A stretch of 64,000 nucleotides of DNA from Paramacrobiotus metropolitanus (lineage: Eukaryota; Tardigrada; Eutardigrada; Parachela; Macrobiotidae), in assembly GCF_019649055.1 (NCBI RefSeq), contig NW_026570230.1, positions 1 to 64,000 of the forward strand, read 5' to 3'. The position numbers and the translations under genes were made by a program. Each line of letters begins with the position of its first letter. The stretch's first letter is position 1. The notes below the pieces were generated by a model that ran no database searches, was not told the DNA's origin, and saw only the letters and a program-made list of their open reading frames with translations. This document shows positions 1 to 64,000 of this stretch, piece after piece.

Positions 1-1250
1 CGCTTGCGTCACATTCAATGACGGTCTCTTTTGTCGGGTCGAACTTCGCCAGTACGGGCGCTTCTGTTAACGCCTTTTTTGATTTCCGTTGAACTCGGCC
101 GTGTGGGCTCCGTCCAATCCTTTTGATGTTTTGTGGTCTTCCGTAGGAGCTCTGTACATCTTCGATGTCTTCTGGGCGTATCCTCGGATGAACTTACGGT
201 AATGGTAGCCAATCCGGGGCGACCTCAGTTGGCGTTCTGTCCTTGGGTAGTCATGTTGAGCTATGGCTGCTACTTTTTCATCGTCGGTTTTGGACTCCAT
301 CTTTGCTAAGGACGTGTCCGAGGAACAGCATTTTTATCCGTTCCGACCTCGCATTTGGAGGGCTTGTGGGTGAATCCGGCATCTCTGAGGCATTCGAGGG
401 TTGCTCGGAAAGCCTCGACAAAATCTTCGAAAGTTTTGCCGAAGAAGATGATGTCGTCAATGTATGCGAACACGCCTTTCTTCCGGGCTGATGCCGTGAT
501 CTTATCCATATGCATCTGGAAGGTCGCTGGTCCGTTGCAGACTCAAATGGCATACGGTTAAATCACATTCCTCCGGTGTTACGAAGGTTGTGTAGTCCTT
601 GGAGTTTTCGTCCATAGGGATTTGCCAGAATCCGGCTGACAGTCTACCTTACCGTAGTACTCCATTCCGGCACTGGTCCAGTGCTCGTCCGGGTTCGGTA
701 ACGGGTAGTTATTCTTCTTTGTTACTGCATTCAACTTTATGTAGTTGATGCAGAAACGAGTTCAACCGTGCCGTCTCCGTTCCGTTTCGCGGCTAAGACG
801 ACAGGAAGCTCCATGCAGCCGATGAGGGTTCGATGTCCTTGGTCGAGCATCTCTGTACGTGTTCTGGATGAACTCCCTTCCTTTCCAGCTTGTTCTGGTG
901 GGGTTCATCTTAATCGGCTGTGCACCTTGGACGTCGATGGTGTGTTACACCTTTGACATCTCCATATGGTTTCTTTGAGGTTGGGAAGACGGTCCGGTAT
1001 TCCCAGGCGACTGCCAAGTTAGGCAAGTTGCTCATCGGTTAAGTTCTTACCGAAGTTCATGGAGTCGATGATTCTTCGTCGCTCTCCTGGGATTCGTCTT
1101 CTTCCTCTACTTGAGCCAGGCGTATTCTCGCTTCTTCGATTCTCTGGTCGTCCGTCATCATTTGGAACGGTTCGGCTCGACCCATGGGTGCACCTTTTCG
1201 TAAGGTGACCTCACGGTGAGTGTGGTTGGCTACCATGATGGTAAATCGTC
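1..1250 (-). pseudogene. Reverse transcriptase fragment of the left element
   Basis: RT motifs read from right to left in different frames. YPLPNPDE lies near 690, and the catalytic block FAYIDDIIFFGK (YxDD) lies near 450-475 followed by FEDFVEAFRATLECL. The thumb-region motif YHYRKFIRGYAQ lies near 190-225. A stop and at least two frame changes interrupt it, so this copy could not make an active enzyme as read. RNase H and integrase would lie beyond the left edge. Confidence 0.75.
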
Positions 1251-1389
1251 TCCATCATGTTTGGTGCGCCATCCATCATTTCGACTCCGTCTCGTTGGGG
1301 TCGGATCCACAAGGTACATGAGTTTCTGTCCGGTGGCTACTGCAGCGTCCATTATAACGTGTACTTGGTTATCGCCCGCGGTAGGAGTT

Positions 1390-2700
1390 TCACTTTCCGT
1401 TGAGCTCTAACTCCTGTCGCCTCGAAAATTTCAAATTTCGGCGATGGCTTTGGTTCCGGCTTGGTGGCCAAGTCTTGGCAATTCCGAGTTCCCATTCGAC
1501 GTACTGGTTGTCGATATCCGGTTCGAACATGTCGCTATTGCATATGGCCGTTTTATACCCTTCTTCAATATTCGCGGTAGGTGAGCTGTTCTGGATGTTT
1601 ATCCAGGCCGTGTCGATCTGAGGTCGGATCTCGATCTTAGCTTCTATCGGTCGGATAGGTCGGTGCTTCCGCCGTAAAGTGTAGAAGTAGATGGGTCTCA
1701 TCAGGTCCATTGGTTTGGCTGTCCGTACCTTGATAGAACACGTTGAGTAAGGTGGAAGAGACTCGCTCGCTGTTAAGACCACCTGTCGGTCTAGCGGCTT
1801 CGAGTCGATGAACGGGTCCAGTGCTAGATGATGGACTTGTGGGTGCTTGTTGCCCAAGTTCAACTCCGTAATCGAGTTAACTTTTGCAATCCGGACCTTC
1901 TGTGGGCGCGGTTGCTCCGACTTCTGTTGGTCAGTTAAGTTAACCGAGGTCGGTTGTTCGGTTGACAGCTGCTGGGTTACTATGGTTGGAGGTCGGAGGT
2001 CGTGTTCCTCCGGTTGGCCTCTCAAATTCCCGTAAAATTTGAAGTTGTTCGAGTTCCGCTTGTTGTTCGACATCGACTGGCTTTTCCTGTCCGGTTTGTT
2101 CCGGGGGAGGGTCGACTATGAATTCAGTGTGGATGATGGACCGCAAGGCTTTTGTCAGCCGGACGTCATAGGTCGGTTCTTCGTCCTCCTCGGATGAGTC
2201 ATCCGAGTCATCCTTCCGCGGTTTATCCGACCTGCAGTTTCGTACTGACGGGTCGAATTCTTCGTCATCATCCTCTTCCTCGGATTCTTCCGAAGGTTGG
2301 TTATCGGAGTCTGTGTCCGGTGATTCGCTCGAACTTTGTACGTCCGAGACGTCCGAGTTATATTCCTCGGATTCTTGCTCGTCTTCGGGGTTAGCGTCAG
2401 GAGTGTTGCCGTGTCCGACTTCTGTGGTCGGTGGCGCACTACCTTCTCCGACTTCCGTGGTCGGTGCACCCTGGTCGGCCGTTTCCTTCGGTTGGGTCGG
2501 TCGACTCTCTTCGTCCTGTTTCTCCAGGTCGGATGGCTGTGAGCTTATGTTGCTCAGCCATTGGTTAACTACCGACTTGGTCTTCCGGCTTGAGTTTACC
2601 TTCCGTTCTGGTTGCGGAGGGCTGGTGACGACGGTCTGCCGTCAACCCAAGTCAGGTCATGATGGGTCTTCAACGTCCGGATGACTCCATCAATATTATC
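1390..2700 (-). pseudogene. Acidic linker and pre-RT segment of the left element, frameshifted
   Basis: Between protease and reverse transcriptase the minus strand holds coding-like sequence in shifting frames. An acidic Ser/Glu/Asp-rich tract lies at about 2,160-2,450, a segment continues from 2,146 to 1,940, then the frame shifts to an open run of 227 codons (2,073-1,390). The last segment has the look of the region before RT in gypsy elements (for example HLALDPFIDSKPL, MDLMRPIYFYTLRRK). The shifts suggest decay; natural frameshifting at every point is unlikely. Confidence 0.55.
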
Positions 2701-2724
2701 GTTGCAAATTATGCAGCGATCAGG

Positions 2725-4953
2725 TCAGTCAATTTCGCCAATTTGCGTGTGCTCAGTTGGCTTCTTCAGGTCATTGACGAATTTGACTTCCTTCGGAAAG
2801 TGTTCCGTGATTGGCGGTAACGGGTCGGGGATCGTCCTTGTTATTGAGGTGTCCTCGCCGTACCGTTTCCAAAACGCAGTTGTAGTCGATTCTCCGTACA
2901 ACTGTACTTGTCGCATGTAACTGAAGAGTGCTCCGCCTAGTTCTTGGCAGGGTATCTCCAGAGGGCGTGGTACTGGAAGTCCGTATTCCATGTACTGCCG
3001 ATGGATTGGGACTCGTTCGTCTTCCCATTCCCAAGCTTCATCGTCGATGTCTTCGGCGAGAGCTAATACAGGTTCGCATGTCCGTTGTGCTTCCTGTATC
3101 TGGTCCGTGGTCACCGCTCCGTTCTGTTGGAGAGTGGCCATCATCTCCAACGTCCGTCGGTCGAGAAAGTGTTGTATTCCCGTAAACCAAGTCCGGTACT
3201 TTTGTTGGACTTCTAAGATGGCATCCGCTTCCGTTGCGGATGCCTCTGGTATCGGGATAGACTTTACTGCCGTCTTCAGTATGCGTTTCTTCGGACGTAG
3301 TTTTCCAGTTCGTATCCTTTCTTCGTACGCTTCAATGGCGTTGTGCAGTTGCATTTCCTCGATCAGAGTCCGGTTGGTGTCCCGGCAGTCACGGCAAATG
3401 TTGGGCGGGGGGTTTGACGGGTGATCAAGCCGACTTATCCTCGCTTCAGTTGTTACCGTGCCCGATGCCTCTGGTATCGGGATAGACTGCACCACCGTCA
3501 TTCCTCCAGGTCGTTCCGGATTAGGAATGGGCGTTAACACGAAGGTGAACTTGGAATGAAGGTAATCACATCCAAGTAACACTGGGATATCCGCGTTGTT
3601 CGGTTGAACGTGGAAAGTGTGATGGCTCGTAAATCCCTGCAGCGTTACCGGTACGGTGCAACAGTGAGTTACGGTGAAGGCAACTTGTCCGCCTACGCCA
3701 AGTATCCGAGTGTAATGGCCAAGAGGTTGCATTGGCAGGTCGTTTTGTTCGCAGAATCGTTGTTCGATCAGCGAAGTCTCTGCTCCTGTGTCGAGCATCG
3801 CCATGGTGGGCGTCGGTCCGATCTGGATTGCGTGTGTCCAGGCTCTGACCGTCTTCGGTTTCTTGTGAGTCCCTTTTTCGAAGGTCACTTCCCGTACAGT
3901 CGGCGTGACGGGAATTAAGGAGACTGATCCGCCTTCTGTTGGCGTCAGCGTACCTTGGATTGGTTCCACTTCGGTTACGACCACTTCATGTGCCTGAGGT
4001 CGGTTAGCTACTCCGTCCTCCAGCACGTCGGTGGGAGTTTCGAACCGTCGTGTTTGTTCTCGTATCCGTTCTTCTATCGAGGTTTCCGTTGGCCTCACTT
4101 GCGACCATATGTAGTCGAGGTTGACGAACGTCCGAGGTCCGGCTACTGTTCTAGCCGGTTGAGGTTGTTGCTGGGAGAGGTCCGACTCCTGCTGCAGCCA
4201 GTGAGCGGGTGCCTGTGCTTCCAGAGGGAATGTTTCCCATTCTTCGACTTCTCCTTCCGATTCTTCGGTGAGGTCGATAGCTGCCATTATTGCAGCGTAT
4301 CTATCCGTTGCGCGTGCGGATGATACTCGGGGGTAGTTTCTGTTGCCCCTTTGCGTGAATCGGCGTCCCGGTCCTCCGCGTCTTGGCCCTTGTCTGGGCT
4401 GCTCGGTTGAGTTTCTTCTCACCGGCAGTCCGGTCCAACTTCCGTGGCCGGTCCGTCCTGCGTCACTTTCTGCGGCGGGCGGCGCAGTCGCATTGTTTGC
4501 GCTGCGTAGGTCGGGCATTTCTTGCGTTCCGACCTCCGACGTACCAAAGCCAAGTTGAGGCGTTGGGTCGGCCGTTCCGGGCAATCCCTGCGTTCCGGCC
4601 TCTGACGTTCCAGCGCCAAGTTGATGCGTTGGGTCAGGTAGGTCGGACAGTCGTTGCGTTCCGATCCGGACTTCGATTTTGCCGTCGTTGACAAAAATTC
4701 CGAGTCGTTCTGCCATTGTTCTGGCCCTTGTGGCTCCTTCTGTTGGAGCCGACAATGCGTGCATGAATTCTACTGCTGTACTGTTATGGTCCAGACCTAG
4801 TTGTCTGACCAAGGCTTCCATCCGTTGGATGACTTCCCCTTCTGTTGTGGGTGTGGGCGATTCTCCCCTGTTAGTTTGCGGTTGGTTAGTGGGGTTATCC
4901 TTGTCCGGTGGTTCGGTGGGATGTCGCAGGTCGAATGAGTCACCGGGGCTCAT
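2725..4953 (-). CDS. Protease-containing ORF of the left element
   Basis: The open frame is 742 codons and its ATG at 4,953 overlaps the gag stop by 14 bases, an arrangement suited to reinitiation or frameshift expression. Residues 1-330 are low complexity with acidic stretches. The retropepsin-like domain is at about 370-480, with the catalytic triplet in MLDTGAETSLI near residue 386 and the C-terminal motif IPVLLGCDYL. The part after it carries a repeated SIPIPEASGT / SIPIPEASAT motif and no recognised enzyme domain. Retropepsins cut Gag-Pol after assembly. The frame is intact, unlike the downstream pol. Confidence 0.8.
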   Translation of the reverse strand: MSPGDSFDLRHPTEPPDKDNPTNQPQTNRGESPTPTTEGEVIQRMEALVRQLGLDHNSTAVEFMHALSAPTEGATRARTMAERLGIFVNDGKIEVRIGTQRLSDLPDPTHQLGAGTSEAGTQGLPGTADPTPQLGFGTSEVGTQEMPDLRSANNATAPPAAESDAGRTGHGSWTGLPVRRNSTEQPRQGPRRGGPGRRFTQRGNRNYPRVSSARATDRYAAIMAAIDLTEESEGEVEEWETFPLEAQAPAHWLQQESDLSQQQPQPARTVAGPRTFVNLDYIWSQVRPTETSIEERIREQTRRFETPTDVLEDGVANRPQAHEVVVTEVEPIQGTLTPTEGGSVSLIPVTPTVREVTFEKGTHKKPKTVRAWTHAIQIGPTPTMAMLDTGAETSLIEQRFCEQNDLPMQPLGHYTRILGVGGQVAFTVTHCCTVPVTLQGFTSHHTFHVQPNNADIPVLLGCDYLHSKFTFVLTPIPNPERPGGMTVVQSIPIPEASGTVTTEARISRLDHPSNPPPNICRDCRDTNRTLIEEMQLHNAIEAYEERIRTGKLRPKKRILKTAVKSIPIPEASATEADAILEVQQKYRTWFTGIQHFLDRRTLEMMATLQQNGAVTTDQIQEAQRTCEPVLALAEDIDDEAWEWEDERVPIHRQYMEYGLPVPRPLEIPCQELGGALFSYMRQVQLYGESTTTAFWKRYGEDTSITRTIPDPLPPITEHFPKEVKFVNDLKKPTEHTQIGEID

Positions 4954-7900
4954 CGACCTTAGGCGTTTCCCGAGGAGTTTCCCCGAGCCGGCCCATTGTT
5001 GGGTGACGGCGAGCCAAAGGGCTGATGTGGCGGTAGCATTTGCCGCTGTTCCGGAGATCCCTGTTGACCTCCACCGCTATTCCCGCGGTTTCCGCCCGAC
5101 CCATTTCCTGAGCCGGCCTGCTGGTTTCCGTTACCAGCACCACCCGAGCCTCCTCCTTGTTGGCGTTGGCGCGGGGTGGCACGATCTGTGCCGAGTTCGG
5201 GTTGGCCGAACCCAACGGTCCTCCCGTCAGGTATCGCGTATGCCAATCCTCATACCAGCGGCGATTCGGGTTGTCCTGCACCCGAGTGCCGATGAACGCA
5301 CAGCGTGCCTGGGGGTGGTTCCCGAACTTGCAGAAGTGGCAAGTAAAGCTGTCCGCCAGCGTCCACTGAAGGAACAGTTGTTCCATCTTATCCGCATAAG
5401 TCGTAAACTGCCGAGCACCTTGTTGTGCTTGGGAAGGTCGGTTACCCTGTTGGTTTCCGCCTCCGCCGCGGTTAAAGTTACTGCGGCCGCGATTTCCGCC
5501 GCCACGTCCTTTTCCGCGACCGTAGCCTCCGCCGCCGAATCCTTGTGTCGGACTCTGACCGTATGCGGAGTATCCCTGGTTTGGGTTTTGGTTGTATCCA
5601 GAACTTCCGTTGTTCTGGTTACTTCCAGAGCCAGGACTTTGGCCTCCGTAGTTGTTTACTGGGGCTCCGGCTGCTGGTTGGGGTGCTGCCAAGTTGACAG
5701 CTGCCACTCCTGCCCAGGTCGGTTGCTGGACCGGCATCATTTGCGCTGGTGGCGTTACCGGTGTGGTCGGTTGCACGTATGTTGCCGAGGGACTTTGATA
5801 TCCCGGCATCATGTACGGCTGGTACACTGTTTGTACTGGTGCCTGCGGTAAAGGAGCTGGTGTCGGCGTTGTTGCTCGGACCCGGGCATAGTCTGTATCC
5901 CGTGATCCCTTCACCACGTCGTACATCTCCTTTCCGTTCACGAATTGACGTATGTAGTCACGCAGTTCTACCGGAGTCGCCGGCATACGAATCTCCAAGG
6001 CTTCTCGTAGCTTGGGTTCGTGAATGTTATCCTTCAGATGGAAAAGTGCCATCTGGTCCGTGATGGTGTCACATCGGGACTTGATGTTCATCATGGCGTC
6101 ATAGTACTGTTCCGGCGTCTCTTGTCCGAAACGGTACTTTCGTTTGGCCATGGCGGTTACGGCGTTAATTTCCTTGTTTTTGTCGCCGAACCGTTCTTCG
6201 AACTTAGCCAACCAAAGGTTGACTGGCCATCCTCCGGCTGGTTCACTGCCGGCGGTGTCCCTATGCCATTGTGCGGCCTGGCCTTCGAGTCGTGAGATGA
6301 GGTCTGTCATGAACGTGTGGTCCGATTCATGCCATTCTTGTGCTTCCGCGTAGAATCGACGGATTTGTTTCAACCATCCCTCGAGTTTGTTATGGTCGCC
6401 GTCGTATTCCGGCAATTTCTGCTTACGTCCGCGGGCACACACGCGGATCATCGTTTCCTGGAATGCCCGGTTAGCCGCTTGTTGGGCGTCCATGGCAGGC
6501 GGTGGGGGAGGGTTTGCTTCCCAACCTTGTTCCGCGTATCCCCGACCCTGTTGGTCTGGGTAATGCTGATGCTGTTGATCCGGGTATCCATAATTCTGTT
6601 GTTGTGGATATCCTCGACCTTGTTGGTCTGGGTATCCAGCCGGGTACGGTTCCGGCTGAGGAGCTGGTGCTCGTGGTGGCCGTTGTGGCTGTTGGTAGAA
6701 TCCCGGTGGAAGGTCGTTCACCCTTCCATACTGACTTCTGAACGGCCTTCTCGGTGGTGCCCGACCTTCTGTTGGTCGGAACCGAGGCACGTTCTGCGAG
6801 TCTTGTGGGTAGTCGGCGGGGGGGCGTTCCGGATTCGGTTGTCCGCTTCGTCCTCCTGGAGGTAGGTCGTTATTATATGACCTAGCACGTTCACGGCGAT
6901 AGTCCGAGTCGCTTATCGTCAAGCGGCCGAAGTCGTCCATGTTGGGATGTGAGCTTGTTCGCTCTCCCAGTCGCCGTCCTGCGCCCCATTGATTAGGCGC
7001 TGGTCCGTTCGGGTGGGACGTGGTGGGCGCTGGGGCATGCATCGACGTGTGTGTTGCATACGTGGTACTAGTGTAGGTACCTGACGTGGCCGTTGTCGTT
7101 GTCGGCACGTTTGACGTTGGCACATGTGGTGCCGCTGTCGACGTATTCCGTTCCGGTTCTGGACGGTGGGGCAGAGGCTGTTGCTGCGGAGGAGTTCCGA
7201 TGAGCGGGTTAGTTGTCACCACGCCCACGAAGAAGTTCTGTTCCTTCTTCTCCTCTTTGGGTTTAATGTCCCACAGGATATCTCGGACTGTTTGCGACGG
7301 TTCAAAGTGGAAATCCGCTGCCATCGAAGTCCTGTAGGATGGAGGCTCCGTCCTGGATTGTTCCAGGTGTTTCGTTTCCTCCTGTAGACAGCGTACCTCC
7401 GTATCCAAGTCGTCGGTATACGTGGTCATCTCGTCGATATATCGATTTAAGTCATCGATATATTTATCCGCATCCAGACCATAGTTGTACAGGTCGTTTT
7501 CGCGGATTTCCAAGTGTGTGATGCGGTTCTGTTGCGCTTCATACACTTTCTGGGCTTCCGCCAAGCTGTGTTCCAGCTGTGCTCGGAGTCTTTGTTCTTC
7601 CTTCAGCACATCATTTAGTCCGTAGACCTGGTCGGCCAATTGGGCGTTCGCTTGTTCCAGGTCGGTGATGGCTCTACTTCGGTCGGGTGAGGCAGGTTGC
7701 TGGCTATAGTGAGCCATTAACTGTCGTCCTGCCCTGGCCAAGAGAGTTTCCATCTCCGTGTCGAGTTGTTCGATACGGTGTCTTTGCCGGTCGACCTCGT
7801 CGTCGGCCTGCTTGAGTTCGACAATGTATCTGTCGACCTCGTTCCGGTACACTTCAGCCTCTTCGTTGGCTTGATTAAGCTGTTGGTGGAATGTCCCTGC

Positions 7901-9775
7901 TGCCAGTTCCGATTCGACCAAGGCTGTTTGTGTGTCAGCCAGGTCTTTTTCTGCGGTGGCGAGCCGTCTTTTCAGTTCGAAGACTGATTCCATCGACGTC
8001 GCAAGTGTACTTCTGAGTCGCTCGACCTCTTCAGGGTCGTACCGACATGGGTTGTCGGACCTCTTGAGGTGACTTTCCAGATGTTCTATCCGGCGCTGTT
8101 GAGCGGCTATGCCATTGTTGGCTTCAGCGAGTTCTTTTTCCCATCGCTTCCGTTCGAGCTTATGAGTGTCCTCCGATCGCGACATCTGGTTTTCCGTGGA
8201 GTTAACGATTTGGTCGGCCAGGACGATTTGTGTTATCAAATCCTGGCATCGTTTCCTGAGTCGGTCGATGTCTTCGATCTTTTCTGGAGGTGTGGATGCA
8301 ATCCACTTCCGTGCCGTGTACTCGAGCGTGCTTGCTTGGTACCTATGGTTACCCAAGTAGGGTGCCACCGGCGTTCGGAAGAATCCATCCTTGCTACTGG
8401 GACGTGACATTACTGTTGTGTCAAAAACGTCGTCCATGGGTGGTGGCGTTTCGCTACCCGAGTCGCCAAGTTCGAACATTGGTGGCGACTGCTTCTTCAG
8501 TAGGTCGACAGGTCGACTTGTTGACGACTTGTCCGACTTCACCTTCGGTTGAGCTTCTGTTACTCGGGTCGACCTGCCTTCTGTTGGCGAAGGTCGACTC
8601 AGCGGTGAGATAGCCTTTTCGTTAGGCATCGGTATGTTGGTTGGTGATCCAGCCGGGTGAGGTCCGCTTCGTGGCGGGGCCTCAGTTTCTCCCGTTTTGG
8701 CCGGTAGTTTAGGCCACTGGATGTCCGTATCCGACCTTGTATCGACTGGCTTCTTTTCCAGGGAGGTCGGTTGTACTTGACCGACTTGCTGTTGTCCGAC
8801 CTTTAAGGTCGGTGGAAGTTGCCCGACCTCAGTTCCGACTTGTGTTGTCGAACGAGGTCCGACCTCCATGGTCTGCCTTTGTTGACCGACCTTGGTCGGT
8901 GGAAGTAGTCCGACCTCAGTTCCGACTTGTGTTGTCGGGTGAGGTCCGACCTCAGTAGGCGGCTTCTGTTGACCAACCTCCTTGGTCGGTGGACTTCCAT
9001 CCTTCTTGGTCGGCGAAATCCTCCCGACTTCTGTTGTCGGTTGGACTTGGCCAACTTCCTTGGTTGGTGATTGCTGTAGTCTTCCGACCTCAATTGCGAC
9101 TTGTGTTGTCAGATGAGGTCCGACCTCCGGTTGAGGATAACCGACCTCCGAGGTCGGTTTCCGTTGACCGTCCTTAGAGGTTGGTGAAGCCCTACCGACT
9201 TCTGTGGTCGGTTGGACTTGACCGATTTCCGTTATCGGTTGCTTCTCTCCGACCTTCGAGGTCGGTGAAGTCGCTCTGCCCGAGTTGGGCGATGTCGACC
9301 TCTTCACGTCGTCCGTCTGGTTGGGTGATGTGTATCCGGCGTCGGTGACTTTCGTAGTCGTTACCGGCTCCTGAGCTTTCTGTGAGCTCAGTTGAAGTCC
9401 TTCTGTTAAGTCCGTAGAGGTCGGTACACCATGTGGGTGTTCCGCCTCGGCATGAGACAATGTGGTCTCAGCCTGCAGCTTCTCCGGTTCCCCCCCGGTC
9501 GGGTGGGACGGGGCTGCTAAGTCAGCTTTGGGCTCGAGGAACGTCTTATCGTGGGCGTCCTCGAAGCTGTCATCAGATGTCGGGTTGGAATCGGCGAGGA
9601 GGATCCGCTCGTTACGCTTCTCCCGTGCCTCGACCGATTTCGTCGAATCCGTTGATGACGGCTGACTTCCATCCCGACCAGCATGCCGCAGTGAGTACGG
9701 TGCGTTTGAGGTCAGGCGCCGCGAATAGTCCGTGTTGAACTCTCGGGCGTATTCATTCTTCTTCGGGTTCGACAT
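4940..9775 (-). CDS. Gag polyprotein of the left Ty3/gypsy-type element
   Basis: This is one open frame of about 1,611 codons, taken from the first ATG at 9,775; the frame is open a few codons further upstream without an ATG. The N-terminal third is low complexity. Residues about 170-330 contain repeated PTTEVG / PTSKVG units, and about 490-830 are strongly heptad-like (coiled coil). A Pro/Tyr/Gln-rich stretch follows, then a retrotransposon gag domain at about 1,110-1,230 (motifs LEGWLKQIRRFY and PEQYYDAMM) and a CX2CX4HX4C zinc knuckle near residue 1,480 (CHFCKFGNHPQARC). Gag packages the element RNA into cytoplasmic particles. At over 1,600 residues it is several times longer than usual. 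Its stop overlaps the start of the protease ORF. Confidence 0.85.
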   Translation of the reverse strand: MSNPKKNEYAREFNTDYSRRLTSNAPYSLRHAGRDGSQPSSTDSTKSVEAREKRNERILLADSNPTSDDSFEDAHDKTFLEPKADLAAPSHPTGGEPEKLQAETTLSHAEAEHPHGVPTSTDLTEGLQLSSQKAQEPVTTTKVTDAGYTSPNQTDDVKRSTSPNSGRATSPTSKVGEKQPITEIGQVQPTTEVGRASPTSKDGQRKPTSEVGYPQPEVGPHLTTQVAIEVGRLQQSPTKEVGQVQPTTEVGRISPTKKDGSPPTKEVGQQKPPTEVGPHPTTQVGTEVGLLPPTKVGQQRQTMEVGPRSTTQVGTEVGQLPPTLKVGQQQVGQVQPTSLEKKPVDTRSDTDIQWPKLPAKTGETEAPPRSGPHPAGSPTNIPMPNEKAISPLSRPSPTEGRSTRVTEAQPKVKSDKSSTSRPVDLLKKQSPPMFELGDSGSETPPPMDDVFDTTVMSRPSSKDGFFRTPVAPYLGNHRYQASTLEYTARKWIASTPPEKIEDIDRLRKRCQDLITQIVLADQIVNSTENQMSRSEDTHKLERKRWEKELAEANNGIAAQQRRIEHLESHLKRSDNPCRYDPEEVERLRSTLATSMESVFELKRRLATAEKDLADTQTALVESELAAGTFHQQLNQANEEAEVYRNEVDRYIVELKQADDEVDRQRHRIEQLDTEMETLLARAGRQLMAHYSQQPASPDRSRAITDLEQANAQLADQVYGLNDVLKEEQRLRAQLEHSLAEAQKVYEAQQNRITHLEIRENDLYNYGLDADKYIDDLNRYIDEMTTYTDDLDTEVRCLQEETKHLEQSRTEPPSYRTSMAADFHFEPSQTVRDILWDIKPKEEKKEQNFFVGVVTTNPLIGTPPQQQPLPHRPEPERNTSTAAPHVPTSNVPTTTTATSGTYTSTTYATHTSMHAPAPTTSHPNGPAPNQWGAGRRLGERTSSHPNMDDFGRLTISDSDYRRERARSYNNDLPPGGRSGQPNPERPPADYPQDSQNVPRFRPTEGRAPPRRPFRSQYGRVNDLPPGFYQQPQRPPRAPAPQPEPYPAGYPDQQGRGYPQQQNYGYPDQQHQHYPDQQGRGYAEQGWEANPPPPPAMDAQQAANRAFQETMIRVCARGRKQKLPEYDGDHNKLEGWLKQIRRFYAEAQEWHESDHTFMTDLISRLEGQAAQWHRDTAGSEPAGGWPVNLWLAKFEERFGDKNKEINAVTAMAKRKYRFGQETPEQYYDAMMNIKSRCDTITDQMALFHLKDNIHEPKLREALEIRMPATPVELRDYIRQFVNGKEMYDVVKGSRDTDYARVRATTPTPAPLPQAPVQTVYQPYMMPGYQSPSATYVQPTTPVTPPAQMMPVQQPTWAGVAAVNLAAPQPAAGAPVNNYGGQSPGSGSNQNNGSSGYNQNPNQGYSAYGQSPTQGFGGGGYGRGKGRGGGNRGRSNFNRGGGGNQQGNRPSQAQQGARQFTTYADKMEQLFLQWTLADSFTCHFCKFGNHPQARCAFIGTRVQDNPNRRWYEDWHTRYLTGGPLGSANPNSAQIVPPRANANKEEARVVLVTETSRPAQEMGRAETAGIAVEVNRDLRNSGKCYRHISPLARRHPTMGRLGETPRETPKVDEPR
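8737..9290 (-). repeat. Tandem coding repeats (PTxEVG units) in gag
   Basis: The minus strand encodes about 15 imperfect units of 9-14 residues built on P-T-T/S-x-V-G-x-x. The matching DNA motif is GAGGTCGG / CCGACCT, repeated at irregular short spacing. The same short DNA motif reappears in the noncoding region at 10,400-10,650, so the element has spread this word in coding and noncoding parts alike. Confidence 0.75.
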
Positions 9776-10650
9776 TGTTGTCGGGTCAGGTCGGTTCAAG
9801 TGGAACCAACGAGAGACTTGTACTGTTGTACAGTAAATTGAACTATCCCTTATGTGGGGATGTTCAATTGAATCAGGAACGTCTTTCGGTTCAGGAACTT
9901 CCGTGGGTCAGGATGGTCCGACTTGATGTTATTGTTGTTGTGTTGGTGTGTCTGTGTGTGACTCAGTACACAACGTTACAATACAGTACTATGGTACAGT
10001 ACAGTATGATAAGGTACTACAGTAGAGTACGTCCTATACTACTGTGCTGACCAGTATGACGTCACAGGGCTAAGTGGTCTTGCACTTCACTGCCTACGTC
10101 ACAGAATGCGAGCCGCGTGCAAAATTTTAAAAAAACGATGATTCACGCCTATGTTAAGCTTATGGAAGTTTCCCTGCACGCTGATTGGCTAGCCTCAAAG
10201 TACTGAAAATCGAGCGTTCTGACGTCACAAGGAAATTCAAGAATTTTCGCGCTTATTTTCGCGGAAAAACAAAATTATTTTTAGGTCGATCAGAGATGTT
10301 TTCTGGTCGAAATTTTAAGTTTTTAAGCCGTTAGAAATAATTTCTAGATTCTCAGAAATTTTTCTGACGGTGGAAAATCCGTCAAAATGAAAAGGAAAGT
10401 GAATGACCGACCTCTGGTCAGTTACACAGAGTGGTCCGTTAGGTCGGTAAAGTAACTTTTTAGGTCGGTTTCTCCGACGAAAATTAAGTTTTTACCATCG
10501 AAAAATTATTTCTAGTTCTCAGAAATAAATTTCAGCCGTTAAGAATTAAGAATTATAGCTAGTTTCGACCTGTGTCGACCTGTAACCAGGACTTTACCGG
10601 TTCGTTACGGTGTCCGTGGAGGTCGGTGATCCGCCGTTGGGAGGTCGATT
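9776..10650 (-). other. Candidate 5' LTR and leader of the left element
   Basis: This stretch lies upstream of gag on the minus strand and has no credible gene. It carries repeats of a GTAC/GTACAG-like motif (about 9,960-10,040) and, between about 10,400 and 10,650, several copies of the AGGTCGGT motif that also recurs in the gag coding repeats. AT-rich segments around 10,240-10,380 and 10,480-10,560 could hold promoter or polyadenylation signals. Calling it an LTR is inference from position, because the partner LTR lies outside the window. Confidence 0.4.
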
Positions 10651-11542
10651 TCCGTTAGAGTTGCGGGTCGCCGTTCAAGGCGAAGGTCCCCGATTGTTGA
10701 GAGGCTCCTTCTGGGCGCTGCAGGCTACTGTCCGAGCCTGATCCGTCAGTTGGGATTGGGGAAGTTCCCGTTCGTCCGTCTGGGGCAGTCAGCCGAAGTG
10801 CTCTCCTTGTGTGGAAGAGCCAAAAGATAGGGCAAGCGAAGGTGGCAGGGATCGCTTTTGCGATCAACCTGTTGCTACCACAGTCGCTAGACAGCAAAGA
10901 CCAGGTTGTAGCAGAGGCTGCGTTCGCAGTCAATCTGTTTCCAACCACGGGTTCTTCAAGGTTCTCCGCGAAATTATGCCTTTACCGTCTCCTCAAAGGA
11001 TCCGGTGGACAGAAAACCAGACGATCTGCTTACCATGTGACAGGCAAGCACAGAGAGCTCACAGATGACTTTATTGTACTAATAAAGTGGAGCAAATGCC
11101 GCGTGATTGCGGGGAAAAACACAACAAAGCCAATGTCTGGCAGAAAAGTGAGCAGTCAAGTTGCTGCGAGCTAGTTCTAGAGCGTAATGAAATGTAGAGA
11201 AAGAAATGTGCTGGCGGCAACGGCGTCACGCTGTCCAGACACATGGAATGTGAGTGCGCAGACTGGACTCGTATCCAACGCGAGCGAATATACGCTGAGT
11301 CATACAGCGAGAGAGAGGAGCGAGAGAGCAAGTATGCTCAGTGAGTGCGCCCGCGGTGTATCCGCATAGGCGGAGAGTGCAGTGCAGCCACTCACGTACG
11401 TACAAGAGAGGGCGAATCAGCATGTGTGCAGTGATACGCATACGCAAAGTGGCGTATCTATCACGCAGGCTGTCGTGCCTCTAACAACCTTGCTTAGAGT
11501 ACAATAATTTAAAAAGGATAATTCATCCATGATGTTTTGTAG
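10651..11542. other. Region between left element and GTPBP1 exon, no gene seen
   Basis: I see no convincing exon here. Two related segments of about 45 bases (about 10,845-10,890 and 10,905-10,950) look like an old direct duplication. A purine-rich tract GAGAGAGAGGAGCGAGAGAGC lies near 11,310-11,330. The missing N-terminal exons of the GTPBP1-like gene were looked for here and not found. Confidence 0.5.
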
Positions 11543-13988
<2,446 letters not shown>

Positions 13989-14791
13989 TTGAGAGAGACT
14001 GGTTGAACTGTTAGTTTCTGAGAGAGTACGAAGTGGAATTAATTAACTTGTGCGATTTTTTGTATATTCAGGATTTCTTAAGTCTGATTGGGATTAGTCT
14101 TGGAGGTTTTAGCTTTTACTTTTTGTCTCGTAGATTTCTTGTTTTTCTTTGTGTTTGTGAAATGTCTTAGCTTCCGTTGGTTTTATGAATGAGATTTCTA
14201 TTAAAATACAGTTTTGTCGTTGAACTGAAATGCTTTATTACTACTGACTACTGACCTTAAGCTTAAGTGAATGCTCACGTCGAATAAGAATACCGTATAT
14301 GATCATTGGTCGTAAAAAGAGAGTTTGTTTAGGATATTTTAATACAGCTGGAAGCCGAAATTCAGGTGAACAAAATCTTGCTCCTGCAGAGCTATTGGCA
14401 GTTATAATTATCACAGTTTGCAGCTGCTCCATTTTGAGATCCTTTTCTAATTTGGTGGACCGAAAAAATTAAACTTTATCATTCAAAACTGAGCTGTAAA
14501 TGCGTTTCCCGTAAAAAAGTTGCGAACGGTGTCAATAAATTACTGCATTCCTATTTGGCTATCTATCCTTCTCGTTGTGCATCAATAAGAGATTCCGGGA
14601 TTAGGTTCACTCATTTCTACAGTGAGGATGGTGGATACTTTGCTTTTGCCGAGGAATTGCTCGCATTTTGTATGGGTGCGGCGTTAGTGCTGAAATCGAA
14701 AACCATTGAAGCGCTAAAATTTTTTTGCTAGACATACTCGTAAGTGGTACTTTGTATATTGACTGCGAATGGGATTCGGAAAATAATTTCT
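13989..14791. other. Intergenic: 3' flank of GTPBP1 and of the P450 gene
   Basis: The two genes converge here. The stretch is AT-rich and holds the 3' untranslated regions of both; a TATTAAAATACAG segment near 14,200 may serve GTPBP1 polyadenylation. I see no ORF with coding character. Confidence 0.5.
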
Positions 14792-17725
14792 TTATAAATT
14801 TCCGATTGCTGAGTTGCTCGTACCTTCGCCATCAATAGGTTCCAAAGACGGTATGATATTTTCACCCTCTGCCGCGATAACGAAATGCTGTAAGATCGAA
14901 GCGAAAAAGATGAAAATTTCGTGACGGGCGAAGCCTTCTCCGGGACAAGCTCGTTTTCCTATAAGAAAAAAAGGCATCTAAAATGTTTAATCTGCTTGAT
15001 ATTTTCCATCGAAAAGACGACAATTTCCCGGATGACTCTTACGGTTGTTAAAACAGAATCCACAAATATTAATTCCGATACTGCATATAGATATACTATG
15101 TAGGACATTTTAATATATTCCAAAAAATTGATAAGTATCTGTAGTGGATGCGTACCGGTATATAGAAATCTTTATGGTAGAGAATTGTTACTACACAATA
15201 ATTGCAATTTTACCAGTAGGTTACTTACCAACTGAAAATGGCATTATATTCTCGGTTTTCAAATGGTCGACCTTTCCATTGTTGGTCAGTAGTCTTTCGG
15301 GTTGGAATTTTTCGGGATTCGACCACAACTTGGGGTCTTTCATGCAGTACCAGGCAAAACCAAACACAGTAGTATCTAAGACGGAAAATGTTGTTAGTTA
15401 AAAAAGTTTGTGTTGGCAATATTGCCTTGAGATAACAAATTTTTAAAAGTATAGAACTTTATTGTACCTTTAGGAATTATGTAACCCTCAAATTCAACTT
15501 TTTCTGTGGTTTTGTGAGGCATCAGAAATGGTCCAAAGTTAGCACAGCGGAATATTTCTTGCATTGTGGCATCCGTATAAGGAAGACTTATTTTATCCGC
15601 AAAGGTGATAGCTTTTTCCCCGATGACCTCGTCAATTTCCCGTTGGATTTGCTGTTGTACCTCGGGGTAGCATATCATGTACAGCATCGCCCATTGCAGA
15701 AATATCGTTGTTGACTGAAAGCCAGCTGAAACAAGCGCTTAATGAAGATACTGTAGTTGCAGATCGCTACTACTCCTCCTCTTATCCAATACAATTCATG
15801 AACTTACCGGCATACAAATCATATACATTGCGCACAAGTTGTTCCCCTGCAAAATGAAAACATTTGTGGTTATCAAAATTGTTTTATCAATTAACGACTA
15901 TAGCGGTGTTTAAAACCGTGTTTTTATACAAGACTGACCACTAAAGCAGCCGCTATCGTCAGCAATTTGCACGCGCAGGAAAGCATCGATATAATCTCGG
16001 GGATGTTGTGCATCGAATGTTTTCTTATGCTGTTCCAGCAGCTCCTCCACAATACCGAATATCTTGACAAAACGGGATTTCGTCTCGTTGAAGCCGGCTC
16101 GAAAGGGTGGTACAAAGCGCAACCAGGGATAAAAATCCAGTGTCGATGCGTTGGCCAGCTCTTGGAAATTCACAGCAATAATATCGGCACATTCTTTAAA
16201 GCGCGGATCTTCGCTGTGAAAATCGGTGCTGAATAGCAGATATGATATGATGTTCCCAACTGTAACAACAAACAAAACTATTGATAACATTAAAGGCATT
16301 AAGAATATTAACACATTGGATTTTGATACCTTCTGAAACATTTTCTCCGTCTTGAATTCAAAATTTTCTTGCCGTGCTACTCTAGCACATGCAGGTATTG
16401 TACGGATTATACTTACATGCCTTTGCAAAAAACATGCTGTTATCCAGCGGTTCTCCTTCATAATTTGCAAGTGTCTGTAGGGAGTTGCCAATTTCGATTT
16501 CGATGTATTCTTCAACTATGCGTTTTCCAAAACCTAGGGAAGCACTCAACAAATAAGTACGAGTATTATTTACATTACAGGGCTCCAAGCTGATTTTCGT
16601 TTACGAATAAATGATAAAATAAATATTTGTGCATCTATATAGCATCGTATATGTAAGTATGCAAAGGACAGCATTATTACTTTCAACTGGCATGGACAGA
16701 ATTTTCAATTGGCATGCTTCGGCTAATAAATATAGTGTCGTTCTTATGAAACTTACCAAATTCACGCAGTGCTTGTATGGAAAAGTGCCGCTGTTCTTTC
16801 CAAATGTTACCCTCAGACAAAACCGGGCCTGCAAAAATACAGTTTCACTCTTTATTTAATGTACATGTTGTCACCCGGATTTGCTTTTCCGGTATGCATA
16901 TGCGCGCCCGGTATTATAACGCTAAGCTTAAAACCAGTGGTTCTTTAGCAAAAAACCGAGTTCGGAGTATATTTAGTGTTTCTGTCCCTCTTATGTAGTG
17001 GAAACATAAAACTGTAATATTATGACGTCAAACTTCCCACGCATAAATAATTTCATAAGTTTTACTTACCATTTTCCACTTTGAGGCCTAAGTAGTGATC
17101 GGTAACTTTAGGTCGTCCGGCAAAACGTATATCGCGAAATGCTTTTCGTAGCAGATTTGCATCAGCTATAACAATTGTCAGATCCGATCCTAAATAACAA
17201 CTATACAATCCACCGTAGCGCTTAGCGAATTCTTCGAAGGTTTTGAATGGTTGTGCCCGATCGATACCTGCCCACAGAGTAAGTGAAATTTTATCTGTAA
17301 AACGTTTATTTACAGTTTTATGTCGCTTTATTTACAGCTTTATGTCGCTTAAGGATTTCACAAGTGAAGTTACATTACTTACCAACGGTACCGACAAGTG
17401 GCAGCGGAAACGGTCCGTTAGGGAGTCTTCCAAAATATCGTTGCACCAGAATGCAGACATATTGCCAAGTTAAAATAAGAAAAAATACTAAAATGCATAA
17501 AGATGAGCACGTGATGATCCATTTAAATAAACTCCAGTGAAAAAAACCCCATCCAGTCCATATAAGCCGGTTTGTGCCAGACTCCAACAATGACCTTATA
17601 TCGTTGTGCATATGGGTTATGCTCGTATTAGATCTGACAGTTGCGGGAACAGCGGTCGCACAAATGGCACCACATTGCAGTATATAAGCAGGAAATGTTA
17701 TGTTATTAAATAATAGTAAAGACAT
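14792..17725 (-). CDS. Cytochrome P450, microsomal, clan-2-like
   Basis: Nine exons on the minus strand: 17,383-17,725, 17,070-17,294, 16,757-16,828, 16,417-16,533, 15,939-16,259, 15,808-15,846, 15,468-15,725, 15,229-15,375 and 14,792-14,958. They sum to 1,689 bases (562 residues plus stop). A membrane anchor lies at about residues 66-95, followed by a proline-rich hinge (LPNGPFPLP). Also visible are the helix C motif WKEQRHF, the helix I motif AGFQSTT, the helix K ExxR (EIFR), the PERL motif and the heme loop FSVGKRACPG with the cysteine ligand. It would be a heme monooxygenase on the ER membrane fed by P450 reductase. The 60-odd residues before the anchor are longer than usual. The exact family and substrate cannot be told. 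Confidence 0.93.
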
Positions 17726-18437
17726 AGGAGAGGATAGCAGATTTGTCGTAATTTCGTTTCCTAATAAACCGAAAAATTGGCATGTTTAACAATAAAAAAA
17801 CGGAATGCCGATCTTTTGTACCAGTACTAGTAATAACGATTTACTCGCCAAAACCATAAGCAACGTACTATGGCGCTTATACACTGTTACCTCGATGCAC
17901 GGGCTCCGGTCGACAAAACTAGAATCTTTGGTTTCGCGAAAAGCAATCAGGATCCCGATTCTACGGTACGCACTTTTTTAACGTCGCTTAGGCAGCTTTT
18001 AAACGTTGAATGGCGCTGCCGGGTACATAAACAATGCACTGGTGAGATGTCGCAGCTACACATAGTTTCAGTATACTTATGGAGCCGTTTTTGACATACA
18101 AAAAGACGTCTCCAACTATGGCGCTTGAACGTGCTAAACGTGTCCAGAAGCGTACCAAAAACTCGGAGAAACAACGTTCGCCATTCATTTCTTTAATTAC
18201 GATATCGTACCCGGATTCCATCAGTAAAAAGCAAACAAAAATTAACAAATTTAATACCACTTTAAAAAATACATCAAACACGAAGAAAAATGAAACAAAA
18301 AGCCATACTCTGGGGTACCATCTAAAATCACAAATTTATTGATTTTCTAGTCACTGGGCGCGCTGGTAATAAAATTCAAAAACACGTTTTACAAACCAAA
18401 CAAGAAACGTCTGACAATATTGTCGAAAATCTAATCC
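17726..18437. other. Intergenic, 5' flank of the P450 gene
   Basis: Short ORFs occur on both strands but none has a domain, splice context or biased composition that I trust. It presumably holds the P450 promoter. Confidence 0.4.
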
Positions 18438-19139
18438 TTAAATTGGTAATCTGGCACCTTCGAAGGCTTTCTTCCACGCATTCATCGTACGATACAGCCG
18501 ATTACCGCTTGCCACCTTGTATCTGAGCCCATCCAAATGCACTGCATAAGAAAATCAGGCAGATATTAAAAAATCTAACAGTTTTTGCTATATAGCAGAT
18601 ACACAGAAACTCACTCTTTAGTGCTCCGATGCAATCCAGTTGCACAATTTGCATCATTCCTGTTGGTTGATGTTGCTGATTACTGCCGACCGCCCGCAGT
18701 TTCTTCTGCTCTTCAGTCAACGATATCGTTATCTGCTAAAAAAACAATCAAAATTTAAATGCTCCTTCATTTCCTTCTTACCTATCGTTTCAAAACTGCT
18801 GTAGATTTTCAGTAATTTCTGGAATACTTAATCAACTGGCTATATAGCCGAAGTGCATTTTAACCATTTACCAAGCTGTTTCAGAACTAGCGATCAAGGC
18901 ATCGAGCTCTAAATAAGGAATGCGTGCAAATAATATGTGAGTTTTAATCAGCAATATTGCCTTTATTTTTTCAAAGGCTAATATGACTTTTTATAGTAAA
19001 CAAGCTCTAAAACTAATTTTTAATTCTTATTCGTAAACTTACTTTTGAGCAACTCTGCATCATCTGTGGTAGCGACGATATCGTCAAGAATCGGATTCAC
19101 GTGTTGCGGACTTCGCAGGGCACTAGAGAGTGCGGCCAT
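18438..19139 (-). CDS. Small unrecognised protein, multi-exon
   Basis: A start ATG lies at 19,139 (MAALSSALRSPQHVNP), with exon 1 at 19,043-19,139. A second segment near 18,873-18,910 continues in frame as KLDALIASSETA. A later exon, 18,615-18,735, has ITISLTEEQKKLRAVG and VQLDCIGALK, and the last, 18,438-18,541, ends GNRLYRTMNAWKKAFEGARLPI and a stop. The product would be 115-130 residues, soluble, with helix-forming stretches. A further exon (about 18,783-18,819, minus-strand frame KLLKIYSSFETI) fits between them by content, but its frame does not join with the splice sites I can see. I do not recognise the family. Confidence 0.6.
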
Positions 19140-19190
19140 TTGTCGTAAAATGCAACTTTCTTATCGTTTTTCTTGGCATCTGCTTTACGC

Positions 19191-19500
19191 TTTCATACGG
19201 ATACCGCCTAATAAATAAGAATGCAAAATTAATATAATGCAATTAGCAAAAACAGCTAGCTCAGTTAGATCATGCGATATCGCAGATTTCCCTGTAATAC
19301 AAAGCCTACAATCTATAACAACTACAGGAAGCGCAACAGAAGAAATTAATTTTATTCGTTTACCTTCTGCATGGCAGGCTGGATTAGGGAAACTTCTTCG
19401 TCTTTTTCATCTTCGAGGCTGGCCGGATACAGACGATTATCGTCAAGCTGCGCGTTGAAACGGGTTGCCCTGGCATGAAGAGATGGTCGTAGCGCAGATA
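19191..19500 (-). other. Possible short coding exons just upstream of the small gene
   Basis: On the minus strand a frame at about 19,386-19,500 reads FNAQLDDNRLYPAS and then DEKDEEVSLIQPAMQK, and ends at a GT donor. An acceptor near 19,212 would add AVSV and a stop. The composition is coding-like, but I cannot find a start. It could be the end of a separate small gene or an upstream ORF in the leader of the gene at 18,438-19,139. Confidence 0.3.
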
Positions 19501-21749
19501 GCGGACTAAACTAAAGTTCTCCGAACAGTTTAACGAGCGATGCCTTCGTCGATTTGCACAGGACGACAAGAGCGACAAACAGGCTTATTCAGATCGTCGT
19601 GCCGTTCCGAAGCAGTCGATCGCCATGTTTGCGATATCGCAGTTGAATTTTTCCAGAAAAGCGAAAACAAAAAAATATAATTTCTCAAAACGGGATGACA
19701 ATAACAAAAACGAACTGTAGAACCAGGAGCTGAAAGACAAAAATATGGATTCACTCTGCAGCGAAGCAAACAGCCAAACACGACTGAATTTTCAGTTGCA
19801 AAAACCATGCCGGGTGCACTGACTCTGAACCAAGTACTGCCACGCTACTAACAAATACACTTGCTCTGGTTTGACTCTGCGGCTTTGGAAAGATCTTTGA
19901 TTTGGCCGAAACACAGATTTCGATAGAATACAGTATTAATTAACACAAAGAATGTGTAACAAGACGATATCGTCAGTGATACTAATAATTTGAATATTTC
20001 ATAATGAGGGAATGAAGGATAAAAAAAATTTGAATCAATGAAAAGTACAGAGTACGCAGCAAGATTATTTCCTGGTTTTACCCAGTGAGTGGCAGTTACT
20101 CAGCAGATTCAGCACGGGCCTGCACGGCACATGTGCAGCACCTGCTTACTACGGCCTGCGAGCGGCTCAAAAAACAAACGGTGCTAACGCCTGCATTTCG
20201 ACACACATTGCACACCACTGGACATCTACTGTACGTATAGTTTTTTACCGTGTAGAATCGGGGATATGCCTTACAACATTCAATGCTAGTAGTTTTTAAA
20301 AAACAATTTTTATGACACTAAGGCAGACAGACGTATTGTCTCACGACTGAAAGCAGAAACCGTTTGAAATTATACATACGGTGAAAACGTTAACATTTTA
20401 GATAAGCCTGTTTTTTACCCAACTTTTATACTAAAACTGTTTGGCAGATATGCGTACAGTCTAGTATTACTACAGATTTTCTGCCGACAGCGGTGGATAG
20501 CTCATTGCAGTAGAATCTGTTGTGCATAATCCACCAAAAAATAACAACGTACTAAGTACGGTATTCTGCAGATGTGAATCCTGGCGTACACGTCAACCGC
20601 TCTGATTTCGGCAATTTCCACACTTACATTGCTAGCTTGCATTGTGCGAAGACTGACCATGCATTTCATAAACAGCGTTCTTTTAACGATTATTAGTGGG
20701 TACATACGATACTCTGACTAAGATTTCGCTGGAAGCAAAAGCTGTTAGGCAGCATTCGCAGTTTATGCATTATAGCCACAATTACGCCGGTCTCTACTGG
20801 TACTGATTGGGGTATAACCCATAACCGCCGCGGTTTTTACGTTTACAGAAAAAAATCCCACACGTTTATGCAGACTAATTAGGTACACTGGCGTATTACT
20901 TTCCCACGTCTGATCGTCCCGGCCGCATGATGATATTATAATAATCCTCCCAGACTTCTCGCTGTAACTTTAACTTTTTATTGTTTAGGACATAATACAA
21001 ATGCTATTATGGCATTTTTCATTTTATTATTTATGTAATGGTGTGTTTTAAAGTCATTGTTTTTACTCTGTAGAGCTAAATGCAATACGTATAATTCAAT
21101 TTTTAAGCAGACCTAATGTCTAGTGCCTGTTTGTGCATTAAAGTGCAACCTAATATAGATTAGATAAAGACTTAAATTAAACGCAATAACACTTACCAAT
21201 AGAAACTAAGAAATTGGTAAATATTTATTAGCAAATTCGTACTTTATATAATACGCTAAAAAAATCAACGCTATCAAAGCGTGCGGCAAAACCGCTCAGC
21301 CAATATTGACGCCTCGGAGCAAAAAGCCTACAGCAGAATTTTATTGTATCAAGTGATACGTTCGGTTTAACGGCAATAATTGTATGAATGACCTACCATC
21401 GTCGGGGCTGGGAAACCGTCTGCCAGGCTTAGTGTGTTAAAAGGTTTTTCAACTATAAGCTTTTCGGATAAAACTGCAAAAATATGCATAAGCTTGAAGA
21501 ATTAGATTAAAGTTTTCTTTTGTGCAAGGTTATAATAATCAACCTGATATTAATTATAAATTTATAATCATGGCAACGGGCCGGAAACAAACACCTGCTG
21601 TTTACCAAGAACAAGAAGATGGAGCGGAGAGGTGAAACAAACCTGTTTTTACTCAGTTCTTGTAGTGCAACTCATAAAGCAGTGGAAGAGGGCTTAAAAG
21701 GGTTTTTGTTTTTCTTTTTAGAAAAAGTGCACTGATTCGCTCTATAAGC
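19501..21749. other. Intergenic, 2.2 kb, no gene seen
   Basis: The stretch is AT-rich with scattered short ORFs and no conserved motif or splice-consistent exon. It should include the promoter of the SLC18B1-like gene near its right end. Confidence 0.5.
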
Positions 21750-24528
21750 ATGCTGAGTGCCGAAGAACGATCTCTTCTTCCCGTGGTTGCAAATGCGCCG
21801 AACGGGGAACGGGAACTCTCCCGGCAAGAAATTACGGTTATTGTTGTGTGTTCCTGTACAACCGTGGTGGTCAATCTCGGTGTAGGCTCCATGCCGCTGC
21901 TGATTCCCATTGAGGTTAGCTAAAAATATTTTCTGAGCTCATGAGTGCTATAATAACGGTAATAATAATCTTGCAGATAGTGAAGAAAAATTACGCTTAC
22001 ACCTGGACTGGGGTGCTCTTTTTACTCTATGGAATCAACGTTGCGACCTGTGAGTTACTGCAGTCCAAAATAGTAAGCAATATAATTTTGATTAATTCTT
22101 ATACCACCGGTTTCCGGTTAATTACTGTATTACGAGACGAAATAAGAGATTATTCGCTAAACTTATCTACCAACCCTCGTATAAATATCATGCCTAATAG
22201 ACTAACATGTATCCCTGCTAAAAAGTTTTCAACCATTTCACAGGTTCCTTTTCTCGGCACCAAACGAGCATTTTTAATAAGTTCCTCCATTTTAGCGGCA
22301 TGCTATGCCAGCTTTGGGTAAGCAAGGCATATAAGTATTGTAATAAAATTCCATTTTATATGGCACAAGTTATTATTTACAGCCATGGCATTAGCTAATT
22401 CCTTCTGCTAACAATTATCAAAGTTATCCTTATGAAAGTAAGCTACTTAGTACGGTTGATGTCGCGAAAGGATCACCGGCACAAGTGCAAGTATTTTTAT
22501 TTACTAGGCTTTTAGATCTAACCAGCGAGGAAAGTGTTTTTGCTGGACTAGCGTGTTTTATCCGTATAATCGAAGGGTTGTGCTACTCAGGTACGACCGT
22601 ACGAGTAGTCTTCCATACGTCGAATTTGCAGTTACCTAATAAATTTAACAGTTACATACTTATTGCTTTAAAAACTCGATTTGAATGTGTATTTCAGGAA
22701 TCATGAATGCAGTCTTCACAATTTTGTGCCTTACTGTACCGACAAGGGCGATATTGGGCATAGTAGGTATTAGACAATTATGGTAGATGTACATCAACCG
22801 GCAAAATATCCCTACTTAATCCGTATCCCGTAGAGTATGTGGATATCATGTTCAGATGCTGTAATTTTTTTCTTTCAGAGTTTGATTGATGGATTGACAT
22901 GTGTCGGGTATTCTTTGGGACCACTTTTTTCTGGAATACTTTTTGAAGTAACCATAAATTATGTATTACAGTAGCCCATTTGCGCAGTGTCTGCGCAGTG
23001 TTTGCGCAGTGTCCATCAGTACCCGTATAGAATATTTATATACACATACAGTAGTAGGTTAATATAATATCCGTACATCATTAACATCATTAAATCTAAT
23101 TAGCTTTTTAAGTGTCAGTTTCTTAATAATTCTGCAGATCTCTGGATTTATTCTGCCATACATAATCATCGCTGCACTAATGGCTGTTTGTTCGATAATG
23201 GGAACAATTTCCCTCCCGCCCGTTGCAGGTAAGTGAATGCCACGGGAAAATAATTCAGTTTTACCGATTCTGCTTGCCCCTTCTTTAAATACTGCTTGCA
23301 ATATACACGACGTAGATAGCAAAAATCGTATTTTTTGTCATCGCACTAACGATTACGAGCAACTTAAAAACCATGCACAGTTTTGCAGAAGAAAAGATTT
23401 AGCATTTTAGGAAATCTTGCCGCTGGAATGTCAGGGCCTCTGAAGGTCGTATCCAGAGATGCACAGTTTTATGGTTGTACGGTTGTTGCTTTTGCAATGG
23501 GAAATTTTGTGGGATTCATGGAGGCCACGTTAGAAGTTTATTTAGCTCAGGTGAAACTTTTTTATACGAGCATGAAGACTACGCATATGTTTTGCAGTAA
23601 ATACAGTAAGTACCTTACAGGTGTAATTAATGTACAAGTAATTGCGTAGTATAAGGGAACTAATTACTAACGATAAATACCGATACATTTTGTCCGGTTG
23701 TTGTCACAAGCAGCGTTAAAGATTCTCAGAAGTCAGCGGCACAGTGAAACTGCGCTGCGGTGAACTGATCCGATAAACACGGTAATTTAGTAAAATTTCA
23801 TTATTAATATTGTATGCTTGTTGGTGTATTGTAGTTCGACCGAGGCTCAACCGTGGAAGGAGCGGTATTTTTTGCAATGTGGTTTAGTGCCGCAGTAGTA
23901 TCCCCGCTCTGGGGATACATTCTGCGAAAAGCCGGGAATAGCCACGTATTCCTTTTAGCTGGCCCGTTTATCGAAGCGACTGTTTTCATATTTTTCGGCC
24001 CTCTTCCGGGCCTCGATGCTGTCGGTCGGCATCTGGGTTTGTCCATAACGTGCTTGATTATTATGGCCGCCACCACATCGATGTCCCTTCTCGCCAGCAT
24101 TAACATCATGATCGAAAGAGCTGAGTAAGACAAATCCGCTTTTACTAAGTTTCCATTGGCATTTCTCGTTGGTTGCAGAAACGATGGCATCGAAACGAGC
24201 ATCCATACATACGCATTCATATCCGCCATTTGGTTGACGTCTCTCTACTTTGGGTAAATACAGACTATTAAACACTCTAATATCGATAATAATTTGATTG
24301 TTAGTTAGGGTCCTGCTTAAACGTAAGGCTGATTTCACTAATCAGTAACAATTTTTTCGGTATGCTGTTTATAGGGAAGCCATTGGAGCGATAATCAGCG
24401 GAAGTATACTGGATAAGTACGATTATGGATGCGTTGCGATTTCCGCCGTTGTAACAGAACTGCTGTTGGGAATCTTAGCTAGTGCATTAATATTACTTCC
24501 GTGGAAAAAAATTGAGTGCAGTGTCTGA
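21750..24528 (+). CDS. SLC18B1: MFS transporter, SLC18B1-like
   Basis: Eleven exons: 21,750-21,914, 21,977-22,072, 22,244-22,317, 22,508-22,590, 22,698-22,762, 22,879-22,947, 23,138-23,228, 23,381-23,550, 23,835-24,124, 24,179-24,253 and 24,375-24,528. They sum to 1,332 bases (443 residues). The product is hydrophobic throughout with about 12 membrane helices. The loop after helix 2 is basic, and the helix-4 region reads FAGLACFIRIIEGLCYSG. A typical helix 5/6 segment (DGLTCVGYSLGPLFSG) and C-terminal helices rich in small residues (GEAIGAIISGSILDKYDYG) follow. SLC18B1 proteins are proton-coupled polyamine carriers of vesicles (known of the family). Exon 5 uses the donor GTAGGT, the only one that keeps frame; exon 8 must start at 23,381 for the same reason. 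Confidence 0.87.
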
Positions 24529-24617
24529 AAAAGTTTTGCAATAACTACAACGCGACGGCAGTTTCATGAAACTTTCGAATAGTCGTATTAATGTGTTCAT
24601 AGATCAACCACAAAAAC

Positions 24618-24623
24618 AATAAA
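24618..24623 (+). terminator. Polyadenylation signal of the SLC18B1-like gene
   Basis: An AATAAA hexamer sits 90 bases after the stop codon of the transporter gene. Confidence 0.55.
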
Positions 24624-24839
24624 AGGGGACCAGCATAACGAACCCCGACAAAAGAGTTCCATTAAAGAAAAACCATCGATATAAAACATGGAAAACAGAT
24701 GACTATACTATGTAGCTGCAACTAAAGTCATTGGCATTTCAAAACAACCATATGGATACCGGAAAATTTTTAAAACCATAAAGCAGAAATTGCAAGTGCG
24801 CACAGCATACATACAATCAAGTAAACACAACAAACACAT

Positions 24840-24952
24840 TTACCGGTGCGACGAAATAAGTTTAGCCGGGGAAACATCCAGAACATTTGGTTGCGGGCTC
24901 CCGTGACCCGTGCTTCGGCTACCCGACGAAGAAGCTACACTTCGGGATTCCT
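24840..24952 (-). other. Possible extra 3' exon of the KDM4 gene
   Basis: After an acceptor (TTTTTTTACCAG) the minus strand is open for about 36 codons, reading ESRSVASSSGSRSTGHG and ending LISSHR and a stop. It is Ser-rich like the KDM4 tail. It is in phase 0 with a GTGAGG donor that directly follows the KDM4 TAG stop codon. It may be a 3' UTR exon, an alternative C terminus, or chance. Confidence 0.35.
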
Positions 24953-25100
24953 GGTAAAAAAAAATCCACATCTGCTCAACTGTGCAACACTTAGAAAAAC
25001 AATTCCGATACATGTATATACGCAATTAAAATTTTCTCACCCACAGAAAGGCTGAACCAAATTTTTATCAATTAAAAATCCCCTGCAGTTATTGCCTCAC

Positions 25101-28105
<3,005 letters not shown>

Positions 28106-30214
28106 TCCTGTGTTACGTCTATTCAGGACCCACTAGTTAAAAAACATAGCTTAACCCATTACTAACTGCGTCATTATCCGGGTCACTCAATCAGGAAATC
28201 ATAATAAGCGAAGTAAGTGATACGCATTCCTAAACATAAACACAAAAGTATGCTGTTGTTCTCGAAAGCAAGAAGACTGGTGATGACTGCTGATACACAC
28301 AAATCCCGTACATCTGTTATCATTTAAAACGAACGACGAATTTTTAAGTTCATATTCCACGTCTGACTGCGTGTCAGGGCGGGTGGTTAGTGGCTAGTAC
28401 TGGCTACTACTATTCAGGTAGTGCTTACAGAGACAAGGGCCAAGGCCCCACCAAGTTCGGACATTAAAAAAATTCCTCAGCTTCGACCACCGATGTCTAA
28501 ATTTTTATTCAACTTTAGATTTAGATTGATAGTCCTTGGTCCTGTAGCACCATTCAAAACTGCGTATCGCAGCGAAAACCAAAAGGTCAAGAAGGAAGGG
28601 AGCACAACTCAAAAGTTTTATTTTTGTTTTTTTCCGCACAAATGCCCTTGTTACTGATGGTGAGAAGTGAGAAATAATCATGTTCGTTTAAGAATATTTT
28701 AAAAAATTGTTGGAGGTTGAGAAATACAAATGGATAACTTTATTTCCTAGTGCACCCTTCCTCAGATTCTTTTAAATATTCACATCTCACTTAAAGCATC
28801 TAGTGCGCTCAGCAGATTTGGTCGGTACGTTGTAACGTGCTAGTACAATCAAACACGATCACCTACCTACGTTACATGACTTACATCTAATTTCGAAGTC
28901 ATCGCAGCCATTCGCAGGCCATGATCGTGCAAGGTTCGTGTGCTACCCCACATAGGATACCTTTGGGGCCACTCAACCGTTTAAAAAAAGGTCCGCACAA
29001 AAATACCCGTTAGTGAATGTTCCGAAAGGTCAATTGTAAGGGCTTTAAAAATCACTACTCCCCCATCCTTCTAATCACCGCTTGACCCCGTGTGCTGACT
29101 TGATAAAAGATCGCGATTTTCATGTTGCTGGATTTGCAATAAAGAGTTACACTAGGAAAGTGCAAAAATAAAAACAAAACGATGTGCAGAAATAATTCTA
29201 ATGTATTTTATAAAACTGCCGAACTTGCCAGCGCACGGCTTTTTGTTTTCCCTGATAGTGGCATCTGTATATATGTAAGTAGGTAATCTGATATGTACTT
29301 TGCTTTTAAATCAGCTGAACGGAAGCGACGTTACATGGTTTTGTTGCTCATTAATTTTGAAGATGGCATGAGCAGATTCTCTAAAATTACCTTTTAACAA
29401 GCACAGTTAGGAAAATCCAGCGTTCGTGGATCAGTACTTACTTGATTACAAATTTAGCAGTTCTATAGCACTTCGAGGGCTAGAATTAAACTAATTTTTC
29501 TAATCTTGGCATTATATCATTATATTAATTATACGCATTTTTGATTATTGTTTGTTGTCCAAGTTCGCAGGTAACCCTTAAAGGCTAGAATCGTAATTTA
29601 CGTAGGATAAAAAACCTGATAAAAATTTAAAAAAAACTTTCGGTGAAGAAATGTACATTAAAAGCCATAAAAAAGAAGGAATAGACTTCAGGCTAAGAAG
29701 TAATGATAACGGGTTTCAGTACATTACGAAAAACAGCAAGTGAACAGCAATTGACTAAGCACGCCAATTCCGCTCGCAATCAGATGAGATCAGCGAAAGA
29801 CGGTGCACGCCACTTGTTTTGGCATTTTCCAAAACTTATAACATTGGAACAATCCCGAAAGCAGCTACACTCCACTTAAATGCATCAGGTTAATTTTCCG
29901 CGGATTTTATTAAATCCCAAAATCAGCACTGTTAACGCTAAACCGCCAAATACTTCACTTAAAAAAAACGCTGTTCATTCGCATCCGATGTGCACGTCCG
30001 CATGCGAAGTCAGATGTGCGTGCCTCAACTACCAAGTTCGTCAAACCAGCTAAAGTATCCAGGGCATCTCTTTAAATCCCGATTTTGTTTTAGGTATATC
30101 TTTTTGACCCCTTGATTTCCTGTAGGTATGGATTTTCTCCGTACGAGATTGATCAGATTCAATAATACAGTGTTTCAAAAGGTCACGGAAATCTGCACAC
30201 GCGATAAGGCGGCA
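28106..30214. other. Intergenic, 2.1 kb, 5' flank of KDM4
   Basis: I see no gene here. It is AT-rich and ends at the target site of the giant element. Before that insertion it was continuous with the sequence starting at 53,160. Confidence 0.5.
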
Positions 30215-30218
30215 CACC

Positions 30219-30792
30219 TGTCGTGTATAAGCGTTCACGCCGGTTAAGGCTCCATGAACAATCTTTACTCTTCCACGCCTGTAATTGTCAGTCGGTAGGC
30301 ACTCGTACTCTCAAACTGTAACAGAAGAACTATGGTGGAAATAAGACGAACGATTCAGGAACACGGGAACTCAGGAATCCCTCAGGAACGAGCTAACCAC
30401 AACTTCCGGTCGTAAGTCCTGTGAGGATCGGCAAGAGCTAGGACAATTGTGTCACGAGCAAACCTGTATACTAAGCGATAATCCGGGAACAACTATGCAC
30501 TTCAGTAGGAACAAGTATTGCTGTCTCTTTATCCAATTCACATCACAGTTCACAACGCTAGGAAATTGTAATTAGAAGCAGTCTCAGAAGTAAATCTCAG
30601 ACTACTGATTCCGATATTAGAAGTAACAAGAACTTATATAGACTTCGAGTTATGACATCATATACACCGCTAGTAAAAGAGAACAGCAAATCACAGAAGA
30701 GATTGACTAGATTATCGGTTATGTTGCAGGTGGAAGGCGGACAGTCAGCATCCGTACGTACATCCGGCGTGTGATCCTACTCCCACACGTCA
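30219..30792 (-). repeat. 3' LTR of the giant element
   Basis: 574 bases, TG...CA, identical by eye to 52,582-53,155. On the transcribed (minus) strand a TATATAAG box lies at 30,633-30,640. The terminal CA at 30,791-30,792 is followed inside the element by the G-rich tract. Confidence 0.95.
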
Positions 30793-30803
30793 CCCCCACG
30801 AAC
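30793..30803 (-). promoter_or_regulatory. Polypurine-like tract before the 3' LTR
   Basis: On the minus strand GTTCGTGGGGG abuts the TGACG start of the LTR. It is short and not pure purine, but it is at the position where plus-strand priming occurs, and the same 11 bases recur twice inside the element (47,118-47,128 and 47,301-47,311). Confidence 0.5.
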
Positions 30804-31453
30804 GATGCTTGGCCGTGCCAACGTAAGCAATCCATCCCGCAACATCCCAGTGCGATTGTGCACTTCCATCCATCCTGATCCCGATCCACCGCACAATCCA
30901 CGCGTCCATCCGATGCCCAATGTGACTGTACGCCGCGATTCCCAGGGAGTTAGTGTGTGGAATCCTTGGCGAAGAGGCATCCGGAAGTCCACGGGTTTGG
31001 CAGGGCGGAGGTCCAAGGATCCAGGAAGGCGAACTATGAATTACTAATACTGTGCCGTTTGAGTTTAGATAGTGTTTTGTATGTACAGTATACGGCATAA
31101 AGCTTTATTAATTGTGAAACTAAAATCTTAAAATGTGATTATGTGGAATTCTGTAGAACTATGCATTAAACGAACGGGACCGCGATAACCAACAACCAGT
31201 AGTATTCTTACGAATTCTCGAGTACTACATCATCCAGTAACAACGGTCAACAACAACAAACAAGCAAAAATATCCGCATAAAAATCATGAGCACAAATTA
31301 CTGGTAGATGAGAGCAAATTTAAACCAGCAAAAGAATATCAGTAGCAATAAGATCAACACGGCTTTGGTAAAGCAAAATCATTAGACAACACCAGGCCAG
31401 TAAAAAGGCGAGATCAAAGAAAGCAAAAGATCAAGGACAAAGGTGAGTCAAGG
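30804..31453. other. 3' untranslated part of the giant element
   Basis: Between the last accessory ORF and the 3' LTR. It has no credible gene. Confidence 0.4.
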
Positions 31454-32242
31454 TTACTTGCCAGCACTGGGAGCCAATGAAAACAAACCGGTGATACCAG
31501 AGCCAGACGCAGCAGCATCCAAACGGCGAGAAACGTCAGCAGCCATCTGTCGTCGGCGATCGGCATCCAATTCCCGCTGCTGTTGCTGAGCCAAATAACC
31601 AGGCACAAAATTATGTTCGGCAGAACCAACGGGACCGGAAGGCGCAGACGGCGCACGAGGACGATCAGCCGGGGAGCGGTCGCGGGCATCGCGGACAATC
31701 GGCACTTCAGCAAGTGGCAACACATTTGGTGGCAAACCCGGAAATTCAGCGTTAACCTGGGCGTGCACAGGCGGAATTGCAGCCGGGGGGACCACAACTT
31801 CTAAGGCTGGCGGGCCATGTAGATGGACAGCAGGGTTGACAGCATCGGGCTGACCTGGAACCACAGCTCCGCCGACTTGGCCCTGATTCGGTGCAATCGC
31901 CGCTTGGTTTCCCGGGTCATCAACCTCCATGTTTGCGGGGGCAGCTTCCACTGGTGCAGCTGCGTGAGGAGCTCCATCAGGTACTTCAATAATCTCCGGT
32001 GCGCCCAGATGTCGCCCATTACGACGCCAGTGATCGTTTCCGCGACGGAGATTATTGTCTCCAAAATTCCTATGATTTCCTCGGCCGTACGGACGAAAGT
32101 TGCCACGGAAAGCACCACGGGCTCCACCCCTTCCTCGGTGATTATAACCGGCATTATACTGCTGTTGCTGCTGGTTGGAAGACGAATGAAAAATAGCGTC
32201 TACCAATTTATCGAAAGCACGGTTAGGATCGATAGGCGGCAT
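31454..32242 (-). CDS. RGG-rich accessory protein, 262 residues
   Basis: Intact frame from ATG (MPPIDPNRAFDKLVDAIF). Residues about 30-80 are Gly/Arg/Asn-rich with RGG/FRG/GRG motifs, typical of RNA-binding proteins. The rest is Pro/Ala/Val-rich, with a Gln-rich helix (LAQQQQRELDADRRRQM) near the end. A polypyrimidine tract and AG (TTTTCTTTAG) lie 10-20 bases before the ATG, a likely splice acceptor. A second nucleocapsid-like or RNA-export function is possible (inference). Confidence 0.6.
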   Translation of the reverse strand: MPPIDPNRAFDKLVDAIFHSSSNQQQQQYNAGYNHRGRGGARGAFRGNFRPYGRGNHRNFGDNNLRRGNDHWRRNGRHLGAPEIIEVPDGAPHAAAPVEAAPANMEVDDPGNQAAIAPNQGQVGGAVVPGQPDAVNPAVHLHGPPALEVVVPPAAIPPVHAQVNAEFPGLPPNVLPLAEVPIVRDARDRSPADRPRAPSAPSGPVGSAEHNFVPGYLAQQQQRELDADRRRQMAADVSRRLDAAASGSGITGLFSLAPSAGK

Positions 32243-32768
32243 GCCCAGACTAAAGAAAACTAGTGACCTTAAACGCTAGAAGTGTAAAGAGGAAAAGCGT
32301 CAAAATGACAGTCTACACACAGTGAAAATCCAGCATGCCAGAAGGCCGAAACGAAAATCTACAATGCCGATTTCTGCACACTACACGCAGGCGATTTTAT
32401 ACCGATCTGTCGATGTAAAACTTAGAATGCGGCAGATTCCATACAGGTAGAAGAGCAACCAATCAGCGCTTCGCGCTATATCCTTTTAATTCAACGTAAT
32501 CAAAGATCAGATCTATCCAGGTATAACAGAAGATTCAGCACCGATATCTACAGCGCAGATACAAATACTAACGACCAGTTCATTGACTCAGAGCGCATAA
32601 AATTAGAAAAATAAAATTTGATACAGTAAAACACAAGATTCCAGTCACACTCCATAATACAGAATACAATTGAGATACAGCGCTGAAAATCGTTGAGATA
32701 ATACCAAACCGACCAAACCACAAGGAACAAAAATTTAGGATGACGGAGCACAGCTACGGACGATCGTA

Positions 32769-33380
32769 TTACAATTCATCCGAGTGCGGCTGCTGCAGTA
32801 AATTATGGCTAGCAGGAGTAACAGGTTGAACAACTACCGGAGCAACATACGGTGGCTGTTCCTCAAATTCGGGCGAATCTTCCCGCGGAACAAACGCAAT
32901 CGGGGCCACAACAACCGATGGTGGAAGAACGACAGCTGGCTGCAGTGATGGCAGCGGGTCAACATCCATTTTTTCCAGATCGGATCCATCATTGCCATCA
33001 CAATCAACTTCCATATCAACGTTCTCATCAGCTTCGACATCGGTACTCTGATCAGGGGATAAAACGGCCGAAGGATCCTCACGATCTTCCCAATCATCCG
33101 AAACGGAAACTTCACTTGGCGCAGAAGACGAGGACGGCGAGACCTCCTTGTACTTGCGCTTTTCGCCACGAGTGCGAAAATAATACGGGCCGGCGGCTGA
33201 AGTTGAAGCCTGCGGTTCAGCATTTTCCAGGGCACGAGCATCAACAATCGCTCGCCGCGCAACCGCATCCGCCTTCTGACGCTTGGCGATTTCTTGAAAC
33301 AAGGCAACAAAAACAGGATTTAAATAAAGATACTGGCGTCGTAATTCTAAGGCAATAGCTGTGGGCAAGTGATCTGACAC
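32769..33380 (-). CDS. Acidic accessory ORF overlapping the spliced gene
   Basis: About 203 codons with no ATG at the start (GTG at 33,380), overlapping the previous frame by 34 bases in the -1 direction. It begins LPTAIALELRRQYLYLNPVF, then has a KR-rich cluster (RTRGEKRKYKEV), then long Ser/Asp/Glu and Pro/Val stretches. It resembles a transcription-activator-like disordered tail. Expression by frameshift or by an unseen splice is needed. Confidence 0.5.
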   Translation of the reverse strand: MSDHLPTAIALELRRQYLYLNPVFVALFQEIAKRQKADAVARRAIVDARALENAEPQASTSAAGPYYFRTRGEKRKYKEVSPSSSSAPSEVSVSDDWEDREDPSAVLSPDQSTDVEADENVDMEVDCDGNDGSDLEKMDVDPLPSLQPAVVLPPSVVVAPIAFVPREDSPEFEEQPPYVAPVVVQPVTPASHNLLQQPHSDEL

Positions 33381-34382
33381 AAGTCATAACGATTTATGAG
33401 AGATCCATTGGTACACAAAAAGCCAGATAAATATAACTCCGAATAACGAGGATGAAAGCGGTTAAGGCCAACAAAATATGCCTGCGAAATAACCACATCC
33501 TCGCCATTCTTGTTTGCAATAGCCATTCTTGGAAATACTCCGGAATGCGCTCGTTTGCGCGCCGTCTGTTTGGTCTTAAAGACCGGCCGCGGTGCATCCG
33601 GGTTATACGGCACATAGAGGATGCCACCTTTGCGCAGATGCTCTTCGTCTACAGACGGTTGAAAAGATAATAGGCACAACCGTGGGTTAACCCTAATTAA
33701 CTACAAAAACTCACAGGGAGAGGAGTAAAACAAAATGAAATGACATGGTAACCATTACCGCGTACAATAAGGGCTGTGACAAGGGACGCTTGGACGAAAA
33801 ACGAAAGTACCACAAGTGGGGTTAAAACATGTGAGAAACCACATTACAGGAAGACAACAGTAAACATAACGGTAAACAGATAATACCTCGCTTTGCGCGC
33901 ACAGACGGAGTCTCAGAAGATGATGGCTCTTCCTCCGTGAGATCCGGAGTACCCAACAGTCTCTCCGCCGTCGTCTGCAGTTTCTTCGGTGACGGCTGAC
34001 GAATCTCGACGTCAGGACTAGCAGGAAATGATCCTCGGCGGGCACGGCGGCGAACCACAGCAGCGTTTCGTCGAGCAATGGAACGACGCTTTTGCTCACG
34101 ATAACGGTTCTTCAGGGCATCAACAATTGCCTCCGTCCGACTGGTGGAAGGTTTGGGACTTTTTGCTGCACTCCGACTCCCCGATGGTCCAGGAGATTGA
34201 GCCGAAAACACTGGCTGTGCAGATGTACGACGAGAAACTCGAGCTCGAGTCACTCTGCTGGAAGAGCGAGCTTCATCGCTATCAGGCGAATAACCGAAAC
34301 TCAGTCCCGTCATTGCACGACTTGGGCGCGGCGTGCGCGATGCAGTCTTTCGTGCAGTTGGCTTCTTAGCAGAAGGAGACAT
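33347..34382 (-). CDS. Spliced accessory gene: basic N-terminal exon plus second exon
   Basis: Exon 1 is 33,887-34,382 from ATG (MSPSAKKPTARKTASRTPRP): very basic, Ser/Arg/Pro-rich, chromatin-protein-like, with ERLLGTPDLTEEE near its end. A donor (G|GTATTA) and acceptor (GTCTGTAG) remove a 238-base intron and join in frame to exon 2 (33,347-33,648), reading DEEHLRKGGILYVPYN, then DVVISQAYFVGLNRFHPRY, and ending PQLLP. A sense-strand intron in an LTR element implies subgenomic splicing as in retroviruses. The next ORF (33,380-32,769) overlaps its end in the -1 frame and may be the continuation. Confidence 0.6.
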
Positions 34383-35006
34383 TGTGAAAAGGTAAAAATG
34401 ATAAATTATAAAAACACAGGGAGAATAGGATACTATCGATGCCAACAAATTCGGAGAATTGAAGAACTGGAGTGCAGAGAAAAATCACAACAGATAATTT
34501 CAACTGGCACCGACACCGAAAACTCAAAATTCACTGAGTATACCACCAGGCGGTTGACAGGCGACAGACTGAGTTTTGCGATTTTTATTCCCACTTTCAC
34601 CATTTGCCATAGATCACAATGAATACCGCTTGTTTCGTTGAGGATTTGTAAATTGCAACCACAAAAACCAAATTTTAATACAAAATACAAATCATAGTGA
34701 TTAAAAGGACTCGAAGAAGGAAAGCCAAAGCCAAAACACGCGGCTGGGAAATATTCAGAACACAGACCGGAAACTGCGCAGTTTCCGATAGCAATGCCAT
34801 ATCAGGGCGGCTGACAAGTGACAAAATGCCGCATCGCAGGCACAGAAAATATTAGCTGTTCTTCACTAAAAGTGAAAGTGAAGGACCCAACAATATCAAT
34901 TTTATCCTTTTTGCGGTGACGGGTTACTGTTTCTGTTATTACTACATTGCTTTTCTTTCTGTTACATTTTAATTCGTTATTTTACTGAATCATCATATCA
35001 GCGCAG
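34383..35006. other. Divergent promoter region between sense and antisense genes
   Basis: About 600 bases separate the leftward basic-protein ORF (ATG 34,382) and the rightward antisense gene. No long ORF is credible, so it is a plausible bidirectional promoter. Confidence 0.4.
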
Positions 35007-36346
35007 CCTGTAGGACCAGCTGGAGAGCCACTACCATCGCCCGAAACGGACGCAATTGAACATGCTCGATATTGGAAAGAGCGAACTCGCGAATCGATCC
35101 AGTTTGCCATGGCGGAGCCTTTATCAACGAAAGAAACCACGCAAAGCCGTCGGCAATTGGCGATGCATACCGCAGCCCATGCTTGCATTTTGGAAGCAGA
35201 TATTTGTGGTTTTTACGTGGATATGGCTTCCGTCAAACAGTTTATCATCGACATGCACGACGATTTCACAGCTGATCGAGTGGACTTCTTCCTCGGCGAT
35301 GCGATCAATGCCGGAATCCTACTGAAGAAGATGTCTCGCGACGGACGCTTTGTGCTCGAAGTGGCCGAAGAAGTGCACAAGAGCCGCGATCCCGAAGTGA
35401 AGGTGATCGACACATATGGAAAATTTCGCCGGATGGTTCGTGCTATCCTGTATCATGGCCGCTATGCAATGTCACGGGCCGAAATCCAACATTGGGCCTG
35501 CACTTACGACGTACTGCTCGAGGATCGCGATTACTGGCTCGAACGGGGCTTACGCCGACTGGTGAAGGAGAAGCACGTCGTCGTAGTTTATGGAAATTTG
35601 TTTGTCGATAGCTGCATTGACTTGTGGCTGCGAAGCATTCGCGGATGCTGCCTTTGTAACACACTGGCACAAACAATCAGTGAGTGTTTCTATGTTTTTT
35701 CGAAGTGTTTCTCGTATTTACACATTTATGTCGGGAATTTTATGGCTAATTTGTGAATAATGTGCTCATAAACTGTAGTAATCTAAAACCATTTGCAGAT
35801 ATGAAGATGGGCACCATGAAAGTCGTAATCAACGGAAAAGAAACCGAGCAACATGTGACAGATTGCAGTTTTGGTTTCGTGGGAGAGGATGTTGATTTAG
35901 TGGTTGACGGCGTAATGGAGCGGTTGGACGCAATTGAGCCATCCAGGAATAACACGACTAACAAGAATTTGGTGATCCGAGCCAGCAAGGACGGGCGAAT
36001 TGAAAGAGAGCCAATTATTACTCTCACTCAGCTGAAAGCCACGGGCGGCCGTCCTAAATACGTTCCCCGATCGAAAAATACGGATACCGAAAAGAAAAGC
36101 CAGAAGATGAAGGAGAAGGCTGAACGACCTGGCGCTGAAGTGAGCGCTGCTGAACCGGATGCTATCGATAAATTACTGCAACAGGTTGAGCGCGAAAAAG
36201 ATATTATGGACAGCTGCAAAGCGCTGGTAAACACGCTGAAGGCACGAGCGACGATGGATGCCAAACACATCGCATACATCCGCGAGGCGCTGGAGCAGCG
36301 TCTAAATAACTTGAAAATCGCCAGAGATAAACTGGATCTGGACTAG
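35007..36346 (+). CDS. Antisense two-exon gene inside the giant element
   Basis: It is coded on the strand opposite to gag-pol. Exon 1 is open from a splice acceptor near 35,001-35,006 (first ATG 35,109) to 35,679; exon 2 is 35,799-36,346. The join at A|GTGAGT ... TTTGCAG|AT keeps frame, giving 372 residues from the ATG. Residues about 100-165 look like a winged helix (YAMSRAEIQHWACTYDVLL, LVKEKHVVVVYGNLFVDS). Exon 2 has a small beta-rich part (TMKVVINGKETEQHV), a basic linker and a long C-terminal coiled coil (DKLLQQVEREKDIMDSCKAL). It suggests a dimeric nucleic-acid-binding protein (inference). I do not recognise the family. An upstream exon may exist. Confidence 0.7.
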
Positions 36347-36777
36347 ACAGCGACGTTGTAATACGCCTTGTTTTCCAGCAGCTGTCTGATAGTTGTGCTC
36401 TGAAATTCAGCCGACTGTTATTTCTTCCGTTTAATCTCACTCCTGTTGGTTTTATAATTCTCATTCATACAGATTCTCATATAGTCGTTAACTGTGCTGG
36501 TCGGACAGATCTGTTCTAATCCGAGATTAATTTGGATTTATGTAGGATTTTAATAACCGGAATAAAATCGGTGTAGGAGTATACGCAGTCGCAGCCGCAG
36601 TAATTTCCGATATAGAATGGCCAATTAACAAAGTAAAATCAAATATCGCACCCGTAAGCGTGAATCAAACGCTAAAAACAATTTTAATATTCCATCAAGG
36701 AGTAAGGTTACAGGAATCACCACAGACAAGTAAAAAGAAAGGAGAGAAAGTCTTAAAGCTTGCAAAATTTGTATTCA

Positions 36778-38285
36778 CGCAGGATTGAACCTTGCATCTA
36801 GGTGGACAACTAAATCCTGCTCTTGCCCATACGCTAGCATGGCTATACCACATTATGCTTTTAATTTGGCAATCACCGGAAGCGCTGAACTACGAAAATT
36901 CACACTACGACGGGAATTCACAACCATGGCCGCAAATAGGTTTAAATTTTTCACCGTCACCGCGGCTATAAAATTCATTCCGTCAACGGCAATATTTTCA
37001 GAATAACAGTAATAAAAACACAAAAGGAAAAAGAATAAGGTTTCAGAAAATGCATATTAATTTCAAGGGGTTTCGAACCCGCAACCTTCATTGCACCCGT
37101 TGTTGTGGTTCAACAGTCCAGGGCACTACGCCACGACAGTCTACGAAATTGAACTTGTAATTCGCTCATCGGAAGTGATCGTAAAATTAGCCGTCTCGAG
37201 GCCAACATAATGCTACATATTGGTATCAAAATATAAAACCCAAAAAGGAGGTTTTAAATTAAACGAACTAACTTTCAGGGATTTGAACTCTAGACTTTGT
37301 AAGAAGCGGGTCGGTATGGATTGTCAGTCTAGCCACTACGCCACAAGGTGCTCTATGCTAAAGCCGAGTTAGATTTAACACCGGAAGCGCCATGTCGTGT
37401 ATATTTAACCTGACTGCAATAAGGCACTAAACCATTAACTCCTCATCCCACAAAGGTACAAAAATATAGGGCAGAAAAATGTAGTTTTACACATGCAGCA
37501 TGCAACCCTGAGATTAGGACCGGCCGTTAAGGAGGTAGTACATGAGGCGAATGGCCATCATTCATAGCCACTGAACTACAAAGTCATTCGTATACAGACG
37601 AACAGACGGCCAAGTGCAATGTCAACCATAGAGTATGCATACAATTCTACGCCCAGCTCTTTGAGTTCAATTCTGATATTCTGGAAACTATTATCAACAG
37701 TTTTCCCAAGGCGAAAACAAAAATATAGCACGAAAAAAGTAAGCTTCTCAGAAAATGCAAATTAGTTGTAAGGGACTTGAACCCGAAACCTGTTAGTTTC
37801 CCCGTTGCTGTAGTTCAACAGATCTTCCTACTACACTACGGAATTATCTACGGCGAAACTTTTGAATTCACACGTCGGAGGGGAGCATAAAATTACAACG
37901 GTCAACAGCAATGCATCTTCGACGGTATTGCAGCAATATAAAAACATAAAAAGGAAATTTATGAAAATGCTTTTAGATTTTTAGGATTAGAACCCAAGAC
38001 CTAGCGGAGGGTCGTCCAGTATTAATTTCCTGACTGGACCACTACACTACGAGAGTCATCGGCAAAAATAATACTAATAACACAGCTTGCAGTGTTCATT
38101 TTGACCCCTCTCAACAGCGATTCACCCAATATTCCCCATATTAAGTCCCACGAATAAAAATATAACGATTCATGAGATAAAAACCAAAAAGAGGGACATT
38201 TACAAAATCGCGTTTTTATGTAGACTGGAACCTCCGACCTCCAATGACGAAGCAACGGAAGCCACTACTATACTAGCGGGGTCGC
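36778..38285 (-). repeat. Tandem array of seven tRNA-like units
   Basis: On the minus strand seven units at about 210-290 base spacing each have an A-box-like segment (for example GTGGCGTAGTGG, CGTAGTGTAGTGG, TGTAGTTCAGTGG). About 45-65 bases later comes a B-box/T-arm segment (GGGTTCGAAACCCC, GAGTTCAAATCCC, GGGTTCAAGTCCC, AAGGTTCAATCC). Units: 36,778-36,850, 37,064-37,143, 37,274-37,349, 37,497-37,590, 37,766-37,848, 37,979-38,060, 38,219-38,285. The anticodon regions differ and acceptor stems do not pair well, so these are tRNA-derived, not standard tRNA genes. The boxes are RNA polymerase III internal promoters in real tRNAs. Flanks share CGGAAGCGCC in several units. Confidence 0.75.
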
Positions 38286-38837
38286 TCTACGCAAAATCCT
38301 GTTTAACGGAAGCGCCAAAGGCGTACATTGACAACAATCCATAGTGAATGTGCCTGTGGCCTACCCACCCGAGTGATCAGCTGCATGGAAACCGGTACGG
38401 CATCCCAACGAAAGTGTAGTCTCGTGCGGTCGTGCGTTACACTGTTCAGAATTTACCAAAAAACAGCACGGACGGTGACTACTTAGACTTTATTTATTTC
38501 GCAACTCGCATAGTAACCAAACGTCAAAAGTGTCTTGTGTAACGAAACGCAAAAACCATAATGTACCAGCTAAACGGTGTACAACACGTGTGGTGAAACG
38601 CAATCTGAATAAAGGAGAAAACTAACCGTAAAACAATAAAAATACAAGATAAAACGCTGCGCTAGATCTACAGTATGAGATCTCTAAAAAAGAGGGACAT
38701 AAGTGCACAAATAAAAGCGTGAAAGCAAAGGGGATCATACGCGTGAAGCGATGTTTCAAACATTTCGCACAAAATACCAGACATTCTGACGATAGTGGGC
38801 AAAAATCCACCTCCAAAAGTCCACCACTGATGCGACA
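38286..38837. other. Spacer between tRNA-like array and accessory ORFs
   Basis: Only short ORFs and AT-rich sequence; I see nothing definite. Confidence 0.4.
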
Positions 38838-39149
38838 TCAAAGAGTCTTCGGGGGAAGCTTGGATACAGCTTCCTTGACGGCAATTCTGCCACGTTCGAA
38901 ACGTTGCTGAGCTTCTGTGCGTTCAGCCATCTTCTGAGCGACTATCTCCGTCCACGCTGTCACACGGTTCTCCAGCGCCTGCTTGGCCGCTTTCTTCTTC
39001 TCATTTGTTGGTGGGGTCATAATGATGCGAGAACCACAACAATGCAGTGAACAAAACGAAACAAGGACCGATCCCAACAACATCGGGCGCATAAATGAAA
39101 CGGGAGAATACAATTCGAATTTTTTATCGAAATTTACGCTGGGATACAT
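38838..39149 (-). CDS. Accessory ORF with C-terminal helix, 103 residues
   Basis: The ATG lies inside the repeated motif CCTGAATGTATCCCAGC. The N-terminal half has a hydrophobic stretch (MLLGSVLVSFCSLHCC); the C-terminal half is a charged helix (KKAAKQALENRVTAWTEIV). It overlaps the membrane ORF by 16 bases in another frame. The function is unknown. Confidence 0.45.
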   Translation of the reverse strand: MYPSVNFDKKFELYSPVSFMRPMLLGSVLVSFCSLHCCGSRIIMTPPTNEKKKAAKQALENRVTAWTEIVAQKMAERTEAQQRFERGRIAVKEAVSKLPPKTL

Positions 39150-39448
39150 TCAGGATAGGACAGTGACAGCCGCCCACGCTGGCGACCGCATACTTCGTAA
39201 CCAGCGAAGTCCATCAAATGAAAGTGGCTCGGCTCGCTACCCGGCGGCAGGCCTGCCGTCCATTCTTTACGGCACAAACTGCACTCGCATTTGCTTTTAA
39301 ACAATTTTAATTCGTTTCCCAATACTGTAAAAACTAAGCAAATTACAGTGGCACCAGAAAAATTATAAAGCCACGCATGATCCACAGAAAACAGAGCCCC
39401 AACGATCAGGCTTATCACAACTGTTGAGAAGAGCAAAACAGCGTTCAT
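39134..39448 (-). CDS. Small membrane protein of the giant element
   Basis: 104 codons from ATG. Two hydrophobic segments (about residues 3-20 and 27-48) are followed by a cysteine pair motif CECSLCRKEW and a polar tail. It could sit in the ER or plasma membrane. It is far too short for an envelope glycoprotein; a viroporin-like or accessory membrane role is conceivable (inference). Its 3' end overlaps the next ORF. Confidence 0.55.
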   Translation of the reverse strand: MNAVLLFSTVVISLIVGALFSVDHAWLYNFSGATVICLVFTVLGNELKLFKSKCECSLCRKEWTAGLPPGSEPSHFHLMDFAGYEVCGRQRGRLSLSYPECIPA

Positions 39449-39615
39449 TTTTAAATATCAACAGCGCAGCAGCTTTAAAATTGTACACGATTATGCGTGC
39501 CACACTGAGATATTATTAGAGACGCACAAAAAGGCAGAAAACAACGAGAGATTCAAACAAAAAGGCCGATATAGTTTAAATCATCCCGCCGTTTCTTAAA
39601 AATACAAACGGCCGA

Positions 39616-40080
39616 TCACAAGCAGGTAAAACGGATTCCACGCAAGGAATGACGCTGCACAACAATGGGCTTACGCTTCTTCTTCGGTTTCTGATCGGAG
39701 CCGAAGTCTTCGTCCACCCACAGCATATCCACAGGTAACGTTTTGACTGGATCCGGAATATCCAGCTTGTTCTCTGCCCACCAGTCAGCAAGATCGGAGG
39801 CAGGCTCCTTCCAATCCTCCAAATCGCCAGATCCCCAAACATTCGGGACAGGTTCATCAGTTTCAGCCGCTGGTTCAGCTGGCTGTTGAATTTCAGGTTC
39901 AGACCATCGAATACGGCCACAAAAACCCGGGCCGAAATTTTCGCAGTCAACGCAGCAGAGTTCTTCTTCCCAGTGTTTTTTCTGTTCAGCCTCTGCAGCC
40001 TTTTCAGCCCTCCAGCGGAGACGACGAGTGCGGGGAGACTCCGGTCTTGGTGACAGGTGAAGGGCTGTACCGATTTTGTA
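39616..40080 (-). CDS. Accessory coding segment with CCVDC motif
   Basis: The better of two overlapping frames reads RRLRWRAEKAAEAEQKKHW, then ELCCVDCENFGPGFCGRI, an acidic Pro/Glu part, then WAENKLDIPDPVKTLPVDML and a KPKKKRKPI cluster before the stop. It is acidic and Trp-rich with a cysteine cluster and a possible nuclear signal. The start is not clear: a stop lies just upstream, so it is probably reached by splicing near 40,080. The alternative ATG frame at 40,106 has poorer composition. Confidence 0.5.
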   Translation of the reverse strand, partial: YKIGTALHLSPRPESPRTRRLRWRAEKAAEAEQKKHWEEELCCVDCENFGPGFCGRIRWSEPEIQQPAEPAAETDEPVPNVWGSGDLEDWKEPASDLADWWAENKLDIPDPVKTLPVDMLWVDEDFGSDQKPKKKRKPIVVQRHSLRGIRFTCL

Positions 40081-40193
40081 AACTCAAGAAAAGAAAAGAT
40101 AGTCATTTCAAACTGTGAAAAACGCTATATCGTGGCCGAGTAGAAAACAGGATAACGTAAAGAGCCTATTACATGCTGTGTTGCAGGGAACAG

Positions 40194-41024
40194 CTACACC
40201 GCAGCGCCCATATCATCATCATCATCACGGCGTGGGCAGTGACGTTTGGCGATTGAAGCATCCAGTTTGCCCGGGCCGCGTTTCTCCTGTCCTTCCGCCA
40301 AAAGCCAACGGACTTTCAGTTCCTGCCTTTTTTGACCAGGTAAGCGTTGTTGTGCAGTATCCAAGCGTTGATAATAACGCTGCTCCGCTTCCAAGCGTAA
40401 ATCTTCATCAATCATCGAAACATCATCCATAATATGTTGATTATAGACATCCACGAGTGTGACGACAGCTCCACGATCACCAATCTCTCCCGGGTGATAA
40501 TTCAAGGCAGTGAGAAACTCCACAGGGTTCCGCACAACATTAATACCGAAATTGCGTCGGAGCTCGCAGACAATCTGCCCAATGAGCCATCCTTGACGGA
40601 AATCCACCCGCAGGTAACGAAGTAAAGCGTAATGTGCATCTTTTGACAGGTCCAAAGTGTGAACAAAGCGGTTATATTTGTCCACCATCATCTGCGAACC
40701 GTTATGAAAAATCTTGCCACGGAAACGCAGACGGGTGTCCGGGTGCAATTCCACATATTCAGCATCTGGACTATAATGAGAACGTTGCAGACCAGAGGGA
40801 GGAATGTAGCTCAGCGCTCCACGAGCATAATCATGCGGAGACGGAGGAACGCCACAATCCACCATACGCGTCGACCATTCGAATGTTGGTTCTGGCCATC
40901 CAACATGAGGATCAGGATTCTCTGGCGGCGGAATGTCCGCTTCAACTTGTACCGAATCCTCCGAGGAACTGGTGGTATCCTCATGTTTGAAGGAAGGATG
41001 TGACGGCACTTTTGGACGATGCAT
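40194..41024 (-). CDS. Accessory ORF of the giant element, 276 residues
   Basis: Intact frame from ATG (MHRPKVPSHPSF). The first 60 residues are Ser/acidic/proline-rich. The centre looks globular (YVELHPDTRLRFRGKIF, ALLRYLRVDFRQGWLIGQI, VEFLTALNYHPGEIGDRG), and a helical acidic/basic tail ends in a KR-rich stretch and a run of Asp. The end suggests nuclear targeting (inference). No known family is recognised. Its position downstream of integrase is where retroviruses carry env and accessory genes, but there is no signal peptide or membrane segment. Confidence 0.65.
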   Translation of the reverse strand: MHRPKVPSHPSFKHEDTTSSSEDSVQVEADIPPPENPDPHVGWPEPTFEWSTRMVDCGVPPSPHDYARGALSYIPPSGLQRSHYSPDAEYVELHPDTRLRFRGKIFHNGSQMMVDKYNRFVHTLDLSKDAHYALLRYLRVDFRQGWLIGQIVCELRRNFGINVVRNPVEFLTALNYHPGEIGDRGAVVTLVDVYNQHIMDDVSMIDEDLRLEAEQRYYQRLDTAQQRLPGQKRQELKVRWLLAEGQEKRGPGKLDASIAKRHCPRRDDDDDMGAAV

Positions 41025-41089
41025 TGCAGCGGTATATCAGAAATTGTCAGCCGTAAAATCCGTGTAAAGAAGGAGCAAATTCGCACAAG

Positions 41090-41379
41090 ACTGAGGGCGA
41101 GTTAATAAATGACGCTGATCTTGCAGGTAAAAATCTCATTCGCGGTCGGCTAAAAGCGGCTTTCCTATGCAGCTGATGTGCAGAAAGAGCAACGAACGCT
41201 ACTACGTCACCGCGGACTATCCAATGGCGACTACGCGCACCTCATCAGTACGTACAAACAATTTGTGAATTTTCCAGACAGCTTGGATGCATTGAGGGTA
41301 AAATTTCAATTCTTAAAATTCAAAAATAAAATAAAATAAAATAAAATAAATGTACACATTTACACGGCCGCTCGGCCAT
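41090..41379. repeat. Spacer with short AAAAT microsatellite
   Basis: A noncoding spacer containing about six AAAAT/AAATA units at about 41,322-41,352. Confidence 0.6.
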
Positions 41380-41889
41380 TTAATCCAGATTACATAAGGT
41401 ACAGATCCGGCAAAATTTCACTAAATCAGACTTCATTGCAGGCCAGAAAAACCGAAGGTTTTTGTACAAGTAATCATATGGCGAAATGGCACTGCCATAC
41501 TTATGAAGCAACCGACGGTGTACTGATTCAACTAATATTTTACGCCATTGAAACGGGATCAGAATTTTAGGGATTCTTTTCTGGATATCCTCTCTTTCGC
41601 CGAAATGGCAGATAATGCCTTTTATTTTCAGCACTAAAGGAAGATGCCAGGCCGCGTATGCGGATTCCTCCAGAGTGCAGTCTCCATCAACAACGGCGTC
41701 CCACAACATCATGTCACTACACTCCATTTGTCGATACTTCCAGAATTCCTGTTTATCCAGGGCATCATCGGATATTACACCCTGAGGCCAGAACTGCTCA
41801 ATCGGACGTGCCCAAGCCGGGGCTGGTAGAATTTTGTCTTCTACAACGGCCAGGGAAGGCTTCGATGATTGTGCAGACACAATCTCCAT
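41380..41889 (-). CDS. Extra integrase-type zinc-finger ORF (third copy)
   Basis: 169 codons starting just after pol, ATG at 41,889; the frame is open further upstream to about 41,990. The C-terminal half follows the pattern of the integrase N-terminal domain: IPFQWRKILV, then HRRLLH, then FFWPAMKSDL and CRICTLC, as an HX4H...CX2C site. The upstream part (FWKYRQMECSDMMLW) also lines up with the two copies in pol. There is no DDE core after it, so it cannot be an integrase by itself; a nucleic-acid-binding or integration-targeting partner is possible (inference). Confidence 0.7.
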   Translation of the reverse strand: MEIVSAQSSKPSLAVVEDKILPAPAWARPIEQFWPQGVISDDALDKQEFWKYRQMECSDMMLWDAVVDGDCTLEESAYAAWHLPLVLKIKGIICHFGEREDIQKRIPKILIPFQWRKILVESVHRRLLHKYGSAISPYDYLYKNLRFFWPAMKSDLVKFCRICTLCNLD

Positions 41890-41969
41890 TGCATTACAGG
41901 TAATGGGCGGGGAATCACTGGCTAACGGCTCAACTGGTCCCGATTGGCCCCCTCCCGGCTGGGATACAT

Positions 41970-44900
41970 TCAGGATAGCCGGATCTCTATTATTTTAGCC
42001 ATACGCTTTTTACCATCAACCGACGGGTCTCTTTTGCGTTTTTTGTCGTTCATCCGGTTAATAAATCTCTCCACAGGTTTCACCACACGCCCGGAGCGGG
42101 TTTTAAGCAATGGAACCGCTTCCATCTGGTTATCCAGATATTCAGCATACTCAGCATCAAGGCGCGACGATGCTGAGTCCATGGACGGAATCACCGGCGG
42201 CGGCGCGGGCGCCTCAACCAATTCATCGGGGCATTCCTTCTCCACACAGTCGAGCAATTTCGGTAAGTGCTCGTCTTGTAAAATGGTATCAACGTCGCGG
42301 AAATTATACGGTTTTAGGCGGCTGACATGGACTGTGTCAGTTTTAACGTTCCCACGCCTATTACTTTTTACTACATAATGCACTGGCCCTGACTGACGCA
42401 CAATTTCCCATCCAGCAGTCCAACGGGGCATAAGGGATGGATTCTTCCCCACTTTCCGATGTAACACGTATACCAAAACTTGATCTCCCGGTTTATACGA
42501 TACATGTGAGATACTTGCATCGTAACGAATTTTGTCCTTAAGCTTATGGCGAAACTCTTCTGCATTCACCAAGTCCAGGGCCTCACCAAGGCCGCGCTGC
42601 ATCTGCTGTACATATACGTGAGCGGGAATCACGAAATCCTCTTCAAAAGGCAGGAAATTATTTATCGGTAAGCGCATCTCGGTGCCATGCATCATGAAGA
42701 ATGGTGTGCGGCCCGTTCGCTCCACAACTTTGCTGTTAAAGGCAGCACAAAGTGCTGGGAGGAATATATCCCAGTCACTTTGCTGTTCATTAACATACTT
42801 CGCTAGCGCCTTTTTGATTTCCCCTACGCGTTTTTCGACAAGTCCGTTGCCCTGCTGGTGGCCTGACGCCGTCGGTGCGTGAGCAACCCCAGCGAGAGCG
42901 AGAAGCTCTCGAAACATTTCAGACATGAAATTACTGCCGCGGTCTGAGGTGATGTGTACAGGCATGCCAAAGACTGTCAGTATGCGACGATAAAAGAACA
43001 ACGCCAATGTGGCAGCGTCATTTCTCTCAACTGCCTCTGCGACTATATATTTGCTCCCGTAATCGACAGCGATTATTATGTTTTTATTTCCAGATTCCGT
43101 CGTTGGGAGGGCCGGAGCAACGTCAATTGCCCAAACTAACCGAGGAGGGACGGTCGGGTTTGACTGCAGAGCGCCGGCCGGAGCCGTGGCAAGAGGATTT
43201 TGCGCAAGGCACGCCGGGCAAGAGGCACAATAATTTTTAACAGACTCGAACATACGGGGCCAATAAAAATACTTGTACATTCTTTTATAGGTGGCTAAAA
43301 CTCCCAAGTGTGCCGCTAATGGTGAGTCATGATTATCCTGAAGGAATTGAAGGCGCCAGTGCACGGGCACATACATGCAATAGTAAATTTTCCGGTTTAA
43401 CTCAAACTTGTAGTATACAACGCCCTGTTTCACCACAAACTTGTTTAGATGTAATTTCTCGTGCTCTGACATTTTTTCCTTTTTATTTTCTAGGAGCAGT
43501 CGCCATCGGACAATCCGGGCATCGCGAGACTGCTCCTCAGCCCAGTGTGAGGCTTTGTCATCCGTAATCAACTTTTGAACTTTATCAGCGTCAAAGGCTT
43601 GCATGTCCTCCTGGGAGACTGCCTTCACTTCAGCCGACATCATTTCGAACCGGATATCCACATAATCTCTCTCCAAAACCGCAAAGCAACATTCAATCAT
43701 CGCTGCATCACCGGCAAAAGGGTAAGTTTGCCGATAGTCAAATTCGATATCCGAGTCATCCGAGTCGGGTTCCGGTTGCTCTCCTGGATTTCTGCTCAAG
43801 GCGTCAGCAATAACGTTCTCTTTGCCAGGTATGTGAACAGGTTTAGTGTTAAATTGCTGGATATACAACGCCCAGCGCCCGAGGCGGCCAGCGGCATCGC
43901 GCATATTATTGAGAAAGACCAGCGCCTGGTGATCAGTTTGGACTTCAAACTGATAGTCTGACAAATAATGCTTCCACTTCTTTAAGGCACAGATAACCGC
44001 GTAAGCTTCAAGCTCAGTAGGGAAGTACAGTCTTTTCTGTGTTTCAGTCAACTTGCGGTTTAGATACGCGATAGGACGCCAGTTCGTCGGCACATCAGTC
44101 GGTTTATCCCGCGGGCACTGCATAAGTACTGCCCCCACAGCGATAGTACTAGCATCCACGATAACTCGCGACAAAGCCTCAGGGTCATAACGGGCCAAGA
44201 CCGGCGCCGTCACCAAGGACTCCTTCAATTGCTCAACAGCCCTACACTGATCCGTTCCCCATTCAAAGGTAACTTTTTTAGGAATTAATTTTTGGAGCGG
44301 CTCCGCAATCTCTTGAAAATTCTTAATAAATTGGCGATAATATCCTACCATGCCTAGGAACCGTAATATGTCTTTTTTGTCTTTTATAGGGCCAAATTCT
44401 TTAACCGCCTGGATCTTCTCTGGATCCGTGCTGATACCGAACTGATCAACTGTATGACCTAAGAACGTTATTGAATTCACAAATAATTCTGTCTTTTCAG
44501 GATTAGTGGTCCAGCCGCATTCCTGGAGCCGCAGGAAAAGCTCCTGTAAGTCTCGCATATGATCAGCCAGGTTTTTACTGAAGACAATAATGTCATCAAT
44601 AAAAACCAACACGTTTCTCCACTTCATGTTCGCAAGAGTCAAATCCATGGCGCGCTGGAAAGCCGAAGGCGCGTCCTTCATTCCAAAAAGTAAGACTTTA
44701 TATTGAAACGTAAACTCTTCTCCCACCATCGTTGTTTTACACCGGTCTTCTGGTTTGATTTTTATTTGCCAAAAGCCACTTTTTAAATCAATTTTGCTAA
44801 AGACCGTAGCTTTATCGAGGGCATTTAATATGTCGTCAACTCTGGGAAGCGGGTAACTGCTGCCCATTAATCTTTCGTTAAGCTTACGGAAATCCACGGT

Positions 44901-46864
44901 TAAACGCCGGGATTTATCCTTCTTTTTTACGATGCAAATAGGACTTCCCCACGCCGAATTTGTTGGCTCAATAATACCGTCTTTAATCATTTCCTGTGTT
45001 TTAGCTTGGAGCCATTTTCGATCTTCAAACGATGTACGGTACGGAGGAGTTCTAACCGGCAAACTTGTGCCTGTATCCACGGAGTGCTCATAAATGGTAC
45101 AACATCCCACTGGACGCGCTTTAGTCGGTAAGACTGACTTTGCCTGATAAAAAATAGCTTTCAATTCATCCTTGCTGGGACAGATATCACCAACTTTAAT
45201 CTTTGCGAAAGTTTCCTCTGTTTCAGGGTCAACAGTGACAGGAGCGGACGGCTGCGACTGCATCGCCACACATTCATGAATTTTCTCCGGCACAGGAACG
45301 CCCTTGACATCACTGGGAACGCCACTAATCGCTTCTTGACAACTCTCCTGGAACTCTGGAGAGTCCATCTGATAGACCGCATCGACAAGCGCGACTTCAC
45401 CCAGGTTAGTTTCCTCGTTCAAAACCAGTGGTTTATCGGAAACATTAACGACGCAGACTCTACAATTACCGTACTCATTCAGTGTTAGAACGCCATCCAG
45501 CAGCACAGCATTTTTATTTGTTTCAGGAATTTTTCCTTCGTAGAGAAATGGCTGAGTATATAAATACTCATCCTGGAATTCCATAAATTGCTCATCGGAC
45601 ATAGACGTCGTAGCGCGAATAATTCCCTGCGAATGGGGCTGAATTATCACCGGAGAAGCCGGAAACAGTTCCATTTTAAAACAATCGATCGGACCGGGTT
45701 CTGGTTCGAAGCGGTAAATATCATGTTCTACCGAATTAACTTCAACCTGTGCTTGCGCTTGTTTCAGATGGGCGTCTCTGTACGCCAGTTCGATGACATC
45801 CTTCGAGTACACGCATGCTGGGATATCTGTGGATTCACGGACGTCCTGAGACCGTTTGGGCAAGTTTTTAGCCACCGGCAACTGCTGAACAGGGACTGGT
45901 TGCACAGTTTCGGCCGACATTTGGCTTGCAGCCTCGCACTCTGCGTATTCTCGTCTTATTCTACGACTGTAGCTGGACTTTTTACGCCTGGGAGAGCTCC
46001 TTCCCGAACCTTCCGGTGATGGTTCGTAATTTCCCACAGTGGGTTGTGCTGGATTAACAGCTGCAGATTCACTCAGTGCCTTCCGTTTCTGAATTTCGTT
46101 CCAGATTTCCCACTGTTCGTTGATGTCGACATCTACAGGGGAGTCGTAAGATGCCCTGACTGCCGGAGGAAGCAAATCGGACATTTGGTCACTGATCAAC
46201 TTATTCTCCTGCGGTGAGTTACCAATTAATTGGGAGTTTATTTCTCTTTGCTTCTCCGCCTGTTTATCTTCGTAGGAGGTCGGACACGGGCCGATATTGA
46301 TAGGCTTCATGCCGTCAGCGGGAATAAAGCTACCGTTTTCGAATTCACCTGCTGGCGCCGGGTTATCCACAGAAAAGGTAACCTTACGTTTTCCTGTAGC
46401 TTTCTGTGCGTGTAATTGCTCCGTGCGTTTCAAGGTTTCAAAATGCCGGCGGTCATTCACTGAATTTCGGCAAACGTCGCAGTTCTTTTCGTAACGTTCG
46501 ATTTCGATAATACAATCAGGCCAATAAAATAATTTCACTAAATACGGATATAATTTTTCATGCCGGCCATACGCTTGCTTATGAATTAAAATCTCGTGGA
46601 AGCAGGCGATTAATTTCTGTCGCCATTGGTGCGGCACGTAAATCCGTGGGCAAGCGCCGCTATGATCAGGTACCCTACACAATATTCCTTCACAAATTAC
46701 GAATCTGTTAATCTCATATTTGGTAAAATTCGTATTAGCATGTGACGGCTTTTTGTACATTTTGTACCACATCCGGCTATCAACGCACTGCTGCTGAGTT
46801 TCGCGCCAAAACTGTGGATCTCTGAAACGTTGCTCCGAGGGAAACAACTGTTTGTCCTGTGCCT
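41970..46864 (-). CDS. Pol polyprotein: zinc finger, RT, RNase H, integrase
   Basis: One open frame of about 1,625 codons without a clear ATG (numbers from 46,847), so it is expected as a Gag-Pol product after frameshifting. Residues about 1-135 resemble an integrase N-terminal region with an HX4H and CX2C zinc site (HEILIH, CDVC). RT is at about 575-790 (LTVDFRKLN; active site VFIDDIIVF, F replacing the usual Y). RNase H is at about 880-1,000 (VDAS, TDHQALVF). The usual integrase zinc finger follows (HDSPLAAH, CASC near 1,207), then the DD-35-E core (AIDVAP near 1,240; TSDRGSNF near 1,304; GNGLVEKR near 1,340). A GPY/F-like module lies near 1,480. Ty3/gypsy order. No stops, so probably functional. 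Confidence 0.93.
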
Positions 46865-47995
46865 ATCCATCGGCGTCATCCACTTCTTCAACTCTGGATT
46901 CCGTGCCATGTAAGACGGATAATCGTGGGTTTCATCGACGTCTCTGCGGTCGCGCTCAACAGGTATAACATTAAGTAATTTATTATCCATACTCAGACAT
47001 TCCACCGACTTTGACGATTTGTCTAACACGCCCATATACAAATATTTCGCAGCCGGATGCTGCTTCAAAACCGAATCCATTGACGAAATTTGAATCGGAA
47101 GTTGTAGGGAATCGTCACCCCCACGAACTAGACTGGAGCCAGAATTAGGCACAGGACTGACCGATGCCGAAAACGAGGTACTTGAACTGCTTGCCGGAGA
47201 CGGCGGCAAAACTTTTTCCTTTTTAATTGGCGGCTGAGGAGACGCTTGTTCTCTCCCCCGCGAACTTAACTGCATATTACTTACAATTATTTCACCGCCT
47301 CCCCCACGAACTTGACTTGGTTCTGGGTTTTTCTCCGTCTTAATTTCCTTTTTAATTACAGGTTTGACCGGTTACTCTGCTACCGAGGCCGCTCTCGGCA
47401 AGTATTGCCTGATCATTTCCTGGACTACACTTCGCCCAAATTCCTCATCACGCTGATCAGATCCCTTTTTAATCGGAGCTACCTGAACTGGTGTAGTTTC
47501 TTTAACTTCCGTTTTCACCGGGGCATCAGCCACTTTTGTCACTGGTGGCGACGGGACTGGACGCGGCCACTCCTGCTTAGCCTTTTGTAAGTGCAGAATA
47601 CAGATTTCTGGATCAGCCTTTGCTAGAATTAAATGAGCTGACTCATATGGTACAAATTTTGCTTCTTTAGCGACACCAATGCGCTCTGTTGACATCAACG
47701 CGGGAATTGCGGGTGACGGCTTAACTCCCACTGGAATTAGCGGATCAAAATCGTGCGAGCGGATAATATCCGACATCAGGTGAGTTTCGCGACGGAAGAA
47801 TGCCGGAGCATTAGGCTGTCTGCGCGAGAGACGCCACGTCATAGTATTCATATCTAAAATAAAAGGCTTTGTAGCTAAAAAGTCTAAACCTAAAACAACG
47901 TGGTCCCTATCGAAAGTGGAACTCACAAGAACTGCGTGCTCAAAAGCCATCCCGAATTCATGGATGGGCATCAAGCGTCGGCAACAGGCACACAT
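46697..47995 (-). CDS. Protease-like frame of the giant element, interrupted by one stop
   Basis: The frame runs from 47,995 to 46,697 with a single TAA at 47,372-47,374. The first part has a retropepsin-like second half (HVVLGLDFLATKPFILD), but I cannot find the catalytic D-T/S-G motif before it; the frame is closed just upstream by a stop. After the TAA the same frame continues (KKEIKTEKNPEPSQVRGGG) into a Ser/Pro-rich segment and a region YLYMGVLDKSSKSVECLSMD. Either protease needs stop readthrough and frameshifting, or the copy is damaged, or protease activity is supplied in trans. Confidence 0.6.
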
Positions 47996-50900
47996 GATCC
48001 GCTAGAGGATACTGCGAAAAGTCCTGGACTTCCATTTTGTTGCACTGCGGCGTCGGAGAAGACAAACCAGCAGGTAAGTCCAACTCCATCATGTTTATTT
48101 GCTGCTGTGGATTGTTGTATCGAGCCAACAATTCTGCAGACGGCTCATACTGTCGAGGAAGAACAAATTGATTTGTACACCCGGCAGCCGGATGAAGACC
48201 ATGACAGCGGAAGCAGATTTCGACACCGCGATTTGTGCGCCATTTATCTTTCAGGATATTTCGTTCATCAAATGGAGGCTGGCTACCCGCCTGCTGATTT
48301 TGCCGATAATTTTGGTTATTTTGCTGACGATTATTGTTGTTGTTATAACCACCGCGTCCGCATAAATAATTATTATTATTTCGGTAATTTCCACGATTAT
48401 TACCGCCATTATAATTGTTGTTATTCGCAGGGCCATCCTGTTGGTACTGTGGATCAAAGTTCTGAACCGGTTGCTGAAACTGCGGTTGCATAACTGGCAT
48501 CATCGGATTCATCATCTGAACTGGGACAGGCATAGGAGCCTGCATAGGAATTGGCTGTGGGAAGGTCTGCGCAAATTGTACCGGGTGTTGTTCAACGAAT
48601 GGTGGCTGTGAATACACCGGAACTGGAACAAATTGCGGCTGGGGAACATTCAGGACAGGTTGGATTGGAGCCACTGAATTCTGCGGCTGCGGAATCACCG
48701 TTTCCGTATACGAACGTGAATATCCACCGCGATTGTTGCCATAATTTCCGCGGCCTCCCCGGTTTGAATAATAATTTGCTCTTTGAGACGAGCCGCCACG
48801 GCCGCCTCGACTTTCATAATTCGAATTATTATTATTATTATTACCAGCGCTTCTGGGCTCTGTAGGAGCATTTTTCTGAGTTGATTCAGGTGTCTTCTTA
48901 TCTTTATTCATTCGCTTCCATAACTTCTCGCACTCCTGCAGTTTCTTTTCAAATTCCGTGTAATTTTTAGGCGCTGCATTATATATCTCGCGGAACCACG
49001 CCGGTCTGTGCTCCTGAACGCCTTCTTGGAGTGCTTCAACCTGTTCCTCGTCGGATACTTTTAGTTCTCCGAACCACGGGAGAAAGCTATCCAGGTAAGC
49101 ACGAACAGGCTCATAAAACTCCAATTTGCGATTATTCATTTTCCGACGAATATCGGCTTTAGAAAGAGAGCCGTTAAAATGCTCTACAATAGCCGGCTTA
49201 AAGAAATCTGACCACGATTTGCCTTTATTGTCTTTCCAGAATTTTTCAAACCATTGAAAGGACGGCCCGGTGAATGCACCGATTACTCTGCGACACGTTG
49301 TTTCATCATTCCAGTTATTCGTGGCTCTGCATTGTTCAACATTCATGAGCCACCTTTGAATTTTTTCTGGATGAGCGTCATCAAAGGCAAGTAATTTCAT
49401 GCCTCCCATCATTTTATCACCGTCTTTTTCAGCAAATTTCGCCAATAGTTCAACAACGCTTTCCTGTGTAAGCGTCGTTCTATCCGAAATTTGAGTCTGT
49501 TTAATCAGCCATTCCTCCAGCTGGGGATTTCTGGACGTAGACTCATTGCTGGCCGTGCTACTGGGGCGACGGTGTTCGTCTTCCAGTAGAATATCATCCC
49601 CAAATTCGTTTTCTGTATCTGAACTATCCCTGTGTTCAGATCCACGCATCGGGCGGCCAGAGTCATCAGCTGTTCTTTTTAGAATTTCCTGCCGTAAGTC
49701 TGTTGGCTTATTTTTCTTTTGTTTGACAGGTGCCGTTTCCTTGAGAATTTGACTCTCTGAGGACGAGCGAGGCATGGAGTGAGCCTCCGAAAATTCAACT
49801 CGTGCTTCCTGTCTGGGTCTCCGCAAAATACCAGCTGGATTACTGCCAGTAGGTAACGGTTGTTCAACAGATGATGAGAAATTCTGTGGATTGAAGAGTG
49901 AAAATTGCGGAGGACATAGCACATCTCCCGTCGCTACAGGGGGTTCCCTTTGAAAATGTCTTTCATTGCCACTATGAGTGACGCCCGGATTTCGAAATCG
50001 GAGTAGCTCCTCGGCCGCTTGTTTAAGATCATCTTCCATTTTGGTAAGTTGCTCTTGCTTTTCATACCATTGTGCCCTAAGCTGGGTGTTTTCTTCATAC
50101 AACCGATTACATTTGTCCGCTTTCTCATAAGCATCTGCCTGTGCTTTATTCTTCGCCTGAGTCGCATTCTCACAATTATCACATTTTTTATTATTTTTAA
50201 AATCATTTAACTTCTTTTGAGCTTTCTTAACATTTTCCCGTTCCGTATTCAACAAGCTCTGTAACCTTTCAATTTCCTTTTGGGACAAATCATCCTTTTC
50301 CTTAGGAATATGCATCGGGCCGACCGAAGACTTATTGTTGAGCTGAACTCTCACATGCGTGAGATCCCGTTGAAGGGACTCTTCAGCGTCTTTAGCCCGC
50401 TTCTTTTCATCGTCCAAATCTTTGGTGAGTTTTGTGGACAAATTCTGCTCATCAGTCAGTTTTTTATTTGTGACTTTGTGCGCATCTTTTTCGGCGGACA
50501 AATCCCTCAGTGCTTTATTCAGTTTTTGGTCTAAATCAGCAATTTGTTTTGCTGTGTCCGGTGTTGGTTGGGCATTGAGACCATCAATTGTAGCTTTCGC
50601 ACTTGAAAAATCTCTCTGAGCGTCTTCCAACTGTTTTTCCAATTTACGATTCGTGTCTGTTATGGTATCGCGCTCATCTTTCATTGCATTAAATGCGACT
50701 TCCGCATTTCTGTTGGCTTGTCTTAAACCATGCAGATTATCATTCGCAATGCGTATTTCGTTGGCCAATCTGTCATTTTCTATTTGTTCATTTTCAAATT
50801 TAATACGCATTTCATTGAAATCGTTTTGGAATTTCAATTTTTCATTTCGTTCCGCATCGACGCGAGCGTCTAACGACACTGTATTACCCATTTCATCAAC

Positions 50901-51794
50901 TTTTGATTTTGTAGATGCGATGAGCGTGCGGAGGCTTTGGATCAATACGGGCATAGTTTGCCGAACTATCAAGCCCACGTCCTGGTCAGTTTCTGCCGCA
51001 GCTAACTGCTCATCTACTTCCCTAGCTTGAGTAAGAAAGTCCTCATCTGGTTGTTCAAAATCCTTTTCCGACACAAAGCTATGTAATTTTAGTTGTGCCG
51101 GGTGGAATGTCATTGTTCCACCGCGAATACTTTTACTTGCTCTTGTTTCAGATCCCTCGGAGATATCCGCTTTATCCGCAGCCGACAGCGCTATCAAGTT
51201 ATTGTCCGACTGGGACGACTGGGGTTCTGTCTGGCTCTCGGCCACGCTTGGAGTTTCCGATATGGGTTCATCCAGTATCGCACCGGATGCCTGGGCTGGA
51301 ATTCTCTCCTTGGCACCGCGCGTGACGCGCTCATTTGCTGCCTGTTTTTTTGGAGTTTTTCCGGTTGCTTTTGACGCTGTAAGTGCGGCTTGGGCCGCCT
51401 CTCTTCGTCTATTCAAATCTTCCGTGTATTCTGGCAGCCACCTATTTGCATCCTGCAAAGCCGCTTTAAACTGCTCATCCGTGATGTCCAGGTAAGCTTC
51501 AGGGATACATCCCTCGTACTCAATCCAAGGTTTAAAATGTGTTGGTAATCTCGTTTTGGAATTTAAGTACCGTCTGATTTCCTGGTAGTCAATCCATGAC
51601 TTTCCACAGAATGCATCTGGTGCTTCTGGTGGTTCAACGTTAAGAGCAAAGTACATCAAATTCAACGGAATTTCTTTTGCGTTGAATTTGAACCTTGTCT
51701 GAGCTCTCGACCCATCGTACGCCCCAATAATCACTTTATTATCTGGGATTTTACGCGGTGGTGGGCGATTTCTAGGAATCGGACCGCCCGACAT
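47958..51794 (-). CDS. Gag polyprotein of the giant element
   Basis: 1,278 codons from ATG (MSGGPIPRN). Residues about 265-600 are a long charged coiled coil, followed by a linker and the retrotransposon gag domain at about 820-960 (motifs NWNDETTCRRVIGAF, FEPVRAYL-type segment). An Asn/Gly/Arg/Gln-rich nucleic-acid-binding region and one zinc knuckle near residue 1,195 (CFRCHGLHPAAGC) complete it. Structural particle protein. Its end overlaps the protease-like frame (47,995) by 38 bases and it is in the same frame as pol, though separated by more than 1 kb. The coiled coil before the gag domain is also seen in the left element's gag, so the two belong to related lineages. Confidence 0.88.
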   Translation of the reverse strand: MSGGPIPRNRPPPRKIPDNKVIIGAYDGSRAQTRFKFNAKEIPLNLMYFALNVEPPEAPDAFCGKSWIDYQEIRRYLNSKTRLPTHFKPWIEYEGCIPEAYLDITDEQFKAALQDANRWLPEYTEDLNRRREAAQAALTASKATGKTPKKQAANERVTRGAKERIPAQASGAILDEPISETPSVAESQTEPQSSQSDNNLIALSAADKADISEGSETRASKSIRGGTMTFHPAQLKLHSFVSEKDFEQPDEDFLTQAREVDEQLAAAETDQDVGLIVRQTMPVLIQSLRTLIASTKSKVDEMGNTVSLDARVDAERNEKLKFQNDFNEMRIKFENEQIENDRLANEIRIANDNLHGLRQANRNAEVAFNAMKDERDTITDTNRKLEKQLEDAQRDFSSAKATIDGLNAQPTPDTAKQIADLDQKLNKALRDLSAEKDAHKVTNKKLTDEQNLSTKLTKDLDDEKKRAKDAEESLQRDLTHVRVQLNNKSSVGPMHIPKEKDDLSQKEIERLQSLLNTERENVKKAQKKLNDFKNNKKCDNCENATQAKNKAQADAYEKADKCNRLYEENTQLRAQWYEKQEQLTKMEDDLKQAAEELLRFRNPGVTHSGNERHFQREPPVATGDVLCPPQFSLFNPQNFSSSVEQPLPTGSNPAGILRRPRQEARVEFSEAHSMPRSSSESQILKETAPVKQKKNKPTDLRQEILKRTADDSGRPMRGSEHRDSSDTENEFGDDILLEDEHRRPSSTASNESTSRNPQLEEWLIKQTQISDRTTLTQESVVELLAKFAEKDGDKMMGGMKLLAFDDAHPEKIQRWLMNVEQCRATNNWNDETTCRRVIGAFTGPSFQWFEKFWKDNKGKSWSDFFKPAIVEHFNGSLSKADIRRKMNNRKLEFYEPVRAYLDSFLPWFGELKVSDEEQVEALQEGVQEHRPAWFREIYNAAPKNYTEFEKKLQECEKLWKRMNKDKKTPESTQKNAPTEPRSAGNNNNNNSNYESRGGRGGSSQRANYYSNRGGRGNYGNNRGGYSRSYTETVIPQPQNSVAPIQPVLNVPQPQFVPVPVYSQPPFVEQHPVQFAQTFPQPIPMQAPMPVPVQMMNPMMPVMQPQFQQPVQNFDPQYQQDGPANNNNYNGGNNRGNYRNNNNYLCGRGGYNNNNNRQQNNQNYRQNQQAGSQPPFDERNILKDKWRTNRGVEICFRCHGLHPAAGCTNQFVLPRQYEPSAELLARYNNPQQQINMMELDLPAGLSSPTPQCNKMEVQDFSQYPLADHVCLLPTLDAHP

Positions 51795-52564
51795 TTTGCC
51801 TTTATTTTAAAATTAACCTTTGCGGCTAATTAAAATATTATATACAGCAGCGATTGTGCTACCGTTTCCGACAAATACCGTTATTGCTATTGTGCAATAA
51901 CAATCACGTCCCAATCCTCCTTTGAGGTTTGAATTGTTCAGTGATAGTTTAAAGGCAGTCGACCTTTGCGGTTTCGACTGCAACAAATTCGAAAATTACA
52001 CTGCTGCACTTTGCGTGCTACTGTAATTTAAAATTCACAGGTCAATCACCGTTTGCCGGTGTTTACCTTTTTTCACGGTCAACTCTCTCTAGCTGCTGAT
52101 TTTGGCTACCGCTTGCGGCTTGCCTTTATCAGTCTTGCTGGAGATCGTTATCTCACCTGGCCAATGACAATGGCTCGGTGCTCACTATCTGATTTATCTG
52201 CAGGCCAGGTGCACTGACACTGCTGATTACGCTTTATTCACCGCGGTTACTGCTTTGCGCAGACAACCCGGAAATTACCCACACCAGACTGAACTTTTCA
52301 ACACAGCCGACCTTTAAGGTTTCGACTGTTTAATCCTACGGTCCAACTTAATTAAATTTAATTTAATTGGCGAGGAAGCTCACCAGTGAGGAAGCTCACA
52401 ATTGCGAGGAAGCTCGCTAAAAATAAATTAACTAGGCCAGATCAGGAACGCTGACCTCCTTCGGCGTACCTTTGCGGTTCGACGCCTTTCAAAACGGACC
52501 ACTTCTACAGTAAATTACCATCAAACTTTCCACCAATAATTTTGTTACATCGGGAAAATTAAAA
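51795..52564 (-). other. Leader of the giant element with repeated short motifs
   Basis: This is untranslated sequence between primer site and gag ATG. A hairpin-forming word (plus strand CGACCTTTGCGGTTTCGAC and variants) occurs at 51,959-51,979, 52,307-52,329 and 52,465-52,484. GAGGAAGCTC occurs three times at about 52,372-52,425. Leaders of such elements carry packaging and dimer signals; that role is inference. Confidence 0.5.
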
Positions 52565-52581
52565 GACACCGGTGGGCGCCA
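52565..52581 (-). promoter_or_regulatory. Primer binding site of the giant element
   Basis: Directly next to the 5' LTR the minus strand reads TGGCGCCCACCGGTGTC. The first eight bases are those of lysine-tRNA primer sites in many retroviruses and gypsy elements; the rest differs, so the tRNA is not certain. Confidence 0.7.
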
Positions 52582-53155
52582 TGTCGTGTATAAGCGTTCA
52601 CGCCGGTTAAGGCTCCATGAACAATCTTTACTCTTCCACGCCTGTAATTGTCAGTCGGTAGGCACTCGTACTCTCAAACTGTAACAGAAGAACTATGGTG
52701 GAAATAAGACGAACGATTCAGGAACACGGGAACTCAGGAATCCCTCAGGAACGAGCTAACCACAACTTCCGGTCGTAAGTCCTGTGAGGATCGGCAAGAG
52801 CTAGGACAATTGTGTCACGAGCAAACCTGTATACTAAGCGATAATCCGGGAACAACTATGCACTTCAGTAGGAACAAGTATTGCTGTCTCTTTATCCAAT
52901 TCACATCACAGTTCACAACGCTAGGAAATTGTAATTAGAAGCAGTCTCAGAAGTAAATCTCAGACTACTGATTCCGATATTAGAAGTAACAAGAACTTAT
53001 ATAGACTTCGAGTTATGACATCATATACACCGCTAGTAAAAGAGAACAGCAAATCACAGAAGAGATTGACTAGATTATCGGTTATGTTGCAGGTGGAAGG
53101 CGGACAGTCAGCATCCGTACGTACATCCGGCGTGTGATCCTACTCCCACACGTCA
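52582..53155 (-). repeat. 5' LTR of the giant element
   Basis: 574 bases, TG...CA, matching the 3' LTR. The minus-strand TATATAAG at 52,996-53,003 is the likely promoter, giving a U3 of about 160 bases. The CACC duplication follows at 53,156. Confidence 0.95.
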
Positions 53156-53288
53156 CACCTGTTGTTCCACGAGCAGTCGCTGTCGTTGATCTTAACCAAC
53201 GGAAGCCAGATTCCGAGCAGGGATTGTCCATATACTTGTGTCCTTTTGCAATGCTGATGCTTGCTCACAGTCACTGCTGCGGCTGTCG

Positions 53289-53705
53289 TTAACTGAATTT
53301 CGACCGGTACACCGACTTCCCGATAACTACAGCCAAAACTACATGTATGTTGGTAATTAGCATCATTAAGCCGAACGTGAGGAAGGTGCTAGCGGTGGAT
53401 CTAGCATAAAAGAAAATAATGTCTCCAAAGTTGTTCTCCATGTCCGCGGAACCATGGTTGTTGGACCCAGCTGGAATCTCGGCCAGAGCTTGCAACATTA
53501 CGACACAGCCCGCGATTAGTGCGACTGCATTTAGAAATGAGACGCAACAGAAAACCAGAGCAAAAATACTGGCGCACGGACTCAGCTTACGGGAGCTGGA
53601 GCTGACGGCGGCACTCAAGGAGGCAACGGCGATCAGCAGCATCGACACCCCACAACAAATCTGCTGGCTTCCCAAGGAGACAAAAATCCTGTTATCAAGT
53701 GACAT
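53289..53705 (-). CDS. Small multi-pass membrane protein, 138 residues
   Basis: Start chosen at the ATG at 53,705 (MSLDNRIFVSLGSQQICC); the frame is open a little further upstream and an earlier exon is possible. Hydrophobic segments at about residues 12-32, 45-70 and 100-130 (MMLITNIHVVLAVVIG) give three to four membrane passes, with a polar loop carrying NNHGSADMENN. It resembles small tetraspan-type proteins in layout only; no family motif is recognised. It lies 130 bases outside the giant element. Confidence 0.55.
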   Translation of the reverse strand: MSLDNRIFVSLGSQQICCGVSMLLIAVASLSAAVSSSSRKLSPCASIFALVFCCVSFLNAVALIAGCVVMLQALAEIPAGSNNHGSADMENNFGDIIFFYARSTASTFLTFGLMMLITNIHVVLAVVIGKSVYRSKFS

Positions 53706-53739
53706 TTGATAATTTGGATTCCTTCCGGCCAAATAAATT

Positions 53740-56432
53740 TAAGTTCACGTCTTTCCGGTGTGCTGCTTACTTAGCACGCTGGCATCCGGTGATATTCCCA
53801 TTACCCGCGATAAACTTACGGAATGGTCGAAAGAGCGAACGACGATATTACATATGTATATATACGTTTCGGTTTAATTAAAAATTTTCAAAACCAAACA
53901 TAGCTAGTTGCTTTTTGTGGGAATGCCGGTGTCAATTAGGATAAAAAAATATCTAAGAAGATCGGACCTTCTGCAACTGCCACATTGCGCAAACTGCATA
54001 TAAAACTAATATTGTTTTTTAAAACATGCCTTAAATACGCGATGTATCTGTAGCATAATAGGTCGGCTAATAAATCGACTGTGTTACCGACAAAAACTGT
54101 CAGTTAATGCCACGAAACCTGAGGTATGTTTTGCTTGACCGGAACCAAAACAATTGCTTGGATGCAAGCAATAGCGGTATAAAAAAATACAGTACGAGTA
54201 CGGAAAATACATAAATCGTATATGCTTTACCCTTGCTGACGAAACAAAGCGAGCATTAGTTTTCAAGAAAATACTCTGTATACGTCAAATCTTGAATAAC
54301 GGAATGCATACAACCGGCAACAACTTCAGGAACTGCTCACTGGGACTGATCAAGAGAAGTATCTTTAGGTGTAAGAATGGAAGCGCTTCCGCAAACTGAA
54401 CTGCTTATTTATTTAGTATTAATTGTTTTCGAATATGTAGTAAACCGAGATTTATTAAATACCAGTATACACCGCATACACCAGCTTCGACCAATCAAAA
54501 AACGCAAAACGCAATGTTCAATATCAAACCGCTAGAACCTTTCTTTGATTTAGAGGCATTGAGCGCAAATATTTTGTGATGCAATAATTTGCGTTGTCAG
54601 TTATATTCTATGGTTTGGATAAGTTTTCCGCGCAATTAATTTTTTTTAACTCTGTGCATAGTACATGGCATAGTGCTTTATAGCTAACAATAAGTAAACG
54701 GCTATAAGACAGGAAATATCTCAGAAACCTTTCGAAGATGCAACCGCTTCGGTTGCTTGACCAACAGAAATAATCGGACAAAAAGCACGAGCGCGATCAG
54801 GTTACGATAACCACTCGAGCTGTAACAGATCACTTGCAAATAATTGATTTTGTATCGAAACATTCACGCTATCGATTCATATGAGTACGAGGATTACGCA
54901 GGCGTTGATATGATTTTGAGGTGACTGATAAGCTAAATGATACGTACATAAGTGCCACACCAATTAACAAGTCTATTAAATTATTATTATGTACGCCTGC
55001 ACAAACTTTGTTGAAATATCTCTAACTTGCAAAATCTGATGTGGCCGAATGGCCAGATGAATAACCGTACAAGCTCACAATCAGTTATATTAGCAGTGCA
55101 GCGACAAAGTTTTTAAAAAGCTACACTGCGCTTCGGCGATGATTTTTGCAAGCATAGTAAAAGCAATTTTTTGCTGATCCGCCAAGTGCATTTGATTACT
55201 GTGAAATTAAACTGGGTACCGAAACATCCCTCTAAACATAAAAAATCTGGCTTCCTGTCAGTGCCGGCTTCCGGGTTATGCAGCAGTTCACTGGGCTGGA
55301 TCGAGTGACGTGCTGCAGTTACTGTATTGTTAATCTTGGCAGGTCCATGTACACATTTCTGAATACTTCCGCGCGGCATATCATAGCCTTCTGCAAACTG
55401 GTCCATTGAAGCTGTCAAAAATGTCATGATATCCATTCGGTTTGACATGTAAAAATTTGTTGGTCTTCCCTTTCTGTACATTAGTATTTGCAGTTTTGGC
55501 GAAAACCTACGAGTAGTATCTTCGTTGCCGGGTATCAGTTTTTTAATGCTATTTATTTTCGGCTGCGATACGTGAATGTGAAATTGGCTGGTTTGCATTA
55601 ATTAATCAATGAAACGTCATGTTCGTTCAGCTAATCGTGACGTTAACGCAGCCGATGAATAAAACTGGGATGAGTAGATCAGATTTTCATTAATACTGAC
55701 CGGAAATGCACAGCATTTTAATGATCGCCGCTTAACTGCCGACGCGATCTCCCGATGAAAACGCTTAAATGGCCATAGCGCGCTTATCAGCTTTAATCGG
55801 CTCGGCACAGGCTGTTGTTGGAGGGAAGTGCGAACGGCGAAGGCGCATTACGGGGCACTCAAATGTCGGAATATTTATTTGGAAGGTTTTCAAGCGACAT
55901 AAAGTAAACTTTGGTCAGCAAACGATAAATCACGTTTTTTATGCATCCGTTTTTCTATTGCGAATTATGCTGCCGTGAAGCGAGTGCGCGCGCGGTGCGA
56001 CCGATCGCATGCCGGTAGGACAACTGTTTGCACGGCCCGCGCGCGATATATGCGGGCTGCTGTATTATACCGGGCGTCCATATATCGAAGAAGCATAAAA
56101 CCGTAAACCCGTTGATCGATGCTTAAGTGGCGTAACTGATATGCCGCCGCTTATTCGATCACCACGGCAATATTTCCACTGGCTGCTGGAGTGTGTAAGT
56201 TACAAACAAGTGCGGTTTTTACTCAAGACAGTTTTTTTCCCTTTTGACGCTTAAGAGCAGTATCTGTATTCCATAAGGTAACCCCTATGGCACAAGTGTG
56301 CTCGGAGCAAGAGCGCATCAAATGACATAATAAACCATCGGTCTGTACTTGAGAATTAGCGCATTGTTGGCCGTAGTTGACGATTGACGTGCTGCGACGT
56401 TGTGGTGCGATCATCAATTCCTTACTCCCAAA
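53740..56432. other. Intergenic, 2.7 kb
   Basis: AT-rich, no convincing gene. A 161-codon ORF at 55,113-55,598 (minus) begins with ATG but has no domain or splice support. Confidence 0.4.
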
Positions 56433-56577
56433 AATGGATCGTAATGCACGCTCCAATGGAATTCTGTCCACACCGTCGCAGGAATTCGACCTTTTTGCTT
56501 GTCTGAAAGCACTGGGAATATTGGGACTTCTTGAAGCTGTTCTTGGATTAACCTGCTTATGCACGGAAATTGCCGGT
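56433..56577 (+). CDS. First exon of a membrane-protein gene (partial model)
   Basis: ATG at 56,433 (MDRNARSNGILSTPSQEF), then a hydrophobic segment ACLKALGILGLLEAVLGLTC, ending at a GTATGT donor in phase 1. It looks like the N terminus and first membrane helix of a small multi-pass protein. I could not find the next exon with confidence. Confidence 0.4.
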
Positions 56578-56589
56578 ATGTTCAAATAA

Positions 56590-59044
56590 AAATGTCCAAC
56601 TGGTATTGTCGGTTACACCAATCATAACCGCTAGCTATAGCTAATAAAGTTTTATAGAGGATAAAAATTAATTCGAGCTTAATTACTTTTAACAAAAAGC
56701 TGCACGCTAATCAGTTTGTAAACAGATGACTGTCCAAACAGGTTTGGCAGATTACATGAACTTACACAATCCGTATTTGTCTTGAATTGAATTAATGAAA
56801 TCGATCCACACATTACAACTGTTCCAGTTGATTTTAGTTTATTTATTCGCTTAAATCCTTGAGAGAATTGCGATCGCAGTATGACCAACAGAGAAGCGTA
56901 TAGGGTGTACAACAAATCCGATTCTTCTCGTTAGTTAACGAAAATCCAAAATCCAAATAACGTGATCAAAAATTGCGCGTATTTGTAGATTGTAGGTAAA
57001 GTAGTTCCAATAACGAAAGATTATGTTAACATTTTGTTCGGCACCTCATACAAACCCACCACAAAATTCAATCAGTATTTTCTCCAACATAATTCATCAT
57101 TCTCTTAATTACGAGCAGCAGCTTGGTCATACACTGGCACACTTTTTACGGTTCGTTGTCCCTGCGGTTCGCCTCTGTGGTATGTCGCATTTGCGTATGC
57201 TGGGAAAATGTTTTATTTGCATTAAGCCGCTCATTTACTGGTCCTGTGCACGAGGGACATTAACAAAGAATGCACACCAACTTCCAGTCTAATCGTGCCG
57301 CTGCGCATCCGGAAATTCTTTTAACTCTGGATGGCGGCTCGTGAGCGCCGTGCAAATTAAGCAGAAGGTCAAGGTTACTCACTGTGCCTAATCAATATTT
57401 CCCCTTCTTTAAGCATGATGGTGACATATATAGAGTGCCGCTAAGAGCAAAGATTCTCCCGCTTAGCGACTTCCAAAGCCCTGCTGAGAATTTTTTATTA
57501 ACAGAAAATAGTCGTTCCGGTGTCATGACAGCTCATTTTCTTCCGCCCTCTCTGGATCAACCAGATGGGAATTCCATATTTTTTGCAGTAATCGATGTGA
57601 ATCAGACGGCATTATGTCGGCCTGTTGGCCGTTCAATGTATTGTTGACGCGATATGTCCACAAATATTACTCATGCCCTAAAGCAGCATTTGACAATTAT
57701 GGCAACCTGCCACTCCTCAATTAAGTAAAGTAATGTGCGTTTATGTGGCTTACATTCCCTGAAACACCAGCCTACGATGCTTGCAAATCAAATTTACGAA
57801 TAACGGAGAACATATTATTAATGACGAACCAGACAATGAGCAGATTGACGGAGCCTTTCAAATATTTTATGAGTATTAATTAATAAGTATTAGTGATGAA
57901 TAAACCCATTTTCGGTTAATTGACATTAGATTTCGATAATTATTATTTTTCATACTGAAATGGTTTGATATTGATTTAACGGCGGAAACTTTTGACTGGA
58001 ATCTGTTGCGCTGCTTTGAAACCGCAAAGCATTCCGAAAGAATGCTGGAATTATTTGCTAATTTATTAATACGGACTGGCTGAAGCTTGAACGCAATTGA
58101 TTGTATCAAAGTCGGTACCTCGAGGTCCGATCACCTGCACATGTGCTTCGATACTACAAAATTGCAAATGTGGGTAGTTTGTCTGGCATACACAATACGA
58201 TTACAAAATGCTTTCCTGGCAAGGTTATCGCATTGTTTTACGCAGCGTCAACCTTTTCATTCTGCAAGGAGTGAATTTATGCCTTAGGCAATATCGTCGG
58301 TGTAGCATTTGATACTTTTGTAGCAATATCGCTCTTGACATTTACCGGCTGAGAATTTGAGAACACAAAATCGATACCTGAAAGGAAAAATTTGTCCCAA
58401 TTATCCAAGTAAAAATGCCGCTAATTTTTTAAACAATCTGGAATATCAAGTGCAAACCCGACTAACTCCAGCTCAAACACTTTACAATTTGCCTTCTTAA
58501 TAATGAATTAGTTTTGTACATTGTTAGTTAATGTACACTTCTGCAATAAGTAAATGCATAATATTAAAATGAAACATAATCACTCGAATCTTCGCTATAA
58601 ATTAAAATGAGAAATAATTTATTGTTCAGCCTTTTTTTCTGAAAACGTACCGTTAATGCGCAGTCCGGACGTACAATACACCAGTAGCTCGTATAATTAA
58701 TTTTATTATTACTGCTTATAGATTTCTGCCGTCAGATTATATTATTGTACAAACAACTTTATTGCACAAAATCTGCATGAACAACAATCTACATGCAGTA
58801 GTAATGAGAACACAACTTAAACCGTAATATATCGTAACTGAAATCAAGGACATGTAAGAAACAGTTAAGAAAGTACTGCATTTTTCCGATATGAGAAAGA
58901 CACTTTTAATTGTTTTTGTTAATAACAAGTAAATGCTTATATATTTTATGTTACGAGTACTACTTATAAAGTTGTATGCATATAATATTATTGTAAAAAT
59001 GTTTCTATTCGTATACAGTATACGGAGATTATAAGGACATTTGA
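56590..59044. other. Region without a resolved gene
   Basis: It may contain further exons of the gene starting at 56,433. A frame at about 57,497-57,647 follows an acceptor (TTTTTTATTAACAG) and is in the right phase, but its content does not look membrane-bound. Nothing else is supported. Confidence 0.35.
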
Positions 59045-59767
59045 ATGTTTGATGCATATACACGTACCGAGGCATGGGTATTACTTACCGTGATTGTGTT
59101 TGTGTTAGGTTTCACATTTCGGTATGAACTTCACCGTCCATACGCATTAGAAGCTGCGGGTATATTAATCGCCTTAAATACCATGTTTACTGGATTGTGG
59201 GGATTTCTGACCAAGCTGGAATTAGTGACGGCCCGAGCGCGGCACTGTATGCTACTGTTGGGCATATCGTTTACACTGGTATCTGGAGCAGAAATATTTG
59301 CCATGCTGATGTTATCCCTGAATTGCGCCCGGTCAAACTATTACGCCTATCATAACAGCACGCGGAGTGTCAATGATGTTACTGATTTATATGAAAAGCG
59401 CCATGAACACGACGTCAGCGGTATCATGCTGGCCACGAAAGAGGAATATTTCCTGCTTTTTGTCTTGCGAACGATGGATGCGGTATTGTACTTCGTTCTG
59501 GGATTTTTATTTCTGGCCACGTTTCTACTTATATGCCGTAATCTGCGACGGATACAGAAACGCGGCTACGGTTTCTTCCCTAATTACCGTACGGCCAGGG
59601 AAGGGCGGACATTTTTTGGAAAAAAGAAAAGCGTCAGATTTAACGAGGTATCCATGCTCGTAACATACGTAGCGCCATGTGCGATTATTACTCCCCGACT
59701 CCCAGCGGGAAAGATTCACTATAGAACAGAACAGAAAGATGACACACGCGAATCATTGTGCGTGTGA
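59045..59767 (+). CDS. Four-helix membrane protein, 240 residues, single exon
   Basis: ATG (MFDAYTRTEAWVLLTVIVF) to TGA with no intron. Hydrophobic segments are at about residues 10-25, 32-55, 72-92 and 135-165. The loop between helices 3 and 4 is polar and carries an N-glycosylation sequon (NST), and the tail is basic (RRIQKRGYGFF, FGKKKSVRF). The tetraspan-like topology is clear, but the CCG motif of true tetraspanins is absent. Function unknown. Confidence 0.65.
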   Translation: MFDAYTRTEAWVLLTVIVFVLGFTFRYELHRPYALEAAGILIALNTMFTGLWGFLTKLELVTARARHCMLLLGISFTLVSGAEIFAMLMLSLNCARSNYYAYHNSTRSVNDVTDLYEKRHEHDVSGIMLATKEEYFLLFVLRTMDAVLYFVLGFLFLATFLLICRNLRRIQKRGYGFFPNYRTAREGRTFFGKKKSVRFNEVSMLVTYVAPCAIITPRLPAGKIHYRTEQKDDTRESLCV

Positions 59768-60100
59768 AGAAATTTGACACACAGCGATCAATTGGATAAT
59801 TAATTGTGCATACTGGCCTAGCGCCTGGATTATAGGACGACCGTATTTTTTTGCTGAGTACAGGAAATCGATTGACACATTAAGTAGAAAATCCAGACGC
59901 GCTTGCTGATTTGGCCGTAATGATTGCAAATTGCAAATGCGTTTGTGTGCTTTCCAATTACAAAAGAAAAGACTCAATAGCCTTGTTTTTAAAAACTTTA
60001 AGAAAATAATAAAAACGTATCAATAAACCAGTGTACGCAAATTTTTATATAGTATACGAATACTTTTACCCAAAAAAAAACCAAAACAGAAAATTTGACG

Positions 60101-60217
60101 CATAAACTACGAAACAACATTACATAGGCACATACTACTCGGGTAACTATATATTATACTGTAGTTACCCTAGTACTCTGTAGTATGTGCCTATGTAATG
60201 TTATTTCGTAGTTTATG
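60101..60217. repeat. Inverted repeat able to fold into a long hairpin
   Basis: The left arm 60,101-60,138 pairs with 60,180-60,217 at 37 of 38 positions. Inside the loop 60,141-60,170 forms a second hairpin (GGGTAACT / AGTTACCC). No target duplication is evident. Confidence 0.9.
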
Positions 60218-60381
60218 TTTTCGTAGCTATAGATCATATTTAGGAAAACCCATTAATATCGGTATGCGCCAAAATCAGCTCTCATATCATATACAGCTCT
60301 CGTATCTCTCTGTAGTACATATTTTACTGTATAAAATAGACTAGTGCGCACTAAAATACAATGTTGGAGTATTATCACAGG

Positions 60382-60708
60382 TTAATTGCAGCTTTGGACA
60401 AGACTTACATACTTATTAATTTTATCTAATACGTTTTTGGCTTTTTGCTTATAAGAATGGAGAGCGGGCAGTGACGGATCCTGACGGTTCACAGTGGATA
60501 TTAGCCACGCCAAGCAATCAACAGGAGTGAAAATCACAGCTCCGGAAACGCTTCTGGCAGACAGTATTACATAGCAAACAGACCAATGCCGACATCGTGA
60601 TTGCCGATGGATAGTTAGCGCAACAGCGATCCCGGTAAAAAGATTTTCCAACGCGGTGCACCAAGATACGGGCTTCATGCTGCTTGGATACGTAAAGGAC
60701 AGTGTCAT
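60382..60708 (-). CDS. Membrane-protein exon
   Basis: ATG at 60,708 (MTLSFTYPSSMKPVSWC). Two hydrophobic stretches (LENLFTGIAVALTI and SVSGAVIFTPVDCLAWLI) precede a basic end (YKQKAKNVLDKINK) that runs into a GTATG/GTAAGT donor near 60,405-60,415. It is probably one exon of another small multi-pass protein; the other exons were not found. Confidence 0.4.
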   Translation of the reverse strand: MTLSFTYPSSMKPVSWCTALENLFTGIAVALTIHRQSRCRHWSVCYVILSARSVSGAVIFTPVDCLAWLISTVNRQDPSLPALHSYKQKAKNVLDKINKYVSLVQSCN

Positions 60709-60859
60709 AGTTATTGTGTTGATTTCCAGGTTTGCCGTATTTATCCATCCATTGTTGACCTTTGTTTCTGAATTTGTGATACTTATATAGCTGATGTAAG
60801 TATAATTTGTTTATGAAAGTTTCCAATACAGGCGTTTTTGTTTTTCTGGTTTGTTCCAT

Positions 60860-62609
60860 TTTGGTACCCGTACTTCTTTTTGTACCATATACACATTTAT
60901 AATATGCCGCGTGTCTTTCACAAGAATAAACGTTTTTTTATTTGATACAATAGGACTAGGTTACCTACAAGTACAAATACGTAGAAAAAAACCATGAAAA
61001 GCACCCTTGGAACAGGTAATACATCAAAATTGATTCAAAATCTGCTACATAAAAAAACTTTTCCGCTTTCCGTTCTGTTGGGCTCACCGAGAAACCTGCG
61101 ACCCGACGTTGTCCAAAAAATAATCGATGAGTCTTGATTAAATGGAAAACGAGACAACTCTTGCACAGCACTCGTTTACTTCACAATTACTAACAATACT
61201 ACTACACAAAATCTTCTCAACGGCTACAGGTCCATACAAATAACCCTAAAGTAAGTATCAGTTAATACTTAATAAAATTATTATGAGAATTTGTTATAAG
61301 GAAAACGTACGAGTACGATCGTACGTGATATCTCTGCTATGGTAAATCAGACCTAGCAACGACAGACTTATGGAATCAGACAATTAAGCATTCATTACGA
61401 ACTCAGTAGTTTTTGTTTAATTCGCGAAACGGGAATTCATGGTTTCAGCATAGCCGCCATAGCCGAAAAGCGAAGCCATAACTCTATTGACAATTTTTAC
61501 GATGTTCCGACAAAGTACAAAGTATATACTGCTCTGCTGCTCTCTTTCACAGAACCAGTAGAAAAACATTTTTGAGCATATAATTTCTAATCAGTCTTAT
61601 TTTTTCAGCATTATAAGACCATTTTGTTCACAAACTGAGATTTGTCGGCAGCTGGTATAAAATTGTGCCACTTCAGTGAATTGTCAAGAGTTTTGTTGCA
61701 CTGCGTTTCCGCTTTACACACAAACTCATAAGAAGTCGCAACACATTATGTTATTCTGCTGTTCTAAACATAACTCAGCAAATGTTGACTGCAATTATCA
61801 GATAAAATCGGCCACGAGTGGTCCGCAGACTATCTTTCATAAAAAGATCACAATCGTCGAATTTTCTTTGAAGCGCCAAGCTATGTATCTGTGCACCGGC
61901 TTTTCATGTTATTGTATCTGTAAATAGACTTATGGCATTTAATTATTATTGATTATGAGTGTTTCTGCGCATGTTAAGTAGAAACTGATACGTTTTACCT
62001 GACGATCGAACGGGCTAACATGGTAATCACTGAGTACGTAAAAGTTTTAGTAAGCGGTTATATCTGTACGTTGGTCTTTGCTAGAGCATTAAGTACTTTC
62101 ATTTGCGGAGAATCAATTTTTTTCGGCGTATCTGTATGTGTATTCAAGCGGTTAATATAATAATTATTATTGTGTATAAGTCACCGTGTTAAGTAAGTAC
62201 AAGTACTTTACTACTAAAATTTAATTACAGTACAATAAGTATACGAGTACAGCTTATGGTAAGTAAATTTACGCGTACTATCGCTTTTATTTTTTTTCAC
62301 AGCTTATCCCCACTGTCTAGACTCAGACATTTTGGCCTAACTAATAATAATACATAATTGCCTATTGTTGCTATGGAGTAGTCCGACGTCTGGGAGAAGT
62401 ACGGAATTCCACGGAATCTGAGTGTTGGCTCTGCGATGAAATCAAAGTATATGTAGAATGCCTAGGCGAAAATGTCGTTGTCATCCGTACCGAAATCTTG
62501 GTCCTCCTCCCAACTGAATATGGCCAAATTTCTGATAAGGAGCGAAGTACGCTGCGGCGGCGGAGGATGTCATCCTAGCTGAGACTGCCTCCCGGTCGCC
62601 GTCCGGGAG
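60860..62609. other. Intergenic, 5' flank of the kinase gene
   Basis: AT-rich with many GTAC-containing short repeats. No gene is supported. Confidence 0.45.
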
Positions 62610-64000
62610 ATGGCACTTCCGGCGGCTGACTCTCCTACAATGCTGCTCTCCCCTTCCGCACCGCTTCCGTGTTCACGCGTCACGGGACGCAGTGCCTGTC
62701 AGGTGCATGGGCCGCCCCTGGGGGGCTGCACACAATCCGTGGCGTCCGATGAAAATACAAAAGATGACCTTTTGGGAGCATTTATCGGCCACATGTACCT
62801 AATCGGGCATATTATTGGCAAGGGCAGTTTTGGAACGATACGCCTGTGTAATTCGGGACGTCCCAAACATTTTGTAGTGGCCAAGATTGAGCAGCGTCGG
62901 CCGGGTCGGAAGTGCCGCTTGGCGGATGAATTTAATATCCTCCAGGAGATTCGGGGTGCGGGTGGATTCCCCAAAGTGCACTACTACTGCGAGGTGGACG
63001 CCAGTAATGTGATAGTGCTGGATATGTTGGGACCCACACTGGATGACCTTTTGACCAGGGTGGGAGGGACGTTCAGTAAGAAGACGATGGCGTTGATTGG
63101 ACTGCAGCTGATGGATCGATTGGAGTTTCTGCATTCACGGAATATTTTGTATCGGGACGTGAAGGGGGAAAATTTGCTTATTGGGCTGTATGACCATCAT
63201 AATCGGATACATATTGTGGATTTTGGTTTATGTCGTCACGCATTTAAGGAAGATGGCCAAGGGTATACTCCTGTTGGAACCCCGCGGTACGATAAAAACC
63301 AACGTTGAGCTATAGCAGTGAATATATTTTCAAATAAAATAAAAAATTAAAAACTCAGCAGCTGTAAACATGTAAAATCCTAATCCTATAATATTTTTTA
63401 TGCTTTTTCCACGCGTGCATACTTCACAATAGCTAGAGTTACGCGTATTGTACACCTTCGGATTACGGTATCTTGCTCTAATTTAATAATCGCGCTGCAC
63501 AGCTACAGAATACAGTACGAGTACCATAGACGGTAAATCGTTAAATTAAAATTAGGTATTGCACCTATACAATGTACTAAGTAATACAAATTTAGCGTTC
63601 TGTACATGTAAGAGGTCCACACGCTACAATAATTTTTGGCGCTAAGAATAATACAATTTATTTTCTCGTAAACTGGCTCACCTGTATAACTCTCGGGTTT
63701 TCTCGCAATTCTTTGCTTTCTACTGCATTAGCTCCAATGGTTTCTGGAGAATTAACATGCATTTACAGTATTTAATTTGTATTTATTTAGTTTTGTTTTT
63801 TGCCTTTTCAGATACATGAGTTTAGCAACGCATGCCGGTCGGGCTTCGACGTACCGCGACGACGTGGAATCAGTCGGGTATTTACTGGTGTATTTCGTTT
63901 TGGGCCGACTTCCATGGCAAGGTATGCCGGCAGCCAGTACCGACACGAAAATCGCCATGATTGCCAATAAGAAAATGAATACATCCTTAAAAGAACTATG
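62610..64000 (+). CDS. Casein-kinase-1-like protein kinase (3' end beyond window)
   Basis: Exon 1 is 62,610-63,286, donor CG|GTACGA; exon 2 starts at 63,812 after TTTTCAG and runs to the edge. The join restores GTPRYMSLATHAG. The N-terminal 55 residues are disordered. The kinase domain follows: Gly-rich loop IGKGSFGTIRL, VAIK-type lysine in VVAKIE, catalytic loop YRDVKGENLL, DFGLCRHA, then YRDDVESVGYLLVYF and GRLPWQG, the CK1-family signature region. CK1 kinases phosphorylate Ser/Thr near acidic or phosphorylated residues. H of HRD is Y here and the CK1-type KPDN/KPEN is KGEN, so it is a divergent CK1 or tau-tubulin-kinase-like member. Confidence 0.88.

What the first reader, a model, noticed from the sequence alone, without database searches (positions are those of the whole stretch)
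30215..53159. A 22.9 kb LTR retroelement moved as one unit with about 10 kb of cargo
The LTRs (30,219-30,792 and 52,582-53,155) are identical by eye, and CACC flanks the outside of both. The primer site and G-rich tract sit correctly inside. So gag-pol and all cargo (extra zinc finger, accessory ORFs, tRNA-like array, antisense gene) were inserted together and recently. That is two to four times the size of usual Ty3/gypsy elements or retroviruses.
Basis: partly seen in the sequence, partly recalled or inferred. Interest (0 to 1): 0.88.

Follow-up and report, generated by a model that had tools for sequence, protein, structure and literature searches.

The report
Giant tardigrade retrotransposon with tRNA-like array
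This is one of many copies of a 23-26 kb jumping element, probably in a tardigrade genome, that carries a set of extra genes and a conserved row of tRNA-like units that look like small-RNA genes, a combination I found no report of.

Summary
The LTRs are identical (574 of 574), flanked by a 4-bp duplication CACC, with a tRNA-Lys-type primer site and a G-rich tract; the element reads on the minus strand. It is not a one-off capture of cargo. The genome holds many copies; unit 6 of the array lies in 11 of 11 LTR pairs spaced 20-24 kb, and a sister family (26.1 kb, no BLASTN match, proteins 31-49% identical) keeps the same gene order. The 3' region has ten conserved ORF pieces with dN/dS 0.03-0.27, two of them antisense. 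The "extra zinc finger" seems to be the C-terminal part of one ~3,500-aa gag-pol frame in a few other copies; here that frame is interrupted, and about 1 kb of accessory region is missing. The tRNA-like array is real: seven A-box/B-box units, far above chance, more conserved than their flanks, with a counterpart in the sister family. They look like RNA polymerase III genes but are not cloverleaf tRNAs, and transcription is not shown. A 25-nt near-copy of the LTR-end/PBS junction lies about 48 nt upstream of one A box, exact in 14 of 14 copies. Size is not new (planarian Burro); the array inside an autonomous-type LTR element appears to be.

The parts
30215..30218 (.). target-site duplication CACC, left
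53156..53159 (.). target-site duplication CACC, right
52582..53155 (-). 5' LTR, 574 bp
   Evidence: identical to the other LTR
30219..30792 (-). 3' LTR, 574 bp
52569..52581 (-). primer binding site, 13 nt complementary to tRNA-Lys(CTT)
30793..30803 (-). G-rich (polypurine-like) tract before the 3' LTR
47958..51806 (-). Gag-like ORF (about 1,280 aa) with coiled coil and Asn/Gly-rich C-terminal part; assigned by position, no Pfam gag hit
47372..48001 (-). protease-like ORF by a recalled motif (DHVVLGLDFL) only, no Pfam hit; ends at a TAA at 47372-47374; the same frame is open again in 46697-47371
41970..46862 (-). pol ORF, 1,630 aa: N-terminal H2C2 module, RT, RNase H, integrase (H2C2, D-D-35-E)
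41383..41994 (-). third H2C2 module; in four other copies it lies in a frame of 3,444-3,538 aa; dN/dS 0.11-0.20
40197..41036 (-). accessory ORF, 280 aa, dN/dS 0.08-0.11; homologue in sister family
39619..40083 (-). accessory ORF, dN/dS 0.10-0.18; upstream part and about 1 kb missing in this copy
38841..39149 (-). small accessory ORF, dN/dS 0.03-0.13
36781..38275 (-). array of 7 tRNA-like (A box/B box) units: 38275-38222, 38049-37984, 37838-37773, 37578-37497, 37343-37279, 37133-37069, 36836-36781
37378..37402 (-). internal near-copy of the LTR-end/PBS junction, 25 nt, exact in 14 of 14 aligned copies
34989..35753 (+). antisense gene, first ORF (255 aa), dN/dS 0.06-0.13; antisense homologue in sister family
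35750..36346 (+). antisense gene, second ORF (198 aa), dN/dS 0.06-0.19
33825..34484 (-). accessory ORF, basic N-terminus, dN/dS 0.17-0.26
33350..33700 (-). accessory ORF, dN/dS 0.05-0.15
32772..33383 (-). acidic accessory ORF, dN/dS 0.23-0.27
31457..32275 (-). RGG-rich accessory ORF, dN/dS 0.16-0.26

Best explanation
A recent insertion of a giant Ty3/Gypsy-like LTR retrotransposon, one member of a multicopy family in what is probably a tardigrade genome. Shown by sequence: tRNA-Lys-type primer site, RT-RNase H-integrase, 4-bp target duplication, family-wide accessory genes under purifying selection, an antisense gene, and an internal array of seven (in some copies eight) tRNA-like units with A box and B box, with T runs downstream. 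Inferred: the genomic RNA is made from the LTR by Pol II and copied as in other Ty3 elements. Inferred: the array is transcribed unit by unit by Pol III into short RNAs of roughly 80-130 nt that act in trans, most likely on host small-RNA or tRNA-processing machinery, as viral Pol III RNAs do. Inferred: the window copy, with its interrupted gag-pol frame, was mobilised with proteins from intact relatives, or its frame breaks are assembly errors.
For: LTRs, duplications, primer site. RT/RNase H/IN. Array: 7 A-B pairs in the window array against mean 0.07, maximum 1, in 500 dinucleotide shuffles; 0 antisense; 2 in the rest of the window. 13 of 13 other arrays that I fetched (chosen from the cargo hits) have 4-7 pairs and 0 antisense. 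Core columns 431 of 567 invariant, other columns 701 of 1,493; 8 of 8 units more conserved on average than their 60-nt flanks. A T run of 4 or more starts 14-39 nt after the B-box pattern in 69 of 69 unit copies tabulated (u1 9, u2a 7, u2b 11, u3, u5 and u6 14 each; units 4 and 7 not tabulated); random places in the same arrays have one within 39 nt in 45% of cases. Unit 6 is in 11 of 11 LTR pairs of 20-24 kb, with only 57 candidates genome-wide, so it is no abundant dispersed SINE. The sister array has three units above threshold against shuffle means 0.01-0.08, maximum 1 of 100. Ten ORF pieces, 37 comparisons, dN/dS 0.03-0.27.
Against: No expression data. ARAGORN and Rfam see no tRNA. RNAalifold finds few double changes: 3 pairs in unit 2a, 1 in unit 6, none in six units, so a conserved RNA fold is not shown. 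The T runs are only a modest excess over chance in this AT-rich stretch. Unit 4 has a poor B box. In 6 of 37 comparisons the other copy has one stop in the ORF. Pfam finds no domain above its cut-off in the accessory ORFs; the first antisense ORF has no match and its model is useless (pLDDT 36), so accessory functions are open. Host rests on one gene.
Confidence: 0.65

Rival explanations
1. The array works as DNA: clustered TFIIIC/TFIIIB sites act as a boundary, insulator or integration or recombination signal, and any RNA is a by-product.
For: A and B boxes and the stretch between them are the best conserved parts; a weak RNA fold; T runs only a modest excess; the array lies between the sense genes and the antisense gene in both families, where a boundary would be useful.
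Against: The whole A-to-B core, not only the boxes, is conserved, and T runs lie at similar distances after the B box across units; neither is needed for TFIIIC binding alone (recalled).
Confidence: 0.24
2. The array is a relic: tRNA pseudogenes or SINEs that were inserted or duplicated in the element and are carried passively.
For: Units 3 and 6 are 68-81% alike over 90-290 nt, so duplication took place; units are lost in some copies, the window included.
Against: Cores are more conserved than flanks in 8 of 8 units; unit 6 has 57 candidates genome-wide, about as many as the family has places by the H2C2 probe (63, my count of rows); the sister family has an array in the same place.
Confidence: 0.08
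3. The window structure is a nested insertion or misassembly between two separate LTRs.
For: The gag-pol frame is interrupted despite identical LTRs, which can come from assembly errors.
Against: 11 LTR pairs of 20-24 kb with unit 6 inside, on 10 contigs; matched 4-bp duplications in 8 of 8 tested.
Confidence: 0.02
4. It is an endogenous retrovirus: one of the unknown accessory proteins is an envelope and the element is or was infectious.
For: Retrovirus-like complexity with accessory genes between pol and the 3' LTR; a sister element with identical LTRs.
Against: No env domain in the Pfam scans; the only ORF with membrane-like helices by eye (39137-39457) is not conserved. The missing ~1 kb of other copies and remote folds were not examined for env.
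Confidence: 0.08

Closest known systems
Burro, giant Gypsy-like elements of planarians (PMC6431247, passages read)
   Same: Gypsy-like pol, very long internal region (up to 25 kb), unusual extra domains, accessory ORFs, giant polyprotein
   Different: Total over 30 kb; the polyprotein holds env-, BIR-, BCL2- and other domains not seen here; no tRNA-like array is mentioned (0 occurrences of tRNA in the text held)
Ogre, and Retand/Grande, of plants (PMC6431247 and PMC11963269, abstract and passages read)
   Same: Gypsy lineage; Retand and Grande have a long region between pol and 3' LTR with antisense ORFs, Retand often with tandem repeats there
   Different: Retand internal regions 7.4-12.9 kb, antisense TRP28 protein, repeats of 8-100 bp; here 21.8 kb internal, a different antisense gene and tRNA-like units. 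Ogre owes much of its length to LTRs of 1.9-6.5 kb
Helenus, Ajax and Cassandra (TRIMp3; PMC10886601, outline and abstract read)
   Same: LTR elements with Pol III promoter sequences derived from small-RNA genes; animal Helenus makes 4-bp duplications
   Different: Short non-autonomous elements with one tRNA- or 5S-like sequence inside the LTR; here an internal array in elements with gag and pol, and no A/B pair in the LTR
TMER genes of murine gammaherpesvirus 68 (PMC7773990, passages read)
   Same: Viral tRNA-like units transcribed by Pol III
   Different: TMERs are a tRNA-like sequence plus one or two miRNA stem-loops in a DNA virus; here no cloverleaf is recognised, hairpins were not shown, and transcription is inferred
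Cer1 of C. elegans (PMC10309623, passages read)
   Same: Ty3/Gypsy-related element with a family-specific accessory protein (CERV)
   Different: Far smaller (about 9 kb, recalled); no array or antisense gene in the passages read

Membership tests
LTR retrotransposon | paired LTRs TG...CA, target duplication, primer site and polypurine-like tract | tested here: met
Ty3/Gypsy (Metaviridae) | order RT-RNase H-integrase, RT closest to Ty3 | tested here: met
   best solved relative is Ty3 Gag-Pol, E 7.5e-94; 'Enzymatic polyprotein' 6.7e-51; retroviral entries 1.4e-31 or worse
Ty3/Gypsy (Metaviridae) | tree placement of the RT in a named lineage | not tested
   no tree was built; the 120 listed protein hits are 28-41% identical, from mixed hosts
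Endogenous retrovirus/errantivirus | envelope gene | tested here: inconclusive
   no Pfam env hit
Burro | BIR, BCL2-like, MATH/TRAF and other extra domains in the polyprotein | tested here: not met
   none in the Pfam scans (E up to 1)
Retand | antisense TRP28 (PF04195) gene | tested here: not met
   both antisense ORFs scanned at E up to 1, no PF04195
Helenus/TRIMp3 | tRNA-like Pol III promoter within the LTR, no coding capacity | tested here: not met
   no A/B pair in the LTR by the strict pattern; pol present
Pol III type 2 gene (tRNA-type promoter) | A box and B box at tRNA-like distance | tested here: met
Pol III type 2 gene (tRNA-type promoter) | T-run terminator | tested here: met
   69 of 69 unit copies tabulated, but chance alone gives 45% within 39 nt
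Pol III type 2 gene (tRNA-type promoter) | transcription by Pol III | not testable with these tools
   needs RNA or ChIP
TMER | tRNA cloverleaf followed by miRNA hairpins | tested here: not met
   no tRNA; no cloverleaf; hairpins not searched for specifically

The most novel reading that the evidence does not exclude
Giant LTR retrotransposons in tardigrades carry their own battery of Pol III small-RNA genes, kept through the split of two families, with an upstream element that copies the LTR-end/PBS junction; the RNAs serve the element's replication or counter host silencing.
Probability: 0.48. Interest if true: 0.86.

Novelty: new variant of a known kind. Interest (0 to 1): 0.73.

Why it matters
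Pol III RNA genes are known from DNA viruses (PMC7773990, passages); a set of them conserved inside gag-pol-bearing LTR retrotransposons would be a new layer of retroelement gene expression. The element also shows that a 23-26 kb retroelement can be copied and integrated in a genome of 170 Mb, with a set of conserved accessory ORFs whose roles can now be tested, and it gives many copies in one genome with which to study how such elements recombine.

Tried and rejected
Nested insertion or misassembly: rejected by the other copies. Cargo captured by one copy: rejected. Array as abundant dispersed SINE: rejected. Canonical tRNA genes: rejected. Internal LTR/PBS copy as a snRNA-type promoter element: the four U6 genes found do not share it, by eye. 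Internal copy as source of short insertions with the LTR joined to it: the 44 pattern matches all have 2-3 mismatches, none 0 or 1. An array born from the 5' leader: only weak box scores there. Nematode host: my first guess from the kinase; the SL1 search was uninformative and one search points to a tardigrade. Structure of the antisense protein: pLDDT 36, not used. Viral contigs: no relative of the antisense protein or pol. The first two primer-tRNA patterns had wrong spacing; one search is the right one. ORF 39137-39457 dropped: not conserved. tblastn pieces under 45 aa were dropped. An earlier Pfam scan used another frame (39576-40106) than the conserved ORF 39619-40083; one search scanned the right one. 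For this I lowered the best explanation from 0.68 to 0.65 and the novel case from 0.50 to 0.48, and raised the rivals slightly.
Full report
What is there. The two LTRs are identical over 574 bases and CACC flanks both outer ends. The element lies on the minus strand. 52582-53155 is the 5' LTR, followed by TGGCGCCCACCGG, which is complementary to the last 13 bases, CCA included, of two tRNA-Lys(CTT) genes of the same genome. A G-rich tract precedes the 3' LTR. The pol ORF (1,630 aa) has RT, RNase H and integrase, a D-D-35-E integrase triad and FIDD in the RT, and its closest solved relative is Ty3 Gag-Pol. The upstream ORF of about 1,280 aa is taken as Gag by position only; Pfam gave just weak coiled-coil matches below cut-off.

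Host. The genome is 169.8 Mb in 533 contigs. A flanking kinase ORF has its best named match in Ramazzottius varieornatus (73% over 41% of the query; two better matches are unnamed, a mite is next at 36%), so I call the host a tardigrade. That rests on one gene; the species (Paramacrobiotus has a genome of about this size, recalled) is a guess.

Copies. The LTR probe gave 185 candidates, 40 scored. I count 13 LTR pairs among them: 11 of 20.0-24.2 kb, window included, and two of 5.3 and 9.9 kb. Unit 6 of the tRNA-like array lies in 11 of 11 long pairs and in 0 of 2 short ones (57 candidates, 40 scored). For 8 pairs I held both outer flanks: 8 of 8 have a 4-bp duplication, and their LTRs differ by 0-4 bases (one pair also has 8 gap columns). 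The H2C2 probe (41380-41994) gives 63 places at 60% identity or more by my count of the rows, of 365 candidates with 150 scored.

The polyprotein. In four other copies that H2C2 module lies in stop-to-stop frames of 3,444, 3,517, 3,537 and 3,538 aa, about the length from gag to H2C2 in the window, so I infer one giant gag-pol frame in intact copies; I did not read those frames. In the other places of the family the frame is shorter, 2,516 aa or less. In the window the parts lie in different frames, and there is a TAA at 47372-47374. The frame is thus interrupted here, whether in nature or by assembly error. The element holds three related H2C2 modules: in integrase, at the N-terminus of pol, and at the C-terminus (26% with E 7e-14 and 21% with E 3e-8 to the third, in a comparison of these pieces alone). 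The C129 copy lacks about 4 kb of pol yet keeps the accessory ORFs tested and the array.

Accessory genes. Ten ORF pieces between the integrase and the 3' LTR, the C-terminal H2C2 piece included, were compared with the pieces of other copies that I fetched (2 to 6 comparisons each, 37 in all): dN/dS is 0.03-0.27 throughout, with dS 0.19-2.6. In 6 of 37 the other copy has one stop. The two antisense ORFs (34989-35753, 35750-36346, plus strand) are among the strictest (0.06-0.19). An eleventh ORF (39137-39457) is not conserved. The window lacks about 1 kb between 40056 and 40194 that the four other copies read there have (C93, C10b, C55, C129), and with it the upstream part of one gene. Pfam finds nothing above its cut-offs in the accessory ORFs, apart from a sub-threshold H2C2 match in the C-terminal piece. 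The first antisense ORF has no match in a search of 5.8 billion proteins that needs shared exact words.

The tRNA-like array. Seven A-box/B-box pairs lie in 36601-38450 on the element strand; 500 dinucleotide shuffles give a mean of 0.07 and a maximum of 1, the rest of the window has 2, and the opposite strand of the array none. The seven counts B boxes, two of them poor ones of unit 4; unit 7 was added by a looser pattern, so the window has seven units. Thirteen other arrays, chosen from the cargo hits, have 4-7 pairs each and 0 antisense. Where the window has one unit (38049-37984), seven of the 13 others have two. In a 14-copy alignment 431 of 567 core columns are invariant against 701 of 1,493 others (Fisher p about 1e-33, though neighbouring columns are not independent and I set the core limits by eye); all eight unit types are on average more conserved than their 60-nt flanks. 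A run of four or more T starts 14-39 nt after the B-box pattern in 69 of 69 unit copies tabulated; random places in the same arrays have one within 39 nt in 45% of cases, 24% on the other strand, so this is a modest excess, and the copies are related. No tRNA is recognised, and covariation is weak.

Sister family. Elements on C9 and C13 (H2C2 40-41% identical; the two are themselves about 89% alike) give no BLASTN match to the window, yet tblastn finds the same order: accessory ORF 40197 (33-34%), the antisense gene, again antisense (32-33%), then ORFs 33825, 33350 (C13 only) and 32772 (35-49%). Four other accessory ORFs, the second antisense ORF among them, found no match there. The C9 element is 26,071 bp with 600-bp LTRs identical to each other, a GTAT duplication and the same primer site. 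In the same place it has an array: three units above threshold against shuffle means of 0.01-0.08, maximum 1 of 100; at the loosest threshold the other 8.6 kb have one hit on each strand. Two weaker units are seen by eye. Caveat: my first strict pattern found only one pair there, and I chose the unit-7 A box for the matrix after seeing the sister sequence.

The LTR/PBS copy. Inside the array, 37378-37402, lies a 25-nt near-copy of the LTR-end/PBS junction, exact in 14 of 14 aligned copies (alignment score 36 or 38; at most 26 in 200 shuffles of the whole cargo) and found at 44 places. The part complementary to the tRNA is altered, so it is not a plain second primer site. In the sister family a similar copy of that family's own junction lies elsewhere; its score of 27 is only just above the best of 300 full-length shuffles, 26, so it is suggestive. 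By eye both, and a weaker third one in the sister array, lie 48-50 nt upstream of an A box. I have no explanation that fits everything; an upstream promoter element and a strand-transfer or packaging site are the candidates.

Known relatives. Giant size is known from Burro and Ogre (PMC6431247, passages), and antisense genes with tandem repeats after pol from Retand and Grande (PMC11963269, abstract and passages). Pol III promoters are known in the LTRs of small non-autonomous elements (PMC10886601, abstract), and tRNA-like Pol III genes in a gammaherpesvirus (PMC7773990, passages). I found no report of a conserved Pol III-type array inside an LTR element with gag and pol, nor of this family, in the listings; subscription journals are mostly outside that library. 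In the curated tardigrade repeat paper (PMC11071193, passages) the word giant does not occur.

Verdict. The finding is real and the element moved as a unit; the cargo is intrinsic. Size is a known kind. The conserved tRNA-like array, with its LTR/PBS-like element, is the part that looks new; its transcription is inferred, not shown.

Noticed in passing
window 52350-52430 (minus) and L072 leader: The 5' leader has three hairpins in a row with a CTTC loop (GCGAG-CTTC-CTCGC type); in the sister family one stem is changed on both sides. It looks like a packaging or dimerisation signal (by eye).
   Followed up: no
both ends of the element, LTR plus about 1.5 kb inside: LTRs are 94-97% alike between copies and LTR plus adjoining 1.5 kb 87-94.5%, while synonymous sites further in mostly reach dS 0.3-1.7. 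The ends may be homogenised by recombination between copies.
   Followed up: partly
window 37378-37402; L070 about 4917 and 8596: Internal copies of the LTR-end/PBS junction 48-50 nt upstream of A boxes, unexplained.
   Followed up: partly
window 1390-9799 (minus): Part of what looks like another LTR element: a very long coiled-coil gag-like ORF (1,619 aa) and an aspartic protease.
   Followed up: no
G000 C129:83954-104275: A 20.3 kb copy that lost about 4 kb of pol but keeps accessory ORFs and array: a candidate non-autonomous derivative.
   Followed up: partly
window 60101-60217: A 117-bp imperfect palindrome, 83%.
   Followed up: no
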